Below, piece after piece: positions 1-64,000 of a DNA stretch of 64,000 nt. The stretch spans positions 84,939-148,938 of IMG/VR virus record IMGVR_UViG_3300042863_002243. The stretch is one strand, 5' to 3'. Numbering within the stretch: position 1 is the first letter of the stretch; the number at the start of each line of letters is the position of its first letter. The notes under the pieces are model-generated. The model did not search any database, was not told the DNA's origin, and saw only the letters and a program-made list of their open reading frames with translations. This stretch comes from a virus. Position numbers and translations under genes: made by a program.

Positions 1-1
1 A

Positions 2-460
2 GTACCAATTACTAAAGTTAACAAAGCTATAAAAGATTATGTTTTGGGAAGTAGCTCTATACTAAGTGTTAAACCCGCTACACAATTAAATTCTACAGGA
101 TCTGGAGTTTCTGTTGGAAAATCATCATTATCCATACAAAGTTCTTTACAATCGGTTAATATAAATATACCAGCTTTAGCTGATTCAATAGCAGGTAAAG
201 AATCACTAATATTTGGAGCAACAGTGATTGTGTCTGATGTACAAAAAGTAGTTAATTATTATTTTACACCAGGATCCCCTGGAGCAACATTATTTAAAGG
301 TATAAAACCTAGTCAATTCTTAACTGCAGCTTTACAGATTCACCCTAAATTAGCAAATGGAACTTTTGATCCCACATATGTCAAATATTGTAATGCTTTA
401 GTATTTCCTGTTACTAATGATCCTGAAGCAGCTGCAAATAAAGGTAAGACAAAGAAATAA
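2..460 (+). CDS. 3' part of an unrecognised structural-type gene (5' end outside window)
   Basis: The frame is open from base 2 to the stop at 458-460, with no stop upstream of the TTG at 44, so this is the C-terminal part of a gene that begins before the window. The visible protein is rich in Ser, Gly, Ala and Val, has no transmembrane segment, and ends in a basic NKGKTKK tail. It lies 7 nt before a tail-tube-like gene on the same strand, so a tail or baseplate role is possible by context only. I do not recognise the family. Confidence 0.6.
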   Translation, partial: VPITKVNKAIKDYVLGSSSILSVKPATQLNSTGSGVSVGKSSLSIQSSLQSVNINIPALADSIAGKESLIFGATVIVSDVQKVVNYYFTPGSPGATLFKGIKPSQFLTAALQIHPKLANGTFDPTYVKYCNALVFPVTNDPEAAANKGKTKK

Positions 461-467
461 TTAACAA

Positions 468-1019
468 ATGATTTTAAATGCTAGACAGAATGGTTTCATC
501 TTTAATTTTCCTAAGGGATTTGTAGTTGATAGTGTAATTGATAAGTATTCTAAATATGTTAAGAGAATGCCCATTCCTTATGACACAGTAAATGACTTTA
601 TAAATTCAACTATTCAGCAAGTTAATTTTCCCACACTCAGAACTATAGATACTGTGGAACAAATTAGACCTGGTGGTTTTAAACAAACTTATAAGAGTGC
701 TACAACTCTACAAAATTTAATACAAAGAGATTTCACTGTCACTTTTAAGTTGGGCGAAGGATTTATAAACTATTGGATTTTGTATGAGAACATAATAAAG
801 TTCTTGGATTTCCAAAATCCGGAACAATATCTACAGGACTTTAGATTATTATTACTTGATAATGAGGGAGTTGTTATGGCTAGCGTGCTTCTACAACAGC
901 CGGTCTTCACTTCATTATCTGAAATACAATTGAACTACGCTTCAAGTACACCTCAATTTTCTACTTTCTCAATAGGATTTAAATGTAATTACGTGGATGT
1001 TAAACTTGAAATCGGATAA
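468..1019 (+). CDS. tail tube-like protein (T4 gp19 family, tentative)
   Basis: A 183-aa protein without signal or membrane segment. The C-terminal layout (a segment around residues 150-183 with an x-E-I-Q-L-N-Y stretch, then a polar gap, then TFSIGFKCNYVDV) resembles the end of T4 gp19, where a GELQLDW stretch is followed by a similar beta strand. T4 gp19 is 163 aa and forms the inner tube of the contractile tail, so length also fits. The assignment is by pattern and by the structural-looking upstream neighbour; a related baseplate or tube-initiator protein is the main alternative. The next gene starts inside its last 23 nt. Confidence 0.5.
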   Translation: MILNARQNGFIFNFPKGFVVDSVIDKYSKYVKRMPIPYDTVNDFINSTIQQVNFPTLRTIDTVEQIRPGGFKQTYKSATTLQNLIQRDFTVTFKLGEGFINYWILYENIIKFLDFQNPEQYLQDFRLLLLDNEGVVMASVLLQQPVFTSLSEIQLNYASSTPQFSTFSIGFKCNYVDVKLEIG

Positions 1020-1695
1020 GAGAATAGTCGGTGTCGATTTTTCGTTGAACTCTCCTGGGTTTTGTATACTAACAAATGATAGCTGTAAATGGATAAGTCT
1101 TCATAGAACAACTAACATCATAGATAAGATGCTTAAAAAAGAGGGATCTCCTTTTAAAGTTCTCAATGATAATGGGAGTGTCTCAATAAATATTATTTCC
1201 AAGAAAGAATTTACTGGAGAATATCACGAGAAGGAAAGACAGAAGATTTTAAACGCTGTTTATTTTTCTGAAGTTGCTTTGGATCTTTTATCCCCATATC
1301 TCGACGAGAACACTATAGTGGGTATGGAAGGTTTATCTTTTGGATCTAATGGTAATTCACTTATAGATATTTCTATGACAACCGCTCTAATTAGAGCTGG
1401 TGTAGTTAAGAAAATAAATCCTGATAATTTCTATGTGATCTCTCCGACCACACTTAAGAAATTTGCAGTAAAAGGAAATGCTAAGAAAGATGAGCTTTAC
1501 TGTAAGCTTATAGAAGACAGAATATCTGAGGACAGATTAAAACCACTTTTGAATGTTTTGAAGGAATATAAAGATTTATGGATCAAAGGAGCGGGTAAAG
1601 TTGAGAACCCTTGTTCTGATATAATTGATGCAACATGGATCTGTTTGTTTATTGAGGATAATTTAGAGAAACTTTTATCTGGTAGTAAGATATAA
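997..1695 (+). CDS. RuvC-like Holliday junction resolvase
   Basis: A 232-aa protein with an RNase H-fold layout: VGVDFSLNSP at residues 11-20 (first catalytic Asp D14), VGMEGLSF around 108-115 (E111), an ISPTTLKKF segment at 149-156 leading to K164/D165, and SDIIDATW near 208-214 (D208, D211). These match the four acidic positions of RuvC. It would cut branched DNA during recombination and packaging, a job done in T4 by the unrelated endonuclease VII. The start overlaps the previous gene by 23 nt. It is the first of a run of recombination and replication genes. Confidence 0.75.
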   Translation: MLNLKSDKRIVGVDFSLNSPGFCILTNDSCKWISLHRTTNIIDKMLKKEGSPFKVLNDNGSVSINIISKKEFTGEYHEKERQKILNAVYFSEVALDLLSPYLDENTIVGMEGLSFGSNGNSLIDISMTTALIRAGVVKKINPDNFYVISPTTLKKFAVKGNAKKDELYCKLIEDRISEDRLKPLLNVLKEYKDLWIKGAGKVENPCSDIIDATWICLFIEDNLEKLLSGSKI

Positions 1696-1733
1696 ATACT
1701 AAATAATATAAATTAAAAAAAACTTGAATTATT

Positions 1734-2699
1734 ATGGAAGAAAATTTTGACATCTTTAATCTTGACAATGAATCGTTTGTTAAGCAGGAAATTAAAACAA
1801 AGGACGATGATGAGTTTATTTATAAACCTTATCCCGAATTAGGAAAAGACGGAGTGTATAAATCTTTAATTAGATTCTTACCTAACATCACAAATCCTAA
1901 AAAATCTAAAATTCACCAATATTATGTTTGGTTGAAAGATCCAGTAGACGGAGCAAATCACAAAGCTATTTGTCCATCTACGGTAGGAAAAAAATCAATA
2001 CTTAAAGATCTTTTTTGGAAGCTTAAAAATTCTGCTTCTGCTAAGGATCAGGATTTATCTAAATCATTCTCTAGAAAAGAAGATTTTTATTCTTTAATTC
2101 AAGTAGTTAAAGATGCAAATCGACCAGACTTGGAAGGTAAAATTATGATATTCAAATTCGGTAGAAAGGTTAACGATATGATCGAGCAACAAATCAAACC
2201 AGAATTCGGAAATCCTTCAAATCCTTATGACTTATTCGAAGGTAAAAACTTCGGTCTTCAAGTGAGAAAAGTTGGAGAATGGAACAACTATGATCTTTGT
2301 CAATTTGTAGGAGATAAAATGGCTTTAATTATTGATGGAGTATCAGTAGAAAGATCTGAAGAAGGTAGAGAGATGGTTACAAACTTTCTTAAGACTGGTC
2401 CTTTAGATATAGAAAAATATGATTATTCTGATTGGGACGATGAAGAGAATGAAAAAATCATGAGAATTATTAGAAACACAATTCCTGACGGAAGAATGGT
2501 TTCTGAGATTATCGGAACTAGTTCAGATTCTAAACCAGTAAGTACAACTGCTTCTGTAGATTCATTCTACGAAGATGCTAATAGCAGAACATCAACCCAA
2601 GAATCTAATGATACAGAGGATGAAGCTCCTGCTAAACCTGCTAAAGCACCAGCTAAAAAATCTGCACCATCTTTGGATGATCTTTATAACGATCTATAA
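1734..2699 (+). CDS. gp32: single-stranded DNA-binding protein, gp32-like
   Basis: A 321-aa protein (T4 gp32 is 301 aa) with a gp32-like core including YPELGKDGVYKSLIRFLP, HQYYVWLKD, MIFKFGRKVN and DLFEGKNFGLQV. It ends in an Ala/Pro/Lys-rich linker and an acidic terminal peptide ending DDLYNDL, as in gp32, where the acidic tail recruits replication proteins. It should coat ssDNA and organise the replisome and UvsX/UvsY recombination. The Cys/His zinc cluster of T4 gp32 is not visible: the equivalent region has one His-rich start and a single Cys. The leader is AT-rich with no Shine-Dalgarno sequence. Confidence 0.85.
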   Translation: MEENFDIFNLDNESFVKQEIKTKDDDEFIYKPYPELGKDGVYKSLIRFLPNITNPKKSKIHQYYVWLKDPVDGANHKAICPSTVGKKSILKDLFWKLKNSASAKDQDLSKSFSRKEDFYSLIQVVKDANRPDLEGKIMIFKFGRKVNDMIEQQIKPEFGNPSNPYDLFEGKNFGLQVRKVGEWNNYDLCQFVGDKMALIIDGVSVERSEEGREMVTNFLKTGPLDIEKYDYSDWDDEENEKIMRIIRNTIPDGRMVSEIIGTSSDSKPVSTTASVDSFYEDANSRTSTQESNDTEDEAPAKPAKAPAKKSAPSLDDLYNDL

Positions 2700-2712
2700 A
2701 TAATGGATTGTT

Positions 2713-3786
2713 ATGGAAACAAAGGATATAAGTGTCCTATCAGTAGATAGGGTTAAAGGAATAGTTAATTCTGCTTTACTTAAGTTCTTTGGTAATGATC
2801 CTCAAAGATTAAAAATCTATCAAGGGGGCAACAGACTAAACTTCTGTTGCCCTTATTGTGGAGACTCCAAAGACGCTAAGAAAAAAAGAGGAAATCTTTA
2901 TGTCGATACATTAACATATAAATGTTATAATGGTGGATGTGCGGTCTTCAAAAATCTAAATCAATTTACTAGAGATTTTGAAATCAACGGAATGCTTTCC
3001 ACTGATGAAATTGCAGAGATAGCAGAGATATCTAGAAATTCGACTATAAGGAAAAAAATAAGAAATTCTTTAGATTACTTTTTTTCTGAAAATTACAAAG
3101 ATATACTTGTTGGTAGAGAGGAATTTAAACATGCATTAAATCTTCTAGAAGTGAAAGGAACATACGGAGAGAAATGGTTAATCGAAAGAAATCATGTACC
3201 CGATAATAAATTCCTATGGGATCCTAAAAGAAGGAACTTATATCTCCTGAATCTATCCGGAGATGAAACAAAGATACTTGGTCTACAGATTAGGCCTATA
3301 GTAAAAAAGAATAGTGGAAGTAAATACTACACTTACAAGCTTAGTGGTATTTACAAAAATCTCCTAAAAGAAACAAACCCCGAAATTATATTAAAAGCCG
3401 AAGAAGTTGATCCAATATCTAGCGTTTTTGGATTCTCTACTGTGGATCTAGATTCAATGATAACAACTTTTGAAGGTCCTTTAGATGCTTGGCTTTGTCC
3501 TAATGCAATAGCATTATGTTCTATAAATAATCCTTTTCCTTTTGATGTAACAAACAAAAGATGGTTATTAGATAGCGATGAGGTTGGGAGACAAAAAGCC
3601 AGAGAATTTTTGGAAGCGGGCGAGGAAGTTTTTCTATGGGGAAAATTTATAAAAGAATGTGAATTACCAGAAAGGGATAAATGGGATTTAAACGATGTGG
3701 TTAATTATGTAAGATCCACAGGAAAGAAGATCAAAAGATTAGATAATTACTTTTCTGTTGATAAATGGGATATTATAGATATATGA
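2713..3786 (+). CDS. gp61: DNA primase, gp61-like
   Basis: A 357-aa protein with an N-terminal zinc ribbon (FCCPYCGDS about residues 45-53, then YKCYNGGC about 70-77) followed by a TOPRIM domain (TTFEGPLDAW near residue 260, WLLDSDEVG near 286). This is the layout of T4 gp61 (342 aa), which makes RNA primers with the gp41 helicase. It sits 13 nt after the SSB gene and its stop overlaps the next ATG (ATGA at 3783-3786), suggesting translational coupling. No gp41-like helicase is in the window. Confidence 0.85.
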   Translation: METKDISVLSVDRVKGIVNSALLKFFGNDPQRLKIYQGGNRLNFCCPYCGDSKDAKKKRGNLYVDTLTYKCYNGGCAVFKNLNQFTRDFEINGMLSTDEIAEIAEISRNSTIRKKIRNSLDYFFSENYKDILVGREEFKHALNLLEVKGTYGEKWLIERNHVPDNKFLWDPKRRNLYLLNLSGDETKILGLQIRPIVKKNSGSKYYTYKLSGIYKNLLKETNPEIILKAEEVDPISSVFGFSTVDLDSMITTFEGPLDAWLCPNAIALCSINNPFPFDVTNKRWLLDSDEVGRQKAREFLEAGEEVFLWGKFIKECELPERDKWDLNDVVNYVRSTGKKIKRLDNYFSVDKWDIIDI

Positions 3787-3968
3787 AATATAAAAAGAAC
3801 AACAACAAATTTAAGTTCCCTGTAGATATAAAAGGTGATTTAGATGTTCCCGATTTTGATATATCTGATAATTTTTCCACAGAGATAGTAAAGAATAAGA
3901 TAGACTCGGAAGTTAAAGAGATATCAAAAAATAAGAAAAAGAAATGTCAGAGCAACAACCTAATGTAG
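3783..3968 (+). CDS. small hypothetical protein coupled to primase
   Basis: A 61-aa Lys- and Asp-rich protein. I chose the ATG at 3783, which overlaps the primase stop codon as ATGA, over the upstream in-frame ATG at 3765 lying inside the primase gene. Its end overlaps the start of the UvsY-like gene by 25 nt. No family recognised; the tight packing on both sides supports it as a real gene in the recombination operon. Confidence 0.55.
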   Translation: MKYKKNNNKFKFPVDIKGDLDVPDFDISDNFSTEIVKNKIDSEVKEISKNKKKKCQSNNLM

Positions 3969-4411
3969 AGAAGAAAGATTTCGATAAAGGATTTCAAATA
4001 GAAAGAGAAGAATGGACAGAAAAAATTAGAGAACTTTCTATTAGAATGAAAAATATTAGAGAACTTGCAGATGTGCAGGTAGATCTTTATTATAATAGAC
4101 AGATATTATTAGAATACTCTGCTAAGTTGGGTCAGGTAATGAGCAAGCTTAATGCTAAATTTAGAAAAGATAAGTCTAATAGATTAAAATACTATTCTGA
4201 AATGTCTCAAGTAAAATATGGGGCTAATGAAAAAACCCCTTTAATAGAAGGGGATCTTTCTGAATTAAAAGAAAGAATGGATCTTGTTGATGGACAAATA
4301 TCTTTCCTTAACGAGACTATGAAAACTGTCGATCACATGCTTTATGGTGTGAAATCAAGAATATCTTTAGAGGAATATTTAAGATCAGGAGCGGTTAAAA
4401 ATAACTATTAA
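3944..4411 (+). CDS. uvsY: recombination mediator, UvsY-like
   Basis: A 155-aa, strongly charged, helical protein (T4 UvsY is 137 aa). The stretch YYNRQILLEYSAKLG, then a basic KFRKDKSNRLKYYS segment, then a helical end with VKSRISLEEYLRSG follows the same order as T4 UvsY (YSKWLNKH, then ALKARLDYYSG, then AIKSRGFAIKHI). UvsY loads the UvsX recombinase onto gp32-covered ssDNA. In T4 uvsY and uvsW are also adjacent, and here uvsW starts 2 nt downstream, which supports the call. The N-terminal 20 residues are extra compared with T4. Confidence 0.7.
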   Translation: MSEQQPNVEKKDFDKGFQIEREEWTEKIRELSIRMKNIRELADVQVDLYYNRQILLEYSAKLGQVMSKLNAKFRKDKSNRLKYYSEMSQVKYGANEKTPLIEGDLSELKERMDLVDGQISFLNETMKTVDHMLYGVKSRISLEEYLRSGAVKNNY

Positions 4412-4413
4412 TA

Positions 4414-5955
4414 ATGTTAAAATTTGTAGTAAGTGAAGATAGAAATTGGTTAAGTCTTATAGATTACGAAGAGGAATTTGAAAGAAAACAGATTGATATA
4501 TCTTTAACTAGAAAAATACATAATCATTATTTTCATCCATTAGTTAAGAAAAAACATTGGGACGGAGCAATATGCTTTGTTGATAAAAGGTTACCTATTT
4601 GGAGAGTGCCTTCTGGACTTTGGTCTGAGGTATACCAGATATGCGAAAAATATAAAATAGAGGTAGAAATAAACGGACTAGAAAGAATCATCGATAATTC
4701 TTTTACCTTAGAAAAATACACTGAATGGTGTAATAAATTCTTTAAGGGGGGTGTCGGAGGGGATCCTGAAAAAATGCCTAGGGATTACCAAATAGAAACA
4801 GCATGGAAGATTATAAAATTTAAACTTTCTGTTTCCGAGGTAGCAACAAGTTCTGGTAAGACCCTAATCGCTTTTATGGTAATGGCTTATCTTAAGGAGG
4901 TTTTAAAGGTGAAAAAATTCCTTATGGTAGTTCCTAACACCAATCTAGTTATACAAGGATCTGAAGATTTTGAAGAATATGGTCTAGAGAAATTAGAAGA
5001 CTGCGAGATACAACAAATTCATGGATCTAATAAGAAAAAGATCTCTGGTGGATTAATGATAGGTACATATCAATCTTTAGTTAAAATGGATCCTGAATTT
5101 TTTGATGATGTGGAAGCTGTATTTGTAGATGAATGTCACCAAGCTCAAAGTGCATCTATTAAAAAGGTAGTTGCATTATGTAAAGACTCTAAATGGAGAT
5201 TTGGGCTATCTGGAACATTAGCTAATAAAAATACTGCAGAGTATTTAACTATACAACAATTTCTTGGACCTTTAATTATGGAGATTTCTCCAAAGTTTTT
5301 ATTTGATAACAAATATGCTACTCCTGTTTCTATTAAGATAGTTAAAATGGATTGGATGGACGAGGAAGTTAAAGAGAAGCTTGCTACATTAAAAGAAACT
5401 AAAAATGAGATGGAGGGTAACGAGCTTTTTAATCTAGAAAGAAAGCTTGTTGTTAATTCTGACAAGAGACTTAATTATATTATAAATTTTGTTCTTAAAA
5501 CATCAAAGAATTCTCTTTTACTTTTTCAATCTGTTGGCGAGGGATATGGTAAAAGAATATATGACGGAATAAGAGAAGGGTCTAATGATAGAGAGGTTTA
5601 TTATATAGACGGTGACACTGCTCCTGATAAAAGAGATATTTTCACTAAAAGAATGGAAGAAGGTATTAATAAAGTAATGGTTGCTTCTTTTGGCACTATG
5701 TCTACTGGTATATCTGTTAAAAATATACACAATATATTTCTTATTGAATCATATAAATCTGAAGTACTGATTAAGCAGAGTTTAGGTAGGGGGATGAGAC
5801 TATTTGATGGTAAAGAGAAAGTTAATATTATAGACTTTGTTGATGACTTCTCTTTTGGTGGAAAAGACAACTATTTGCTTAAACATTCTAAGGAAAGAAT
5901 TGAAATTTATAAAAAAGAGCAATTTGAATACAAGATATATGAGATCAAAATTTAG
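4414..5955 (+). CDS. uvsW: recombination DNA helicase UvsW
   Basis: A 513-aa SF2 helicase (T4 UvsW is 503 aa). Visible motifs: PRDYQIETAW (Q-motif region, residues 122-131), Walker A SSGKT at 146-150, Walker B VDECHQ at 239-243, motif III GLSGTL, and the C-terminal QSLGRGMRL arginine-finger motif. The N-terminal 100 residues match the small UvsW DNA-binding domain in position. It unwinds branched recombination intermediates and R-loops, helping switch from origin to recombination-driven replication. It is the last gene of the recombination block; a late-type promoter follows at 5962. Confidence 0.9.
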   Translation: MLKFVVSEDRNWLSLIDYEEEFERKQIDISLTRKIHNHYFHPLVKKKHWDGAICFVDKRLPIWRVPSGLWSEVYQICEKYKIEVEINGLERIIDNSFTLEKYTEWCNKFFKGGVGGDPEKMPRDYQIETAWKIIKFKLSVSEVATSSGKTLIAFMVMAYLKEVLKVKKFLMVVPNTNLVIQGSEDFEEYGLEKLEDCEIQQIHGSNKKKISGGLMIGTYQSLVKMDPEFFDDVEAVFVDECHQAQSASIKKVVALCKDSKWRFGLSGTLANKNTAEYLTIQQFLGPLIMEISPKFLFDNKYATPVSIKIVKMDWMDEEVKEKLATLKETKNEMEGNELFNLERKLVVNSDKRLNYIINFVLKTSKNSLLLFQSVGEGYGKRIYDGIREGSNDREVYYIDGDTAPDKRDIFTKRMEEGINKVMVASFGTMSTGISVKNIHNIFLIESYKSEVLIKQSLGRGMRLFDGKEKVNIIDFVDDFSFGGKDNYLLKHSKERIEIYKKEQFEYKIYEIKI

Positions 5956-5961
5956 AATTCG

Positions 5962-5970
5962 GATATATAA
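5962..5970 (+). promoter_or_regulatory. late-type promoter motif GATATATAA
   Basis: Exact GATATATAA, 28 nt before the ATG at 5990, directly after the uvsW stop. One of about 20 copies placed before mainly tagged genes; it resembles the T4 late box TATAAATA. Confidence 0.6.
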
Positions 5971-5989
5971 AAGAAATAATTAAATCTCA

Positions 5990-6589
5990 ATGAGAAACAT
6001 CAAAGAATATAGAGATTTCTGTATTAATGAATCTGAAGAATTATTCTTTAGCAGACACTTAGGAAATGATGCTAAGACATATGGTGATAGGGCTAAAAAT
6101 CATTATAACCTACCTGAAGATGCTAGTATATTACAAAAAACTCAAAGGTTCTTTGGGTACATCGAAGACAAGCTAAACAATATTGCACAAGCAGGACAAG
6201 ATATAACAAGACAAAATAGAGCTGTTAGAGGCGGGGGTTTAAATACTGGATATGAAATGTTATTCGGTCTTCCGGCTATTGTACCAGGAGTACTTAAAAG
6301 AGTATTCGGACCTACTAAATATGAGATTTCTAAAAGAGTACCAGCTAAGGATGAAGATGTAGATGTTGAGTTCATGAGACACACAAATGAGGATTTTGCT
6401 AAAAATGAACTACCGAACATTAAAACTGAGCAACAATTAGAAGATAATATCACCGAGCTTTATCAAAAAGCTCAGGTTAATAAAGGACAGGTACCTGCTC
6501 TAGATGATATAGGAATGAATAGAGCTTACCTTTATTATACAAAACAAAAAAATCCTAATCAACCTATATTCCAACCAAATAACGCATAA
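5990..6589 (+). CDS. hypothetical protein with N-terminal capsid-targeting-like tag
   Basis: A 199-aa protein beginning MRNIKEYRDFCINES, which fits the shared N-terminal tag, with a candidate prohead-protease cut after INE (residue 14). The rest is soluble, with a Gly/Pro-rich central part (GYEMLFGLPAIVPGVLKRVFG) that could be a short amphipathic or membrane-active helix. No family recognised. It follows a late-type promoter, so virion-associated cargo is the inferred role. Confidence 0.6.
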   Translation: MRNIKEYRDFCINESEELFFSRHLGNDAKTYGDRAKNHYNLPEDASILQKTQRFFGYIEDKLNNIAQAGQDITRQNRAVRGGGLNTGYEMLFGLPAIVPGVLKRVFGPTKYEISKRVPAKDEDVDVEFMRHTNEDFAKNELPNIKTEQQLEDNITELYQKAQVNKGQVPALDDIGMNRAYLYYTKQKNPNQPIFQPNNA

Positions 6590-6593
6590 AAAA

Positions 6594-7346
6594 ATGAAAA
6601 AATTCTCTTTAGTAATAGAAAAGAAAAGACAAGACTTAAAAGAAGCAGAACTTGTAACTGAAAGAAATCAGTATTTAGATTTCTCTAAGAAGTACAATAA
6701 AGAACATGGTGTTTCTGGACCTTTTGATAAAAAATTCAAAGGTGATGAAAAATCACAGGAAGAGTACATGCAAGGTCTTTCAATGGCTTGGGACGAGTAC
6801 AAGAAAAAGAAAGGTATTAAACTTAAATCTAATAGCAAAGACTTTGCTTTCAAAAAGAAAATGAATGAGTCTAAATCTTCTGATATGGCTAAGCAGATGA
6901 TCGGTGATGGCGGAGATCCTAACTATCATTTTGTTACTATGTGTGACGATTACATGTTTGAGAAAGAAGATGCTATGATGAATTATAGTAAAGAGCCAAT
7001 GTCTGCTCCTTTAAAGATCAAAACCACACCGGATTTTGGAATCTATACATTCGGTCCTTTTATGAATATAGAAGAATCAAAAATGTTTGCTGAAAGCATC
7101 GAATTAGATGAGATCAACGGACCAAGAATGGTAACTATACAAGACAGAAAAAATGGTGAAGTATTCTCTAAATTCTTATCATGTAAAATGCAACCAGTTT
7201 GGGACGAGCATATTGAAGAGCATGTAGGAAGCATGGAAGATGAAGAAGACGAAGAAGAGGAAGAAGATCCTAACATGGAATACACTTATGGTGATGAAGA
7301 TGAAGGTACTGACGATGTAGTTTACGATGAGGATGAGGAGGAATAA
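6594..7346 (+). CDS. hypothetical protein with very acidic C-terminal tail
   Basis: A 250-aa protein. The first 100 residues are Lys-rich and helical, the middle is mixed, and the last 40 are almost only Glu and Asp, ending in EDEEE. The start MKKFSLVIEKKRQD is only a weak match to the tag. An acidic-tailed, Lys-rich helical protein recalls T4 prohead core proteins, but there is no sequence basis for that name. It lies 4 nt after the previous gene. Confidence 0.5.
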   Translation: MKKFSLVIEKKRQDLKEAELVTERNQYLDFSKKYNKEHGVSGPFDKKFKGDEKSQEEYMQGLSMAWDEYKKKKGIKLKSNSKDFAFKKKMNESKSSDMAKQMIGDGGDPNYHFVTMCDDYMFEKEDAMMNYSKEPMSAPLKIKTTPDFGIYTFGPFMNIEESKMFAESIELDEINGPRMVTIQDRKNGEVFSKFLSCKMQPVWDEHIEEHVGSMEDEEDEEEEEDPNMEYTYGDEDEGTDDVVYDEDEEE

Positions 7347-7348
7347 AA

Positions 7349-7795
7349 ATGATGAATCAATTACAAAGTCAAGCTCTATATCCAGTACTGCAACACTATA
7401 CTGGTGAAAAGATAACTTCAATATCTGTTCTTGATGATCATAATCTTATTTTTAATACTTTCATTGGTGATGATGGTTTTGTTAATCAGAACACAGATGG
7501 AGATTGGGAAATAATAATAGAAAACAAAATTGTCTATACAATAGAGAAGGATGTTTTTGAGGTTCTTGTAAAACCAAGTAGAAAAAGTTCATTAGAGAAT
7601 TACGTTGGTATTCTTAATGATCTTTTTAATGATAAAAAAATAAGCAATAGATCAAGGATATTGGTTTTTAATATCCTCCTATTTCTAGAAGAATATATAA
7701 TAAACTCAGACTTTCTTCCAAAGAAGAATTTAAGAGTTGGTCCTTTTAGTATTTTTAATTACAAGGGGAATAAATTTGTTTACTGTTTAAATTAA
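7349..7795 (+). CDS. hypothetical protein
   Basis: A 148-aa soluble protein with mixed beta and helical patterns and no membrane segment, tag or metal motif. It starts 2 nt after the previous stop and ends 3 nt before the large nucleotidyltransferase-like gene, so it is part of the same transcription unit. No family recognised. Confidence 0.5.
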   Translation: MMNQLQSQALYPVLQHYTGEKITSISVLDDHNLIFNTFIGDDGFVNQNTDGDWEIIIENKIVYTIEKDVFEVLVKPSRKSSLENYVGILNDLFNDKKISNRSRILVFNILLFLEEYIINSDFLPKKNLRVGPFSIFNYKGNKFVYCLN

Positions 7796-7798
7796 AAA

Positions 7799-9832
7799 AT
7801 GTCTGGAATAAAATATTTAGCCGATATCTACGAAAAAAAAGGAAAGGATTTTATAGAAAAACTTTTCAGCCAGGAACTTAGTGTTACTGAGAATCTTGAT
7901 GGATCATCTTTTTCTTTCGAAAAAGATTTTACTGGTGACAATATTTCTTTTTATAAAAAAGATCAGGAAAATCCTATAACTAAAGTTGATAGGATATTAA
8001 TGAGATACTACGATAAGCCTATAAATTATATAGATTCCCTTCCGGAGTCAGTAAAAGCTGAGATACCAAAAGGATGGAGATTTGGTATGGCTTATTTTCC
8101 TAATACAAAGCCAGTAAGAATTGAATATGAAAGACTTCCAAAAAATCATTTAATTCTAACACATATTCTTGTAAGGGACGAATTTGGCGAAACCACAAGA
8201 ACTATACAGGAGAAAGACGAACTAGATGAATGGGCAGATAAGCTCGGAGTAGAAAAAGCACCTATTATTTTCCAAGGAAAATTAAACGACGATCAGAAAA
8301 TGTCTATTATGGATTTTTTATCAACTCCATTAATGGATTTAAAAACACGTTTCAAGACTGAAAGTTTTTCTAAGTATCTAATATCTTTATTAAATCCAGA
8401 AATAATTAAGACCACTTTAGGTAAGGATTTACAAGGAGAGATAGACTCCTTGGTTTTTAGATTCGAGGAAGATGGTAAGGAAGATGTTGTTTTAGCTAAA
8501 ATGGTTGATCCAGTTTTTTATGAAATAACAAGAGATAGAAAAGTTACAAGGTCTTCTTACTTCCCTAGCGACATTTATTCTCTTTGTCTAATAGATATTA
8601 TGAATTTCATATTAGAAAGAGGTGTAGAGAGCTTTAGCGCAGAAGGAACTGAGCCTGAGGAGAGGTATATTAATTTTGTATTCTCCGTTTTTAAAACTTT
8701 TTCGTACGAAGAGGGAGAAAGATATATTGGTGCAGACTTTGATAAACCTGAGTATCTTAAATCTGAAAACTTTGACATTAATAAGGAACTAATAGTCGAT
8801 AAAGATGTTGTTGAGTATTTAGATAAAGATGAAGTTTATTGTGATATCCTCCAAATGGTATTAAATTCATTTAGAAAATTCAAAAGAAAACCTCATGGGT
8901 TTTTCACTGAGGGTCTAATAGAACAATTCAATCTTCTTGTTGAAGAGATAGCTGATTATATAAATGCTAAAAGAAAAGATAGGATAGAAGAATCTTTAGG
9001 AGTTCCCACATTTGTTTGGTTTAAAAAAACAGGAAGTAGATTTAAAATCACTGACGATGAATCTTTAGAAGATGAAATAGATTTAGATTCTATTATAGAA
9101 AATACAGTATTTAATGAGTCTGATCTATTATCCGAATCATTAAATGATATCAATGAAAAAGATGACGAATCTATTGAAGAATTAAAAAAATCCGAAGATG
9201 ACGCATCTGAGTTCTTTTCATTTAAAGATTTTAAAAAAGTGGTATCAACTCATAAAGAGAAAAAGAAAACAAAAATATTAAATGAGGAAAACCAAAAAGT
9301 TAATTTAATAATTGGTAAATTCCAGCCATTTAATAACGGACACCTTAAAATGTGTACAAGACTTAAAAAAGAAAATGACCTCCCCGTTTTTCTTTGTGTA
9401 GTTCATCCAGGAGGAGAAACTTCATCTAAAAAATACCCTTTTTCCGAAGAGGCTATTAAGAAGTCTATAGGATCTTTAACAGCAGAAAATGATAAATTAT
9501 TTGCTGGTTATAAAATAGTTCCTACTGATCTTTTAGAAGATGCTATTAAATCTATTGCAGAGAATGTAAATCCTATATCAGTTTGTATAGGAGAGAAAGA
9601 CTTCGAGAATATGGTTTTACAAAGAGACTGGGTTAGAAATAAATACGATCTTAATGGAAATGATATTGAAATATTTAAAACTCCATATTGGTCTAATAAT
9701 GAAGAGATAAGATCGTATATACAAAATACAGATTTCCAGAAATTCAAAAATAAAGTACCTAAATCTATTGCTGTTCTTTTTAATGAGTTTGTAAAGGAAA
9801 TTCAAGAATCTTCTAATGAAGATAATATATAA
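7799..9832 (+). CDS. two-domain protein: degenerate RNA-ligase-like N-terminus plus C-terminal nucleotidylyltransferase
   Basis: A 677-aa protein. Near the N terminus, TENLDGSSF (residues 30-38) looks like the K-x-D-G nucleotidyl-acceptor motif of RNA ligases but carries Asn at position 32 where the lysine should be. Later IDSLVFRF and VLAKMVDPVFYEI resemble ligase motifs IV and V. From residue 501 a separate domain has GKFQPFNNGH (505-515), a variant of the HxGH motif of NMN/cytidylyl transferases, and SNNEEIRSY near 632-640 in the place of the ISSTxxR motif. An acidic linker with SFKDF joins the two. The C-terminal domain probably transfers a nucleotide; the N-terminal one may be inactive. 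No family name is certain. Confidence 0.6.
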   Translation: MSGIKYLADIYEKKGKDFIEKLFSQELSVTENLDGSSFSFEKDFTGDNISFYKKDQENPITKVDRILMRYYDKPINYIDSLPESVKAEIPKGWRFGMAYFPNTKPVRIEYERLPKNHLILTHILVRDEFGETTRTIQEKDELDEWADKLGVEKAPIIFQGKLNDDQKMSIMDFLSTPLMDLKTRFKTESFSKYLISLLNPEIIKTTLGKDLQGEIDSLVFRFEEDGKEDVVLAKMVDPVFYEITRDRKVTRSSYFPSDIYSLCLIDIMNFILERGVESFSAEGTEPEERYINFVFSVFKTFSYEEGERYIGADFDKPEYLKSENFDINKELIVDKDVVEYLDKDEVYCDILQMVLNSFRKFKRKPHGFFTEGLIEQFNLLVEEIADYINAKRKDRIEESLGVPTFVWFKKTGSRFKITDDESLEDEIDLDSIIENTVFNESDLLSESLNDINEKDDESIEELKKSEDDASEFFSFKDFKKVVSTHKEKKKTKILNEENQKVNLIIGKFQPFNNGHLKMCTRLKKENDLPVFLCVVHPGGETSSKKYPFSEEAIKKSIGSLTAENDKLFAGYKIVPTDLLEDAIKSIAENVNPISVCIGEKDFENMVLQRDWVRNKYDLNGNDIEIFKTPYWSNNEEIRSYIQNTDFQKFKNKVPKSIAVLFNEFVKEIQESSNEDNI

Positions 9833-9841
9833 TTAAAAAAA

Positions 9842-10678
9842 ATGAAGAAGATATTAAGCTTTAAAGATTTTTCACTATACGAATATCAAAAATTTGACAA
9901 CTCACTATACAATAAAATTAACGAAGCTACATTTACGGACGAGGTGGAGAAAAGAAAATATGATCCGGTAGCTTTCAAAAAAATGAGGGCTGCAGTTTTC
10001 TTTCTAAACGCACAATATCCTTTCTTTGGAGGTCTTTTGTCTAGATTAATCATTAGAGAAAATAGAGGTATAAAAACAATGTGTACTGATGGAGTAAGTA
10101 TTCACTACAGCCCAGGATTTGTACATGAACATACTGATGATGAAATAATGTGGGTAATAGCCCATGAGGTTTTACATTGTGCTTTATTACATTTCCTAAG
10201 AATGCCAGGAAAGGATTCTAAAACAGTAAGTATATGGAATTATGCTACAGATTATGCTTTAAATCAGATGCTTACACCAGTCGATGAATCAAATCCAGGT
10301 AATCCTAAGCCTAGCGAAAAGAGAGGAGACTCTATAGGTAAAATGCCAAAGGGAGCATTATATCCTGGATGTGGAAGAGTTTCTTACGATAAAGAATTTG
10401 TTGGATTATCTGCTGATAGCATTTATGGTATTTTAATTAAAAATGGATTTCAACCAGATCCGGAAGATTCGCAAGCTGTTAATCCTCCACCACCTCCACC
10501 ACCACCAGCTCCTCCACAGATACCTGTAGTCGGAGATATTATATTCGACCCAGCTAGTGGTAACTACGGTGTGGTAAATAGCGTAGATGAAGATAATGAT
10601 TCAGTGGATTATGATCCTATACCAAAATCTAAGGTTCCTGAATATATTAGAAAAAAATACGAGCAAGACAATTTATAA
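9842..10678 (+). CDS. HExxH metallopeptidase-like protein (DUF2201 N-terminal type), tagged; module 1
   Basis: A 278-aa protein starting MKKILSFKDFSLYEY, a tag-like start, with a second possible cut site KINEA at residues 25-29. The zinc motif HEVLHCALLH lies at 108-117, in the context FVHEHTDDEIMWVIAHEVLH typical of the putative metallopeptidase domain usually fused to a VWA domain. After it come a WNYATDYALNQML segment, a run of Pro residues, and a small C-terminal domain. The VWA half is the next gene, 9 nt downstream, and a MoxR ATPase follows, so the three form one functional unit. A homologous set lies at 37.9-41.2 kb. Confidence 0.75.
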   Translation: MKKILSFKDFSLYEYQKFDNSLYNKINEATFTDEVEKRKYDPVAFKKMRAAVFFLNAQYPFFGGLLSRLIIRENRGIKTMCTDGVSIHYSPGFVHEHTDDEIMWVIAHEVLHCALLHFLRMPGKDSKTVSIWNYATDYALNQMLTPVDESNPGNPKPSEKRGDSIGKMPKGALYPGCGRVSYDKEFVGLSADSIYGILIKNGFQPDPEDSQAVNPPPPPPPPAPPQIPVVGDIIFDPASGNYGVVNSVDEDNDSVDYDPIPKSKVPEYIRKKYEQDNL

Positions 10679-10687
10679 AATCGTAAT

Positions 10688-11671
10688 ATGAAAACAACAA
10701 TAACCGGAATAAGAATCCAAGAAATGGATCCACCTGCAGGAACGGGAGGAACAGGACCAACTCCGCCACCACCACCTATTGGAGATCCTGAAAACGTTGA
10801 TAAATGGAAAGAAGATGAGGATGAGAAAAAAAGGGATCAAGATGGAAAACCAGAAGAAGAAGATGATGAGGATACTTTCGAAAGAGGCTTAACTGGAGGT
10901 GGAGGAACTTCTAATGTTGGGGGAGTATTACCAACAGGATCTCTAGGAGATCTTGGTGGAGATTCTGGATTAAATGGTGAAACATTAGGAGAAGAATGGG
11001 AGACATCATTAAAAAGATCAGAAAATGCTGGAAACGTACCTGCTTCTGTTAAAAGAGCATTAGATAAATTAAAAAGACCTGTTATTGATTGGAAATCTGA
11101 ACTTGAGAAATATATTGATGATGCAGTATCAAAAACTAAATATAAATTACCTGCTAGAAGATTTATTGGAGGCGGTGATGCTCAATACGGATATAAAAGA
11201 TATAAAGAGGACTTTGAGAACTTAGTGATTGCTATAGACACATCAGGATCTATAACTAGACCTATGATTGAGCAATTTCTTTCAGAGACAATGAAAATTA
11301 CAGAGGATTACGCTCCACAAAAAACAGTAATACTTTATTGTGATACCCAAGTTTATGCCCCAGATATTTTAGAACCAGGAGATACTCCAGATTTTAATAA
11401 GATTGCTGGAGGTGGGGGAACTAATTTTTGGCCTCCTTTTAAATGGGTGGAAAAAAACATACTTGACGTGGGTGAAACCCCAACGGTATTTATATACTTC
11501 ACTGATGGATTTGCAGAATTTCCTAAATCATCCGAATACGGAATAGATGGTTATGATGATAGATGTATTTGGGTATTCTTATCTTTTAATGGAGAGCCTT
11601 TTGGAAACGATCAACCTTTTGGTGAAAGAATAGATATCACACTGGCAAATAAAGAAGTGGAAACTATATAA
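10688..11671 (+). CDS. VWA-like protein (DUF2201 C-terminal type); module 1
   Basis: A 327-aa protein. The first 110 residues are a disordered Pro/Gly/acidic region; the remainder is a VWA-like domain with the metal-binding motif VIAIDTSGSI (D-x-S-x-S), a YCDTQVY strand, a GGGGTNFWPPF loop and FIYFTDGFAEFP. VWA proteins bind partners through a Mg-dependent site and typically work with MoxR ATPases. The N-terminal start MKTTITGIRIQEMDPP has an IQE but no clear tag. It lies between the peptidase-like gene and the ATPase. Confidence 0.75.
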   Translation: MKTTITGIRIQEMDPPAGTGGTGPTPPPPPIGDPENVDKWKEDEDEKKRDQDGKPEEEDDEDTFERGLTGGGGTSNVGGVLPTGSLGDLGGDSGLNGETLGEEWETSLKRSENAGNVPASVKRALDKLKRPVIDWKSELEKYIDDAVSKTKYKLPARRFIGGGDAQYGYKRYKEDFENLVIAIDTSGSITRPMIEQFLSETMKITEDYAPQKTVILYCDTQVYAPDILEPGDTPDFNKIAGGGGTNFWPPFKWVEKNILDVGETPTVFIYFTDGFAEFPKSSEYGIDGYDDRCIWVFLSFNGEPFGNDQPFGERIDITLANKEVETI

Positions 11672-11676
11672 AAATA

Positions 11677-11685
11677 GATATATAA
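11677..11685 (+). promoter_or_regulatory. late-type promoter motif GATATATAA
   Basis: Exact motif in the 38-nt gap before the MoxR ATPase gene, 33 nt before its ATG. It gives the ATPase a possible transcript independent of the two upstream genes. Confidence 0.6.
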
Positions 11686-11709
11686 GAAATAAAATAAGAA
11701 ATATTAAGG

Positions 11710-13299
11710 ATGAAAAAAATCTATAACTTTAAAGAATTCGTAAATGAATCTTACAATGTAGACGAAGGGGTATTATCTAATATCGGTAGCAAGATTTCAC
11801 AATGGGCTAAACAGCTTATGACCGCAGTAAGAAATGGCATTATTAGAATGATCTCATCTGGTCCTAAAAAGGGATTACCTGCTTATGTGTTATTTAATTC
11901 AGATGAAGGATCTATCTCAGATCAAGTTGAAAAATTCTATCGCGGAACACCTTATTATGATATGAACAATATCAATAATCCTTCCGTAGCAAACGAGGCA
12001 GTGATTCCTTTGGAATGGGATAGAGAGGATGATGTACCTAATTCACTTCCCGAAGAAATAGAATCAGATATTAGAAGAAGTCTTAAAGCTTGTTTATCCA
12101 TTGCAGATCAAATGGATGCCACAACTGATATGGACGAAAAAGCAAGATTACAAAGGGAATTAAGAAAAGTTAAACCATATTTTATTTATGGAGCACCTGG
12201 TATTGGTAAAACACAAATCATAGCTAAAATATGCGATGAGCTTGGGTTAAACCTATTGAATTGCGATGGATTAAGTGCAGAACCAGTAGACTTTGCTGGT
12301 GTACCTAAAGTGGTAGATATTGAAGCTCCATCAGCAGAAAATCCATTAGGTAGGGGGGTTACAAGATCTAACGTAAGTGCGGATATTTTACCATATGATA
12401 ACGGAAAAGGTGGAAAAGGGGGTATCTTATTTATTGATGAATTCAACCGTATGCCTGTTGAAGTACAAAAGATATTCTTATTATTAGCTCAGCAAAGAAG
12501 ACTTGGTGTTAATTATGACATGCCTAATAGATGGTATATCGTAGCAGCAGGAAATAGAAAAGTTGATGACCCTAAGGGTGGTATTGTTGAAATGGGATCT
12601 GCATTACAGGATAGATTTGAGATTGTCAATCTTATTACTAATCCAGCATCAATGAGAAAATATGTAGAGACTACTCCTGGATTATCTGATATATTCCTAC
12701 CAGAACTTCTTGATTTCTTAGATTTTGATGCTAGTTGGTTCCACATGAATGATCCAACTGCTAAGAAATTAAAATACCCTACTCCTAGAGCTTGGGAAGA
12801 TGCTTCTAGAGCAGTTAGAAGGGTTCTTCAAGAGTATGAACAAAAAGGAATATCAGAAGTGCCTCATAGCGTATTAGCAAGAGAATTTCAGAAGAACGTA
12901 GGTAGAGATGCTGCTGTAATGTTCTTAGATTTCTATAAGATAGCTCAGCAGATCCCAGTTAAAGAATTATCGCTTCCTTTTACTGATCCTGATAGAGCTC
13001 CTATTCCTAGTGAATACCAAGGAAAAACTAAAAAATCAGGTACTACTAATAGAACTGATTATGAGCACGCTTTATTCACTGCTGTAATTAGAAAAAGCAC
13101 GGAATTACCAAAATTAACAAGCACTGAGTCTTGTAACTTTTCAAAATGGTTAAGAAGAGTTAATGCACCAGAGATGGGAGCAATGGCAATCACATCATTC
13201 TTCCAAAAACATCCTCATTTATTAGAAGATTATGCAACTATGGAATGTTTAGGACCATTAGCTGATCAATGGGGAGCAGAAATTGGAGTTCAATTTTAA
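11710..13299 (+). CDS. MoxR-family AAA+ ATPase, tagged; module 1
   Basis: A 529-aa protein starting MKKIYNFKEFVNESYN, one of the clearest tags (candidate cut after VNE, residue 13). A helical segment (about 20-50) precedes SGPKKGLP, also found in the second ATPase. The AAA core starts near residue 155: Walker A GAPGIGKT at 161-168, Walker B ILFIDEFNR, sensor 1 VAAGNR, sensor 2 region YPTPRAWEDASR. MoxR ATPases remodel protein complexes together with VWA partners; the VWA gene is just upstream. About 32% of the length lies outside the AAA core. The tag suggests loading into the capsid. Confidence 0.85.
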   Translation: MKKIYNFKEFVNESYNVDEGVLSNIGSKISQWAKQLMTAVRNGIIRMISSGPKKGLPAYVLFNSDEGSISDQVEKFYRGTPYYDMNNINNPSVANEAVIPLEWDREDDVPNSLPEEIESDIRRSLKACLSIADQMDATTDMDEKARLQRELRKVKPYFIYGAPGIGKTQIIAKICDELGLNLLNCDGLSAEPVDFAGVPKVVDIEAPSAENPLGRGVTRSNVSADILPYDNGKGGKGGILFIDEFNRMPVEVQKIFLLLAQQRRLGVNYDMPNRWYIVAAGNRKVDDPKGGIVEMGSALQDRFEIVNLITNPASMRKYVETTPGLSDIFLPELLDFLDFDASWFHMNDPTAKKLKYPTPRAWEDASRAVRRVLQEYEQKGISEVPHSVLAREFQKNVGRDAAVMFLDFYKIAQQIPVKELSLPFTDPDRAPIPSEYQGKTKKSGTTNRTDYEHALFTAVIRKSTELPKLTSTESCNFSKWLRRVNAPEMGAMAITSFFQKHPHLLEDYATMECLGPLADQWGAEIGVQF

Positions 13300-13302
13300 T
13301 AG

Positions 13303-13575
13303 ATGAAAAAATTCAGTGAAATAATGGAAGGTCATACATCAAAGTATGACCTTTCTAATAGTAAGAGATTATTAGAAGAAGCCATGGAAAAAATAAACAT
13401 GGTTAGAGAGGAGTTTTCTAAATTAGAAGATGCTGATGTGACTGAGTTAGAAGAGGGATGGAATCTAATAGATAGATACTACGGTAATTTAACCAAGGGA
13501 CAAATATTCAAAAGAAGAAAGAAAGATCAATACATACCTAATACATCCGCTAAAATTCCGGAGAGAGGTTTTTAA
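13303..13575 (+). CDS. small hypothetical protein, possible tag
   Basis: A 90-aa helical protein beginning MKKFSEIMEGH, a shortened tag-like start with IME. The middle (residues 20-60) is likely coiled coil; the C-terminal 25 residues are basic. It starts 3 nt after the MoxR gene. A 12-bp stem-loop lies in its first codons (13326-13355). No family recognised. Confidence 0.55.
   Translation: MKKFSEIMEGHTSKYDLSNSKRLLEEAMEKINMVREEFSKLEDADVTELEEGWNLIDRYYGNLTKGQIFKRRKKDQYIPNTSAKIPERGF
13326..13355 (+). repeat. intragenic inverted repeat (RNA hairpin candidate)
   Basis: Arms AAGGTCATAC (13328-13337) and GTATGACCTT (13344-13353) are perfect complements, extended by a G-T and a G-C pair, with a 6-nt loop. 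It is not followed by a long T run, so it is more like an RNA-processing or attenuation hairpin than a terminator. Confidence 0.5.
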
Positions 13576-13579
13576 TTAA

Positions 13580-13588
13580 GATATATAG
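13580..13588 (+). promoter_or_regulatory. late-type promoter motif, start-proximal (GATATATAG)
   Basis: Only 12 nt before the ATG at 13592. If it works as a -10 box, transcription would begin at or next to the start codon. Confidence 0.5.
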
Positions 13589-13591
13589 AAT

Positions 13592-14125
13592 ATGAAACAC
13601 ATTAAATTATTTGAAAATTTCTTAAATGAAGATGGATACGGAAGAGACTTCTTTGTAAAAAAGAAAGACGGTAAACTTTCTCAATATTTTTTTAAGATTG
13701 AGGGAGAAGAGGAGGATCTAGGATTTGTAATAAATCTTGGTAAACTATCTAGAAATATCACCATAGAATCTGCAGAGAATAGTTATGCTGTTCTTTCCGT
13801 AGAGCCTATCAGAGAATCTGTGATGGATGATTTTTTAGTGAAAGATTCGGATTTTAAATCAAGAGAAGATGATCAATTCACATTGACTAAATCTGAATAT
13901 ATGAGATTCTATAAGATTGTTGGTGAATGTATAAAAGATTACTTACAATCTAATCCTAAGGTTTCTATTATTTATGATGAGGTACCTTTAAATCTTGATA
14001 TGGATTTTGAAGAGTATTCAGATAAAGTTAAATCTCTTATGGATGAATGGAGCTACGGTAAATGGAGCTCACAAGAGGGAGCAACAAAGAAAACATTAAT
14101 TTATTCTAGAAGAGACCATGATTAA
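13592..14125 (+). CDS. hypothetical protein with capsid-targeting-like tag
   Basis: A 177-aa protein starting MKHIKLFENFLNEDGYG, a strong tag with candidate cleavage after LNE (residue 13). The remainder is soluble, alternating beta strands with two helices (around 105-115 and 140-155), and no recognisable motif. Its stop overlaps the next gene (14118-14125). A start-proximal late-type motif lies 12 nt upstream. Confidence 0.6.
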   Translation: MKHIKLFENFLNEDGYGRDFFVKKKDGKLSQYFFKIEGEEEDLGFVINLGKLSRNITIESAENSYAVLSVEPIRESVMDDFLVKDSDFKSREDDQFTLTKSEYMRFYKIVGECIKDYLQSNPKVSIIYDEVPLNLDMDFEEYSDKVKSLMDEWSYGKWSSQEGATKKTLIYSRRDHD

Positions 14126-14435
14126 TAATATTCTTTCATATGATGAATTTATATTAGAATCTAGGATACCTATAGCTTGGGCTAAGCCTTCAGTAACAAC
14201 TACTAAGGTACTTTCATTCATAGGAGAGAAAGAAAAAGTAACCAAGAAAGAACTATTAGAATTCTTAGATAGTATACCAGAAGATGCTTCAGGTAAGAAA
14301 CCCAGTATGTCTTGGGTTAGAAATCAGAAGAAATATATCAAGTATAAAATACAAGAAGAAGATGCTAACCACTTTGAATTGACCGCTTTAGGCAAGAGAG
14401 TTTTAAAATCTTTCAGGATTAATGAAACAAAATGA
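14118..14435 (+). CDS. tagged small protein with possible winged-helix fold
   Basis: A 105-aa protein starting MINNILSYDEFILESR, tag-like with cut after ILE (residue 14). The rest (KEKVTKKELLEFLDSIPED, then SWVRNQKKYIKY, then FELTALGKRVLK) has the helix/strand order of a small winged-helix domain, but this is only a pattern impression. It overlaps the upstream gene by 8 nt. Confidence 0.5.
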   Translation: MINNILSYDEFILESRIPIAWAKPSVTTTKVLSFIGEKEKVTKKELLEFLDSIPEDASGKKPSMSWVRNQKKYIKYKIQEEDANHFELTALGKRVLKSFRINETK

Positions 14436-14469
14436 AATAATTAGGATACAATTATTAAAATAAACAATT

Positions 14470-14649
14470 ATGGAAAATTACGAAAAAATTAAAGAATTAG
14501 TAGAAAGCATGCAAAAAGACATGGAAGCTTTCTATGTAAAAGGTAACAAATCAGCAGGAACACGAGTTCGTACTGCTTGCCAAGACCTTAAAAAATTGGC
14601 TCAAGATCTAAGAGTAAATGTACAAGAAACTAAGAACACTAAAGCTTAA
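14470..14649 (+). CDS. histone H1-like protein, Hc1 family
   Basis: A 59-aa protein not long enough for many gene callers. Residues 1-59 closely follow the Bacteroidota Hc1/histone H1-like pattern: MENYEKIKELVESMQKD, then FYVKGNKSAGTRVR, then a DLKKLAQDLRV helix and a Lys-containing end. Such proteins bind and condense DNA. In a phage it may act on phage or host nucleoid structure. It is the best single hint that the host belongs to the Bacteroidota. The leader is A-rich without Shine-Dalgarno. Confidence 0.8.
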   Translation: MENYEKIKELVESMQKDMEAFYVKGNKSAGTRVRTACQDLKKLAQDLRVNVQETKNTKA

Positions 14650-14654
14650 TTAAA

Positions 14655-14885
14655 ATGGGATACTACATTTGTAAAGTTAGCTTTTTTAGTGGGGAAGTTT
14701 CTAAAAGTACAGGAAAAGCGAAAGCTTCTAGGTCTGAAATTTTAGTCGAAGCAGAAACAGTAACACATGCCGAAACTAGACTTCATGAACATTTAGCTGG
14801 AGACAATTCTACTGCTCATTTAGACTTTGAAGTTACTTCTGTTGCTCAATCTAAGATTGAGTCAGTGGTACATCTTAAAGGCTAA
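14655..14885 (+). CDS. DUF4494-like small protein
   Basis: A 76-aa protein starting 5 nt after the Hc1 gene. It shows YYICKVSFF, a Ser/Lys turn, SEILVEAETVTHAETRLHEHL and an end with a beta strand, the order seen in DUF4494 proteins of Bacteroidota and their phages. Function unknown. A hairpin terminator follows at once, so Hc1 and this gene end a transcription unit. Confidence 0.5.
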   Translation: MGYYICKVSFFSGEVSKSTGKAKASRSEILVEAETVTHAETRLHEHLAGDNSTAHLDFEVTSVAQSKIESVVHLKG

Positions 14886-14896
14886 AAAACACTTTT

Positions 14897-14935
14897 AACT
14901 CCTGATGGATATATAATCTATCAGGGGTTTTTTGT
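14897..14935 (+). terminator. intrinsic terminator with a late-type motif in the loop
   Basis: Stem from ACTCCTGAT (14897 on) to ATCAGGGGT, continued by inner pairs to a 5-nt ATATA loop, then a run of T. The loop and upper stem contain GATATATAAT. Confidence 0.8.
14908..14916 (+). promoter_or_regulatory. late-type motif inside the terminator hairpin
   Basis: GATATATAA lies in the terminator's upper stem and loop, 50 nt before the ATG at 14958. It may be a promoter for the next genes or a chance product of the stem sequence. Confidence 0.35.
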
Positions 14936-14957
14936 ATCCTCTGGTTTCAATAATTAT

Positions 14958-15131
14958 ATGAAGAAGAGAAAAACTACATCAGCAGAAACTAGCTCATATC
15001 TACCACCAGATTCACCAGTGAAGATACCGGTAGGAGATACGGGTTTTAATATGGTTAAGAAAAACTACAATAGGTTTATATGGACTTGGAATGAATATAT
15101 AGACAAGAAACCTAAAATTACAAAAAGTTAA
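14958..15131 (+). CDS. small hypothetical protein
   Basis: A 57-aa basic protein (starts MKKRKTTSAE, ends KPKITKS) with a Trp/Tyr-rich middle (RFIWTWNEYIDK). It lies between a terminator and the DUF3008-like gene, with only 2 nt to the latter. No family recognised; the tight spacing and A-rich leader support it as a gene. Confidence 0.5.
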   Translation: MKKRKTTSAETSSYLPPDSPVKIPVGDTGFNMVKKNYNRFIWTWNEYIDKKPKITKS

Positions 15132-15133
15132 TT

Positions 15134-15472
15134 ATGCCAGCAGTTTCTAAGACACAGCAAAGATTAATGGGACAGGCTTACGGAGTCAGAAAATTTATGG
15201 ATACTAACGGTAAAGATGGTATTGATCCCGATAGTATAAAATCTGCTTATAGACAAACTATTGTTGAGCTAGCAAGTAATATGAAGAAGAAATCTTTAAA
15301 GGATTTTGCTTCAACCAAACATAATAAATTACCAGAGGAAGTTGAAGAGGGAGAAATTCCTGCAATATATAATTATCTTAAACCTGAATCTAATAAACCA
15401 GGCAAAAAATCTAAATCTTCCAAGATGTCAAATCTTGCAGATTATAGAGAATTTATATCTAATAAAAAATAA
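15134..15472 (+). CDS. DUF3008-like protein with C-terminal tag-like peptide
   Basis: A 112-aa protein starting MPAVSKTQQRLMGQAYGVRK, the characteristic opening of DUF3008 proteins, which occur in many tailed phages; function unknown. The C terminus is NLADYREFISNKK, strikingly like the N-terminal tags elsewhere in this genome ([FY]-x-x-F-[IL]) but at the opposite end. The next gene also carries such an end. Confidence 0.6.
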   Translation: MPAVSKTQQRLMGQAYGVRKFMDTNGKDGIDPDSIKSAYRQTIVELASNMKKKSLKDFASTKHNKLPEEVEEGEIPAIYNYLKPESNKPGKKSKSSKMSNLADYREFISNKK

Positions 15473-15475
15473 AAT

Positions 15476-15949
15476 ATGGAAGAAGTAAACGAAGATTGTG
15501 GATGTGGTGGTACAACTGACAACATCAGAAGTTTTAATACTAATAGTACACCTAGATACTCTCAAGATCCTTTAGTTGGTAGAAGAGTTAGTCTAAGAGA
15601 CGGTAGAAGTGGATTAGTTGATGATTCGATTAGAAACAATACAGGAGAAGTAATAGGATATGTAATTGAAGGCGATAGAGGTAACTACAGAGTCTTTAAA
15701 GATAAAATAGTTGGTCCAATGGAAGAAAGTGGAGGTGCAATGGCATCTTTATCTAGTACACCAGGAATGGGAGATGTGATTCCCCCTGGACCAGGAAGAA
15801 CAGGATCTGGTGATCAATTCCCTTCATTAACTGTGGGAACACCTGCAGCTGGAAAGAAAAAGAAAAAGAAAGATTCTAATAAGAATCCTCTTGATTCATC
15901 TGTGATGGATTATAAAAGCTTTCTTACTAATTCAAAAAAGAATCAATAA
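15476..15949 (+). CDS. hypothetical protein with C-terminal tag-like peptide
   Basis: A 157-aa protein: Cys-rich start (EDCGCGG), a small beta domain (about 30-80, GRRVSLRDGRSGLVDD, then YRVFKDKIV), then a Gly/Pro/Ser linker with a KKKKKK block. It ends VMDYKSFLTNSKKNQ, again resembling the tag at the C terminus. Starts 3 nt after the previous stop. No family recognised. Confidence 0.55.
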   Translation: MEEVNEDCGCGGTTDNIRSFNTNSTPRYSQDPLVGRRVSLRDGRSGLVDDSIRNNTGEVIGYVIEGDRGNYRVFKDKIVGPMEESGGAMASLSSTPGMGDVIPPGPGRTGSGDQFPSLTVGTPAAGKKKKKKDSNKNPLDSSVMDYKSFLTNSKKNQ

Positions 15950-15950
15950 G

Positions 15951-16532
15951 ATGAATCATATACGATCATTTAGAAGTCTTTTTGAAGGAGTAAGTGCAGT
16001 AACAACTAATTGGTATATTGTAGATAACGAAGCTTCTTTTGATAAGATAAAAGGTAATGGATATATGCTTTTTAGCCAGGTAGGCATAATGACTATCGTT
16101 TATGTTAAACCTAAAGTAGAGGAAGAAGCTAGATTGGATTTTTATTTTGATAAAGCAAAATCACCAGATAAGAAAAGCATTTGTGTTTGTAAGATAATAG
16201 CTAATGACGGTAAAGTTAGGAGCTCTAAAAATTTTGATGATGTAACTACAGATAATGTTTGGGACATAACAGCTACGTTTTTTGATTATTGTGATTTAGA
16301 GAAGTCTGAAAAATCAATTAGAGATAAATTCATGATGGGATATTCTAAGACAATAAAGGATATCTTTAAAGGTGATACAGAAAGAATACCCGGATCATTT
16401 AAAACATATTTGAATTATATGAAAGAATGGGCAAAGAAATCTATAGAGGGTGTTTCTTTAGATAAGAATGAAGATAATTACGATTTCCGAGAGATGATTA
16501 AAGAATTTATTGCTTTCTTTAAAAAATCATAA
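15951..16532 (+). CDS. hypothetical protein with capsid-targeting-like tag
   Basis: A 193-aa protein starting MNHIRSFRSLFEGVS, a shorter version of the tag with LFE before Gly. The body has several beta strands followed by a helical end; no recognisable motif. It begins 1 nt after the previous stop and its 3' end overlaps the convergent minus-strand gene by 6 nt. Confidence 0.55.
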   Translation: MNHIRSFRSLFEGVSAVTTNWYIVDNEASFDKIKGNGYMLFSQVGIMTIVYVKPKVEEEARLDFYFDKAKSPDKKSICVCKIIANDGKVRSSKNFDDVTTDNVWDITATFFDYCDLEKSEKSIRDKFMMGYSKTIKDIFKGDTERIPGSFKTYLNYMKEWAKKSIEGVSLDKNEDNYDFREMIKEFIAFFKKS

Positions 16533-16832
16533 TTTTTCTTTCTGTCTCAATTGGATAAGATAATTTTCCCAGATTGATCCTCCTTCTTTTATACCAGGTT
16601 TAGCGCTCTTGTGTAACTTAGCTCTTTGTGACATTATATACGATGCTATAATAGCATCTTTTAATTCTATTTCTTTTTTATCCAACATTTCTTGTAATCT
16701 TCTTATTGATTTTAGAGCTTCGTCCCTATTTGCAAATCTTAATCCTTTAGGATAGCTTTGTCCTGAGTCGAAAGGTTTAATATCATTTAGATAAATCTGT
16801 TCGAATAATTTGAAGGTTAGAATTTTTTTCAC
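16527..16832 (-). CDS. tagged small helical protein, minus strand
   Basis: A 101-aa protein read from a GTG start, MKKILTFKLFEQIY, tag-like with LFE. The body is helical (DEALKSIRRLQEMLDKKEIELKDAIIASYI) and basic at the end. It is the only minus-strand gene in the first 48 kb, sitting between two plus-strand blocks. A start-proximal AATATATAA lies 12 nt before the GTG. No family recognised. Confidence 0.55.
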   Translation of the reverse strand: MKKILTFKLFEQIYLNDIKPFDSGQSYPKGLRFANRDEALKSIRRLQEMLDKKEIELKDAIIASYIMSQRAKLHKSAKPGIKEGGSIWENYLIQLRQKEKL

Positions 16833-16834
16833 TT

Positions 16835-16844
16835 ATTATATATT
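16835..16844 (-). promoter_or_regulatory. late-type promoter motif, start-proximal variant
   Basis: AATATATAAT on the minus strand, 12 nt before the GTG start at 16832; one base from the GATATATAA consensus. Confidence 0.4.
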
Positions 16845-16886
16845 CTAAAATGAAACCTCTTTCAATTATTATTATAAGATAAGAGT

Positions 16887-18293
16887 ATGATAATCGATAT
16901 AGAAAATACAGGAGGCGGTTTAACGGTCTCACATTACACCGAAGAAGGTGAAGTTAATATGTTAAAAATCCCAGTACCAAAGGCATTACAATTTGTTTGG
17001 CAAAAGACACAGGATTACGATAAAGCCAAAGATAAAGAATGGCTTTCTTGGGACGCAAAACCTATTAAGAAAGTTTCTTCCACAAAATTTGATAAGTATA
17101 GAGTAGTAGAAATATTAGAAGCTATAGATCCGGAGATAACTAAACCTTTATGGGATTATCAGACTCCGAAAAAATACTTTGTCGATATAGAGGTAGAGAT
17201 CACAGATAATCGTGCAGATTCATTAGACACTGAGAATGCTAAGAATAGAGTGCTTTCAATAGGAATGGCTTCTTCTCACGGAAAGGTACTAGTGATTGGT
17301 CTACAAGATATGACACCCGAAAGGATTCTTAAAATTGAAAAAAGAATTAAAGAGCATTTTAAAGACCAGGAAGGAGATTGGACATTTAATTATAGGAAGT
17401 TTGAAAGTGAATTTGATATGATGTACACATTTCTTTCTAAGTTAGTTCCAAAAATGCCTTTAATTACTGGATGGAACTGGTTTGGGTATGACTGGCCTTA
17501 TTTGATAAACAGAGCTAGGAGATTAGGTATAGATCCTAAAATTGCTTCACCGAGTGGAGTTCTTCTAGGAAAGAATCAAATACCTATGCATGTACTAATG
17601 GTTGACTATCTGGACATTTACAAAAAATGGGATAGGGTAGTTAAGATCAGAGAATCTAATTCTTTAGACTATGTGGCAACTCAAGCAATTGGTATTAAAA
17701 AAATTGCTTATAATGGAACATTAAAAGATTTATATGAATCTGATTTTGATACATTCATATTCTATAATGCTATTGACTGTGGTCTTGTTCATTATATTGA
17801 TAGAAGACTCGATACTCTTTCTACATTCTTTAAAATAGCAGAAGTTAGTAGAGTGGAGATTAATAGAGCACTTTCTCCTGTATGGACTACAGAAGTACTT
17901 ATGTTAAGAAAATTCTTAGAAAGAAAAAGAGTTATACTAAGTGAAAGAAAAGAAGAGAACCACGTAAAATTTGAAGGAGCCTATGTAAAGAAACCAGAGA
18001 GAGGAATTTATGAATGGATCGCTTGCTTTGACTTTGCTTCACTGTATCCTAATACTATGATGCAATGGGGAATTTCACCAGAGGTTTATATAGGAAAGAA
18101 TCTAAAAGAAATACCAGAAGGAGCAATTAAGACATCATCAGGAGCAGTATTTTACAGCAAAGAAGGAAAGGAACCTATACTTAGAGAAATATTACAAGGA
18201 TTATACTCGCAAAGGAAAGCAACTAAGAAGAAATATTTTGAATGTGAAAAAGAAATAGAAAAAATTAAAAAAGTAATAAAAACAAAACAATAA
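16887..18293 (+). CDS. gp43: DNA polymerase gp43, N-terminal half (exonuclease and motif A)
   Basis: A 468-aa protein covering the first half of a family B polymerase: N-terminal domain, Exo I DIEVE, Exo II GWNWFGYDWPYL, Exo III region YNAIDCGLVHYI, and palm motif A DFASLYPNTM with the catalytic Asp at about 382. It stops shortly after, in a Lys/Glu-rich helix that corresponds to the fingers. Motifs B and C are missing here and are found in the gene at 36644, 18.35 kb downstream. The two add up to 859 aa, near T4 gp43 (898 aa). The two products must assemble for activity. Confidence 0.9.
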   Translation: MIIDIENTGGGLTVSHYTEEGEVNMLKIPVPKALQFVWQKTQDYDKAKDKEWLSWDAKPIKKVSSTKFDKYRVVEILEAIDPEITKPLWDYQTPKKYFVDIEVEITDNRADSLDTENAKNRVLSIGMASSHGKVLVIGLQDMTPERILKIEKRIKEHFKDQEGDWTFNYRKFESEFDMMYTFLSKLVPKMPLITGWNWFGYDWPYLINRARRLGIDPKIASPSGVLLGKNQIPMHVLMVDYLDIYKKWDRVVKIRESNSLDYVATQAIGIKKIAYNGTLKDLYESDFDTFIFYNAIDCGLVHYIDRRLDTLSTFFKIAEVSRVEINRALSPVWTTEVLMLRKFLERKRVILSERKEENHVKFEGAYVKKPERGIYEWIACFDFASLYPNTMMQWGISPEVYIGKNLKEIPEGAIKTSSGAVFYSKEGKEPILREILQGLYSQRKATKKKYFECEKEIEKIKKVIKTKQ

Positions 18294-18302
18294 AAATAAA
18301 TT

Positions 18303-18767
18303 ATGGCAAATTCAGACAACACATGCGCAGATCTTCCAGTAGAAGATTTTCACACAGGAGCAAACGATACATTCGGTTTGATCTACGACAAACAAAAAGA
18401 ATTACAAACTAGATACGGGTTTGATTTTAGCGATTGGACGCTAAAACAAATTGCAGATTTCTGGATGGTAAATAAACACGCAATGAGTGACGAACTAAAT
18501 GAAATGTTTGACTCATTAGGAGGCGTTAAAGATGGTATTGGATCTGCAGCTTGGAAATACTGGAAAGGAGACAATAAGAAAGCAGCAGAGATGAAAATCT
18601 CAGATTTAACAGAATCCGACAAATTGGAATTATTTTATGAGTGGATTGATGGTTTACATTTCTTTATGAATTTTGCAATTTCTATGGGTATGACAAGTAA
18701 GGATATTATTAATCTTTATATGGCAAAAAATTCAGAAAATCACGACAGACAGCAAAGAGGTTATTAA
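18303..18767 (+). CDS. dimeric all-alpha dUTPase/dCTPase (gp56-like)
   Basis: A 154-aa helical protein. The C-terminal half has EWIDGLHFFMNFAISMGM and NLYMAKNSENHDRQQRGY, matching the metal-binding and nucleotide-binding pattern of dimeric dUTPases, the superfamily of T4 gp56. It would remove dUTP (and possibly dCTP) and supply precursor for dTMP. It lies between a polymerase gene and nrdB, a fitting nucleotide-metabolism context. Confidence 0.7.
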   Translation: MANSDNTCADLPVEDFHTGANDTFGLIYDKQKELQTRYGFDFSDWTLKQIADFWMVNKHAMSDELNEMFDSLGGVKDGIGSAAWKYWKGDNKKAAEMKISDLTESDKLELFYEWIDGLHFFMNFAISMGMTSKDIINLYMAKNSENHDRQQRGY

Positions 18768-18774
18768 TATATAA
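18766..18774 (+). promoter_or_regulatory. late-type motif variant AATATATAA before nrdB
   Basis: 25 nt before the nrdB ATG, overlapping the dUTPase stop. One mismatch to the consensus and before a metabolic gene, so less certain. Confidence 0.3.
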
Positions 18775-18790
18775 AAGACAAAAAACATAA

Positions 18791-19771
18791 ATGGAAAAGT
18801 TACTTACGCCGAATCCTAGAAGATTCTCATTATTCCCAGTACAAGAACCAGATATCTGGATGATGTACAAAACTGCAGAAGCTTCTTTCTGGACAGCAGA
18901 AGAGATTGATTTAGCACAAGATATTTCTCATTGGAGAGATAAGCTTAATGATAACGAAAGATATTTTATTAAGAACGTAATTGCTTTCTTTAATAACTCT
19001 GATGGGATAGTTAATGAAAATCTTGCAGCTAACTTTTTCAATCAAGTTCAGTATCCAGAAGCTAGATGCTTTTATGGATTTCAATTAGCTATTGAGAATA
19101 TACACGGGGAGGTTTATTCACTTCTTATAGATTCTTACATATCTGATGAGGAAGAGAAAGAACATCTATTTAATGCTATTGATACTGTTCCTGCTGTTAA
19201 AAGAAAAGCAGATTGGGCAATGAAATGGATTGATAATGGAACATTCACTGAGAATATGATTGCATTTGCTGCTGTTGAAGGTATTTTCTTTTCTGGATCT
19301 TTCTGTTCTATATACTGGCTAAAGAAAAGAGGACTTATGCCAGGTCTTTGCTTTGCCAATGAATTAATCTCTAGAGACGAAGGTCTACATTGTGATTTTG
19401 CTTGTTTACTTTACACTAAACACATCGAAAATAAACTTCCAGAGGAAACAGTGAAAGCTATTATTAGTGAAGCTGTAGAGATCGAGAAGGAGTTTGTTAC
19501 TTCATCTTTACCTGTTAGATTAATTGGTATGAACGCTGATCTTATGTGCGAGTATATTGAATTTGTAGCAGATAGGCTTTTAACATCTCTGGGATGTTCT
19601 AAAATCTATGATACTAAATGTCCTTTTGATTTTATGATAAATATTGCTTTAGAAAACAAAGGAAATTTCTTCGAGGGTAGAGTTGGCTCATATCAGAAAT
19701 CAGGAGTTATGGACAGTACCAAAGATAATGGAAATACAGGAAAAGCTTTTACAATGGATGCGGATTTTTAA
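18791..19771 (+). CDS. nrdB: ribonucleotide reductase class Ia beta subunit
   Basis: A 326-aa protein of the class I small-subunit family. Visible: [25 protein letters not shown]-type N terminus, the iron-ligand and radical region around [10 protein letters not shown] (Glu, His and the radical Tyr), and [14 protein letters not shown] with further Glu and His ligands. It houses the diiron-tyrosyl radical that starts reduction of ribonucleotides by NrdA. nrdA lies 2.7 kb downstream, separated by the collagen-like fibre gene. Confidence 0.95.
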
Positions 19772-19794
19772 TTTCCAATAACATAGTAATTATT

Positions 19795-22229
<2,435 letters not shown>

Positions 22230-22230
22230 T

Positions 22231-22395
22231 ATGTACGATCACGTATACAGAATAACTGATTACCAAATAGAGGTAGATGGCGTAATGGAAAACCGTCAAA
22301 GAATTCAATATTGGAATAACGAGGAAGATTATCTGATAGAGGAATATTACGGAGCACCGGGGGAAATACGTTCAGGATACACCCAAATTCAATAA
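22231..22395 (+). CDS. small hypothetical protein downstream of fibre
   Basis: A 54-aa acidic protein, Tyr-rich (starts MYDHVYRITD, ends SGYTQIQ), beginning 1 nt after the fibre stop. The immediate linkage and late promoter upstream suggest a fibre-associated role such as a chaperone or adaptor, but this is only context. Confidence 0.5.
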   Translation: MYDHVYRITDYQIEVDGVMENRQRIQYWNNEEDYLIEEYYGAPGEIRSGYTQIQ

Positions 22396-22403
22396 AAAAA
22401 GCG

Positions 22404-22446
22404 AAATAAATATTATTATTAGTGGAAACTAATGGGTTTATTTTTC
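22404..22446 (+). terminator. probable terminator before nrdA
   Basis: Outer stem AAATAAA / TTTATTT and inner stem ATTAGT / ACTAAT around a GGAA loop, with an internal bulge and a following T run. Weak in G-C pairs. Confidence 0.5.
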
Positions 22447-22490
22447 TATAATTTTTTACATCAAATAAAATAAATAAAAATATAAAAATA

Positions 22491-24860
22491 ATGGAAGTAA
22501 CAAAAAGAGACGGAGCTAAAGAAAGAGTTAAGCTTGATAAAATTTTAAATCGTGTTAAGAAGCAATCTTATGGTTTAAATATGGATTATATTGAGCCAAT
22601 GGAAATTGCAAAGAAAGTTATACATGGTTTATATGATGGTATTTCTTCAGTAGAACTTGATACTTTAGCAGCAGAAACAGCAGCTGCTTTAACTCCTACT
22701 CATCCTGACTATTCTATTTTAGCTTCCAGAATATGTGTTACTTCATTACATAAAAGAACTCCTAAAAGTTTTTCAAGTGTGATCGATCAGCTTTATAACT
22801 ATGTTGATCCTAAAACTGGATTAAAAGCCCCAATGATTGCTGATGATGTCTATGATATTATTATGAAGAATTCTAAAGATATAGATTCTCAAATTATTGC
22901 TGATAGGGATTTAGATTATGATTATTTTGGATTTAAGACTTTAGAAAAATCATATCTTTTAAAGATTGACGGTTTACCAGCAGAAAGACCACAACAAATG
23001 TTAATGAGAGTTGCTATTGGTATACATAAAGAAGATTTAGCTTCTGCTTATAAAACATATGACTTAATGAGTCAAGGTTACTTCACACATGCTACACCTA
23101 CTTTATTTAATGCAGGTACTAGAAGACCTCAGCTTTCTTCTTGTTTCTTAGTTTCAATGGATGGGGATTCAATTCAAGGCATTTATAAAACATTAGCAGA
23201 CGTAGCTCAGATCTCTAAAAATGCGGGAGGTATTGGTTTACATATACATAATGTAAGAGGCACAGGAGCTTATATTAGAGGAACAAATGGTACTTCTAAT
23301 GGAATTATCCCGATGTTAAAAGTATTTAATGAGACTGCAAGATACGTAGATCAAGGCGGAGGAAGAAGAAAAGGTTCCTTTGCTATTTATTTAGAGCCTT
23401 GGCATTGTGATGTTGAAGACTTCTTAAATCTTAGAAAAAATCACGGTAAAGAAGAAATGAGAGCTAGAGATCTTTTCTTAGCTTTATGGACTCCTGATTT
23501 ATTTATGCAGAGAGTTAAAGAAGATGGCGAATGGACTTTGTTCTCTCCAGACGAAGCTCCTGGATTAGATGATGTTTATGGTGATGACTTTGTTAAGCTT
23601 TATACAAAATATGAAGAAGAAGGAAGAGGAAGAAAAACGATCAAAGCACAGGAGCTTTGGTATAAAATAATTGAAGCACAGATTGAAACAGGAACTCCTT
23701 ATATGCTTTATAAGGATGCAGCTAATATCAAATCCAACCAGAAAAATTTAGGGACTATTAAATCTTCAAATCTTTGTACGGAGATTATGGAATATTCAGA
23801 TTCTAAAGAAACTGCAGTTTGTAATTTAGCTTCTATTGCATTACCTAAATTTATTATTCCTGGTAAGAAACCTAAATATGATCTTATTGCTCTTAAGGAT
23901 ATAGCTTACACCGCTACAATCAATCTTAATAGGGTAATTGATGTTAACTATTATCCTACAAAAGAGACTAAGACTTCTAATATGAAGCACAGGCCAATTG
24001 GTATTGGTGTTCAAGGTCTAGCTGATACTTTTGCTATTCTAAAAATACCTTTTGAATCTGATGAAGCTAAAAATTTAGATAGAGATATTTTTGAAGCAAT
24101 TTATTACGGAGCTATGTGTGCTTCAGTTGATCTTGCAGAAAAAGAAGGAGCGTATCAAACCTTCAAAGGATCACCACTATCTAAAGGATTATTCCAATTT
24201 GATCTATGGAATGAATCACCAAGTACAAGATGGGATTGGGAGGAATTAAGAGAAAGAGTTTTAACTCACGGAGCTAGAAACTCTTTATTGCTTGCACCTA
24301 TGCCTACTGCTTCTACAAGTCAGATCTTAGGAAACAACGAATGCTTTGAACCATTCACTTCCAATATTTATATCAGAAAAACATTATCTGGTGAATTCCC
24401 AGTAGTTAATAAACATCTTGTTAAAGATCTAGTTAAACTTAATATGTGGGATGACAATCTTAGAGATAAGATCATAATCAATAATGGATCAGTTCAGGAT
24501 ATTGCAGAAATACCTGATGAGATTAAGATCATTTATAAAACTGCTTGGGAAATGAGTCAGAAGATCATTATAGATCATGCTGCAGCACGAGCACCTTTTA
24601 TATGTCAAAGTCAAAGTATGAATTTGTTTGTTCAAGATGCCAACTTTGCCAAACTTTCTTCTGCTCATTTTTATGGGTGGGATAAAGGACTAAAGACTGG
24701 TAGTTATTATATAAGAACTAAAGCTGCTACTACAGCTATAAAAGGTCTAGGTATAGATCTTAGTAGAAACCAAGACATTCCTAAATCTGAAGATGATAAC
24801 TACAGTGATTTATCTTGTAGTATAGACAACCCAGAAGATTGTGAAGCTTGTGGATCATAA
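22491..24860 (+). CDS. nrdA: ribonucleotide reductase class Ia alpha subunit
   Basis: A 789-aa large subunit. It has an N-terminal ATP-cone ([18 protein letters not shown]), the first active-site Cys in [10 protein letters not shown], the [11 protein letters not shown] segment with the thiyl-radical Cys, glycine-rich substrate loops, and a C-terminal shuttle pair in EDCEACGS. It reduces ribonucleoside diphosphates to supply dNTPs. nrdB is upstream. The following adenylate kinase gene starts 12 nt later. Confidence 0.95.
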
Positions 24861-24872
24861 GATATAAAAAAA

Positions 24873-25520
24873 ATGAATAGACCTAAGAAGCTTAGCAATT
24901 TTAAAGAATTCGTAAAAGAATACGGAGATATAGATGGAAAAGAAGATACCAAAAAAACCCCATGTATAATTTTAGCAGGACCTCCGGGATGTGGTAAGGG
25001 AACACAAGCTAGAATTATAGCCAAAGGTATGAGATGGAAACACATTTCAACTGGGGATATATTAAGGGATTCTGATAATAAAGAGATCAAGAAGTTAATG
25101 AAAACTGGTAATCTTCTTCCTGATGAGATTGTAGGTAAAGAGCTTATAGATTATCTTAAAAAATTAACTAAACATAGCGATCCTAAGGGATATATTTTTG
25201 ACGGATATCCTAGAAATCTTCAACAGAAGGCTATATTTGACGAGATTTGTAGAATTAATAATATCTCATTAGAATATGTTTTCTTTTTAAATGTCGCAGA
25301 GAAGATATTAAGGGAAAGAATAAAAGAAAGAAGTAAATCTTCGGGAAGATCTGATGATAAAAACGAGGAAGCATTCCAAATTAGAATGGATGAATATAAT
25401 GAACAGACGTTACCTATGATAGAATCTATGAGAAAAGGAGGAGGATTTTTGGAAATATCAGGGGAAAATAAATTGGATGATATTACTAAGCTGATATTTA
25501 ATAAAATTAATGAAATTTAA
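24873..25520 (+). CDS. adk: adenylate kinase with N-terminal tag-like extension
   Basis: A 215-aa protein with a full adenylate kinase core: P-loop GPPGCGKGT at residues 36-44, STGDILRD, FDGYPRN and an Arg-rich ERIKERSKSSGRSDD lid. The short lid marks the small-type enzymes. Ahead of it lie about 28 extra residues starting MNRPKKLSNFKEFVKEYG, which match the shared tag, with VKE as the cut site. It converts AMP + ATP to 2 ADP, feeding NrdA just upstream. The extension suggests that part of the pool could be packaged. Confidence 0.85.
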   Translation: MNRPKKLSNFKEFVKEYGDIDGKEDTKKTPCIILAGPPGCGKGTQARIIAKGMRWKHISTGDILRDSDNKEIKKLMKTGNLLPDEIVGKELIDYLKKLTKHSDPKGYIFDGYPRNLQQKAIFDEICRINNISLEYVFFLNVAEKILRERIKERSKSSGRSDDKNEEAFQIRMDEYNEQTLPMIESMRKGGGFLEISGENKLDDITKLIFNKINEI

Positions 25521-25557
25521 TTGCAATTTTATTGTATAATAGTTAAATCTTAAAAAT

Positions 25558-26805
25558 ATGTCAAAATCAAAAACAGAAGAAATAGTTAAGGCAACTCCTA
25601 CTATATGTCTTACTATGATCGTTAAGAATGAATCTAAAGTCATAAGGAAATGCATAGATTCAGTTAGAGATTATATTAGTTATTGGGTTATTGTTGATAC
25701 TGGATCAACCGATGGAACTCAAGATCTTATTAAAGAAATAATGGCCGAATATGGTATTCCTGGAGAATTACACGAAAGACCATGGGTAGATTTTGGATAT
25801 AATAGAACAGAAAATCTTAAACTTGCCAAAGACAAATCTGACTATAGACTTATTATAGATGCTGATGATGTGTTATTCGTAGAGAACGGAGAAAATCCAT
25901 TTATTAACCTAACTGAAGACTTCTATAAGATTAAATTAAGATTGGGAAGTCTGGCATATTATAGAACACAAGTAATTAGAGGAGATCAAGATTGGAAATA
26001 TATTGGTGTACTTCATGAATATCTTTCTGGACCTGAAGGAATAGATCTAACCGAAGAATTTTTACCCGAAGGTGTTGAAATGCACGCAGCAGTATCCGGG
26101 CATAATAGAGATATCAAAGGGAAAGATAAGTATTACAATGATGCTTTAATATTTGAAAAGGCCATTATAACTACACCTAAGGAGGAACTTCCTATTGATT
26201 TAGAAAGAAGATATGTTTTTTATATGGCTCAAAGTTATAGAGATGCTGGAATGCACGAAAGATCTATAGAAGCTTATCAAAGAAGAGTAGATCTAGGTGG
26301 ATGGGCAGAAGAGGTTTACGTCTCTAAATATTGGATTGCTAGACAGAAACACTCATTAAACAAATCAGACGAGGAGATTATTGATGCTTATTTAAAAGCT
26401 TGGGAATATAGACCTAATAGACTTGAATCCCTTTATCATTTAATAAAATTCTTAGGAAGTAAAAAAAGATATGCTTTGGCTTTTGCTCTAGCTGCTGTTG
26501 GAATGAAAACAGGATCTTGCTCAGATATTCTTTTCGTTGAAGATGAGATCTGGAAATGGAGAATGCCTGATGAATATTCAGTATTGGCTTATTATAATGG
26601 AAATGCAGAGGAAGCACACAAAGTAACCACAATAATTATTAATTCCCCTCTATTTGATAAGATTTCTCCTAACGAACAAGAAAGAATCAGAAAGAATATG
26701 GAATTCTATAGTAAAGCTATTACAAAAGCTACAGAACCTACAGAACCTACAGAACTTATAGAAGCTACAGAAGATGTAGAAGCTACAGAAGAAGTTAAAA
26801 ACTAG
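25558..26805 (+). CDS. GT2-family glycosyltransferase with TPR-like region
   Basis: A 415-aa protein. N-terminal GT-A domain: CLTMIVKNESKVIRKCIDSV, VIVDTGSTDGTQDL, and IIDADDVLF (the metal-binding D-x-D). The middle, with YVFYMAQSYRDAGMHERSIEAYQRRV, looks like TPR helices. The end is a Thr/Glu/Pro repeat (ATEPTEPTE and similar). Substrate is unknown; phage DNA, virion protein or host surface glycan are all possible. It follows adk by 37 nt. Confidence 0.75.
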   Translation: MSKSKTEEIVKATPTICLTMIVKNESKVIRKCIDSVRDYISYWVIVDTGSTDGTQDLIKEIMAEYGIPGELHERPWVDFGYNRTENLKLAKDKSDYRLIIDADDVLFVENGENPFINLTEDFYKIKLRLGSLAYYRTQVIRGDQDWKYIGVLHEYLSGPEGIDLTEEFLPEGVEMHAAVSGHNRDIKGKDKYYNDALIFEKAIITTPKEELPIDLERRYVFYMAQSYRDAGMHERSIEAYQRRVDLGGWAEEVYVSKYWIARQKHSLNKSDEEIIDAYLKAWEYRPNRLESLYHLIKFLGSKKRYALAFALAAVGMKTGSCSDILFVEDEIWKWRMPDEYSVLAYYNGNAEEAHKVTTIIINSPLFDKISPNEQERIRKNMEFYSKAITKATEPTEPTELIEATEDVEATEEVKN

Positions 26806-26823
26806 GAATTAGTGAGGACGGAA

Positions 26824-26832
26824 GATATATAA
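26824..26832 (+). promoter_or_regulatory. late-type promoter motif GATATATAA
   Basis: Exact motif in the 42-nt gap after the glycosyltransferase, 24 nt before the ATG of the tagged gene at 26848. Confidence 0.6.
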
Positions 26833-26847
26833 CATAAAAGTTATATC

Positions 26848-27333
26848 ATGAGAATTTTAAAATTTTCCGAATTCCTTAATGAGCAATCAGTTTATAATAC
26901 AGGAGTCCCTTTATACAGAGGCACAAGTTTTGAGCCAGAAAGAACTATTAAAAGAAATCAATTAATTTCTGAATTAAGAAGTCTTTTAACTCAAGTAATG
27001 AATGGTACTCTTTCCGAAATATCTTTAGTAGCAGAAATACCTACACAAGGTAAAAATGCTCCACAATATTTGAAAGATATTTATTCTGAAATGGGATACA
27101 ATCCAGGTAAAGATATGGAAGATGAGTACGATGAAGAAAACGACACTTATCTTGGTAACAGAGACAGAACTGGAGATGAACCATCTACAAACATATTTGT
27201 AGATTCTGAATTTTTAGTTAAAGATGTAGATGAAGCTAGAAATGTTATTATAGCAATTCCTTATTCATTAAAAAAGAAAAACATCTTAGTTGAACTTACT
27301 CCAGAAATGATTGATGAAGCATTCATTAAATAA
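26848..27333 (+). CDS. hypothetical protein with capsid-targeting-like tag
   Basis: A 161-aa protein starting MRILKFSEFLNEQS, almost a superposition on T4 MKTYQEFIAE with one more residue; cut predicted after LNE (residue 12). The next residues include LYRGTSF, recalling ADP-ribosyltransferase-like openings, but no catalytic motif follows, so I do not assign it. An acidic central loop (EDEYDEENDTYLG) is present. Confidence 0.6.
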   Translation: MRILKFSEFLNEQSVYNTGVPLYRGTSFEPERTIKRNQLISELRSLLTQVMNGTLSEISLVAEIPTQGKNAPQYLKDIYSEMGYNPGKDMEDEYDEENDTYLGNRDRTGDEPSTNIFVDSEFLVKDVDEARNVIIAIPYSLKKKNILVELTPEMIDEAFIK

Positions 27334-27339
27334 TTAATT

Positions 27340-27699
27340 ATGGAATACGAAGATTTTCATTTAGTAAAAATCGGGGACCATACTTTTGTTTTAGAACAAT
27401 GTAAAGATTTTTCAAAGGGACTTTCTAATAGAGAGCATCTTCTCGAAAATGAGGGGATGCTTTTTAATTTTAAAGAATCTGGTCCTAAAAGCTTTCATAT
27501 GAAAGATTGTTATCTACCTCTTGATATTCTATTCATAAAAGAAGGCAAAATCCAAAAAATTTATCACAATTGTAGTCCATGCGAAACTGATGAGTGTCAA
27601 AAATTTGAACATGATTCCGCAGATACTATTATTGAACTCCTAGGAGGCACATGTGAGAGCAATAATATTAGCGAAGGACTAATCTACAGACTGATGTAG
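27340..27699 (+). CDS. DUF192-family protein
   Basis: A 119-aa protein with the DUF192 signature: KGLSNREHLLENEGMLFNF, SFHMKDCYLPLDILFI, EGKIQKIYHNCSPC. The family is widespread and of unknown function. Extra Cys residues (CETDEC) follow the core. It lies 6 nt after the tagged gene upstream. Confidence 0.75.
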   Translation: MEYEDFHLVKIGDHTFVLEQCKDFSKGLSNREHLLENEGMLFNFKESGPKSFHMKDCYLPLDILFIKEGKIQKIYHNCSPCETDECQKFEHDSADTIIELLGGTCESNNISEGLIYRLM

Positions 27700-27773
27700 G
27701 AAACTTTTCCCTCTTTTACTGTTAAAATATATGTTACTAAGGTAAATTGTATTTTATAAAAATTAAATCTTGA

Positions 27774-29561
27774 ATGTCATCTAACAAAGAAATTAAAGTA
27801 TTATCAGAGAGGGAGCACATCCTATTAAGACCAACCGTTTATGTTGGGAGCGTTAAACCAACAGACGAGAAAGTACCAGTGATTCGCGATAGCCGTGTTT
27901 TTGTTGAGTCTAAGACCATATCAGTTGGAATGTATAAGTTATTTGATGAGGTATTCTCTAACTCATTAGACGAAGCTAAACGAATGAATGGCAAGATGAA
28001 GAAAATCACTATAGCTATTGATTCTAAAAGCAATTCCGTTTCTGTTAAAGATTCTGGTAATGGATTTTATAAAGGTACGGAGATTAATAAGATAAGTGAA
28101 AAATCTAATATCGAAACTGCAGTATCACAATTAAGAGCAGGATCAAATTTCGAGAATGATGATGTTGAAGAATCACTAGTGGGTACTAATGGTATGGGTG
28201 TCAGCTTAGTTAATGTACTTTCTAAATATTTCAGTATCGAAACAGTAAATGATAAATTCTATTACTTTCAGGAATGGAAAAATTACGAGGGTAAAGATCC
28301 TAAGGTCTCTAAGAGATCGTCTGATATGAAAACTGGTACTTCAGTTACATTCACACCTCTTTCTGAAACATTTGGATATTCTAAATGGGACAAAGAAGTT
28401 CTTTCATCTATACTTATTCTAAAATACGATCTAATCAAAAGAGACCCGATTATAGGTAAACTTGAAATAGAATTATCTTGGGACGGGGAGTCAATAGATC
28501 TATCTCCTGAATTTTTACCACAGGATTCTTTTAAGATTAATACAGAGATAGGTCAGATAACAATATGGGAAAAGTATGAAGGATCAGGATCATTAAGCTT
28601 TGTTAACTCCGCTCTTTGTTCTGGAATACACCAGAAGATATTTAATGACTTTGTAAACACAAAATTAGAAGACACATTAGGTCATCACTTTTACGATTGT
28701 CTAATTGTGCTAAATCTTCCACCTAAGTATGTTAAATTCGGAGATCAGAATAAAACTAGATTTGTTACAACAAGGGAAGAGATTGATAATTTACTGATGA
28801 ATAAATTTGGAGCTAAGTTACAAGGACTTTTTAAAACCGAACTATTTGAAAGAATAGCAAAGAAAGTTGAAGAGAGAAAGAATGATGGATACGTAAAAAA
28901 ACTTAGAGCAGAGAAAAGAAAAGTAAATCTTAAACATTCACACAAGTACTTTCCTGCACAAAAAGCTATTGCAGAAAATCTATTTATAGTTGAAGGACTT
29001 TCTGCTATGGGATCTATATTACAAAAAAGAAATCCTAAGGAAGATGGAGTTTATGCTCTAAAAGGCAAGATAAAGAATTGTAAAAATATTGGGGATCTTT
29101 CAGATAACAAAGAGATTCTTGAATTAATGCACATTCTAGGATTAGATCCCAGTTCTAGAAACAACGAAATTATAGGTTACAAAAGAATAGTTATTGCTAC
29201 TGACCCAGATCCGGATGGATCGCATATCACATCTTTATTAATAAATCTTTTTTATAAATGGTTTCCTACTGTTATTAAAAATAAAAGGTTAAGTTCATTA
29301 AAAATCCCTCTTGTTTCTGTAGGTGATGGAAAGAAAAGAAAATACTATTGGGACATGGATGATTTTAAAACTGCTAAGCCCACTGGTAATGTTAGATACT
29401 TAAAAGGATTAGGTTCTCTTTCTTTAGAAGATTGGGAATGGGTAATGAATAGAAAAGATTTTGTTGGAATAGATGAAAATTCAGATAGTAAGGAAAAACT
29501 AGAAATGGCATTTGGTGATTCTTCTGAGGCTCGGAAAAAATGGTTATCTAATATTAAATAG
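27774..29561 (+). CDS. gp39: DNA topoisomerase II large subunit (gp39-like, gp39+gp60 in one chain)
   Basis: A 595-aa protein with a GHKL ATPase N terminus (EVFSNSLDEA, VKDSGNGF, GTNGMGVSLVN) and a TOPRIM domain (VEGLSAMG near residue 400, ATDPDPDGSHITSLL near 480). In T4 these are divided between gp39 and gp60; here they are one gene. It forms the type II topoisomerase with gp52, encoded 4.9 kb downstream. A 74-nt AT-rich leader precedes it. Confidence 0.9.
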   Translation: MSSNKEIKVLSEREHILLRPTVYVGSVKPTDEKVPVIRDSRVFVESKTISVGMYKLFDEVFSNSLDEAKRMNGKMKKITIAIDSKSNSVSVKDSGNGFYKGTEINKISEKSNIETAVSQLRAGSNFENDDVEESLVGTNGMGVSLVNVLSKYFSIETVNDKFYYFQEWKNYEGKDPKVSKRSSDMKTGTSVTFTPLSETFGYSKWDKEVLSSILILKYDLIKRDPIIGKLEIELSWDGESIDLSPEFLPQDSFKINTEIGQITIWEKYEGSGSLSFVNSALCSGIHQKIFNDFVNTKLEDTLGHHFYDCLIVLNLPPKYVKFGDQNKTRFVTTREEIDNLLMNKFGAKLQGLFKTELFERIAKKVEERKNDGYVKKLRAEKRKVNLKHSHKYFPAQKAIAENLFIVEGLSAMGSILQKRNPKEDGVYALKGKIKNCKNIGDLSDNKEILELMHILGLDPSSRNNEIIGYKRIVIATDPDPDGSHITSLLINLFYKWFPTVIKNKRLSSLKIPLVSVGDGKKRKYYWDMDDFKTAKPTGNVRYLKGLGSLSLEDWEWVMNRKDFVGIDENSDSKEKLEMAFGDSSEARKKWLSNIK

Positions 29562-29569
29562 ATATATAC
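29561..29569 (+). promoter_or_regulatory. late-type promoter motif, start-proximal (GATATATAC)
   Basis: Overlaps the topoisomerase stop and lies 13 nt before the ATG at 29574. Confidence 0.45.
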
Positions 29570-29573
29570 TTTA

Positions 29574-30326
29574 ATGATTTTAAGATTAAGCGATTTTGTT
29601 AATGAGCAGGATTCGAATATTCCTGATGGAAGCGAGGGAACTCAAGCTCCCGTTAAGAGCTATGCAGGTAAACTAAAAATAAACTGGGATATGCCAGACC
29701 TTGCTGAGGAAATATCTCATTATGACGATAAAGCTAAATTGGAATTCTACCAGCATAATATTACTATTGGTAATAAAGATATAGGTAAAGTTGCTGCTAG
29801 ATCCACCAAGTTTTTTAAATATATTAATGAGCCATTTAAAAAAGGACACATGGAAACAATTCCTATTGTTTCTGAGGATGGATTTGATGTTAATAGTATT
29901 CAGAATTTAATGGCTTATGAGTTTGATAACATCATTGCTGGAGCATATGGTAGATCTTACGGAGATGTTCTAATAAAAATATCAGATGATCTTAAAAGAA
30001 AAGGCACTTTATCATTGCCTGCTCCTATTGTGATTAAATTTATAAATTTTGGAGAGACAAGAACATCTTCAGAATACAGCTATTATCTTTTTTCTGGTAA
30101 TAGGATAGCTAACTTAGCATTACAATATAATATTCCACTAAGAGCTTTAGTATTAGATTTAGTTCCTTCAAGAAGAGACGTTAGAGAATTTGCACAAAAA
30201 TCAGGTGCTACTACAGATCCGGTTAAATTCAAAAAGCTTCTTAGAAGAGAAACTGGTAAAGAAACTCTTGACGATCTTAATGCTAGAGAAAGATTTAAAA
30301 TTATACAATCTCTTAAAGATTTCTAA
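29574..30326 (+). CDS. hypothetical protein with capsid-targeting-like tag
   Basis: A 250-aa protein starting MILRLSDFVNEQDS, a strong tag with cut after VNE (residue 11). Near residues 175-205, YYLFSGNRIANLALQYNI resembles the GxxR region of ParB/Srx-like folds, a weak lead only. No membrane segment. A start-proximal late motif precedes it and an early-type promoter follows it. Confidence 0.6.
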   Translation: MILRLSDFVNEQDSNIPDGSEGTQAPVKSYAGKLKINWDMPDLAEEISHYDDKAKLEFYQHNITIGNKDIGKVAARSTKFFKYINEPFKKGHMETIPIVSEDGFDVNSIQNLMAYEFDNIIAGAYGRSYGDVLIKISDDLKRKGTLSLPAPIVIKFINFGETRTSSEYSYYLFSGNRIANLALQYNIPLRALVLDLVPSRRDVREFAQKSGATTDPVKFKKLLRRETGKETLDDLNARERFKIIQSLKDF

Positions 30327-30347
30327 TTCATTTAGAAAAAACTCCGG

Positions 30348-30385
30348 AATCATCTGAGCCCCTATTTAATTTCTAGATATATTTG
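30348..30385 (+). promoter_or_regulatory. early-type promoter (AATCAT, 24 nt, TATATTTG)
   Basis: AATCAT at 30348-30353 and TATATTTG at 30378-30385, the latter matching the Bacteroidota -7 consensus TAnnTTTG. It should serve the UV endonuclease gene. Confidence 0.65.
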
Positions 30386-30407
30386 TAGTATGGTATACAA
30401 AAATAAT

Positions 30408-31313
30408 ATGGGATATTGTTGTATATGCCTTTCTTTAGATAAGGAAGGTGTTACTACAAATAGAGGAATGGTTAAAAAAACATTTCTTAGAGAAGGATTA
30501 AAGTATGTTTCTGAGCTAGCTTTAAAAAACACTAGCGATTTAATTCGTATAATCAAATTCAATTCTGATAATTCAATAAAAATGTATAGAATAAGTTCTG
30601 ATATGTTTCCTTGGATGTCTGAATATGAAATAGACGATCTTCCTGATATAAAAGAGATATTAAATAACCTAGAGGAAGCTGGTAGAATAGCAAAAGAAGC
30701 TGGACAAAGACTTAGCTTCCATCCATCACATTTTTGTGTGATTGCTTCACTAAATCCTGAGGTTGTTACAAAATCTGTAAAAGAGCTTAGACAGCATGCA
30801 GAAATTATGGACAAAATGGGATTAGAAAGAAGCTATAAATATCCTATAAATATACACATCAATACAACTAAGCCATCCAAAGAAGAATCTGCTGAAAGAT
30901 TCATAAAAGAATATAATAAATTACCAGATACTGTTAAATCTAGATTAGTACTCGAGAATGATGACAAAAAAAGTCAATTCACACCAACGGATCTTTACAC
31001 CTTGATATATAAAAGAATAGGAGTACCTATTACTTATGATTATTTACATCATAAATGTAATCCGGACGAATTATCTGAAATGGAAGCTTTGGAACTTTGT
31101 ATATCTACTTGGCCAGAAAATATACCAGCTCTAACTCACTTTTCGGATTCGAGAAAGCTTTTTGAAGATTCTAGTGTTAAAGATGTAGCACACTCCGATT
31201 GGATATGGAGTAAAATAGAAACTTATGGGAAAGTTTTTGATATAGAATTAGAAGTAAAGATGAAAGATCTTGCTCTATTAAAATATTTAGATAAATGGAA
31301 GAATCAGATTTAA
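30408..31313 (+). CDS. uvsE: UV damage endonuclease (UVDE family)
   Basis: A 301-aa TIM-barrel protein: MGYCCICLSL start, RLSFHPSHFCVIASLNPEVV, INIHINTT, LVLENDDKKSQFTP and VPITYDYLHHKCNP, the metal-binding strands of UVDE/UvsE. It nicks 5' to UV photoproducts and other lesions. I chose ATG 30408 over the in-frame ATG 30390, because the TATATTTG box ends at 30385 and would start transcription at about 30391; the family also usually begins with a GYA/C-type start. The stop lies within the next gene. Confidence 0.85.
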   Translation: MGYCCICLSLDKEGVTTNRGMVKKTFLREGLKYVSELALKNTSDLIRIIKFNSDNSIKMYRISSDMFPWMSEYEIDDLPDIKEILNNLEEAGRIAKEAGQRLSFHPSHFCVIASLNPEVVTKSVKELRQHAEIMDKMGLERSYKYPINIHINTTKPSKEESAERFIKEYNKLPDTVKSRLVLENDDKKSQFTPTDLYTLIYKRIGVPITYDYLHHKCNPDELSEMEALELCISTWPENIPALTHFSDSRKLFEDSSVKDVAHSDWIWSKIETYGKVFDIELEVKMKDLALLKYLDKWKNQI

Positions 31314-31501
31314 CAAACAAAAAATGGATCCCAGAGAATGAGCTTTATTTATTAAGTGTATCTGAAGGGATAATAGAAAATTATCCTAATATAGATCTTG
31401 AAAAAGAACTGAATGATGCAGGATACATTATTGAAGATTTAATACAGCCAGATAGAATTAAAATCTTCATGGAAAGACTCCAGGAAAAATATCCAGATTA
31501 A
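31295..31501 (+). CDS. small hypothetical protein
   Basis: A 68-aa acidic protein overlapping the end of the UV endonuclease gene by 19 nt and followed after 31 nt by dnaJ. Likely helical with a WIPENELYLL start. No family recognised. Confidence 0.5.
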   Translation: MEESDLTNKKWIPENELYLLSVSEGIIENYPNIDLEKELNDAGYIIEDLIQPDRIKIFMERLQEKYPD

Positions 31502-31532
31502 TGGTATTTATTATTGGGATTAAAAAATAGAG

Positions 31533-32591
31533 ATGGAGAATTATTACAATATATTAGGTGTACAAGAAAATTCTGATCAGAACTCGATAAAAAAAGCTTA
31601 TCGTGAGATGGCTAAAAAATATCACCCGGATAAAAACAAAGAACCCAACGCTGAAGAAAAATTTAAAAAAATAACCGAGGCATACGAAAATATTGGTGAT
31701 CCAGCTAAAAGACAGGAATACGATAGGAAAAGAAGCTTTCAGAATCCTTTCTCTAGCGGATTTGATGATTTTAGTAGATTTAACACCAATTGGAATCACA
31801 CAGATCCTTTTGCTGACCATTATTCTCATGGTAGGGGATTTACACCGGAAGCTCCTAAAGGTACTTCATTAAATATAACACTTAAATTAGATTTACAAGA
31901 TATACTTAAAGGTGTTGATAAGAGGATAAAAATCAAGAGAGATAAAAAATGTAATCCCTGTTCAGGAACTGGTTCGGAAAATGGTGCTTCTTTCCAGACA
32001 TGTGGTACATGTAAAGGATCGGGATTTATAACAGTAAATAGAATAAATGGATTTGTTCAGATGAATTCAGTTAGCACTTGCGGTTCATGTGGAGGTGTAG
32101 GTAAGGTAGTACTTGAAGTTTGTTTATATTGTTTAGGTAATGGACTAAAATCAGAGGAAGATATTATAGATGTCAACATACCTGCTGGAGCATCAGATGG
32201 TATGCAATTTGTTGTTTCTGGTAAAGGTAACGAGGGTAAAGGTAACGGTAAAAGCGGGGATCTTTATGTTAAGATTAAAGAAATACCTAATACTGAATTT
32301 ATTAGAAAAGGAGTTGATCTTATCACTAGTAAACAAATAACTTTTATAGAAGCAATATTAGGAACTAATATAGATGTGGAAATGCCTGATGGAGAGAGTG
32401 TTAAAACAGTAGTATCTCCAGGAACTGTACCTGGTACAGTTCTAAGTTTTGCTCAGAAAGGAATTCCTGTTTTAGGATATGGTGGTATTGGTAATTTTCT
32501 TGTTGAATTAAATATAAAAATCCCAGAAAATCTTACGGACGATCAGAAAAAATTCTTAGAAGAATTAAGACAAAACGAAATATTTAATTGA
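31533..32591 (+). CDS. dnaJ: DnaJ (Hsp40) chaperone
   Basis: A 352-aa complete type I DnaJ: J domain with HPD at residues 31-33, a G/F-type linker, a zinc domain with four Cys pairs (CNPCSGTG, CGTCKGSG, CGSCGGVG, CLYCLGNG), and C-terminal substrate-binding domains. It would deliver clients to host DnaK, probably for virion assembly or to redirect host proteostasis. No DnaK or GrpE is in the window. Its stop overlaps the next ATG region (32588-32591). Confidence 0.95.
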   Translation: MENYYNILGVQENSDQNSIKKAYREMAKKYHPDKNKEPNAEEKFKKITEAYENIGDPAKRQEYDRKRSFQNPFSSGFDDFSRFNTNWNHTDPFADHYSHGRGFTPEAPKGTSLNITLKLDLQDILKGVDKRIKIKRDKKCNPCSGTGSENGASFQTCGTCKGSGFITVNRINGFVQMNSVSTCGSCGGVGKVVLEVCLYCLGNGLKSEEDIIDVNIPAGASDGMQFVVSGKGNEGKGNGKSGDLYVKIKEIPNTEFIRKGVDLITSKQITFIEAILGTNIDVEMPDGESVKTVVSPGTVPGTVLSFAQKGIPVLGYGGIGNFLVELNIKIPENLTDDQKKFLEELRQNEIFN

Positions 32592-32914
32592 TTATGACTT
32601 TTATATTTTATATACTTGGTGTTTGGGGACTTACACATATTCTAGTAGCTTCTAAAATTCTTGAGGGATTTAGAAATTGGTTATTAATAAACTCCCCTTT
32701 CTTTGGCGATATGCTTAATTGCTATCAATGTACTTCATTCTGGGCATCAATGATTTTATACTTCTTTTTTGATAATTTAAGGCTAGAAACTATAGATTTT
32801 ATTATAAAAGGTTATAGAATAAGCCCCGATTTTTTATTGTATTCTTTTATTGGGTCTGGTATAGTTTCTTTTATTGCTGTCATATTATCTCTATTGATAA
32901 AAAGATCCAAATAA
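32588..32914 (+). CDS. DUF1360-like membrane protein
   Basis: A 108-aa protein with a hydrophobic N-terminal helix (MTFIFYILGVWGLTHIL), a NCYQCTSFWASMI segment like the CPxCxGFW motif of DUF1360, and a second C-terminal helix (FIGSGIVSFIAVILSLLI). It should be an inner-membrane protein. It overlaps dnaJ by 4 nt. Role in phage biology unknown. Confidence 0.6.
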   Translation: MIMTFIFYILGVWGLTHILVASKILEGFRNWLLINSPFFGDMLNCYQCTSFWASMILYFFFDNLRLETIDFIIKGYRISPDFLLYSFIGSGIVSFIAVILSLLIKRSK

Positions 32915-32917
32915 TTG

Positions 32918-32926
32918 GATATATAG
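32918..32926 (+). promoter_or_regulatory. late-type promoter motif, start-proximal (GATATATAG)
   Basis: 12 nt before the ATG of the tagged gene at 32930. Confidence 0.5.
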
Positions 32927-32929
32927 ATT

Positions 32930-34423
32930 ATGGACAAAAAATTATTTACGTTTAAACAATTTATAAACGAGCAAGACGATGCAATACCATCGAGTGCAAC
33001 TGGATCACCAGATACAGGAAAACCTGAGACTGAAAGAGAAGCAAAATCCAGAATTGCAACGGGTATAATCAAAGGTCTATTTGGTGAAAATGTTGGACTT
33101 ACTGGAGGTGTGGATTCTTTTATAGACCAAACCAAGGAAGTTAAAGAATCTTTACCGTATAGAGGATGTGGTGCTAGCGAGCCTTATAAATTAGAGAAAA
33201 ATCCTCTTTCTGTAATGACTATTAAAATACTTCTTAATTATCTTCAGGAAAAAAAAGTGGGAGATTATAGTAGAATTATAACAGAATTGAATGAGAAAAG
33301 AGCAGTAATAATAGGAATAAGAAATAAGCTTGAAATAAAGAAGGAGACATCAAATCAGGATAGATTCACGGATGCTCTTTATTTTATTCCTGGTAATGCT
33401 AAAGATGGATCTGATGTTGTGAGTGCCACTGGACCTACCGGACCTACTGGATCTACTGGACCTGCACCAGTTAAAGAAACACCTGTTAAAGATAAATCTG
33501 TATTTGATAGAATAAAGGACAAAAAGAATGAATCTATGGAAGATAGATTAAATTCTATTAACTACGTGATTGAATCTGGTGTTTTTACTTTCGAAGAATA
33601 TTATTCATTGAACGAAGAAAAGAATCAAATATTATCAATTCTAAACGAGGACGATGACGACAATCCAAGTAGTTGGTTTGCCCCTGGTGCTTTTAAAAGA
33701 AGAATTGAAAAGGCTAAAAAAGATGCAGAGGATGCTAAAAACAAAAATAATCCTACGGGACCAATTGTACCAACTGGACCAACTGGACCAACTGGACCAA
33801 TACCACCAGCAAGTCTTGGAGATAAAATAACTCCATATCAAATAACAACTGTACCTAGTTTAGCATACTACGGAAAGAAACCAATGAATCCTAAAGGTGT
33901 TGGTGTTAAACTTCCAGGAGATACCCTATACATTCTTAAAGAAAGCTCCTTAGGTAGTGGCAATAAATATAAAATGATGGTAGAGGGTGAACCAATTAAA
34001 GTTGGAAGATACCCTATCGGAGTAACTAAATTTGAAAGTTACAAACCAGCTGAGGTTTACACTGAATCTTGTGGAATGCAAATACACAGGTCGTCTACGA
34101 AAGGTGTTGGTATTTGTGTGGGACCTTGGTCAGCAGGATGTCAAGTATTTGCTGACAATCAAGAATGGCAGGATTTCATATCTAAAGCTGAGAAAGAACA
34201 GATGAATGCTACTAAATTTTATTACGCATTAATACAATTAGATGATATTCCAAAAGAGGTTATGGACGATGCAATGAAAGGCCTTGTTTATCAAGGATCT
34301 GTAGATCTTGCTTCAACAAACCCTACTGGAAGTACTGGAAGTACTGGAACTACCGGATCTACGGGAACTACAGGAGCTAATAAAAAAGCAAGAGTACTTA
34401 CTAACTTCGATAATATCTCTTAA
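32930..34423 (+). CDS. tagged protein with L,D-transpeptidase-like motif and collagen-like linkers
   Basis: A 497-aa protein starting MDKKLFTFKQFINEQDD, with cut predicted after INE (residue 14). Short GPTG runs (around residues 168-178, 275-290 and near the C terminus) separate domains. In the last third, QIHRSS (H386) and WSAGCQVF (S401, C404) resemble the His and S-x-G-C active site of YkuD-type L,D-transpeptidases and related wall-cleaving proteins. It may act on host peptidoglycan after delivery with the DNA. The enzyme class is uncertain because the usual SHGC motif is altered to SAGC. Confidence 0.55.
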   Translation: MDKKLFTFKQFINEQDDAIPSSATGSPDTGKPETEREAKSRIATGIIKGLFGENVGLTGGVDSFIDQTKEVKESLPYRGCGASEPYKLEKNPLSVMTIKILLNYLQEKKVGDYSRIITELNEKRAVIIGIRNKLEIKKETSNQDRFTDALYFIPGNAKDGSDVVSATGPTGPTGSTGPAPVKETPVKDKSVFDRIKDKKNESMEDRLNSINYVIESGVFTFEEYYSLNEEKNQILSILNEDDDDNPSSWFAPGAFKRRIEKAKKDAEDAKNKNNPTGPIVPTGPTGPTGPIPPASLGDKITPYQITTVPSLAYYGKKPMNPKGVGVKLPGDTLYILKESSLGSGNKYKMMVEGEPIKVGRYPIGVTKFESYKPAEVYTESCGMQIHRSSTKGVGICVGPWSAGCQVFADNQEWQDFISKAEKEQMNATKFYYALIQLDDIPKEVMDDAMKGLVYQGSVDLASTNPTGSTGSTGTTGSTGTTGANKKARVLTNFDNIS

Positions 34424-34433
34424 TAGAAACTTT

Positions 34434-34486
34434 ATTCTATTCCACTGATAAAATAATAAAATAATTTATTTAGTGGAGAATAGAAT
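34434..34486 (+). promoter_or_regulatory. inverted repeat sequestering the gp52 start codon
   Basis: Left arm ATTCTATTCCACT (34434-34446) pairs with AGTGG (34472-34476) and AATAGAAT (34479-34486), with a 2-nt bulge. The GTG start codon at 34473-34475 lies in the paired AGTGG, so the RNA hairpin could block translation. Confidence 0.55.
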
Positions 34487-35882
34487 AACGATCTCGGATC
34501 AAATCAATGTTGACTATAGAAAGTATGCCTTGTATGTTATACAGAGTAGAGGTATACCTAATTTTTATGATGCTTTAACTCCTGTTCAGAGACTAATTCT
34601 ACAGAATTCTCCCAGTATTTTTAAGAAGACTGTTGGTGTAATTGGTGAGGTTTTTAGTACTGGCCTTTATCATCATGGGGATTCTTCAATGGCTCAGGCC
34701 ATATCAAAATTAGCTAGACCATTTTCGTGTGCAGAACAGATACTATTAGGTGATGGATTCTTCGGAACCCCTGTTAATCCTTCACCATCTGCTCCAAGAT
34801 ATACGCAAGTAAAAATTTCTAGTAAGTACAAAGAAATAATTGAAAAGTATAAAGATCTAAATGTACCTAATGAAGAAGGCGGGTATGATTGGATACATGT
34901 TGATTACCCTATTGGTTTATCAACTCACATTGTAGGTATTGCAGTAGGATATAAATCTAATATATTACCAAGAAAACCTGATGATGTTGTTGCATATTTA
35001 GAAGGCAACAGAACAAAGAAGCTAAAGCCTTATTTTAAAGGATTTAAAGGAAATGTATCTAAAATGGATGGACTTAAATCCTCATGGCTTATTGAAGGAG
35101 ACGTTGAGATCGACTTAGCTACAAGGACTTTTAAAATCAATTCAATATCTCCATTACAAAGATATGAATCATTTTTTATAAGACTCAATTCTTTATTAGA
35201 AAGAAAAGGCCTAAATTATAAAATGGATAATTTTTCCACTGATAATGTTAAGATAAGTATCAAATTCAGATGTACAGATCAGGAATTTAAAGATATGTCA
35301 GTCCTTTTAGCAAAAGAAACTAAGCAAATTGTCACAGAAAATATTGTATTTGTTAGAGATGGAAATGTTTTAGAGTATGATTTTATAGAGGATTACTTAG
35401 ATGAATTTATTTTACAGAAAGAAAAAACAATACTTAAAAGATATGAAAGAGATCTTGTGTATCTTAATGATGAACTAGAATATCTTGAAGCAAAATTAAA
35501 ATTCCTATTGTTCATGTCTGATAAGAAAAGGGCATCTGACGAAGTTATGGGATTTTTATCTAAGTATAGAAGAGAAATATCAAGGAGATTAGAATCAATA
35601 TCATTGATTAAATTGAATAAGGAGGAAATTATTAAGACTTCTGTGGAAATTAATTCAATAAAGGATGATATAAAGAATAAGAATCAAGAGATTAAAGATC
35701 AGAAAATTAAACTTAAATTAGCTGAAAAATTAAATTCGACTTTATCTAAAAAGAGTTCTAAAGCAACTTCATTACTAGGAGAAGTTAAGGAGGAATTTCA
35801 CGAAGGTATAAGATTTTTTGATCCTGAAGATGATATAGAAGAACAAGAAGAAGAAACAAAATTAAATATAGAAAATGACTAA
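34473..35882 (+). CDS. gp52: DNA topoisomerase II medium subunit (gp52-like)
   Basis: A 469-aa protein with a GTG start. The N-terminal half has the gyrase A-type DNA-cleavage core: RGIPNFYDALTPVQRLIL, GLYHHGDSSM, GDGFFGTP, and APRYTQVK with the catalytic Tyr at about 110 (T4 gp52 uses Tyr116). A long coiled coil follows (about residues 310-440) and an acidic end. It cuts and rejoins DNA with the gp39-like subunit. The final codons overlap the clamp gene by 8 nt. Confidence 0.9.
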   Translation: MENRITISDQINVDYRKYALYVIQSRGIPNFYDALTPVQRLILQNSPSIFKKTVGVIGEVFSTGLYHHGDSSMAQAISKLARPFSCAEQILLGDGFFGTPVNPSPSAPRYTQVKISSKYKEIIEKYKDLNVPNEEGGYDWIHVDYPIGLSTHIVGIAVGYKSNILPRKPDDVVAYLEGNRTKKLKPYFKGFKGNVSKMDGLKSSWLIEGDVEIDLATRTFKINSISPLQRYESFFIRLNSLLERKGLNYKMDNFSTDNVKISIKFRCTDQEFKDMSVLLAKETKQIVTENIVFVRDGNVLEYDFIEDYLDEFILQKEKTILKRYERDLVYLNDELEYLEAKLKFLLFMSDKKRASDEVMGFLSKYRREISRRLESISLIKLNKEEIIKTSVEINSIKDDIKNKNQEIKDQKIKLKLAEKLNSTLSKKSSKATSLLGEVKEEFHEGIRFFDPEDDIEEQEEETKLNIEND

Positions 35883-36642
35883 GAAAAATCAAATTTGGAA
35901 TTTTAGAATCTCTAACCCTAATAATTTTATTGCTTTCCTTAAGAAGCTAAAACTTGTAGACAAGAGTGTACCTTTAGAAATTGAGGGAAGTAATTTATTT
36001 GCAAAAGTTAGAACACCTGATAAATCAGTAATTAAATTTGTAAGTGTAGATGTTAACGATATTCTTGAAGGCGATTTTCCTTCCACAAGATTAAAGATCG
36101 GAATTCTGGAAATAGGTAAATTGATTGATGTTTTTAAATACTTTGGACCAGAGGAAGAACTAAATCTTATAATAGATTCACAAGAATATGAAGGCGGATT
36201 AATAGCTACTGGTCTTAAATTCTCGTCTTCTTCATTAAACATTTTTATTAAATGTGCAGATATTAGTTTACTTGCATATATTGATGATAATATACAAAGA
36301 CAGATTCATTCCACCGAAGGATCGGAAGTTAATTTTGAAATCACAAGAGAGAACTTCCAAAAGGTAGCTTCTTTAACTGGAATAGAAACGAACTCTGAAG
36401 AACTTCTTAATTTTGATATTGAAGAAAATGGGGTTATCATTAGAGGAAATTCATTCCAATATAATTTAATTAAAGGTAGAACTGCAAACGGATTTGAAAG
36501 TCCTAGCGTATATACAATCTATAAAAATCAATTCTCTTATATCGACCAAGAAGCATCAGAGATTCACTTTCACGAAAATAGAATCTTAGTAAAGTCAATT
36601 GAGTCAGATTCAATAATTGCAATAGGTTTAGTAGAGGTATAA
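35875..36642 (+). CDS. gp45: sliding clamp, gp45-like
   Basis: A 255-aa protein without motifs that stand out by eye, but with the alternating strand pattern of a PCNA-like clamp. The part from residue 155, ITRENFQKVASLTGIETNSE then FDIEENGVIIRGN, follows the T4 gp45 layout (KAEDLQQLLRVSRGLQID then VKEGKIVING). T4 gp45 is 228 aa. It directly precedes the polymerase C-terminal half by 1 nt, as expected for a polymerase partner. No clamp-loader genes (44/62) are in the window. Confidence 0.65.
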   Translation: MTKKNQIWNFRISNPNNFIAFLKKLKLVDKSVPLEIEGSNLFAKVRTPDKSVIKFVSVDVNDILEGDFPSTRLKIGILEIGKLIDVFKYFGPEEELNLIIDSQEYEGGLIATGLKFSSSSLNIFIKCADISLLAYIDDNIQRQIHSTEGSEVNFEITRENFQKVASLTGIETNSEELLNFDIEENGVIIRGNSFQYNLIKGRTANGFESPSVYTIYKNQFSYIDQEASEIHFHENRILVKSIESDSIIAIGLVEV

Positions 36643-36643
36643 T

Positions 36644-37819
36644 ATGGAAGAAATAGATTACATGTCAATGAGCTTAGAAGAGCTCAATCAAAAACTTTCG
36701 GAGTATCAAAAAAAATCTTCGGATTTCTATAATACTGAACAAGGTATTAAGCTAACACTTAACAGTATATACGGAGCGACTGGGAATCAGTATTTTGCTT
36801 TGTTCAATACAGATGTTGCAGAGAGTGTTACATTACAAGGCCAGGACATTTGGAAATTTGCTGAGAAGATAATAAACAGGTATTTCAATGATATGTGGCA
36901 TCTTGATACGGAGCTTCACGAAAAAATGGGAGTTCGTAATGTCAGAAAAATAACATTAGACTTTATTATATACGGAGATACAGATTCCAATTATATCAAT
37001 CTAGGAGCTGTTATGGATTCTTGTGAATTTGATTCAGATCTAGAACCATTTGAATTTGTAAAAAGACTTAATGAATTTAGACTTAAAGAATACATTAAGA
37101 AATGCTATGACATCTATTCTGAAAAATGGGGCACAGATAACTATCAGGATTTTGAGCTAGAGAGTTTATCATATGCTGGTATATTCTTGGGTAAAAAGAA
37201 ATATGTATTACATATAGCTTGGCAGGATCCTAATAAGGATTTATTTCCTAGGCTTTCTAAAGTTAAATCGACTGGTATCGAATTAGCTCAAGGTGGTACT
37301 GCTCCTTTCGCTAGAGAGAAACTTACGTTCTTATTACAGCATATTTTCGAGAAAGGTAAAGCTTTTGATATTAGAGAATTTGTAAAGATCCTTAAGAATA
37401 TAAAATCGGAATTTAAGGTACAAAGCCCAGATCAAATATCTGTAGGAACTTCTGTTAATAATATAGAGAAATTCATTGTAAACGACACAACAAAATTCGA
37501 AGTTGCAAAAGGATGTCCAATGCACGTAAGAGCAGCAGGATATCACAACTATCTTCTTAATAATTCCAAGCATAAAGTTAAATACAGCTTAATCAGATCA
37601 TCTGAGAAGATTAAGTACTATTATGTTAAGGTAAACAACGAGAGAGAGAATAATGTATTTGGATATCTTAACGGAGCTTATCCCTATGAGCTAGCTCCCC
37701 CCGTAGATTTTGACGAACAATTCAATCGAGTAATTTTAGATCCAATAAATAGATTCATTGAAGCTATGGGATACTCTCCTTTATCACCCAACCTACTTCT
37801 TGTAAGAGCTTTGTTTTAA
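36644..37819 (+). CDS. gp43: DNA polymerase gp43, C-terminal half (motifs B and C)
   Basis: A 391-aa protein that starts with an acidic helix and then motif B, KLTLNSIYGATGNQ (K36, N40, Y43), and motif C, YGDTDS (residues 110-115), followed by the thumb. It lacks any exonuclease or motif A, which lie in the gene at 16887-18293. It starts with its own ATG after the clamp gene and has an A-rich leader, so it is an independent gene, not a frameshifted remnant. It ends in a hydrophobic LLLVRALF tail, where T4 polymerase binds the clamp. Confidence 0.9.
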   Translation: MEEIDYMSMSLEELNQKLSEYQKKSSDFYNTEQGIKLTLNSIYGATGNQYFALFNTDVAESVTLQGQDIWKFAEKIINRYFNDMWHLDTELHEKMGVRNVRKITLDFIIYGDTDSNYINLGAVMDSCEFDSDLEPFEFVKRLNEFRLKEYIKKCYDIYSEKWGTDNYQDFELESLSYAGIFLGKKKYVLHIAWQDPNKDLFPRLSKVKSTGIELAQGGTAPFAREKLTFLLQHIFEKGKAFDIREFVKILKNIKSEFKVQSPDQISVGTSVNNIEKFIVNDTTKFEVAKGCPMHVRAAGYHNYLLNNSKHKVKYSLIRSSEKIKYYYVKVNNERENNVFGYLNGAYPYELAPPVDFDEQFNRVILDPINRFIEAMGYSPLSPNLLLVRALF

Positions 37820-37831
37820 TTTATTTTTTTG

Positions 37832-37840
37832 GATATATAA
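37832..37840 (+). promoter_or_regulatory. late-type promoter motif GATATATAA
   Basis: Exact motif 28 nt before the ATG of the second MoxR gene. Confidence 0.6.
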
Positions 37841-37859
37841 AAGGATCTAAAAAAATTAA

Positions 37860-39359
37860 ATGAAAAATAGTAGAATAAAAAACTTCAATGATTTTGTTAA
37901 TGAATCTTACAATCCGGAGCTTAACGAAGGTTTCTTTTCCAGTATAGCTAATCTTATAAAAAAAGTTGGTGGCTGGGCAGGAGAAATGATCAAAGCAATA
38001 GGACAGGGTTTAATTAAACCAATACCTTCTGGACCAATGAAAGGTATGCCTGTAGCAATGTTATTCTTACCTGAAAATGGGCCTATCTATCAGCAAATGT
38101 TGAAATATCAGCAAGGGATTAATCCTATAATGGAAGCAAGAATACCTTTAGAATACACAGGTGAAGACCAGAGTGTTAGAAACATTTCAGCTGAGCAATT
38201 AAAGAATGACGTAGTTAAATTATATAGGAGTAAAGACAGAGGGGGAAGAGCTAAACCCATCTTTATTTATGGAGCACCTGGTATTGGTAAGACTGAAATA
38301 GTCGGACAAGCAGCAGATGAGCTTGGTGTACCTGTTATGAAGTTGGATCTTCAATTTATGAATCCGGAAGATTTCTTAGGAATACCTAGTAGACATGATA
38401 TAACTCCTGTTGAGGTCGAAGACGGTAAAGTTACTAATTTTGGTAAAGGATTCACTAGAGCAAATCCCCCTGCATTATTACCACCAGATAATGGTAAAGA
38501 TAATAGAGGTGGTATCATATTTATGGATGAGATGAACAGAGCTAATAAAGCAGTTCTAAACTCTATCATGCAATTCGTACAAAAAGGAGAAGTTGGGCCT
38601 TACAAATTACCAGACAAATGGGTTATTGTTGCAGCGGGTAACAGACCAGAAGAAGCGGAAGGCGTAGCAGATTTTGACTTTGCACTTGCTGACCGTTTCA
38701 CTATTAAGAACTATGTTCCTACAATTGAAGGATATGCTTCATGGGCAGATAAGAACGAAAAAATTCTGCCTGAACTTGTAACATTCTTAACATTTAATCA
38801 GGAGTATTTCCACAATTTAGATGCTGATAAAAAATCATTAAACTACCCAACACCTAGATCCTGGACAGATGGAGCTTTAATTCTTCATGATGAGATAACA
38901 GATCAAAGAGTTAATACTTGGAGAGATATACCTAGAGAAGAAATTCTTAACATTTTCTATGATCAAGTTGGGCCTCAAGCAGCTGGTAAATTTGTTGCTT
39001 ATCTTGATATACTTAGAAAAGTTAGTGATACAGAGATGGATAATATGATTAACAATCCTGCATCTGCTAAGATGGTTGCTGAAGCACAAGCACCAGGAGG
39101 TAAAAGTATCCTTTATGGGCTTATTGAAATGGTGATGAAAAGAGTAGATTCTTATTCTCCGCAAAGTCTTTATAATGTAATGGAGTACTTTAATAGATAT
39201 AACGAATTAGAACCTCTTAGCTGGCTGTATAAAGATATTCTAGTAAGATACCCAGATTTTAGATTTGGAGGTTCATCATCTACACCAGAAGATGAATTAA
39301 AACACAAAGCAGCTTTACTAGTAACTGGAGGAGCTAAAAGTAAAGGACTTCAACAATGA
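37860..39359 (+). CDS. MoxR-family AAA+ ATPase, tagged; module 2
   Basis: A 499-aa paralogue of the 11710 product. It starts MKNSRIKNFNDFVNESYN (cut after VNE, residue 15), has the same Gly-rich helical stretch and SGPMKGMP, Walker A GAPGIGKT at 138-145, Walker B GIIFMDEMNR, VAAGNRPEE and YPTPRSWTDG. It shares the domain order with module 1, yet the gene order here is ATPase, peptidase, VWA rather than peptidase, VWA, ATPase. Its stop overlaps the next ATG (39356-39359). Confidence 0.85.
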   Translation: MKNSRIKNFNDFVNESYNPELNEGFFSSIANLIKKVGGWAGEMIKAIGQGLIKPIPSGPMKGMPVAMLFLPENGPIYQQMLKYQQGINPIMEARIPLEYTGEDQSVRNISAEQLKNDVVKLYRSKDRGGRAKPIFIYGAPGIGKTEIVGQAADELGVPVMKLDLQFMNPEDFLGIPSRHDITPVEVEDGKVTNFGKGFTRANPPALLPPDNGKDNRGGIIFMDEMNRANKAVLNSIMQFVQKGEVGPYKLPDKWVIVAAGNRPEEAEGVADFDFALADRFTIKNYVPTIEGYASWADKNEKILPELVTFLTFNQEYFHNLDADKKSLNYPTPRSWTDGALILHDEITDQRVNTWRDIPREEILNIFYDQVGPQAAGKFVAYLDILRKVSDTEMDNMINNPASAKMVAEAQAPGGKSILYGLIEMVMKRVDSYSPQSLYNVMEYFNRYNELEPLSWLYKDILVRYPDFRFGGSSSTPEDELKHKAALLVTGGAKSKGLQQ

Positions 39360-40288
39360 TAAGAAAATTAAACGAGAATAAATATAAAACTGGCAAGATA
39401 ATTACTAGTTTTTCTAATTATGTAAGGTTTATAAATGAATCCTATTCTTTTGATCCTGAAGAGGTTAATAGGAAAATTAAAAGAGTAATTCTATGGATAA
39501 ACATCAATCAAGGATTCTACGGTGAATTACTAAGCCACGTAAATATATTCGGATCATCTAATATTGATCCTAAGACTATGTGCACAAACGGTAGGGATAT
39601 TATATTCCATCCCGAATTTGTAATGAATCAGACAGAAGCAGCATTAAGGTTTGTTCTATGTCACGAAATTCTTCATTGTATAGGAGATCATGGTAAAAGA
39701 AGAGAAAATAGGAATCCCCAAGGATGGAATATAGCTTGCGATTATGCTATAAATCCTCTACTCCAGGGAGAGACAGGATTCGAATGGCCAGTATCAGAGG
39801 ACGGATCTAGAGCAGGTTTATATGATGCTAGATTTGAAGGAATGAGAGCGGAAGATATTTATCAACAATTAGAAGATGAAGGTGCTCTTAATAAACTTAT
39901 TAATGATCCTAATGTTAAAAAACAAACAGATACTGGTAGGGTAGAAGACGAGGATAAAGAACAACCAGAGCCTGACTCTGATCTGGTTATACAAGAAGGT
40001 GATTTCCCTCAAGAGGATGAACCTGGAGATGAGCCTGGTGATGAGCCCGGAGATGAACCTGGTGATGAACCTGGAGAACCTGGTGACGAGCCTGGAGAAC
40101 CTGGTGACGAGCCTGGAGAACCTGGTGATGAGCCTGGAGAACCTGGTGATGAGCCTGGAGAACCTGGTGATGAGCCTGGAGATAATAAAAAACAATTACC
40201 TAGAGTTGGACAGAAAGTTATAACAAAAGAAGGAAAAGAAGGAACTATAACCAAAGTTTATCCTAATGGGGATATAGAAATTAGTTAA
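39356..40288 (+). CDS. HExxH metallopeptidase-like protein, tagged; module 2
   Basis: A 310-aa paralogue of the 9842 product. The tag-like stretch ITSFSNYVRFINESYSF is set about 15 residues inside the chain, so the first residues may be an extension or the true start may be downstream. The zinc motif is HEILHCIGDH, in the setting FVMNQTEAALRFVLCHEILH, followed by GWNIACDYAINPLL. Near the C terminus come about 15 GDEPGE-type repeats (40018-40183) in place of the Pro run of module 1, then a small beta domain (VGQKVITKEGKEGTITKV). VWA gene follows after 5 nt. Confidence 0.75.
   Translation: MIRKLNENKYKTGKIITSFSNYVRFINESYSFDPEEVNRKIKRVILWININQGFYGELLSHVNIFGSSNIDPKTMCTNGRDIIFHPEFVMNQTEAALRFVLCHEILHCIGDHGKRRENRNPQGWNIACDYAINPLLQGETGFEWPVSEDGSRAGLYDARFEGMRAEDIYQQLEDEGALNKLINDPNVKKQTDTGRVEDEDKEQPEPDSDLVIQEGDFPQEDEPGDEPGDEPGDEPGDEPGEPGDEPGEPGDEPGEPGDEPGEPGDEPGEPGDEPGDNKKQLPRVGQKVITKEGKEGTITKVYPNGDIEIS
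40018..40183 (+). repeat. tandem Pro-Gly-Asp-Glu coding repeats
   Basis: About 15 units of cctggagatgag-type sequence encoding PGDE and PGEPGDE. All three plus frames and some minus frames stay open as a side effect. Confidence 0.85.
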
Positions 40289-40293
40289 ATTAT

Positions 40294-41241
40294 ATGTTAA
40301 TTAAAGACGGGGATTATTCAGTAATATCTGATAATAAGAATAAAGATAATACACCTGAGACAGGGAATACAACTAATACAGGGAAACCAGAAGGCGGTGA
40401 TCCTAATTTTGAAGATACTCCTAAAAAAATGGAAGACATACCTACAGTTGGTAGTGAATCACCTGGGGTAAAAACATTTAGGGATTTTGATACAACTGGT
40501 TCTTCTACACAAAAAGCAAAAGAGGTAAAAGCAGATAAGCCAAGTAAGATATTTAAAGGAGATTTAAAGACACCAAATTGGGCTGATATATCTAATCAGG
40601 CTTTAAGTAGATCTAAGCTATCTGACAAAGCTAAAAGACTGGTAAGGGCTTTAAAAACTAGTGAACCTCTAGTTAATTGGAAAAAAGAATTAAAGAAATT
40701 CTTTGATAATACATTCAAATCTAGCGAATGGGTTTTACCTAATAAAAGATTCCTTGCTGGCGGTGATATGATATACGGTCGTAAAGAAACTGGAGAAGAC
40801 ACTTTAAAAACAATTGTTGCTGCTGTAGATACTTCAGGTTCGATTTCGAAAGAACAGGTTAAAGCATTTGTTAATGAGATAATGTATCTATGTAAAACAT
40901 TTGATGCTGACAAGACTATAATTATATACTGTAGTGATGATATTGATAATGTTGATATAGTTAAAAAAGGGGGTCAGCCAGATCTCACTAAAATAGCTTC
41001 TACTGGGGGTAATGATAAAGGATTTATTCCGCCATTCCAATGGGTCGAGAAGAATAAAATAAAGCCATCAATATTTATTTACCTAACAGATACAGGAGGA
41101 GAAATGCCAGATCCTTATAAATATGGAATAAGTAAATATAGAAAGAAAGTATTATGGTTTATATGCTCTCCAGAAATGTACAATCCTCCTTCATTTGGAA
41201 AAATACTTTTTGCACCAGTTGGTTCTATAAGACCTAAATAA
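40294..41241 (+). CDS. VWA-like protein; module 2
   Basis: A 315-aa paralogue of the 10688 product. A disordered first third is followed by NWKKELKKFFDNTF, then the VWA-like domain with VAAVDTSGSI (MIDAS), IIYCSDDI, ASTGGNDKGFIPPFQWVEKN and IFIYLTDTGGEMP. No tag is visible at the N terminus, as in module 1, so this subunit may enter a capsid only by binding its tagged partners. Confidence 0.75.
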   Translation: MLIKDGDYSVISDNKNKDNTPETGNTTNTGKPEGGDPNFEDTPKKMEDIPTVGSESPGVKTFRDFDTTGSSTQKAKEVKADKPSKIFKGDLKTPNWADISNQALSRSKLSDKAKRLVRALKTSEPLVNWKKELKKFFDNTFKSSEWVLPNKRFLAGGDMIYGRKETGEDTLKTIVAAVDTSGSISKEQVKAFVNEIMYLCKTFDADKTIIIYCSDDIDNVDIVKKGGQPDLTKIASTGGNDKGFIPPFQWVEKNKIKPSIFIYLTDTGGEMPDPYKYGISKYRKKVLWFICSPEMYNPPSFGKILFAPVGSIRPK

Positions 41242-41256
41242 TAAGAAATTAAAGAA

Positions 41257-42126
41257 ATGAAAAGAATTAAATCTTTTAAGTTATTCGAATCATATTCTAT
41301 AGGAATATTTGGAGTTAATGAAGTTGATACTGATGACGAATATATTAATGCTTATGCTTCGGCAAGATCAGGAATGATCAAATCTAATTTTTATAAGGAC
41401 TTTAAAAATTGGTTAGTTTATAAAGCTTATGAGAGAATATTAATGGATAATGAAGGAGAATCATATAATGATCCCACGTCAATAATAAAATCCGAGGATT
41501 CTAAAATACAATCTCTCGTAAAATACCCTATGAATTATTCTGACGACGGATTTGATTACGAAAAATCTATTAAGGAAATGGGGGTTACAGATAACATTAA
41601 TGATGTAATAACTAGATTAGCTAGAGAATTAAAAATATGTGAACCTGCTAAAAATCCAAATCTACCTCAAGTAAATAAAGCGGTTTCGGTTATTATCGAT
41701 GGAGACATTAATGAAGTATTAGATAACATATTTTGGCCAGGTAATATGCCTAATATTAAAGAATTAAAATATTTAGATCTTTTTGGAGATGAAAGAAGAG
41801 AAAATTTTGGGATCAATAATTCACTAAGAGAATCATTAGAGAGAACATGTAATAAATATGCTTCTATGGAGAGGGATATAAATTCATTGGGTAAAAAATT
41901 CATGAATCTTTTAAAAGAGATTGGTGAAAGCCAAATAGAATCTTTAAGAGTATTAGAATTTCCTCAGGTTGTTACTGAAGCTATAGTGGAATATTTTAGT
42001 AAAGCTGAAGATTCATTTAAAGTTGCTGATGAGGTAAGAAAAGGAAGTGAGCATATATACAATAAGATAAAATCCTTATTACCTAATATTGATACTGCAG
42101 CAGATCTAGGAGATCTAGGATTCTAA
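41257..42126 (+). CDS. hypothetical protein with capsid-targeting-like tag
   Basis: A 289-aa protein starting MKRIKSFKLFESYS, the short LFE form of the tag. It is mostly helical with mixed charge, no membrane segment, and ends in DLGDLGF. It follows the VWA gene by 15 nt, so it is probably co-transcribed with module 2. No family recognised. Confidence 0.55.
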   Translation: MKRIKSFKLFESYSIGIFGVNEVDTDDEYINAYASARSGMIKSNFYKDFKNWLVYKAYERILMDNEGESYNDPTSIIKSEDSKIQSLVKYPMNYSDDGFDYEKSIKEMGVTDNINDVITRLARELKICEPAKNPNLPQVNKAVSVIIDGDINEVLDNIFWPGNMPNIKELKYLDLFGDERRENFGINNSLRESLERTCNKYASMERDINSLGKKFMNLLKEIGESQIESLRVLEFPQVVTEAIVEYFSKAEDSFKVADEVRKGSEHIYNKIKSLLPNIDTAADLGDLGF

Positions 42127-42147
42127 AAAATAAAATAAAATAAAAAT

Positions 42148-42585
42148 ATGACTTTTGGCGAATATAAAGAAAACGGAATGGAAGGTACAGAAGAAGATTC
42201 TCAGCTTCAAGGAATTAAACAATTAGGTTCTTCATTAGATGAGCATTTTGTAAACCTATTGCTTTTCCAAGCACAACTTAAAATTATGCACTGGGGTACA
42301 GAATCTTATTCACAGCATAATGCTTATGGTATGACTTATGATTCTATATCTGATGGATTAGACACATTAGTAGAATCTTATCAAGGATATCACGGAAGAA
42401 TAGATTTTGGTAATAGCTGCGAGTTCATAAGCTTCTCTGATGTGGAACCTAATTCATGGTTAAAAACCATGATGGAATGTTTAACTACATTAAGAGAAAA
42501 TGTTAAAGAATCTGATTTACAAAATCTGATAGATGAACTTATAGCAGGTGTTTCTAAATTGATGTATTTATTAACTTTGAAGTAA
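42148..42585 (+). CDS. ferritin/Dps-like helical protein (DUF5856-type)
   Basis: A 145-aa, all-helical protein. The core HFVNLLLFQAQLKIMHWGTES, then HNAYGMTYDSISDGLDTLVES, resembles the four-helix Dps-like fold, in which KxxHW and DxxxE positions bind metal; here IMHWGT, H and D/E residues are kept. It is similar to a group of phage proteins called DUF5856. Iron storage or an oxidative protection role is possible but untested. No tag. Confidence 0.5.
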   Translation: MTFGEYKENGMEGTEEDSQLQGIKQLGSSLDEHFVNLLLFQAQLKIMHWGTESYSQHNAYGMTYDSISDGLDTLVESYQGYHGRIDFGNSCEFISFSDVEPNSWLKTMMECLTTLRENVKESDLQNLIDELIAGVSKLMYLLTLK

Positions 42586-42599
42586 TCATTTCTTTTAAC

Positions 42600-43520
42600 A
42601 TGAGAATAATGAATTTTTCACAATTTTTAAACGAGAACTCAGAAGGTGGATATTCTTCTTTTGAAGCTTTACCTAAACCTCTCAAAGATTTTTTTATTGA
42701 CGGGGTTGGAAAAAACATACTATCTAAAGTAGTCGGACTTAAAAACTTTTCAATAGAACTTCAAGGATCAGAGATATATTTCGTTATTAACGGTAATAAA
42801 ATACTAGTTCCGTTTGTTAATTATGTTTATGATCAAGTTGTGCCTAATACTAAATCATTAACAAATGAACCAATCATTTATAATTTTTATAATAGTTTAG
42901 GAATGGATTTAGATAATTCTAGCTACAGATTCTATAAACATGATATAAATGGTTTATCTAGATTATTCTATCCTATATTTACCAAACTTAGAGATATTAT
43001 AAAAGATGATAGACCACTTCTAAATCCTTTTAATGATATTGATCTAAAAAACAACCGTCTTATACAATTATTAGATAAATTAGGTGCTTATATTGATACT
43101 AGTGATCAAAGGAAAAAGAAAGGGATTTTAAGATTCTCATTAAAAGATTTTGGTTATGGACTTATCATACAACCTAATGGTTATATGAGAATTGATTACG
43201 GTGATAAAACACCAATTCTTACAACTAAGATGGAAATAACAGCACCTGCTTATACTGAGGATGATCTCAATTTAAAATTATCATATTTAGTTGTTTATCT
43301 TATGAAAGATATACTTAAAAAATATAATGTTCCAGTAAAAACTATAAACTTGCTGGCTAAATTCTACGGAGATAGTGATCTTAACGAATATGATAACCTA
43401 ATAAAAGAAATATCTTTAAACTATCCAGGAGCAACTTCTCTTCTTCCTGATCCTAACTCGGTACTAAATCCTAGCGTAAAGAAAGGATCTAGTATGCTAA
43501 GAAGATTTGGAGTTATCTAA
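42600..43520 (+). CDS. tagged hypothetical protein with C-terminal MLRRFG motif
   Basis: A 306-aa protein starting MRIMNFSQFLNENS (cut after LNE, residue 12) and ending KKGSSMLRRFGVI. The C-terminal KGxxML[KR]RFG is shared with the products of the minus-strand genes at 49995 and 52908. The body is soluble, with no recognised motif. It carries both a head-end tag and the C-terminal motif, the only such case in the window. Confidence 0.6.
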   Translation: MRIMNFSQFLNENSEGGYSSFEALPKPLKDFFIDGVGKNILSKVVGLKNFSIELQGSEIYFVINGNKILVPFVNYVYDQVVPNTKSLTNEPIIYNFYNSLGMDLDNSSYRFYKHDINGLSRLFYPIFTKLRDIIKDDRPLLNPFNDIDLKNNRLIQLLDKLGAYIDTSDQRKKKGILRFSLKDFGYGLIIQPNGYMRIDYGDKTPILTTKMEITAPAYTEDDLNLKLSYLVVYLMKDILKKYNVPVKTINLLAKFYGDSDLNEYDNLIKEISLNYPGATSLLPDPNSVLNPSVKKGSSMLRRFGVI

Positions 43521-43580
43521 ATATTGAAACTTAATTTCCCTTGTTAAATATAAAGTTAAACCAATAATCTTTATATTATT

Positions 43581-43937
43581 ATGTCATTCCACAAAAGATT
43601 TTATACTTGGGAGAGAATAAAAGATAAAACTAGCTCCAATTTTAACGAATTTGATATGTGGCTTTATAAGCCGGATGCACATATTCTGCAAGACACTGAA
43701 TCCTCCGATTTTTTTGGTGCCTATTTTGCTTTACCTAACGATTTAAAAGAGAATCTTTATGAATCTTTGAAAGTTGAAGAGGAAAGTTTCCTTAAAGATC
43801 TTATTAAATGTATTAAAGTTGTACATGAGAATAAGAACGGTGAAAATCACGACGAAGCAATACAAAATTATAGGTCTTTATTCGTATCTAAGTGGGATAC
43901 TAAGGCATTGAAATACCAAAATCTAATAGAAAAATAA
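43581..43937 (+). CDS. hypothetical protein
   Basis: A 118-aa protein starting MSFHKRFYTWERI, helical in its C-terminal two thirds. It has no tag. It starts 60 nt after the previous gene, behind an AT-rich gap, and the next gene starts 1 nt after its stop. No family recognised. Confidence 0.5.
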   Translation: MSFHKRFYTWERIKDKTSSNFNEFDMWLYKPDAHILQDTESSDFFGAYFALPNDLKENLYESLKVEEESFLKDLIKCIKVVHENKNGENHDEAIQNYRSLFVSKWDTKALKYQNLIEK

Positions 43938-43938
43938 A

Positions 43939-44211
43939 ATGGATAATAATCAAGTAAAAGTTGATCTGACAGAAACACCTTGGATTAAGTGTGAAGATGG
44001 AAATATGATGTGGGAAACATCTATGCTATTTAAAAGGATATCACCTCTTCTGAGTCCTTCAGGAAAAGAAGAGCTTGTTCCCGCAGAACTTGTCACGTGT
44101 AAAAAATGCGGAAAGGTTCCTAGATTCTTTTTTGATATGGCTAAAGGCATTCCAGACGAACTAAAATCAACATGTCATCTTAAATCATCTCTTAATGCTT
44201 CGGTATATTAA
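43939..44211 (+). CDS. small protein with a CxxC knuckle
   Basis: A 90-aa protein whose last third has LVTCKKCGKVPRFFFD, a single CxxC. A second pair is not clear (one more Cys near the end, STCHLKS), so a zinc knuckle is possible. Similar short proteins occur in T4-like phages of marine bacteria. Function unknown. Confidence 0.5.
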   Translation: MDNNQVKVDLTETPWIKCEDGNMMWETSMLFKRISPLLSPSGKEELVPAELVTCKKCGKVPRFFFDMAKGIPDELKSTCHLKSSLNASVY

Positions 44212-44225
44212 AGAATAATTTAGGA

Positions 44226-44262
44226 AATCATTTTTTTAATCTAGACTTTTCTATTATCTTTG
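44226..44262 (+). promoter_or_regulatory. early-type promoter (AATCAT, 23 nt, TATCTTTG)
   Basis: AATCAT at 44226-44231 and TATCTTTG at 44255-44262, a full match to the Bacteroidota TAnnTTTG box. It heads the ATGA-coupled operon from 44285. Confidence 0.75.
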
Positions 44263-44284
44263 TTTAAATTCTAAAACTAAAGAA

Positions 44285-44602
44285 ATGGAAAAAGCACAGA
44301 TTAAATCGAAAATTTCGGAGATTATTTTAAAAGGCGGGAAGGTATTATTATTCCTCTTTATCTTTACCCTTGGTTACGTTGTTTGCGATATTTACCATAG
44401 AGCTAAAAAAGAGCCAGGCGTAACTTCAGTAGCAAAGGTAACTAAAACGATTGGGAAAGTGTCCGTTGCTATTAATGAAAGGAATGAATTAATGATCATA
44501 GATCGAACTAACGGAAATTATGAGATCTATCAGGATTCTGTTGGAAGGTGTATATTTAATCTTTATGCCAATAGCATCCAGTCTAAATACGAAGGGCAAT
44601 GA
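44285..44602 (+). CDS. single-pass membrane protein
   Basis: A 105-aa protein with one transmembrane helix (VLLFLFIFTLGYVVCDIYH, about residues 19-37) and a mostly polar C-terminal domain (KVSVAINERNELMIIDRTNG). It is the first gene of the early operon, and the next gene starts at its ATGA overlap (44599-44602). Its pairing with a transglycosylase suggests a role at the cell envelope. Confidence 0.6.
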   Translation: MEKAQIKSKISEIILKGGKVLLFLFIFTLGYVVCDIYHRAKKEPGVTSVAKVTKTIGKVSVAINERNELMIIDRTNGNYEIYQDSVGRCIFNLYANSIQSKYEGQ

Positions 44603-45126
44603 AATCCGCAGCTTTAATTATTAAGCTTGGTATATTTGGCATTTTAACTGTGCCATTTAGGCTTTATTTCGAGCCTAGCGAGACTAAATATGAAAAGCAA
44701 GAGGTAAACATGGGGAGCGTCGATATCGACGCTCCTACACCTCTTAAAATGTTTAATGCCATAGAGAAATATTCTGCTATTTATAAGATACCTCTTAAAT
44801 ATGCACTAGGTGTAGCTTATGCAGAAACTAGATACTCCGGTCCTTTTCATTGGAAATATAATCCCCAACAAACATCATGTGCAGGAGCACTTGGTCCTAT
44901 GCAAATAATGCCGAGTACCGCAAATTCAATATGGAATAAGAACATACCGAGAGCAGAATTAATTTCTGATATAGATCTAAATGTCGAGACCTCTATGAAG
45001 CTTCTAAGAAAGCTTTATGATAGGTATAAAAATTGGAAGATCGTATTCGGATGTTATAATACAGGAAGGCCTTGTGTTAATGATTACGCAGAAAGAGTTT
45101 ATAATTTTAATCCAAATATAAGATGA
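44599..45126 (+). CDS. lytic transglycosylase (SLT/GH23 family) with N-terminal anchor
   Basis: A 175-aa protein. Residues 5-20 are a hydrophobic anchor or signal; the SLT domain runs from about 50, with AYAETRYSG (catalytic Glu E76), GALGPMQIMPSTA and VFGCYNTGR. It cleaves the glycan strands of peptidoglycan. It follows an early-type promoter rather than a late one, unusual for a lysis enzyme, so a role in entry, exclusion or envelope remodelling should be considered. A perfect 22-bp palindrome lies in the region coding for residues 39-46. Confidence 0.8.
   Translation: MKSAALIIKLGIFGILTVPFRLYFEPSETKYEKQEVNMGSVDIDAPTPLKMFNAIEKYSAIYKIPLKYALGVAYAETRYSGPFHWKYNPQQTSCAGALGPMQIMPSTANSIWNKNIPRAELISDIDLNVETSMKLLRKLYDRYKNWKIVFGCYNTGRPCVNDYAERVYNFNPNIR
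44714..44735. repeat. perfect 22-bp palindrome within the transglycosylase gene
   Basis: Arm GGAGCGTCGAT followed directly by its reverse complement, with no spacer. It is rich in G and C although the region around it is AT-rich, and lies between the anchor and the catalytic domain. Confidence 0.8.
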
Positions 45127-45818
45127 TCTATTGCTCAATTGATTTAGAGACAACTGGACTTAAACCAGAAAGCCACCAGATATTAACTTTCTCTGGTATA
45201 TTAGAAGATACTTCTAAAGTTCTTCCTTTTGAAGAAATACCTAAATTTAATATCTACATATTAAGAGATGGTATAACAGGAAGTCCTTTTGCAATAAATA
45301 TGAATTCAGAAATCATAGAACGTATTGCAACATATCTTAATACTAGGGATACAGATGCTAGAATGATACAACGTCAAATAGTTGATGGCGTATTTCTTTA
45401 TGAGTATGAGGTTACTTTCTATTTTTATTTATGGTGCTTAGTACACCAAGAAGAGAGATCTGATTTAGAACATCTTTTACATTCAGAAGAATGGGGATCT
45501 AGAAAGAACCCTTTAATATCAGTGATCTCCGAAATTAGATACACAAATTCTAAAATAGGATGCAATGCAGCAGGAAAGAATTTCTCTAGCTTCGATAAAA
45601 GATTCCTAGATAAGATTGATAAGCTATATGACTTTGTTTATTTTAGACAAAGAGTATTGGATCCTAGCGCTCTTTATATAGATTGGGATAACGATAAGAC
45701 ATCACCAGATCTTAGTACATGTAAGAGAAGAGCTGGTCTAGATGATTTTGTCTCTCACGATTCTATTGATGATGCTTGGGACGTTGTTGAATTATTTAGA
45801 AAACATTATAAGAAATGA
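45123..45818 (+). CDS. DEDDh 3'-5' exonuclease (DnaQ/oligoribonuclease type)
   Basis: A 231-aa protein with SIDLETTGL (D7, E9), a middle AAGKNFSSFDKRFL segment and SHDSIDDAWDVVEL with the conserved His and Asp. This is the DEDDh order of DnaQ-like nucleases. Could be involved in DNA or RNA turnover. Overlaps its neighbours by ATGA at both ends (45123-45126 and 45815-45818). Confidence 0.75.
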   Translation: MIYCSIDLETTGLKPESHQILTFSGILEDTSKVLPFEEIPKFNIYILRDGITGSPFAINMNSEIIERIATYLNTRDTDARMIQRQIVDGVFLYEYEVTFYFYLWCLVHQEERSDLEHLLHSEEWGSRKNPLISVISEIRYTNSKIGCNAAGKNFSSFDKRFLDKIDKLYDFVYFRQRVLDPSALYIDWDNDKTSPDLSTCKRRAGLDDFVSHDSIDDAWDVVELFRKHYKK

Positions 45819-45982
45819 AAAAGACAGCATTAGAATTTTTAGAAAGTATTGATGTTGAGAAGTTGGCTGAAGAATTTGCTAAGAATCATTCAATATATCC
45901 AACAGCACAAGATGATACTGAGTATGGATTTAAACACGGATTCCAAAAAGCAATTGAATTAATTAAACAACAAGAACAATGA
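45815..45982 (+). CDS. small hypothetical protein
   Basis: A 55-aa acidic protein starting MKKTALEFLESID and ending IELIKQQEQ, with ATGA overlaps on both sides. The same short KQQEx end occurs in the next small protein, probably from a local duplication (see 45965-45980 and 46098-46113). No family recognised. Confidence 0.5.
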   Translation: MKKTALEFLESIDVEKLAEEFAKNHSIYPTAQDDTEYGFKHGFQKAIELIKQQEQ

Positions 45983-46116
45983 TAAAAGAACAAGCCAAAA
46001 GATTAAAGACTGACCATTGGCACAAGAAGTTAAGAAGATGGTGGAAGTTCAAGCGTTGGTTGTGGATGTGTAAAACACGAATCATTATTAATTATTTTAA
46101 ACAACAAGAACGATGA
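45979..46116 (+). CDS. small basic protein
   Basis: A 45-aa, very basic, Trp-rich protein (HKKLRRWWKFKRWLWM at the centre) between two ATGA overlaps. Its end, YFKQQER, repeats the end of the upstream protein. It could bind nucleic acid or membranes; that is speculation from composition. Confidence 0.45.
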   Translation: MIKEQAKRLKTDHWHKKLRRWWKFKRWLWMCKTRIIINYFKQQER

Positions 46117-46235
46117 AGATAATTAGCCTTTACCCAAGCAATGATGTGTACCAAGTAGTAAATGAAGATGAAACAACAGTATGGTTTCAAGGTAGCAAAG
46201 ATGATTGTATAAAATATTTATTAGTGAACAATTAA
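46113..46235 (+). CDS. small hypothetical protein
   Basis: A 40-aa protein (MKIISLYPSNDVYQVV start) beginning in an ATGA overlap with the previous gene; a 13-nt gap follows. The repeated coupling across this block supports translation. Confidence 0.4.
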   Translation: MKIISLYPSNDVYQVVNEDETTVWFQGSKDDCIKYLLVNN

Positions 46236-46248
46236 ATCAGAATAAGAA

Positions 46249-46503
46249 ATGAAATTTTTAAAAATATTTATTGTCATATTTTTGATAACAGGAACTATAA
46301 ATATAATTTATCTAATTTATTTAGACAGAAAAGATCCTCCATGTAACTGTTTAGTCACAGCTAAAAATGGTGAAAAAATCAGAGCAAAAAGAGTGAATTG
46401 GTATAATTCAGGTTTTGCTGATATTAAAAAATGTAACGGCGAGAATTTAATTTTACGAAGCAATACAATACTCAAAGTTGAATCATTAAAAGTGATAAAA
46501 TGA
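46249..46503 (+). CDS. small membrane-anchored protein
   Basis: An 84-aa protein with an N-terminal hydrophobic helix (FLKIFIVIFLITGTINIIYLIYL) and a short basic soluble domain with two Cys near PPCNC. Its stop overlaps the next ATG (46500-46503). Function unknown. Confidence 0.5.
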   Translation: MKFLKIFIVIFLITGTINIIYLIYLDRKDPPCNCLVTAKNGEKIRAKRVNWYNSGFADIKKCNGENLILRSNTILKVESLKVIK

Positions 46504-46925
46504 TAATGGAAAAAACACTTTATATAGTTAGAGGAGTACCTGGATCAGGTAAATCAACATTTGCTAAGAAATTAGTAGAACACGATTTCTTAGTTTGTGA
46601 AGCAGACAAATATTTTGTTGATAAAGAGACTGGAGAATATAAATTTGATTTATCTAAGATTAAAGAAGCTCATAAATTCTGTCAAGATCTCGTGGAAACT
46701 TACATGAAGGATTCATTAGTTAATGATCAATTCTACAGAGAGATTGCTGTTTCAAATACATTCACTCAAGAATGGGAAATGGAACACTATACGGAATTAG
46801 CAAAAAAATACGGGTACGCTGTGTTTACATTAATTGTTGAAAATAGACACGGAGGTAAAAACATTCACAACGCTCCTGATGAGATCATAGAAAAAATGAA
46901 ACAAAGATTTGAGATTAAACTATAA
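46500..46925 (+). CDS. P-loop kinase (AAA_33 / polynucleotide-kinase type)
   Basis: A 141-aa protein with RGVPGSGKST (P-loop, residues 11-20) near the N terminus, a C-E-A-D-K-Y-F strand, and a C-terminal ENRHGGKN segment. This is the pattern of small 5'-kinases related to the T4 Pnk kinase domain. With the RNA ligase at 50785 it could form an RNA repair pair. No phosphatase domain is present. An alternative start is the ATG at 46506. Confidence 0.65.
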   Translation: MIMEKTLYIVRGVPGSGKSTFAKKLVEHDFLVCEADKYFVDKETGEYKFDLSKIKEAHKFCQDLVETYMKDSLVNDQFYREIAVSNTFTQEWEMEHYTELAKKYGYAVFTLIVENRHGGKNIHNAPDEIIEKMKQRFEIKL

Positions 46926-46930
46926 AAAAT

Positions 46931-47443
46931 ATGAAATATATTGTAGTAGATGTGGAATCTGATGGACCTCTTCAAGGAATAAACTCAATGGTTTGCTTTG
47001 GTGCTGTTATTGTTGAAGAGGGTTTAGAAAGAACTTTCTACGGTAAATTAAAACCAGTATCTAGCGAATACAATCCAGAATCTTTAGCTATCAGCGGATT
47101 TAGCAGGGAAGAACACGAACAATTTGACGATCCAAAAGAAGTTATGGAAGCTTTCGCAAAATGGATATCAGATAATATTGAAGGTAGCCCAATATTAATT
47201 TCCGATAATAACGGATATGATGCACCTTGGATTAATTGGTACTTTCATCGCTATCTTGGAAGCAATCCTTTCGGGTGGACTTCCAGAAGAATAGGAGATA
47301 TCTATTGCGGGTTTAAGAATGATCTTAGAGCCAGTTGGAAACAACTCAGAGAGACTAAGCACACTCACAATCCAGTGGATGATGCTAAGGGTAATGCAGA
47401 GGCATTATTAGCAATGAAAAAAATGGGATTAAAATTAAAATAA
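46931..47443 (+). CDS. DEDDh 3'-5' exonuclease (RNase T-like)
   Basis: A 170-aa protein with VVDVESDGP (first Asp/Glu), GYDAPWINWYFHRYL, and THNPVDDAKGNAEAL with the conserved His and Asp. It resembles the short RNase T/exonuclease group in T4-like phages. It differs from the exonuclease at 45123, so the operon encodes two. Follows the kinase by 5 nt. Confidence 0.7.
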   Translation: MKYIVVDVESDGPLQGINSMVCFGAVIVEEGLERTFYGKLKPVSSEYNPESLAISGFSREEHEQFDDPKEVMEAFAKWISDNIEGSPILISDNNGYDAPWINWYFHRYLGSNPFGWTSRRIGDIYCGFKNDLRASWKQLRETKHTHNPVDDAKGNAEALLAMKKMGLKLK

Positions 47444-47454
47444 AAAATAAAATT

Positions 47455-47748
47455 ATGGAAAAATTTGGTAAATTTTGCTTTGGAGTATTGTCAATTATTA
47501 CAAGATCATTACTTAGTGGCTACGCTTTTATGAAATTGTGGGGATGGTTTATTGTGTATACTTTTCATGTGAATCCAATTAACTTAATTCAATCTATCGG
47601 ACTTGTATTCTTTTGGGGGTATTTAAAACCGAAAAAGAAAGATGAAGATGAATTCACTTGGGAAAAATTTATAAAGGAGTTTGTTGAAGACCTTTTATTA
47701 GTTGGTGTTGTTTTAGGGTTAGGATATTTAATCACCTTATTTCAGTAG
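47455..47748 (+). CDS. small membrane protein
   Basis: A 97-aa protein with two or three hydrophobic segments (FGVLSIITRSLLSGYAFMKLW, NLIQSIGLVFFWGYL, LLLVGVVLGLGYLITLF) and a charged loop KPKKKDEDE. Small multi-pass phage membrane proteins include holins, but nothing further supports that. It ends 70 nt before the tmRNA. Confidence 0.5.
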   Translation: MEKFGKFCFGVLSIITRSLLSGYAFMKLWGWFIVYTFHVNPINLIQSIGLVFFWGYLKPKKKDEDEFTWEKFIKEFVEDLLLVGVVLGLGYLITLFQ

Positions 47749-47800
47749 TATTCTGATCCCCCTATAAGTATTTATCCTTTTGAAACTAATAAAAGATTCT

Positions 47801-47809
47801 GATATATAA
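47801..47809 (+). promoter_or_regulatory. late-type promoter motif before tmRNA
   Basis: Exact GATATATAA, with the box ending 9 nt before the tmRNA 5' end. The spacing suits a transcription start at or very near the first tmRNA base. Confidence 0.55.
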
Positions 47810-47818
47810 TAGAGTAAT

Positions 47819-48274
47819 GGGCCTGTTTTTGGATTTGACAGGCGGAGGTAGTTCTTTGAAATGCAGGCCGTGTTAGATGGAAACACGATAATAACCTATC
47901 AACGCTATAAACGGCAAAACGATTAACACCGAGGATATGATGAGTATCCTCACTTCTATTACAGCACCAGTTGTTGTAGCAGAAGAGGCTGAGTTGCTAT
48001 TAGCAGCTTAACCACTGAGTCGCACTTACTCAGTAAAAGAAATGTGCTGGTGGAGTTGACCTATCCTTAAGGTCGGCCTTGAAAACCGGGTTAATACCTG
48101 GAATTCTTTGACTGAGCATTAAGTCACAAAAAGAAATGCAAACCATTGGTTGTTAGGTTAACGATGGTGAAGAACTAACCAACTATTTTGACACTTTAGA
48201 AAAAGTGTCTAAGCCTGTGAATGAGTTTCTTGAGCATTCGATCTGGACCCGGGTTCGAACCCCGGCAGGTCCAC
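47819..48274 (+). ncRNA. ssrA: tmRNA (ssrA) with long proteolysis tag
   Basis: The 5' end GGGCCTG pairs with CAGGTCC at 48267-48273 to give the acceptor stem (7 pairs, one G-T). It is followed by the typical TGGATTTGACAGGCGG opening, and the 3' end carries a T-arm with GGGTTCGAACCCCGGC. The internal reading frame begins with GGC at 47913 and ends with TAA at 48009-48011, giving a 32-aa tag that ends AELLLAA, a ClpXP-type signal. CCA is not encoded after the discriminator A at 48274. At 456 nt it is longer than the usual about 350-400 nt, mainly due to the tag and the downstream pseudoknot part. It rescues stalled ribosomes and marks the products for degradation. Confidence 0.9.
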
Positions 48275-48279
48275 TCATA

Positions 48280-48320
48280 AAAATCCCCGAATCATTTTTT
48301 TGTTTTGGGGATTTTTCTTA
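48280..48320 (+). terminator. tmRNA terminator overlapping an early-type promoter
   Basis: Stem AAAAATCCCCGAA with TTTTGGGGATTTTT, followed by T-rich sequence. The loop holds AATCAT, the upstream box of the next promoter. Confidence 0.75.
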
Positions 48321-48327
48321 TTTTTAC
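48291..48327 (+). promoter_or_regulatory. early-type promoter (AATCAT, 23 nt, TATTTTTA)
   Basis: AATCAT at 48291-48296 in the terminator loop and TATTTTTA at 48320-48327. It should drive the DUF4326 gene, ATG at 48368. Confidence 0.55.
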
Positions 48328-48367
48328 ATCATGGATATTTCTCAAAAACGATTAAAAATTTCTAGAC

Positions 48368-48727
48368 ATGGAAGAATTTAATAGAGAAGAAGGTAAAACT
48401 TATGTTGTACACTTTAAAAAGTACAATCACGACATTTATATAGGAAGACCCAGCAAATGGAATAATCCATATACTCACAAGGATCTGGATAAGACACAAG
48501 CTAAATTCCAAGTGGATTCAAGGAAGGAAGCAATAGAGAGATACGAAAGACACCTAAATGAGAGTGGATTAATAAAAGAAATCGAAGAATTAAGGGGTAA
48601 AGTTTTAGGATGCTGGTGCTGTAATAAGCCCGCAGATGGATCTGAAAAGAATTTCCTTTGTCATGGTCAAGTCATAGCAAAATATCTTAATAGCGGACTT
48701 AAAAACAAACAAAAACAATTGATATAA
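48368..48727 (+). CDS. DUF4326-family protein
   Basis: A 119-aa protein with the DUF4326 pattern: HDIYIGRPSKWNNPYTHK, SRKEAIERYERHL, ELRGKVLGCWCCNKP and FLCHGQVIAKYL. The Cys/His set suggests metal binding. The family is common in phages; function unknown. The next gene begins at its TAATG stop-start overlap. Confidence 0.75.
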   Translation: MEEFNREEGKTYVVHFKKYNHDIYIGRPSKWNNPYTHKDLDKTQAKFQVDSRKEAIERYERHLNESGLIKEIEELRGKVLGCWCCNKPADGSEKNFLCHGQVIAKYLNSGLKNKQKQLI

Positions 48728-48969
48728 TGAGTAGATACGTAATAGACTTAGAAGAGAATAAAGAATTTGTTTATGGATTTGACCATGCGCTTGGTTACTT
48801 CTATGAATTATGGGATCATGATTTAGGAGAAGAAGATCACGAAAAGCTGGTTGAAGATCGATCTTACTTTCTTAACAAGTTAAGTAAGGGAGATATGATA
48901 GAAGCTATGGTAAAATATAATGCAATAAAAGAGCATTTAGAAAGAGTGGCTATGGATTTACCTTTCTGA
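48727..48969 (+). CDS. small hypothetical protein
   Basis: An 80-aa acidic helical protein beginning in the stop codon of the DUF4326 gene. It ends exactly where the convergent minus-strand gene ends (TGA next to TTA). No family recognised. Confidence 0.5.
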   Translation: MSRYVIDLEENKEFVYGFDHALGYFYELWDHDLGEEDHEKLVEDRSYFLNKLSKGDMIEAMVKYNAIKEHLERVAMDLPF

Positions 48970-49368
48970 TTAGATTTCTTTTATTTCGTAAGAGAATTCA
49001 GTAGTTCCTGATGCTTCGTATTCAAAAAATTCTTTTATTGAATTGCATAATATATCTATAATCCCTTTTGCGGATATATCTTCGTCTTTTAAAATAGGTC
49101 TTAAGTTTAAATTCAAATCTGCATATGATTTAACCTTATATAAAAAATCTGGATTATCCATAAGATCGTATCCATCTTTGCACATCATACCGATAAGACC
49201 GTTAATTACCTCGATTAAATCATCCTCATCTACAACGTAATGCCCATTTTGGTACCAATTTTCAGATAATATATTGCTAAGAATTTCAGTTCTAGTATCC
49301 CCCTCTATTTCTAATGTGAATATTAAAGATCCTTCGATGCTCTCTATAAAGTTTGCCTCGTATTTCAT
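48970..49368 (-). CDS. hypothetical protein
   Basis: A 132-aa acidic protein with alternating strands and helices, no tag or membrane part. It follows the GAF-like gene by 3 nt on the minus strand, so it is the promoter-distal gene of that unit. No family recognised. Confidence 0.5.
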   Translation of the reverse strand: MKYEANFIESIEGSLIFTLEIEGDTRTEILSNILSENWYQNGHYVVDEDDLIEVINGLIGMMCKDGYDLMDNPDFLYKVKSYADLNLNLRPILKDEDISAKGIIDILCNSIKEFFEYEASGTTEFSYEIKEI

Positions 49369-49371
49369 TAG

Positions 49372-49977
49372 TTATCTTTTTACTAAATAACCAGAAAGAT
49401 TGCTGACAAGATCTAGGATATCATCTTTAAGATCTTCAGTGACATCTATTTTATATTTAACTGTGTGCAATTGTACGAATCCTATTAACTGTCCGGATAG
49501 ACTTCTTATAGGAGATGAAAATATTTGTAAAATGCCATCTTCAGTTACTCTACCTCTAATGTAATCTAAAACTGGATTTTCTGCATCTATATAGAAGAAT
49601 TCAGTCTCACTTAAATGCTTCATTAAAGAAGGATGTTCTGTCACAAATACACTTTGATTGTGTTCTTTTGTTTTAGATACACCGTGTGATATCACTTCAA
49701 ATGTTTGAGAATATTTCTTCATTGGTATACCGTGAAAGAATTTACCTCCATTATGAAATTGAAAAATACCAACTCGGTCTAGGCTCCATTTCACTCTGAA
49801 AGATTCTAAAAATTCTTGTACCTCTAACATTGAATCGATATCCTGTTGAGATATTCTTTCGTAGTTCTCTTCGTCTGTGTTTTTCTTTTTATTATCTAAA
49901 AAGTGCTTTATCCAAACGGTTCCAAATGCTACTGTTACTGAAAAAATTCCAGTTATTATTATTTGTAATATTTCCAA
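49372..49977 (-). CDS. membrane-anchored GAF-like protein
   Basis: A 201-aa protein with an N-terminal transmembrane helix (LQIIITGIFSVTVAFGTVWI) and a cytoplasmic domain containing DRVGIFQFHNGGKFFHG, then PIRSLSGQLIGFVQLH, a pattern of GAF-like domains found in several phages. Its ligand is unknown. It lies between two minus-strand genes with a 17-nt gap upstream. Confidence 0.6.
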   Translation of the reverse strand: MEILQIIITGIFSVTVAFGTVWIKHFLDNKKKNTDEENYERISQQDIDSMLEVQEFLESFRVKWSLDRVGIFQFHNGGKFFHGIPMKKYSQTFEVISHGVSKTKEHNQSVFVTEHPSLMKHLSETEFFYIDAENPVLDYIRGRVTEDGILQIFSSPIRSLSGQLIGFVQLHTVKYKIDVTEDLKDDILDLVSNLSGYLVKR

Positions 49978-49994
49978 AACTTTATATTAATTAA

Positions 49995-50639
49995 TTATTG
50001 TTCTTCGCTTTGTCCGAAAGAACCAAATCTTTTTAACATTGAAGCTCCTTTACCTGCATCTGTTTTCTTTATACTAGGTGGAATATCAATAGATTTAAGA
50101 TCAGATGGATTTTCTCTCATTTTTCTTTGTATAAGATCTTTATAAGATTCTTCACTATATAATTCATCATTAGTTACTGGAAATCCTTGTTCTCTAATGG
50201 TGTATTTAATTAAGAATGCCATTTTATAAAGATAATCTTCAACTGTCATACATGTTCTTCTAAGATCTGTATTTAATCTAGGAAATTCTGCTGTTAAATT
50301 TGGTCCTTCAACCACTCTAACTCCACCATCGTGTTTAATATTAAAATGCGGGTAACCTTCTTCTGAACGTCTAGTAGCTCTTGATGTTAATCTTGATCCT
50401 TTAAAGTATGGATGATAAAAAGCAATATTACCTAATCGGTCTTTAAAGTTTCTTTCCTCATCAGATGCTTTTGCAAGAATACCTGCTGGATTATCAGCAA
50501 GAACCTCGATCCAACCCATACCAATCATATCTTGATAAGTCTCAGACTCTCTAATAGGCTTAAAATTTAAAACTGGACATTTCTTATCTCTCCTAATTTC
50601 TTGAATTTTTTTAAAGCCTTCGTAATTTTTAATACTCAT
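49995..50639 (-). CDS. hypothetical protein with C-terminal MLKRFG motif, weak tag
   Basis: A 214-aa protein starting MSIKNYEGFKKIQEIR, a poor but possible tag (IQE), and ending near GKGASMLKRFGSFGQ. The C-terminal motif is shared with the 42600 and 52908 products. A late-type motif lies 31 nt upstream. Soluble; no family recognised. Confidence 0.55.
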   Translation of the reverse strand: MSIKNYEGFKKIQEIRRDKKCPVLNFKPIRESETYQDMIGMGWIEVLADNPAGILAKASDEERNFKDRLGNIAFYHPYFKGSRLTSRATRRSEEGYPHFNIKHDGGVRVVEGPNLTAEFPRLNTDLRRTCMTVEDYLYKMAFLIKYTIREQGFPVTNDELYSEESYKDLIQRKMRENPSDLKSIDIPPSIKKTDAGKGASMLKRFGSFGQSEEQ

Positions 50640-50661
50640 CTTTTAGATTTTATTTACTCAT

Positions 50662-50670
50662 TTATATATC
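50662..50670 (-). promoter_or_regulatory. late-type promoter motif GATATATAA
   Basis: Exact motif on the minus strand 31 nt before the ATG at 50639. It shares the intergenic region with an early-type promoter on the plus strand. Confidence 0.6.
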
Positions 50671-50743
50671 TCGAGGCCTTCGGGGTTTCTATATAATTAT
50701 TAATTTTTTAGTAATTTTTAAAAATCTTTGTCTATAGTAGATA

Positions 50744-50780
50744 AATCATTTTTTATATAAGGGATTTTTTTATAAGTTTA
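50744..50780 (+). promoter_or_regulatory. early-type promoter (AATCAT, 23 nt, TAAGTTTA)
   Basis: AATCAT at 50744-50749 and TAAGTTTA at 50773-50780. The box ends 4 nt before the RNA ligase ATG, which would give a leaderless transcript. Confidence 0.5.
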
Positions 50781-50784
50781 TGAA

Positions 50785-51900
50785 ATGGAAAGAAAAAGTT
50801 ACCAATTAAGAACCCTTAATAAATATGTTAATGAAGGAAGGATAGAAAAGAATTCTCATCCTACCCTACCTATTGCTATTTATAATTATACAAGAGACAC
50901 TCAATTCAAAAATGATTGGGATGAGATAACTCTGGCTATGAGAGGAACAATAATAGACGATGAGGGATATGTTATTGCTTCTGCATTTCCTAAATTCTTT
51001 AATTATGAGGAAGTCACAGATCAAGTTCCTCCCAAGGGTGATTATGTTTATGTGCAGGAAAAGATGGACGGATCTTTAGGTATTCTTTTCTATTATGAGA
51101 ACGAATGGCATCTTGCAACTAAAGGATCATTCACTTCTGAACAGGCTAAAAAGGGTATGGAGATATTAAAAAAGAACTATCAAGTTTTTGATCAGGTATT
51201 TATGACACATGTAACTTATATAGTTGAGATTATCTACCCCAGTAATGTTATAGTTGTTGATTATAATGGAGAAGAAAAGATAGTTTTTCTAAGTACAGCC
51301 ATTAATGGAGAGGAACAACACTGGACAACTTCTTTGAGTATATTTAATGCTAGCGGTATTAAGAAAGAAGATATAGTTAAGTGCGAACAGCACTTCTCTT
51401 TTGGTCCAGATCTATATAAATCATTGAAAGAAAAAAATATAAAGAATAAAGAGGGATTTGTACTTATATTCCAGCCATATTTTAGAATGAAGATAAAGTT
51501 TGAAGAGTATGTGAGATTGCACAGACTTCTAACCAACTTCTCTAATGTTGATATCTGGGAATATTTAAAGGACGGAAGGGATATCAATATACTTCTAGAA
51601 AAAGTTCCTGATGAATTTGATGCTTGGGTAAGAAAAACTATAGATAATCTGAATTATCATAAGTATCGAATAGAGGAGAGAGCAGGAAAGATCCACGAGT
51701 ATTTTAGATATGGAAAATATGGAGATCGTGAGACTGAGCCCACTAAGAAACAATTCGCTGAGCATCTTGAATTCTGTAAAACAGAGCCATCTATAAAAGC
51801 AATCTGCTTCTCTATATGGGATGGGAGGAATTATGACACAATCATATGGAAAATGCTCCGTCCTAAATATCAAAAGCCTTTTTGGAATAGAGAAGTGTAA
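50785..51900 (+). CDS. rnlA: RNA ligase 1 (T4 RnlA-like)
   Basis: A 371-aa protein (T4 Rnl1 is 374 aa). Motif I is VQEKMDGSLG with the nucleotide-accepting Lys93; motif III EIIYPSN region; motif IV EGFVLIF; motif V MKIKFEEYVRL. It seals RNA breaks, in T4 mainly tRNA cut by host anticodon nucleases. A P-loop kinase at 46500 and a tmRNA are near, all consistent with defence against host attack on translation. There is no other Met to use as start, so the near-leaderless spacing is real or the promoter call is wrong. Confidence 0.85.
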   Translation: MERKSYQLRTLNKYVNEGRIEKNSHPTLPIAIYNYTRDTQFKNDWDEITLAMRGTIIDDEGYVIASAFPKFFNYEEVTDQVPPKGDYVYVQEKMDGSLGILFYYENEWHLATKGSFTSEQAKKGMEILKKNYQVFDQVFMTHVTYIVEIIYPSNVIVVDYNGEEKIVFLSTAINGEEQHWTTSLSIFNASGIKKEDIVKCEQHFSFGPDLYKSLKEKNIKNKEGFVLIFQPYFRMKIKFEEYVRLHRLLTNFSNVDIWEYLKDGRDINILLEKVPDEFDAWVRKTIDNLNYHKYRIEERAGKIHEYFRYGKYGDRETEPTKKQFAEHLEFCKTEPSIKAICFSIWDGRNYDTIIWKMLRPKYQKPFWNREV

Positions 51901-51932
51901 CTTATTTGTTCATTTTGTCTATAATAATATGA

Positions 51933-52958
51933 ATGAGGAGAAGAATTATAGACATTTATTTAGATGAATTTGATTCATATTTTAGAACTAAATCAATCAG
52001 TCCTGCTATTTCAAAAAAGTTCCTTTCTGCTTTTCATAATCACGTCAAAGAAAATGAGAGCACTTTCAAAAAATTCTGGGAGTTTATAAAAGAAAATAGG
52101 GAATTAAGTATTGAGGAATCAATCAAAAATCTTAATGATCAGATACTAAATAATAAAAAGAACAATAGAACAATAGTGTTTGTTTCTGATTGGTGTCATT
52201 CATATTTAGGAGCTGGTGAAATTATATGTCTTCTTGTATCAGATCAAGCATTATCAGGAGGTAAAAGATATCCAGATTTACTTTTTAAAGACTCCACAAA
52301 GAAAATAGAAATTAAAGCTTACGCGGCCAATTTTAGACTCACTGAAGCCACTTCATTCTTTACTGATCTAGGAACTATAATACAAGCCCTAGTACAAGGT
52401 GGATTTATAAATAGTCTTACTGATTCAAATAATAATGAGTTAAGAAAGGGGCTAAAACATTTCTGTGAATCTTTCCTTTGTCCTAGAGGTTACATAGAAC
52501 TTAATAGTAAGATATGGAAGCTTGAATCTAAGGATGATGAAACTATGATATTTAAGATCAGTCCAGAAACTCCTAAAGAGATAGTTAATTATTCTATAGT
52601 GAGAAACTCATTAAGAAACTGGTTAGGAAGAGGAATGTTAAGTGTAAAACTTGCAGAGATAATTGACCCAACTAGGACAACAAGAATACAGAAGAAAGAG
52701 GTACATGAATATGTTAATCATATTTTAGGAATGAGAGATTTATCTCCTATACCATTAGAACAATATTTCATCCTATGTGGCTTAGATTCTATGATAATAT
52801 ATGAAAAGAAGAATAAGACATTTCCGTTTCAGATAGTGAGATTTGAGGATCTTTCCCAATTCACTTTAGATAGGATTGGACAAGGTAAGGTTTCTTATAA
52901 AAGAAAATCATCTATCAAATCCACCAAATCTCTTCAACATATTAGTTCCCTTAGTTAG
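51933..52958 (+). CDS. putative PD-(D/E)xK nuclease-like protein
   Basis: A 341-aa protein. The only motif that stands out is GGKRYPDLLF, then 8 residues, KIEIKAYAANF, which fits the P-D-x(n)-E-x-K core of PD-(D/E)xK nucleases, with an upstream Glu in GAGEII. The basic end overlaps the convergent gene by 51 nt. A DNA nuclease acting on host DNA is the likely guess, unproven. Confidence 0.5.
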   Translation: MRRRIIDIYLDEFDSYFRTKSISPAISKKFLSAFHNHVKENESTFKKFWEFIKENRELSIEESIKNLNDQILNNKKNNRTIVFVSDWCHSYLGAGEIICLLVSDQALSGGKRYPDLLFKDSTKKIEIKAYAANFRLTEATSFFTDLGTIIQALVQGGFINSLTDSNNNELRKGLKHFCESFLCPRGYIELNSKIWKLESKDDETMIFKISPETPKEIVNYSIVRNSLRNWLGRGMLSVKLAEIIDPTRTTRIQKKEVHEYVNHILGMRDLSPIPLEQYFILCGLDSMIIYEKKNKTFPFQIVRFEDLSQFTLDRIGQGKVSYKRKSSIKSTKSLQHISSLS

Positions 52959-53729
52959 ATCGCTTATATTAATGTTGAATTCTTTTATTCCTTGCTTGAC
53001 GTAGTCTATTATTTTCTCTGTTCCTAATTCTGTATATGACCTTTTTATATTAGTGTCATTAGAATTTTTAATAAGATCTAAATACATTTTTTTTGAATCC
53101 TCTATATCTGCTATTTTCATCCATCCAATTATAGCCTCTTCGAATGAATCTGGTGTATGTGTATAAGTATTTCCGGAGAAAAGAAATTCATTCATCCACC
53201 ATCTGAAAAATCTTGTCTGATATGAATCTTGACCAAATGATGTCTGAGATATCCAACTTCTCATAATATCATGAGCTGCTTTATCAACATCATATCCACT
53301 TTGATATAAAGGTATCTCACATTCCATTTTTAATATACCAGGAGAAACTTGTTCTGCATTTCCTATTGTTAATTCATCAGATATCTTTATGATTATTCTG
53401 TTTACCATATTCCATTCCTTAGGTTCTAAGCATTCAATAAATTGACCGAACCATCTTTGTATATCTTGATTTCTTATTGCAATAGTCATATTACCTGCTC
53501 CTGCATCTTTCATCATTCCAAAATCGAATATCTTACCTCTCAATTTTATAAAGGGTAAAGATCCAGATATGAGATCAAATATTTCCATTCTCCTTCTATC
53601 ATCTTCTCCCCAATTAGAACTTTCAAAAAATGCACTATTGCCATCAGCATTGTTTATTCGACTAGCAGAATCTCTTGCAAGTAGCCAGTTTTTAAAGCTG
53701 TCTATGCGTTTTTTCTTTCTCTTCTTCAT
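52908..53729 (-). CDS. hypothetical protein with C-terminal MLKRFG motif
   Basis: A 273-aa protein from the ATG at 53729, chosen over the ATG at 53744, which lies inside the GATATATAG motif. It starts with a basic MKKRKKKRIDSF region and ends TKGTNMLKRFGGF. Middle is helical with many aromatic residues. Shares the C-terminal motif with the 42600 and 49995 products. It overlaps the nuclease-like gene by 51 nt at its 3' end. Confidence 0.55.
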   Translation of the reverse strand: MKKRKKKRIDSFKNWLLARDSASRINNADGNSAFFESSNWGEDDRRRMEIFDLISGSLPFIKLRGKIFDFGMMKDAGAGNMTIAIRNQDIQRWFGQFIECLEPKEWNMVNRIIIKISDELTIGNAEQVSPGILKMECEIPLYQSGYDVDKAAHDIMRSWISQTSFGQDSYQTRFFRWWMNEFLFSGNTYTHTPDSFEEAIIGWMKIADIEDSKKMYLDLIKNSNDTNIKRSYTELGTEKIIDYVKQGIKEFNINISDLTKGTNMLKRFGGFDR

Positions 53730-53733
53730 TAAC

Positions 53734-53742
53734 CTATATATC
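53734..53742 (-). promoter_or_regulatory. late-type promoter motif, start-proximal (GATATATAG)
   Basis: 13 nt before the ATG at 53729 on the minus strand. Confidence 0.45.
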
Positions 53743-53816
53743 ATTTGTTAAATGTGTTTAAACGAAACTTTTCAATCATATTTGAGTATAATTAATATAA
53801 CCAAAAAAAATATATT

Positions 53817-54137
53817 ATGATGGAAAAAACAAAAAAAATCGTTAAGGCTACTGCTAAGACTATTAAGGCTGTAGCTATGAAAGCTACAAAGAAAGCTACT
53901 AAAACTGTGAAAGTTGTTGCTAAATCAACTCCTGCTAAAACAGTTTCTAAGAAAGCTAAAACTTCTAACAGAAATACCATTGCGGTAGTTCAATTAACTC
54001 CAAGAGGTCGTAGAATTAGAAAATACAATTCTATGTCGGATGCTGAAAGAGCGACAGGTGTCAACACTGGTTCAATTTCTAAAGTGGTTCGTGGAATTAT
54101 GAAAACTGCAGGAGGATTTGTTTGGACTAACGCTTAA
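53817..54137 (+). CDS. histone-like tail fused to a NUMOD1-type DNA-binding domain
   Basis: A 106-aa protein. Residues 1-50 are a Lys/Ala/Thr/Val repeat (KATKKATKTV and similar), like bacterial histone H1-like tails. Residues 54-106, VVQLTPRGRRIRKYNSMSDA, then ATGVNTGSISKVVRG and GGFVWT, match the NUMOD1 helix-turn-helix unit usually linked to homing endonucleases. No nuclease domain is present. A DNA-condensing or regulatory protein is likely. A strong terminator follows. Confidence 0.75.
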   Translation: MMEKTKKIVKATAKTIKAVAMKATKKATKTVKVVAKSTPAKTVSKKAKTSNRNTIAVVQLTPRGRRIRKYNSMSDAERATGVNTGSISKVVRGIMKTAGGFVWTNA

Positions 54138-54155
54138 TCAATTCTTATCAAACGT

Positions 54156-54180
54156 AAAAGACCCTTTGGGGTCTTTTTTT
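54156..54180 (+). terminator. intrinsic terminator
   Basis: Stem AAAAGACCC / GGGTCTTTT with loop TTTG and a T run, 19 nt after the NUMOD1-fusion gene. Confidence 0.9.
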
Positions 54181-54183
54181 GTG

Positions 54184-54252
54184 GAATCATTTTTTTTATT
54201 AAAGAGATTAATCTACATTTACATTATAAATTAATATAAACAAATAAAAACT
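54184..54252 (+). repeat. 69-nt promoter repeat, copy 1
   Basis: Identical over 69 nt to 56196-56264. It spans the early-type promoter and most of the leader of the gene at 54260. Confidence 0.9.
54185..54221 (+). promoter_or_regulatory. early-type promoter (AATCAT, 23 nt, TACATTTA)
   Basis: AATCAT at 54185-54190, T run, and TACATTTA at 54214-54221. The start codon is 38 nt further on. Confidence 0.7.
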
Positions 54253-54259
54253 TAAAGTC

Positions 54260-54724
54260 ATGAAAAATATAATTTTAACTTCAGTTTTAATTGTCTCTAC
54301 GATTATCGGAGTGAAAGCTCAGAAAGCTAACAACTTTAACTTAGCTAAATTTGAGAAAGAACTTATTAAAGAAATGTCTGTACAATTTCCTGGTATGACT
54401 TTAGATACCACACTAAACTTTGCAGCAAGAGCTACAAGTCAAGCAGAAGCGGGATACCCTGAATGCTATGGAACTAAAAAAGGAGGTATGGTTAATACTG
54501 CAAATGAAGAAAAAGAGGAAGCGGTAAAATTGGTTTCATCATACAAATCATATCTTAAAAATACTCTATACTTTGACGAAGAAGCAATAAAAAGATGTAG
54601 ATTTACTGAATTCTGTGCAACTGCTACTAAACAAAATGGAATGGTACGTTACGGACTTGTAATAGATAATAATATAACAAGAGAATCTATTATAGCAGAA
54701 AGTAAGGAAGTAGCAGGTGAATAA
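54260..54724 (+). CDS. secreted or periplasmic small protein
   Basis: A 154-aa protein with a signal peptide (MKNIILTSVLIVSTIIGVKA, probable cut before QK). The mature part is Glu/Lys/Thr-rich with three Cys (YPECYG, KRCRF, EFCAT) that could form disulfides. It forms a stand-alone cassette with its own early promoter and terminator. Early export suggests a role at the host surface, for instance superinfection exclusion, but this is inferred only. Confidence 0.65.
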   Translation: MKNIILTSVLIVSTIIGVKAQKANNFNLAKFEKELIKEMSVQFPGMTLDTTLNFAARATSQAEAGYPECYGTKKGGMVNTANEEKEEAVKLVSSYKSYLKNTLYFDEEAIKRCRFTEFCATATKQNGMVRYGLVIDNNITRESIIAESKEVAGE

Positions 54725-54738
54725 ATAAAGATTATCAT

Positions 54739-54773
54739 AAAAAAAGCCTATCTAATATTAGATAGGCTTTTTT
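54739..54773 (+). terminator. bidirectional intrinsic terminator
   Basis: Near-perfect AAAAAAGCCTATCTAAT / ATTAGATAGGCTTTTTT hairpin between convergent genes; the A run and T run allow use in both directions. Confidence 0.9.
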
Positions 54774-54792
54774 GTGTTTTTATAATTAATGA

Positions 54793-56058
54793 TTAAGCAT
54801 CGTAAGTACAGTAAATTATACTACTTTTGAATGTAACTTTATCTGCTTTTTTGAGATCTACATTTTCTATAGTTATCTCTTTAGCTTCCCCTTTATTATC
54901 GATCTTTCTAATAGATCCTGATATTACGAAAGAAACCTGTTGCATTTTAGGATCACTTTCAGTAGCTGCCGCACTTTGTACTACAGCTTTACCTTCTACT
55001 ATAGTAGCATCTTTAAGCTGAGCTACACCATCTTTTTTTAATTGGGTAAGCATGGTAATACCGGCTTTCATTCTATCCTTAGCAAGTGCCTCGTTTCCTC
55101 CAGCTCTAGTTGTTGGTTTTTTAGATGCTCCTCCGTTAACTACTATTTTTGAAATAGAGTGGAATTCAGATAAAATTGAGTTAAGAGATGCTTTACCTTC
55201 TTCTCCTATAACTACCTTATTTTCTTCAAAGAAATCCATAGCAGATGAATTATATGCTAAATCAGTTACCTCCTCTATTGATTCTGATGGATTAGGAGGA
55301 ATAACTACAGTGTAAATATCCTTTGATAATTCTTTACCCGTTCCTTTAGAAATATCACTTATAGTGAATACAGGAAAAGCAAAACCATATTCTCCAACTG
55401 GTTTGACTGATACTGTTTCTTCAGCATAAGGAATTATTTGGATTAAATCAGTCTTTAATGAATCCAAATCTATAGTTAAATATTTCTCAGAATATTTCTT
55501 GTTCTTTGCTTTTTTTCCGAAATTAGATGCTCGTTTAATAATCGTAGTACCACTTCCTGTTTGGTTACTTAAAACATAAAGATTATACGCAAATAGGCCT
55601 TTAATAATATCTGATAAAGGATAAGTTTCTGAAGTTTCATCATTCGTTCCTACAGTTCCGGCTTTTCCAGTAACTGCTCCATCAGCTTCCAGGTCAGGAT
55701 TACCTTTAACTCTCACTGTACCGTTAACTAACCATTCGAATTTATTAGCTACTATTGCGTCTGGTGTTATTCCTTTTTGTTTAATATTAACTCCGCTTGC
55801 TTTAGAGTTTAAAAATTCTGTAATGGTTTCAGCAAATCCTTTAGACTCATCTGCGTATGCAGTAGATACACCCAAGCCATTGATTCTGTCTATAATCTTT
55901 ACAAATTGTCTTTGGTCATCTGAGGAAAAGCCTAAGCCACCTCCGAATAATTTTTTAAGAGAATCGATTGATCCTACTGATCCTTCCTCTTCAGTTAGTA
56001 TTTTATATGCCTCATTGACAAATTCATTAAATGAGAATACATGTTTTTTCATTTCCAT
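54793..56058 (-). CDS. tagged OmpA-like virion protein, paralogue A
   Basis: A 421-aa protein starting MEMKKHVFSFNEFVNEAYK (cut after VNE, residue 16). The C-terminal third has SISKIVVNGGASKKPT, then NEALAKDRMKAGITMLTQL, the strand-helix order of an OmpA-like domain with an N-x-x-L-A/S-x-x-R core. The start is nearly identical to that of the 510-aa gene at 56772, so they are paralogues. OmpA-like domains bind peptidoglycan; with the tag this suggests a wall-binding protein carried in the capsid or attached to the virion. Confidence 0.6.
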   Translation of the reverse strand: MEMKKHVFSFNEFVNEAYKILTEEEGSVGSIDSLKKLFGGGLGFSSDDQRQFVKIIDRINGLGVSTAYADESKGFAETITEFLNSKASGVNIKQKGITPDAIVANKFEWLVNGTVRVKGNPDLEADGAVTGKAGTVGTNDETSETYPLSDIIKGLFAYNLYVLSNQTGSGTTIIKRASNFGKKAKNKKYSEKYLTIDLDSLKTDLIQIIPYAEETVSVKPVGEYGFAFPVFTISDISKGTGKELSKDIYTVVIPPNPSESIEEVTDLAYNSSAMDFFEENKVVIGEEGKASLNSILSEFHSISKIVVNGGASKKPTTRAGGNEALAKDRMKAGITMLTQLKKDGVAQLKDATIVEGKAVVQSAAATESDPKMQQVSFVISGSIRKIDNKGEAKEITIENVDLKKADKVTFKSSIIYCTYDA

Positions 56059-56091
56059 ATCTATTTGTTTTTATTTATGCTATATATATCT

Positions 56092-56100
56092 TTTTTCTCT
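56092..56100 (-). promoter_or_regulatory. late-type motif variant GATATATAT
   Basis: On the minus strand 42 nt before the ATG at 56058; a longer leader than other copies. Confidence 0.4.
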
Positions 56101-56105
56101 TGGAA

Positions 56106-56142
56106 AATCATTTTTTTAATCAAATAGATTGTTCTACATTTA
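56106..56142 (+). promoter_or_regulatory. early-type promoter without a normal gene (AATCAT, 23 nt, TACATTTA)
   Basis: AATCAT at 56106-56111 and TACATTTA at 56135-56142. Downstream there is only a 15-codon frame at 56167-56214, which runs into the next promoter copy. Confidence 0.5.
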
Positions 56143-56195
56143 TAGTGTTAATCTAATAAACAAAAAATGATAAGGAATAAAAAAAGAAATTTCAA

Positions 56196-56264
56196 GAATC
56201 ATTTTTTTTATTAAAGAGATTAATCTACATTTACATTATAAATTAATATAAACAAATAAAAACT
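56196..56264 (+). repeat. 69-nt promoter repeat, copy 2
   Basis: Identical to 54184-54252. It covers the promoter and most of the leader of the gene at 56272. Confidence 0.9.
56197..56233 (+). promoter_or_regulatory. early-type promoter (AATCAT, 23 nt, TACATTTA)
   Basis: AATCAT at 56197-56202 and TACATTTA at 56226-56233, the second of two tandem promoters. Confidence 0.7.
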
Positions 56265-56271
56265 AAAAATT

Positions 56272-56709
56272 ATGAAAACTTTAAGCTTAGTAATCGCATT
56301 AGGATTTTCTGTTATTTTCTCTACTAATTCATTTAGTATGAATGAACTTCCTAAACAACCACAAGGAAAAACTGAAATAGTAAAAGATTTCGGATCAGTA
56401 CTTACTGAATTTTTCTGCCACGAATTATCTTTGGACTCAACATTAAGATCCAGCTGTCTTAAATTCGTAGAAGAAGAAGTTGATGGAAAACAAGTAGAGA
56501 GAGACGAAAAATACGCTTACTTTCATCAAATGTGGACTTTAACAGATCCTATAGAGAATTATAAAACTGAAAGTATCACAAACAGTTTTGATAAAATGAT
56601 CAAACAGGACGTTTATAAAAACTATTTCTCTAGAATGGAAGGAGAAAGCTATTGGGTAGAAGTAGTTAAAAAAGGAGATAAATATTACTTGGTAGTTGCT
56701 ATCAACTAA
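56272..56709 (+). CDS. secreted or periplasmic small protein
   Basis: A 145-aa protein with a signal peptide (MKTLSLVIALGFSVIFSTNS), then an acidic part with two Cys (FFCHEL, SSCLKF). It does not look like the 54260 product in sequence, yet uses the same promoter and cassette layout. Function unknown; envelope or exclusion role inferred. Confidence 0.65.
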   Translation: MKTLSLVIALGFSVIFSTNSFSMNELPKQPQGKTEIVKDFGSVLTEFFCHELSLDSTLRSSCLKFVEEEVDGKQVERDEKYAYFHQMWTLTDPIENYKTESITNSFDKMIKQDVYKNYFSRMEGESYWVEVVKKGDKYYLVVAIN

Positions 56710-56720
56710 ATTATTCTTAG

Positions 56721-56759
56721 CACACAAAAAAAGGATCCTAAAGATCCTTTTTTTGTGTG
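56721..56759 (+). terminator. bidirectional intrinsic terminator
   Basis: 17-bp stem CACACAAAAAAAGGATC (56721-56737) / GATCCTTTTTTTGTGTG with a 5-nt loop, between convergent genes. Confidence 0.9.
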
Positions 56760-56771
56760 CCTATATTTTTA

Positions 56772-58304
56772 TTATTTCCCTTTTTTTGTTGTTGTTTGTT
56801 TACCAACTTCAAAACAAAGACATATTTGCTTAATGTCAACTTTATCTGGAGTAAATTTACCAATTGTAGGTGTCATAACAGGAACTGTTTGTGTCGCAGG
56901 AACTGTTCCTGCTTTAGTACCTTTAACTATGAATCTAACTTTTCTCCAAGAAGGACGTGACTCTGTGCTAGTTTTTGGTTGTACGTTTGGTGTTGTTGAA
57001 GCAGTAACTTTAGATGCTGGTATTGCCCATTCTTTTACACTATTGATGTATTTTGCTATTGCTGCAGCTCTTTCGACACATAATTTATCATTATTATCTG
57101 CATCTCCTTCCATCGAAGCAAATCCTTGAATCTCTATTGATTCAATAGAATAAAATCGTTCGATAAGATTGTTAATATTATCTTTACCAGCATCTGTTAA
57201 TACAGATTTGTCTACTGCAAAAAGTACTCTTTTGTTTTCATCTTCATTATTTAAAAGATCTTCTGAGTATGTTTGAACATTTTCCCCAGTAGGTACTGTT
57301 TTTTCTGTAAGAACAATATCAGAGAAAGGAATTTGTCTTGAACTTTTTCCAAGTTCTCCTATTGAATATAAAACTAATGTGAAATATGCTTTTTCGTCCC
57401 CAACCTTTTCAGCCTTATTAATAGTGGGTTCTTTTTGTTTGTCTGTAAGTTCAGCTCCAAGGGGAATAGCAATCGTATATCCGGTAACCTTAGACTTTTC
57501 ATCATCTGTATTAGAAAATTGTTTTCGCGCTCCTTTATTATCTGAATAATCTCCCCCCATAAATTTATCTCTTGAATTAATAATAGATTCATCAGTTAAT
57601 ATTTTTCCGCTGTTAATGGCAGTAATAACAGTTTGGCCTAAAAGACCAGTATTTACTAGATATTTAGTATCCCTAGTATCATAACCGGTTGAATCCGCTG
57701 TCTTTTTTTTCAATGGAGTAAAAGAGGAAATAAAATTAAGAATTTGACCGAATTTTCCCCAGTCATGAGATTTTCCCCCACTTTTGCCAACATCGCTCTT
57801 AAACCCTCTAATTCCGATCCATCTTTTGTCTGTCTGTACTTTATTCCAAAATGTTTTTCCTCTCTTTTGATATGAACCAGAACCTGATTTGTTATAAGTA
57901 TTACCATTATTTAAAACGTATATCCAATCTAAAAGTTTTATTCTCTCATCCTCACCTTCTAGAAGAACAGACTCAGAAATTACATTATCGTATGTGATAA
58001 CATTAATTTTAGTGTCCACCTTAGTGATATTTATACCTGCTGATGTTATACCATTAATAAAAGTTAAAATAGAATTCCCTAACTCCCCTTCCGTATCAGG
58101 AAATTCATCTGTTGATACTGCTTTAGCAATCCCTGAGATAATTCCTAATTCTTTTAGAGCTTCTCCGCTAATTCCAGAGCTCTCAAGTTTACTTATAGCT
58201 TCAATAAGAGCCCCAGCTCCTTCACCTTCCATTAATTTATTGTATCCATTGTAAGCTTCAAATACAAATTCATCGAATGAGAATACATGTTTTTTCATTT
58301 CCAT
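56772..58304 (-). CDS. tagged OmpA-like virion protein, paralogue B
   Basis: A 510-aa protein starting MEMKKHVFSFDEFVFEAYN (cut after VFE, residue 16). The OmpA-like domain lies at about residues 355-460: VLFAVDKSVLTDAGKDNI, IQGFASMEGDADNN, ERAAAIAKYIN, WRKVRFIVKG. This is much clearer than in paralogue A and supports that call too. A probable peptidoglycan-binding virion protein. It ends with a Lys-rich tail. A late-type motif lies 28 nt upstream. Confidence 0.7.
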   Translation of the reverse strand: MEMKKHVFSFDEFVFEAYNGYNKLMEGEGAGALIEAISKLESSGISGEALKELGIISGIAKAVSTDEFPDTEGELGNSILTFINGITSAGINITKVDTKINVITYDNVISESVLLEGEDERIKLLDWIYVLNNGNTYNKSGSGSYQKRGKTFWNKVQTDKRWIGIRGFKSDVGKSGGKSHDWGKFGQILNFISSFTPLKKKTADSTGYDTRDTKYLVNTGLLGQTVITAINSGKILTDESIINSRDKFMGGDYSDNKGARKQFSNTDDEKSKVTGYTIAIPLGAELTDKQKEPTINKAEKVGDEKAYFTLVLYSIGELGKSSRQIPFSDIVLTEKTVPTGENVQTYSEDLLNNEDENKRVLFAVDKSVLTDAGKDNINNLIERFYSIESIEIQGFASMEGDADNNDKLCVERAAAIAKYINSVKEWAIPASKVTASTTPNVQPKTSTESRPSWRKVRFIVKGTKAGTVPATQTVPVMTPTIGKFTPDKVDIKQICLCFEVGKQTTTKKGK

Positions 58305-58323
58305 ATCTTTTTTTTTATTTATG

Positions 58324-58332
58324 TTATATATC
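58324..58332 (-). promoter_or_regulatory. late-type promoter motif GATATATAA
   Basis: Exact motif on the minus strand 28 nt before the ATG at 58304. Confidence 0.6.
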
Positions 58333-58351
58333 TTTTTTTTAAATGGTTTCT

Positions 58352-60409
58352 TTAGCTAGCTAAAAATGCGTCAAACGAAGTCAAATAGTTAAATCCTGAT
58401 TCATTCTTTTTCCATCCCTCCTTAGGAGCATTTAACTTAACCGCTTTATCTGCTTGAAATTCGCCTCTTGCTTTTTTGTTTGGTCCTGAGATCACCGTGT
58501 ATTTCCCATCATTGAATAATGTCACTGTGCCTGCTGCTTCTTTTGATTGGTAAGTGTATGTTGCTTTACCACTAGGACTTTGTCCCCAAGTGCCTTTCAA
58601 TTTAGAAACTGCGGGGAATTTCTTTGTGAATTCTCCTTGAGATTTTTTCAATTTGTCTAATAGTTTTTCTGAACCTCCCCCTGCTTTAACTAGAGTTGCT
58701 GTACCAGTTACTCCTATTTTCTTTATTGCTTCTTTATCTTTAGCAGTTATATCAACTTTTATAGGCGCGATTATAGGACCAGATTGTTTTTTAATTCCCG
58801 GTGATGGTGATTTTAATTTAGGGTTACCTGCTATTTTTTTAGATATTTCAACGTTTCTTTTGCCTAGCGAAATCATCCATCCAGTAACAGGTTTAACTTT
58901 AGGCTTAATATATTGATCAATAAATCTCTGTGCACATGATGACATAGGCTTAACAGCACCGGAAAGAGCACTTGATATTATACCTCCTACAAATGATTTT
59001 CCATAATTCTTTTTGAAATTATCTATTCCTTTAGTAATTTTACCTGGTATTTCCATAAGTCCATTGATAGCTTTACCAACTAGTCCTATACCGGCTACAA
59101 CGGAATCGTAAATCCACCCAAAACATGATTTACCTAAATAAACTAAGAAGTTAATAAGTAATTCACCAAATCCCCAAGCTCCTCCTTGTGATTCGTTTAT
59201 TGTTTCATCCCATTCTTCTTGGTATTCTTCGTGATCTAATACTGCTTCTTTTCCTTTGTCTAATGCTGCATCTGCTCCTTTAGCTATTAATTTACCACCA
59301 CCTTTAACAAGTTCACCAGCTTTCTCCATAAATGGTGCTTTCTCACAAAGTGTTGAGAAGAATTCGCCCATCCATTCTGAACATCCTATTACTTTACCAA
59401 CTCCTGTACCTGCTATAGTAGCACCAAAAGCCACTTTATTAAATTTAGTAGCCCAAGTAAGAATACTCGATTTAAGAGAAATACCTAGCATTCCTGCCCC
59501 TGGAACTGCATCTGCAAATCCAGTGACACAATCTTTAATACCTAATATTAGCCCAACTGACCCAAGTACTATTTTAGCTCCGCCTTTTATTATATTTTTA
59601 ACTTTATCAGCAGCTCCTACCTCTTTCATCGATGCAGAGATATTTTGTACCGCCTCGTAAATAGTTATTGCTCCTGCTATTGTAGTAAGAACCCCAGCTG
59701 CTGCCGTACCCCAAGCAGGAACAAAAGCAACTATACTTGATACAATTTGTAACGCTATACCCATTGCAGTAAGCGGATTTTCTTTAATAAATGTAACAAC
59801 GGCAGAAACTATTTTTTTACTGAATTCCCATACTGCTTTAGCTCCTGATGATAGAGCATCCCATGCTTGTACAACTTTCTTACCAACATAAGCTGCTGCT
59901 GCTTTAACAGGTTCAACTACATATTTTTTAACTGCATTTCCCACAGCTTTAACCGATTTTTTAACAAAATTACCAACTGAGCTAACTATATCCCAAAATC
60001 CTTCAAGAATTAATTCAGATTGATTCATTAAGCTTTCTAATGTTGATTCTTTAACTATGTGAAGTCTATTATTTTTAAAAAGAACCACGTGTCCTTCTTC
60101 TATATTTTGGCCGCTCAAGAAAAATATTTCACCTTTAGAGTTAAACCAATCCTGATTGTGCTCGTATAGTACTCCTAGCTCGTATGTATAATAAGCTTGT
60201 TCAAGAAGCAAATTGTTTTCTTCTTCTGAGCTATTCTCATTTAAAGAGACTCCGAAGAAGTTTTTAAATTCTGAAAAATCCCATGCTGCCATACAGTTTT
60301 CCCTAAGAGATGACATTTGATTTATTTTTGCTTCCAATAATCCATCGGAGTCAAAATTATATGATTCATCCACTTTAGTAAAATCGTCAAATAGTGATAA
60401 GTATCTCAT
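58352..60409 (-). CDS. large hydrophobic tagged protein, candidate ejection or pore protein
   Basis: A 685-aa protein. The start MRYLSLFDDFTKVDESYN fits the tag (VDE), and the end NYLTSFDAFLAS resembles the same peptide at the C terminus. Between residues 140 and 460 there are many Ala/Gly/Val-rich helices (for example TAMGIALQIVSSIVAFVPAW and LTTIAGAITIYEAV) separated by amphipathic Lys helices, a pattern seen in pore-forming or DNA-ejection proteins. A small beta domain follows (about 600-660). Function inferred from composition and tag. Confidence 0.55.
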   Translation of the reverse strand: MRYLSLFDDFTKVDESYNFDSDGLLEAKINQMSSLRENCMAAWDFSEFKNFFGVSLNENSSEEENNLLLEQAYYTYELGVLYEHNQDWFNSKGEIFFLSGQNIEEGHVVLFKNNRLHIVKESTLESLMNQSELILEGFWDIVSSVGNFVKKSVKAVGNAVKKYVVEPVKAAAAYVGKKVVQAWDALSSGAKAVWEFSKKIVSAVVTFIKENPLTAMGIALQIVSSIVAFVPAWGTAAAGVLTTIAGAITIYEAVQNISASMKEVGAADKVKNIIKGGAKIVLGSVGLILGIKDCVTGFADAVPGAGMLGISLKSSILTWATKFNKVAFGATIAGTGVGKVIGCSEWMGEFFSTLCEKAPFMEKAGELVKGGGKLIAKGADAALDKGKEAVLDHEEYQEEWDETINESQGGAWGFGELLINFLVYLGKSCFGWIYDSVVAGIGLVGKAINGLMEIPGKITKGIDNFKKNYGKSFVGGIISSALSGAVKPMSSCAQRFIDQYIKPKVKPVTGWMISLGKRNVEISKKIAGNPKLKSPSPGIKKQSGPIIAPIKVDITAKDKEAIKKIGVTGTATLVKAGGGSEKLLDKLKKSQGEFTKKFPAVSKLKGTWGQSPSGKATYTYQSKEAAGTVTLFNDGKYTVISGPNKKARGEFQADKAVKLNAPKEGWKKNESGFNYLTSFDAFLAS

Positions 60410-60419
60410 TTTATGTTTT

Positions 60420-60719
60420 TTAGTTGTTATTATCGTCTGATATTAGGCCATTCTCTGTGTCGTGTGATAATTCAAATGAGGATTTTAAGAAACCGTATAC
60501 CTCTTCGACGTCATCTTTAGATGTTGCAATATGATCTAATGCCCATCCGTGACCATCTGTAAGTGTTGAATCCACCATTGAATGATCCATTGCTAGAATC
60601 TCTTCGCACATTCTTTTAATATTAGATATGTTTGCAAAGAACATGTAATTTTCAGCCTCATCATGATTTTCTGAGATTGATTTTTTGAATTGTGTAAATC
60701 TTTTAATAGAAGGTGTCAT
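60420..60719 (-). CDS. small tagged helical protein
   Basis: A 99-aa acidic helical protein starting MTPSIKRFTQFKKSISENHD, a looser tag (ISE). The core HGWALDHIATSKDDVEEVYGFL resembles short helical proteins found in other T4-like phages. It lies 10 nt upstream of the 685-aa protein gene. Function unknown. Confidence 0.5.
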   Translation of the reverse strand: MTPSIKRFTQFKKSISENHDEAENYMFFANISNIKRMCEEILAMDHSMVDSTLTDGHGWALDHIATSKDDVEEVYGFLKSSFELSHDTENGLISDDNNN

Positions 60720-60720
60720 A

Positions 60721-60879
60721 TTATCTGTTGCTTATTTTAAAGTTCATTAATGATAATGAAAATCTTCTTGCTGACCAATCAAGGTCTAAATAGAAAACAG
60801 TTACTGCTCCTATTCTTATGTTTATTTGGATCTTATCCCATTGCTTGAATTTAGATCCCCATGTGTGTTTAAACTTCAT
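60721..60879 (-). CDS. small hypothetical protein
   Basis: A 52-aa basic protein from ATG 60879, which I prefer to the in-frame ATG at 60924 because the late-type motif at 60896-60904 lies between them. It has a beta-like WDKIQINIRIGAVTVFYLD region. Its stop lies next to the following start. Function unknown. Confidence 0.5.
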   Translation of the reverse strand: MKFKHTWGSKFKQWDKIQINIRIGAVTVFYLDLDWSARRFSLSLMNFKISNR

Positions 60880-60895
60880 AATCTTATTGTTTCTT

Positions 60896-60904
60896 TTATA
60901 TATC
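60896..60904 (-). promoter_or_regulatory. late-type promoter motif GATATATAA
   Basis: Exact motif on the minus strand 25 nt before the ATG at 60879; it would drive the 60879-58352 block. Confidence 0.6.
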
Positions 60905-60989
60905 TCATTTCTTATAAGATACATATTGACCCATTCTTTAAACAGAATATGGAAAATTATTTATCCAATTAAATAAATACAATACTATA

Positions 60990-61006
60990 GATATATAGAT
61001 ATATAA
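60990..61006 (+). promoter_or_regulatory. two overlapping late-type motifs
   Basis: GATATATAG at 60990-60998 runs into GATATATAA at 60998-61006; the second is 27 nt before the ATG at 61025. Confidence 0.6.
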
Positions 61007-61024
61007 AACAAAAAATATAGCAGA

Positions 61025-61567
61025 ATGAAAAATCTTACAGTATACGAAACTTATTTAAATTCCGGTAGAGTTAACGAACAAGCTCTTAAAAAAAATACTA
61101 AAACATTAATCAGAGACATTGCAGCACAAAACGGTGTTGATTCAGAAGAACTATTAATGATGGTTCAATCAGATCTTGAAGAAGATGGTGTTATGGAAAA
61201 TAAAATTAACGAATGGATAGGTGGTGAATCTATTGCTACTATGGCTGATTTCTTTGTTATTTTACCTAGTGTTATTGCAGGATTAGTTACTCTTGCTTTA
61301 GGAGGTACAAGATTAGAAGGATGGGCACAAAATAAAAGATGGATTAAAGCTGAAGCAGAGCAAAGAGTTAAGGAAATGATCAAAAAAGATGGAACTTTAA
61401 TTGATAGACAAGCAGAATTAATCACTAAGGTTACTGAAGAACTTAAAAATGATCCAGCAGTTCAAGCTAAACTTAGTAAAGCTAAATGGGAAGGTGGATT
61501 AGATCACCCTTCTATCAAAAAAGATAGATCTACTTATAAGACTCACATCTTCGGAGGAGGTTATTAA
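61025..61567 (+). CDS. tag-like hypothetical protein with a membrane-type helix
   Basis: A 180-aa protein starting MKNLTVYETYLNSGRVNEQ, a looser tag with VNE at residues 16-18. A hydrophobic stretch ADFFVILPSVIAGLVTLALGG lies at about 74-94, then a long amphipathic helical region. It sits alone on the plus strand with two late-type motifs and a terminator. Unrecognised. Confidence 0.55.
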   Translation: MKNLTVYETYLNSGRVNEQALKKNTKTLIRDIAAQNGVDSEELLMMVQSDLEEDGVMENKINEWIGGESIATMADFFVILPSVIAGLVTLALGGTRLEGWAQNKRWIKAEAEQRVKEMIKKDGTLIDRQAELITKVTEELKNDPAVQAKLSKAKWEGGLDHPSIKKDRSTYKTHIFGGGY

Positions 61568-61583
61568 TATAAATTAAACCCAA

Positions 61584-61617
61584 TAAAAAAGGCCTTTAAT
61601 TATTTAAAGGCCTTTTT
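61584..61617 (+). terminator. bidirectional intrinsic terminator
   Basis: AAAAAGGCCTTTAA / TTAAAGGCCTTTTT hairpin between the convergent genes ending at 61567 and 61633. Confidence 0.9.
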
Positions 61618-61632
61618 AGTGATAAAATGGTT

Positions 61633-61968
61633 TTATTCTGATAATCTTTTCTCGTATTTTTCGGCTAATTTAGCGTATCTAGTGAAGTCTCGGAGGTTTA
61701 AGTAAAGGAAAATACTTAAAGGCACATTTATTAACATTAGATAGTAAATAAACCATGTTTCTTGTACGCCAAAGTAACAAAGTGCAGAGCAAATATAGGA
61801 GAATGCAGCAAAAAATATGTTTCTTCCCATGTTTTTGCTGAAGTATTCTTTCGATTGTTTGAATTCATTGATCATTTCTCTTTTTTTGAAGATATCTAAT
61901 GAATCGAAATGCTCATCAAGAGATACTTCTGGCTTGATTGAGTTTATAATATTTGCTTCTTTTTTCAT
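61633..61968 (-). CDS. small membrane protein under early-type promoter
   Basis: A 111-aa protein with two hydrophobic helices (NIFFAAFSYICSALCYFGV and FIYYLMLINVPLSIFLYLN) flanked by charged ends. It forms a stand-alone cassette with its own early-type promoter and the terminator at 61584. Function unknown. Confidence 0.6.
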   Translation of the reverse strand: MKKEANIINSIKPEVSLDEHFDSLDIFKKREMINEFKQSKEYFSKNMGRNIFFAAFSYICSALCYFGVQETWFIYYLMLINVPLSIFLYLNLRDFTRYAKLAEKYEKRLSE

Positions 61969-61991
61969 GACTTTATATTTTGTTTATAAAG

Positions 61992-62028
61992 TAAATATAG
62001 ATAATTCTAATTGTATAAAAAAATGATT
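61992..62028 (-). promoter_or_regulatory. early-type promoter (AATCAT, 23 nt, TATATTTA)
   Basis: On the minus strand: AATCAT at 62028-62023 and TATATTTA at 61999-61992, 23 nt apart, as at 54185 and 56197. Confidence 0.7.
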
Positions 62029-62042
62029 CCTAGATTTTCACC

Positions 62043-62819
62043 TTAAGAGTTCCTATTATTATAATTTTTTTCGTAATCTTTAAGAACATTTGGATTTGAT
62101 TTAAGATAAGCTATTTCTTTATTTGTTTTTGTCTTCAATTCATTAGATAATGTTTTAAGCTTCGAAGAAAGAGATTGTGTAAATCCTGGAGTTTTTCTGT
62201 ATGTTGAAAAGTAATCTATAAATCCTAATAACTTTGCTGGGTGATCCTTAGGATCTGATGATATACTTGGATCATTTATTTTCCTAGTTAATATAAAAGT
62301 GCCATATCCTTCTCTACCACCATCTATCGGATTTGTGTTTCCTTCTATTCCAGTCCATGTTTTATTTGTTTTATCTACCGATAGTACTATACCAGTATGA
62401 CCTTTACCTGGATATGTGCCTTTTGATTTGTCCCTAGATAAATAACAAAATACCATCCCCGGTAAAATTAAATCTAAATTTAGACCTGATTTATATTCTA
62501 TTTTTTTTGCTCCTGTTTTCTCCCAATGTAATTTTACACTAGCAGAATTTGATATTTTATTTTTAATGTCTGAAGAGAATTGAGTTTTAGATAAAACGCC
62601 ATGAATGAATCCTGCACACCAAGGATCTCCTGGCTTTGCGTTAACTCCTTTTAATAGCGATTCAACTTTAGTGCCTTTATTACTTCCTCTAGGAGCTTCT
62701 TCAGAATCAGCTGATTTAATAGCAGAATAAAAACTATTAACAATGGAATTTGTTACTTCTTTCTTTTCTGCCTTTTCGCTTTCAGTTATGTACTCAATAA
62801 ATGATAAAATACTAATCAT
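62043..62819 (-). CDS. tagged CHAP-domain peptidoglycan hydrolase
   Basis: A 258-aa protein starting MISILSFIEYITESEK (cut after ITE, residue 13). The CHAP fold shows PWCAGF (C68), then PGMVFCYL, GKGHTGIV (H141) and GIEGNTN (E159, N161), the Cys-His-Glu/Asn catalytic set. It should cleave peptide bonds in peptidoglycan. The tag suggests a virion-delivered wall enzyme rather than a cytoplasmic endolysin, and no holin is next to it. Confidence 0.75.
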   Translation of the reverse strand: MISILSFIEYITESEKAEKKEVTNSIVNSFYSAIKSADSEEAPRGSNKGTKVESLLKGVNAKPGDPWCAGFIHGVLSKTQFSSDIKNKISNSASVKLHWEKTGAKKIEYKSGLNLDLILPGMVFCYLSRDKSKGTYPGKGHTGIVLSVDKTNKTWTGIEGNTNPIDGGREGYGTFILTRKINDPSISSDPKDHPAKLLGFIDYFSTYRKTPGFTQSLSSKLKTLSNELKTKTNKEIAYLKSNPNVLKDYEKNYNNRNS

Positions 62820-62822
62820 GGT

Positions 62823-62831
62823 TTATATATC
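62823..62831 (-). promoter_or_regulatory. late-type promoter motif, start-proximal (GATATATAA)
   Basis: Exact motif on the minus strand, 12 nt before the ATG at 62819. It also covers the end of the upstream gene. Confidence 0.5.
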
Positions 62832-63182
62832 TCTAACTAGCCTCACACAAAGTCTTTGTGTTTTAGGTATACCTCCATACCTTGGTCCATTAAAATAATA
62901 GGCATATTGATTATAAGTGTGTTGATCATATTCAATAATATCACTAGTCCAATAAGCATCTCTAGAAAAATTTAATATCTTTAGTTCATGATATCCCTGT
63001 AAGAATTTCAATTCTTTTATAGTGGGTAATCTCCAAAGCCAAACGTCCTGCATCCCTTCGATAAGTCTAAGTGCAGTCTCATAGTCCATTTTATCCATTA
63101 AAGTATTAACATAGACCTTATGCTTAAGATCTGATCCCATGATTGCTATTTTACCAAGTTTATATTCTTTCTTCATCACCAT
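62823..63182 (-). CDS. C-type-lectin-fold protein (DUF1566/FGE-like)
   Basis: A 119-aa protein with WLWRLPTIKELKFL, RDAYWTSDI and RLCVRLVRD, the pattern of the DUF1566 lectin-type fold. Such modules are often found at phage tail tips. The start overlaps the upstream stop by a few nt, and an ATG at 63176 is an alternative. Located among structural genes, so a receptor-contact role is possible. Confidence 0.6.
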   Translation of the reverse strand: MVMKKEYKLGKIAIMGSDLKHKVYVNTLMDKMDYETALRLIEGMQDVWLWRLPTIKELKFLQGYHELKILNFSRDAYWTSDIIEYDQHTYNQYAYYFNGPRYGGIPKTQRLCVRLVRDI

Positions 63183-63643
63183 TTCATATTTCTTTTGAAC
63201 ATAGTGTTGAATATAATCAATCCCACAGAGTCATATTCATAAGGTATACCAGTTAATGTCACTCCTGAAGAGTCAACTAATGTGACTTTTTTCTCTATAA
63301 AATCCCTATTGATCTTAAGTCCATTCATACCATAATTAGTACCTCCAAATATTCTCAGCTTACAATATAATCCTGTCTTCTGTCCTAAATCTCTAGCTTG
63401 TGTGTATTGTGAACCTGGCCAAAGCTCGCAGCATTTATCAATAAAAGGTTTAAGAACTCTGAAATCTTCCCACTCACTAGCAACTGCTTCTAATCTACCA
63501 AGGATCTTTTTTCTGTCAGTGATAGCTTGTGCCATTGTGCTAGCTTTACCTCTAGCAATCTCAAAAGAATGTAAATTTATAACACCTGAGTGTAATCCTA
63601 AATCCTTAGCTCTTTTTATATCCTTAACATTTGCGTACTCCAT
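63176..63643 (-). CDS. hypothetical structural-type protein
   Basis: A 155-aa protein without membrane segment or tag. Its first half is helical and the second half beta-rich. It lies just upstream of the lectin-fold gene with a 7-nt overlap, which suggests a tail or baseplate role by context. No family recognised. Confidence 0.5.
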   Translation of the reverse strand: MEYANVKDIKRAKDLGLHSGVINLHSFEIARGKASTMAQAITDRKKILGRLEAVASEWEDFRVLKPFIDKCCELWPGSQYTQARDLGQKTGLYCKLRIFGGTNYGMNGLKINRDFIEKKVTLVDSSGVTLTGIPYEYDSVGLIIFNTMFKRNMKW

Positions 63644-63685
63644 TAAAGCGGATTTTTTTTAATCTCTTATCGTATTATTAGAATC

Positions 63686-64000
63686 TCATTTAAAGAAATT
63701 TATTATATCACCCATTACTTTCTTATTACTGATGATATCCCTATTTACTTTATCGATAATATATTGAGTTGTCGCAGGTCTTGAATCAGACATATCACTT
63801 TTCTTTTTGTCATCAATTTCTAATTGTACCCTTAAATACTTTTCTAATATCTCTTGACATTCATAAACAACTGACTTGGAAGAAGCTTGCATCATCACAT
63901 TAGTTATTGGTTGTGCCCAATTAGCAATACCCCAGCTTTCTGTTTTAATACCCAAAGATGCAGAGTAAGCACCTGTACCTAATGATAGACATTCAATATC
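63686..64000 (-). CDS. 3' part of a gene running off the window edge
   Basis: Minus-strand reading continues in frame from base 64000, so the 5' end is missing; the TTG at 63955 is internal, not the start. The visible 104 residues contain SWGIANWAQPITNVMMQASS and a helical end. A Gly/Ser-rich start and structural neighbours suggest a tail or baseplate protein. Not recognised. Confidence 0.55.
   Translation of the reverse strand, partial: DIECLSLGTGAYSASLGIKTESWGIANWAQPITNVMMQASSKSVVYECQEILEKYLRVQLEIDDKKKSDMSDSRPATTQYIIDKVNRDIISNKKVMGDIINFFK

Follow-up and report, generated by a model that had tools for sequence, protein, structure and literature searches.

Capsid-targeting-like leaders on some 22 window proteins of a T4-like phage suggest an enlarged protein cargo

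The internal proteins of phage T4 (IPI, IPII and IPIII) have unrelated bodies behind a common type of N-terminal leader that combines YxxF or FxxF with [LI]xE. T4 leaders are 10-19 residues long, and mutants of IPIII showed that residues 4 and 7 serve targeting and residues 8 and 10 processing, with 10 residues being sufficient (PMC9026906). Once injected, the T4 internal proteins block GmrSD restriction (PMC12373910). T4 has three of them, and at least ten have been reported across related T-even phages. One T4 sequence, MKTFKEFTSTTTPVSTITE/A (the slash marks the cleavage position here and below), which we take to be IPI, has a spaced form of the leader, FKEF..ITE/A. In phiKZ and SPN3US, which have many proteins in the head, head proteins are likewise cut after x-x-E by a prohead protease, but most of their propeptides exceed 100 residues and only one is of CTS length (PMC5694885). 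Sphingomonas phage PAU, the host of which is now placed in Sphingobacterium (PMC3738902), has many genes with a common LxE leader and provides a further system for comparison.

Here we describe a 64,000-nucleotide window, the final 64 kb of a 149 kb viral contig whose source is a T4-like myovirus. A strict tag, defined as [FY]xx[FY][ILV]xE within residues 2-16 of called genes, was found in 14 of the 164 contig genes. Its frequency in the interior of these proteins predicts 0.35, and shuffling the N-termini 1000 times gave a mean of 0.49 and a maximum of 4. Eleven of these matches lie within the window; one of the 14, at contig 51236-51385, is a spurious ORF. When the spacing between the aromatic pair and [LIV]xE was left free to vary (two-module rule), the count rose to 27 of 161 contig genes against 1.8 expected. 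An unsupervised motif search ranked [KR]x[ILVM]xx[FYW]xx[FYW] first among N-terminal patterns (18 genes, 0.3 in shuffles), and [LIVM]xE follows an N-terminal aromatic core within ten residues in 23 of 36 genes compared with 15% for internal cores. The accepted window set comprises 20 rule matches together with the genes at 29574, admitted with Leu as the first aromatic, and 39356, whose tag lies near residues 18-28, giving 22 proteins. The sequence-only reading of this DNA had counted about 19, which was right, and every start that it quoted is in place. Two other rule matches, NrdB (18791) and the tail protein that ends at 460, are probably due to chance, and the RNA ligase (50785) was excluded since its N-terminus looks native although it fits the loose motif. 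Further tagged genes were found in the contig beyond the window; the members at contig 9083 and 9752 have FxxF without an obvious [LIV]xE. A short leader is thus shared at the extreme N-terminus of unrelated proteins, as in T4-type capsid targeting sequences, and we consider it very probable, judging from the sequences, that the N-terminal peptides of about 22 window proteins are T4-type targeting and processing leaders.

Several of the tagged proteins belong to recognizable families (window coordinates, plus strand unless a minus is given). Two are MoxR-type AAA ATPases, at 11710..13299 (MKKIYNFKEFVNE/S; PF07728; tag also in the G006 and G010 homologs) and 37860..39359 (MKNSRIKNFNDFVNE/S; PF07728, 40 bits), and two are DUF2201_N metallopeptidases, at 9842..10678 (MKKILSFKDF-SLYE/Y; PF13203, 83.7 bits; ortholog FNDF-AIFE/Y) and 39356..40288 (..IITSFSNYVRFINE/S; PF13203, 76.2 bits). 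A tagged adenylate kinase (24873..25520; MNRPKKLSNFKEFVKE/Y; PF00406, 119 bits) has its kinase domain from about residue 30, and PDB kinases align to it from residue 23-32. Its ortholog in G016 is tagged and that in G013 is untagged and starts at the domain; the tag is therefore a detachable extension. Two AAA ATPases, two metallopeptidases and an adenylate kinase had been named from the sequence alone. Tagged OmpA-like proteins and wall enzymes had been named as well, with a more mixed outcome: the protein at 56772..58304 (minus; MEMKKHVFSFDEFVFE/A) matched PF00691 at 31.9 bits and that at 54793..56058 (minus; MEMKKHVFSFNEFVNE/A) did so weakly, below cut-off, while of the supposed wall enzymes the CHAP/endolysin-like protein at 62043..62819 (minus; MISILSFIEYITE/S; homolog leader MMKRIYSFREFILE/A) has a weak match (CHAP E=0.0017, below cut-off; endolysin phrog_21357) and the protein with collagen-like stretches at 32930..34423 (MDKKLFTFKQFINE/Q) matched phrog_3000 (unknown function) but no enzyme family. 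No tag is present on gp32, a UvsW-type helicase, both polymerase parts, NrdA, NrdB, topoisomerase, UvdE or DnaJ.

The other tagged proteins are those at 5990..6589 (MRNIKEYRDF-CINE/S; no family match; an ortholog with an indel retains INE/S), 13592..14125 (MKHIKLFENFLNE/D; tag retained by three relatives), 14118..14435 (a small protein; MINNILSYDEFILE/S), 15951..16532 (MNHIRSFRSLFE/G; ortholog MNHLFTFQQLFE/K), 16527..16832 (minus; MKKILTFKLFE/Q; ortholog MKKILSFKLFE/D), 26848..27333 (MRILKFSEFLNE/Q), 29574..30326 (MILRLSDFVNE/Q; ortholog MILRLKDFVSE/Q), 41257..42126 (MKRIKSFKLFE/S), 42600..43520 (MRIMNFSQFLNE/N), 49995..50639 (minus; MSIKNYEGF-KKIQE/I), 58352..60409 (minus; 685 aa; MRYLSLFDDF-TKVDE/S; ortholog MRYLSLFDDF-NQIDE/S) and 60420..60719 (minus; a small protein; MTPSIKRFTQF-KKSISE/N; ortholog MEMSSIKRFDQFLNE/E). 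The least certain member, at 61025..61567 (MKNLTVYETY-LNSGRVNE/Q), had no homolog in our search. At their C-termini the proteins at 42600 and 49995 carry SMLRRFG and SMLKRFG, respectively, forms of a motif G[AST][SN]ML[KR]RFG that is also present at 52908-53744 (minus) and that G006 orthologs of two of the three proteins retain in some form; the motif may be a further signal, for sorting or for interaction.

The MoxR ATPase and the DUF2201_N metallopeptidase form a cassette with a VWA-like partner, present in two copies (window 9842-13299 and 37860-41241). In both cassettes this partner has no leader: the first (10688..11671) matches PF09967 at 67.8 bits, and the second (40294..41241), downstream of the metallopeptidase, is VWA-like by position and sequence resemblance. 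The same domains occur in jumbo phages as a MoxR-vWA pair with a metallopeptidase, for which assistance in virion assembly has been proposed, and the passages of that account consulted here do not mention a packaging leader (PMC7824862). One alternative, which we regard as rather unlikely, may be that the tagged ATPases and peptidases are assembly helpers led into the prohead for head maturation and are not injected cargo. In addition to the jumbo-phage proposal, it is favoured by the tags on small proteins of the gp23 cluster and by the recurrence of the tagged MoxR/metallopeptidase pair in G006 and G010, with a tagged metallopeptidase also in the metagenomic phage LR756500. However, the adenylate kinase, the endolysin-like and OmpA-like proteins and the leucine-rich repeat (LRR) proteins of LR756500 have no evident role in assembly, and the targeting step would be the same as for the T4-type leaders that we favour, only the fate of the proteins being different.

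The earlier reading had assumed a fixed distance between the aromatics and [LIV]xE, which did not hold: the spacing varies and the tag consists of two modules. [LIV]xE follows the aromatics immediately in some tags (FKEFVNE), after a spacer in others (FNQF-NLDE, FRDF-CINE, FNDF-IDSNVNE, FDDF-TKVDE), and overlaps them in a few (FKLFE). In the 22 pairs of orthologs that this phage shares with G006, scored by residue class for the aromatics and P3 and by identity elsewhere, the first aromatic is kept in 20 and the second in all 22, P3 is hydrophobic in all 22 and the P1 Glu is kept in 21, compared with 59% identity for the other leader residues and 54% for the following ten residues. Several pairs have an indel between the modules that both survive, for example FNQFNLDE/SSAAGNM versus FAQFINE/SSAAGNM and FRDFCINE/SEELFF versus FKDFCQINE/SNEELFF, as expected if targeting and cleavage sites are under independent selection. 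With two aromatics three apart and [LI]xE at the leader end, both modules being kept in orthologs, the closeness to the T4 capsid targeting sequence that had been claimed is borne out in detail. Phage phiKZ-type ejection propeptides were rejected as a description, as the leaders here have about 10-25 residues and the head genes are of the gp23 and S77 families.

A gp21-type protease, which the sequence-only reading had proposed to look for in the rest of the genome, was found. A profile search of the window's own contig gave no Peptidase_S77 match because the 5' end of that contig falls within gp23. A near-identical contig, G001, whose MoxR protein is 100% identical, runs further upstream and carries the head genes, including a complete gp23 and a 678-residue protease-scaffold fusion with an N-terminal Peptidase_S77 part (Pfam profile, E=5.5e-11, 42.8 bits against a cut-off of 27) followed by a repeat region. 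The protease matches the T4 gp21 structure 5jbl, and its GELDHP and SISSRAAG blocks are nearly all invariant in 28 relatives, so that a score above cut-off and a conserved catalytic region together identify it as Peptidase_S77. The scaffold repeats, Y..Y[LIV][AG]E, are present in 10-15 copies in 57 relatives, with a spacing of exactly 14 residues in 668 of 702 intervals; with tag-like forms such as YSEYLAE, the scaffold part is built of tag-like motifs, each with a potential cut site. In gp23, which adjoins the protease, [FY]HSLNESAGAY is invariant among 49 distinct relatives, and HSLNE/SAGAY agrees with the NE/S favoured by the tags (N at P2 in 11 of 27, S at P1' in 10 of 27). G001 thus provides both a cognate gp21-family protease and a matching capsid site. 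The first five head-cluster genes had no Pfam or PHROGs match. Structure predictions were poor (pLDDT 44 for gp23 and 50 for the protease-scaffold protein) and give weak hints only; the repeats were modelled, at low confidence, as a single long helix.

Compared with T4, the likeness extends to a gp21-family protease, a gp23-family capsid protein and an IPI-like spaced form of the leader. The differences are that about 25 proteins are tagged here against a handful there, that the tags sit on enzymes and large proteins with a preference for Asn at P2 and Ser at P1', and that the protease is fused to a scaffold of tag-like 14-residue repeats.

The nearest matches of gp23 are LR756500, a phage of 462 kb (42%), and the Lak phages of Prevotella (41%), followed by phages of Tenacibaculum, Flavobacterium and Chryseobacterium and by PAU. 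With the two-module rule, 22 genes are tagged in G006, where 3.1 would be expected, and the excess is smaller in G010, G016 and G013. LR756500 has 36 against 9.0 expected, about 27 genes bearing a crisp leader, MKYIKEYEEFILEA; several LRR proteins are among those tagged, as is a DUF2201 metallopeptidase joined to its VWA part. Its tags are strong and its scaffold repeats degenerate, and in addition to the protease-scaffold fusion it has a second short gp21-like protease piece (154846-155136). The same test finds T4 IPII and IPIII, but no comparable tag expansion in T4, partial Aeh1, KVP40 and P-SSM2, MaF61 or PTm1; in Lak-A1, MaF61 and PTm1 the protease is present and the tag motif is not enriched. 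The tag is thus retained in relatives and absent from several other T4-like phages. In the first 400 kb of Lak-A1 about five proteins start with NIKxL[LMV]ESLFDDD or similar, possibly a different leader in Lak phages. PAU has the same capsid and protease families as this phage, but its protease and scaffold are separate genes. The rule fitted to this phage gave no enrichment in PAU, and an unsupervised search found a different leader there, MKTLxxLYEAKLNEA on 20 genes, compared with KxIxxFxxFVNES here. Four of the five "internal capsid protein" notes of the PAU record fall on leader-bearing genes (hypergeometric P=7e-5; the record states no basis for the notes), the fifth, gp70, being without tag. 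N-terminal sequencing showed that maturation shortens the PAU capsid protein from 585 to 520 residues (PMC5646251); the nearest LxE, ALME64/N65, predicts 521, one residue off, and by eye this stretch sits where the gp23 of our phage has LNE/S.

That the leader directs proteins elsewhere, to a membrane, a replication compartment or the periplasm, and is left uncut by the head protease seems quite improbable. A few members do lack a clear [LIV]xE site, but the P2/P1' preference agrees with gp23, [LIV]xE outlasts indels, the scaffold bears the motif, internal capsid proteins of PAU are tagged, and there is no tag on the replication enzymes, proteins that a nucleus-like compartment would have to import. 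It is more improbable still that the tags are common only through paralogy from one inherited N-terminus: the two OmpA-like proteins both have MEMKKHVFSF and several tagged LRR proteins of LR756500 are paralogs, but most bodies have no detectable mutual relation and belong to different families, and orthologs of the same kinase differ in having the tag. Least credible of all is a start-of-gene nucleotide element (a ribosome or expression signal) or chance composition since, although the tag is always close to the start codon, TTT/TTC and GAA/GAG are both used and the distance to Met varies, so that selection acts on the protein level, and the tag is enriched over shuffles and internal windows and absent from several other T4-like phages under the same test.

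Taken as T4-type leaders, the tags would function as follows. The [FY]xx[FY] module would draw each tagged protein into the scaffold core as it grows inside the prohead; once the shell closes, the scaffold-fused gp21-type protease would cut after [LIV]xE, just as gp23 and the scaffold repeats are expected to be cut by it, and the leader would be lost, leaving the mature protein in the head. We infer such targeting, cleavage and packaging from the sequences, and the presence of the tagged proteins in mature heads by analogy, for which the PAU annotation is the sole external label. The cargo, with two MoxR-type ATPases, two metallopeptidases, adenylate kinase, OmpA-like and endolysin-like proteins and many of unknown function, suggests that this virus packs an unusually large enzyme set beside its DNA. 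It may then act in head maturation or pass with the DNA into the next host. Injection and the roles of the cargo are the least certain part of this account; injection is plausible because the T4 internal proteins are injected, and as these are anti-restriction factors, counter-defence is a candidate role for the other tagged proteins. We also speculate, tentatively and with some doubt, that the tag imitates one unit of the 14-residue scaffold repeat (ISYSEYLAENLDKN), so that cargo would join the rod as an additional repeat and the same cuts would dissolve the scaffold and release the cargo. If this were correct, it would constitute a packaging code that lets huge Bacteroidota phages carry dozens of ready-made enzymes into the host.

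Packaging of this kind is known from T4. In the literature covered, with subscription journals and preprints outside it, we found no published description of such a tag expansion; relative to that literature, what is new is how many proteins are tagged, that enzymes are among the cargo and that the scaffold repeats resemble the tag. If the leaders act as proposed, sequence alone would reveal virion cargo throughout a whole group of huge phages and identify many internal head proteins whose function is unknown, and MoxR ATPases, metallopeptidases and kinases would be tied to the first minutes of infection. The many tags would constitute a natural experiment that separates targeting from processing, and a new family of packaging signals.

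Other features of this genome were observed along the way. PADLOC gave only weak ATPase and MotB-like cross-matches and no defence systems. Before the window begins, the G000 contig has a stretch (~12600-37000) in which about 25 genes in a row look, by eye, like sugar biosynthesis and glycosyltransfer genes. Within the window there are a long collagen-like repeat protein (19824-22229) and a phage-encoded tmRNA with the tag EEAELLLAA (47819-48274). The family B DNA polymerase lies in two genes about 18 kb apart (16887-18293 and 36644-37819), and in G006 the split polymerase pieces are bordered by ORFs resembling intein ends.
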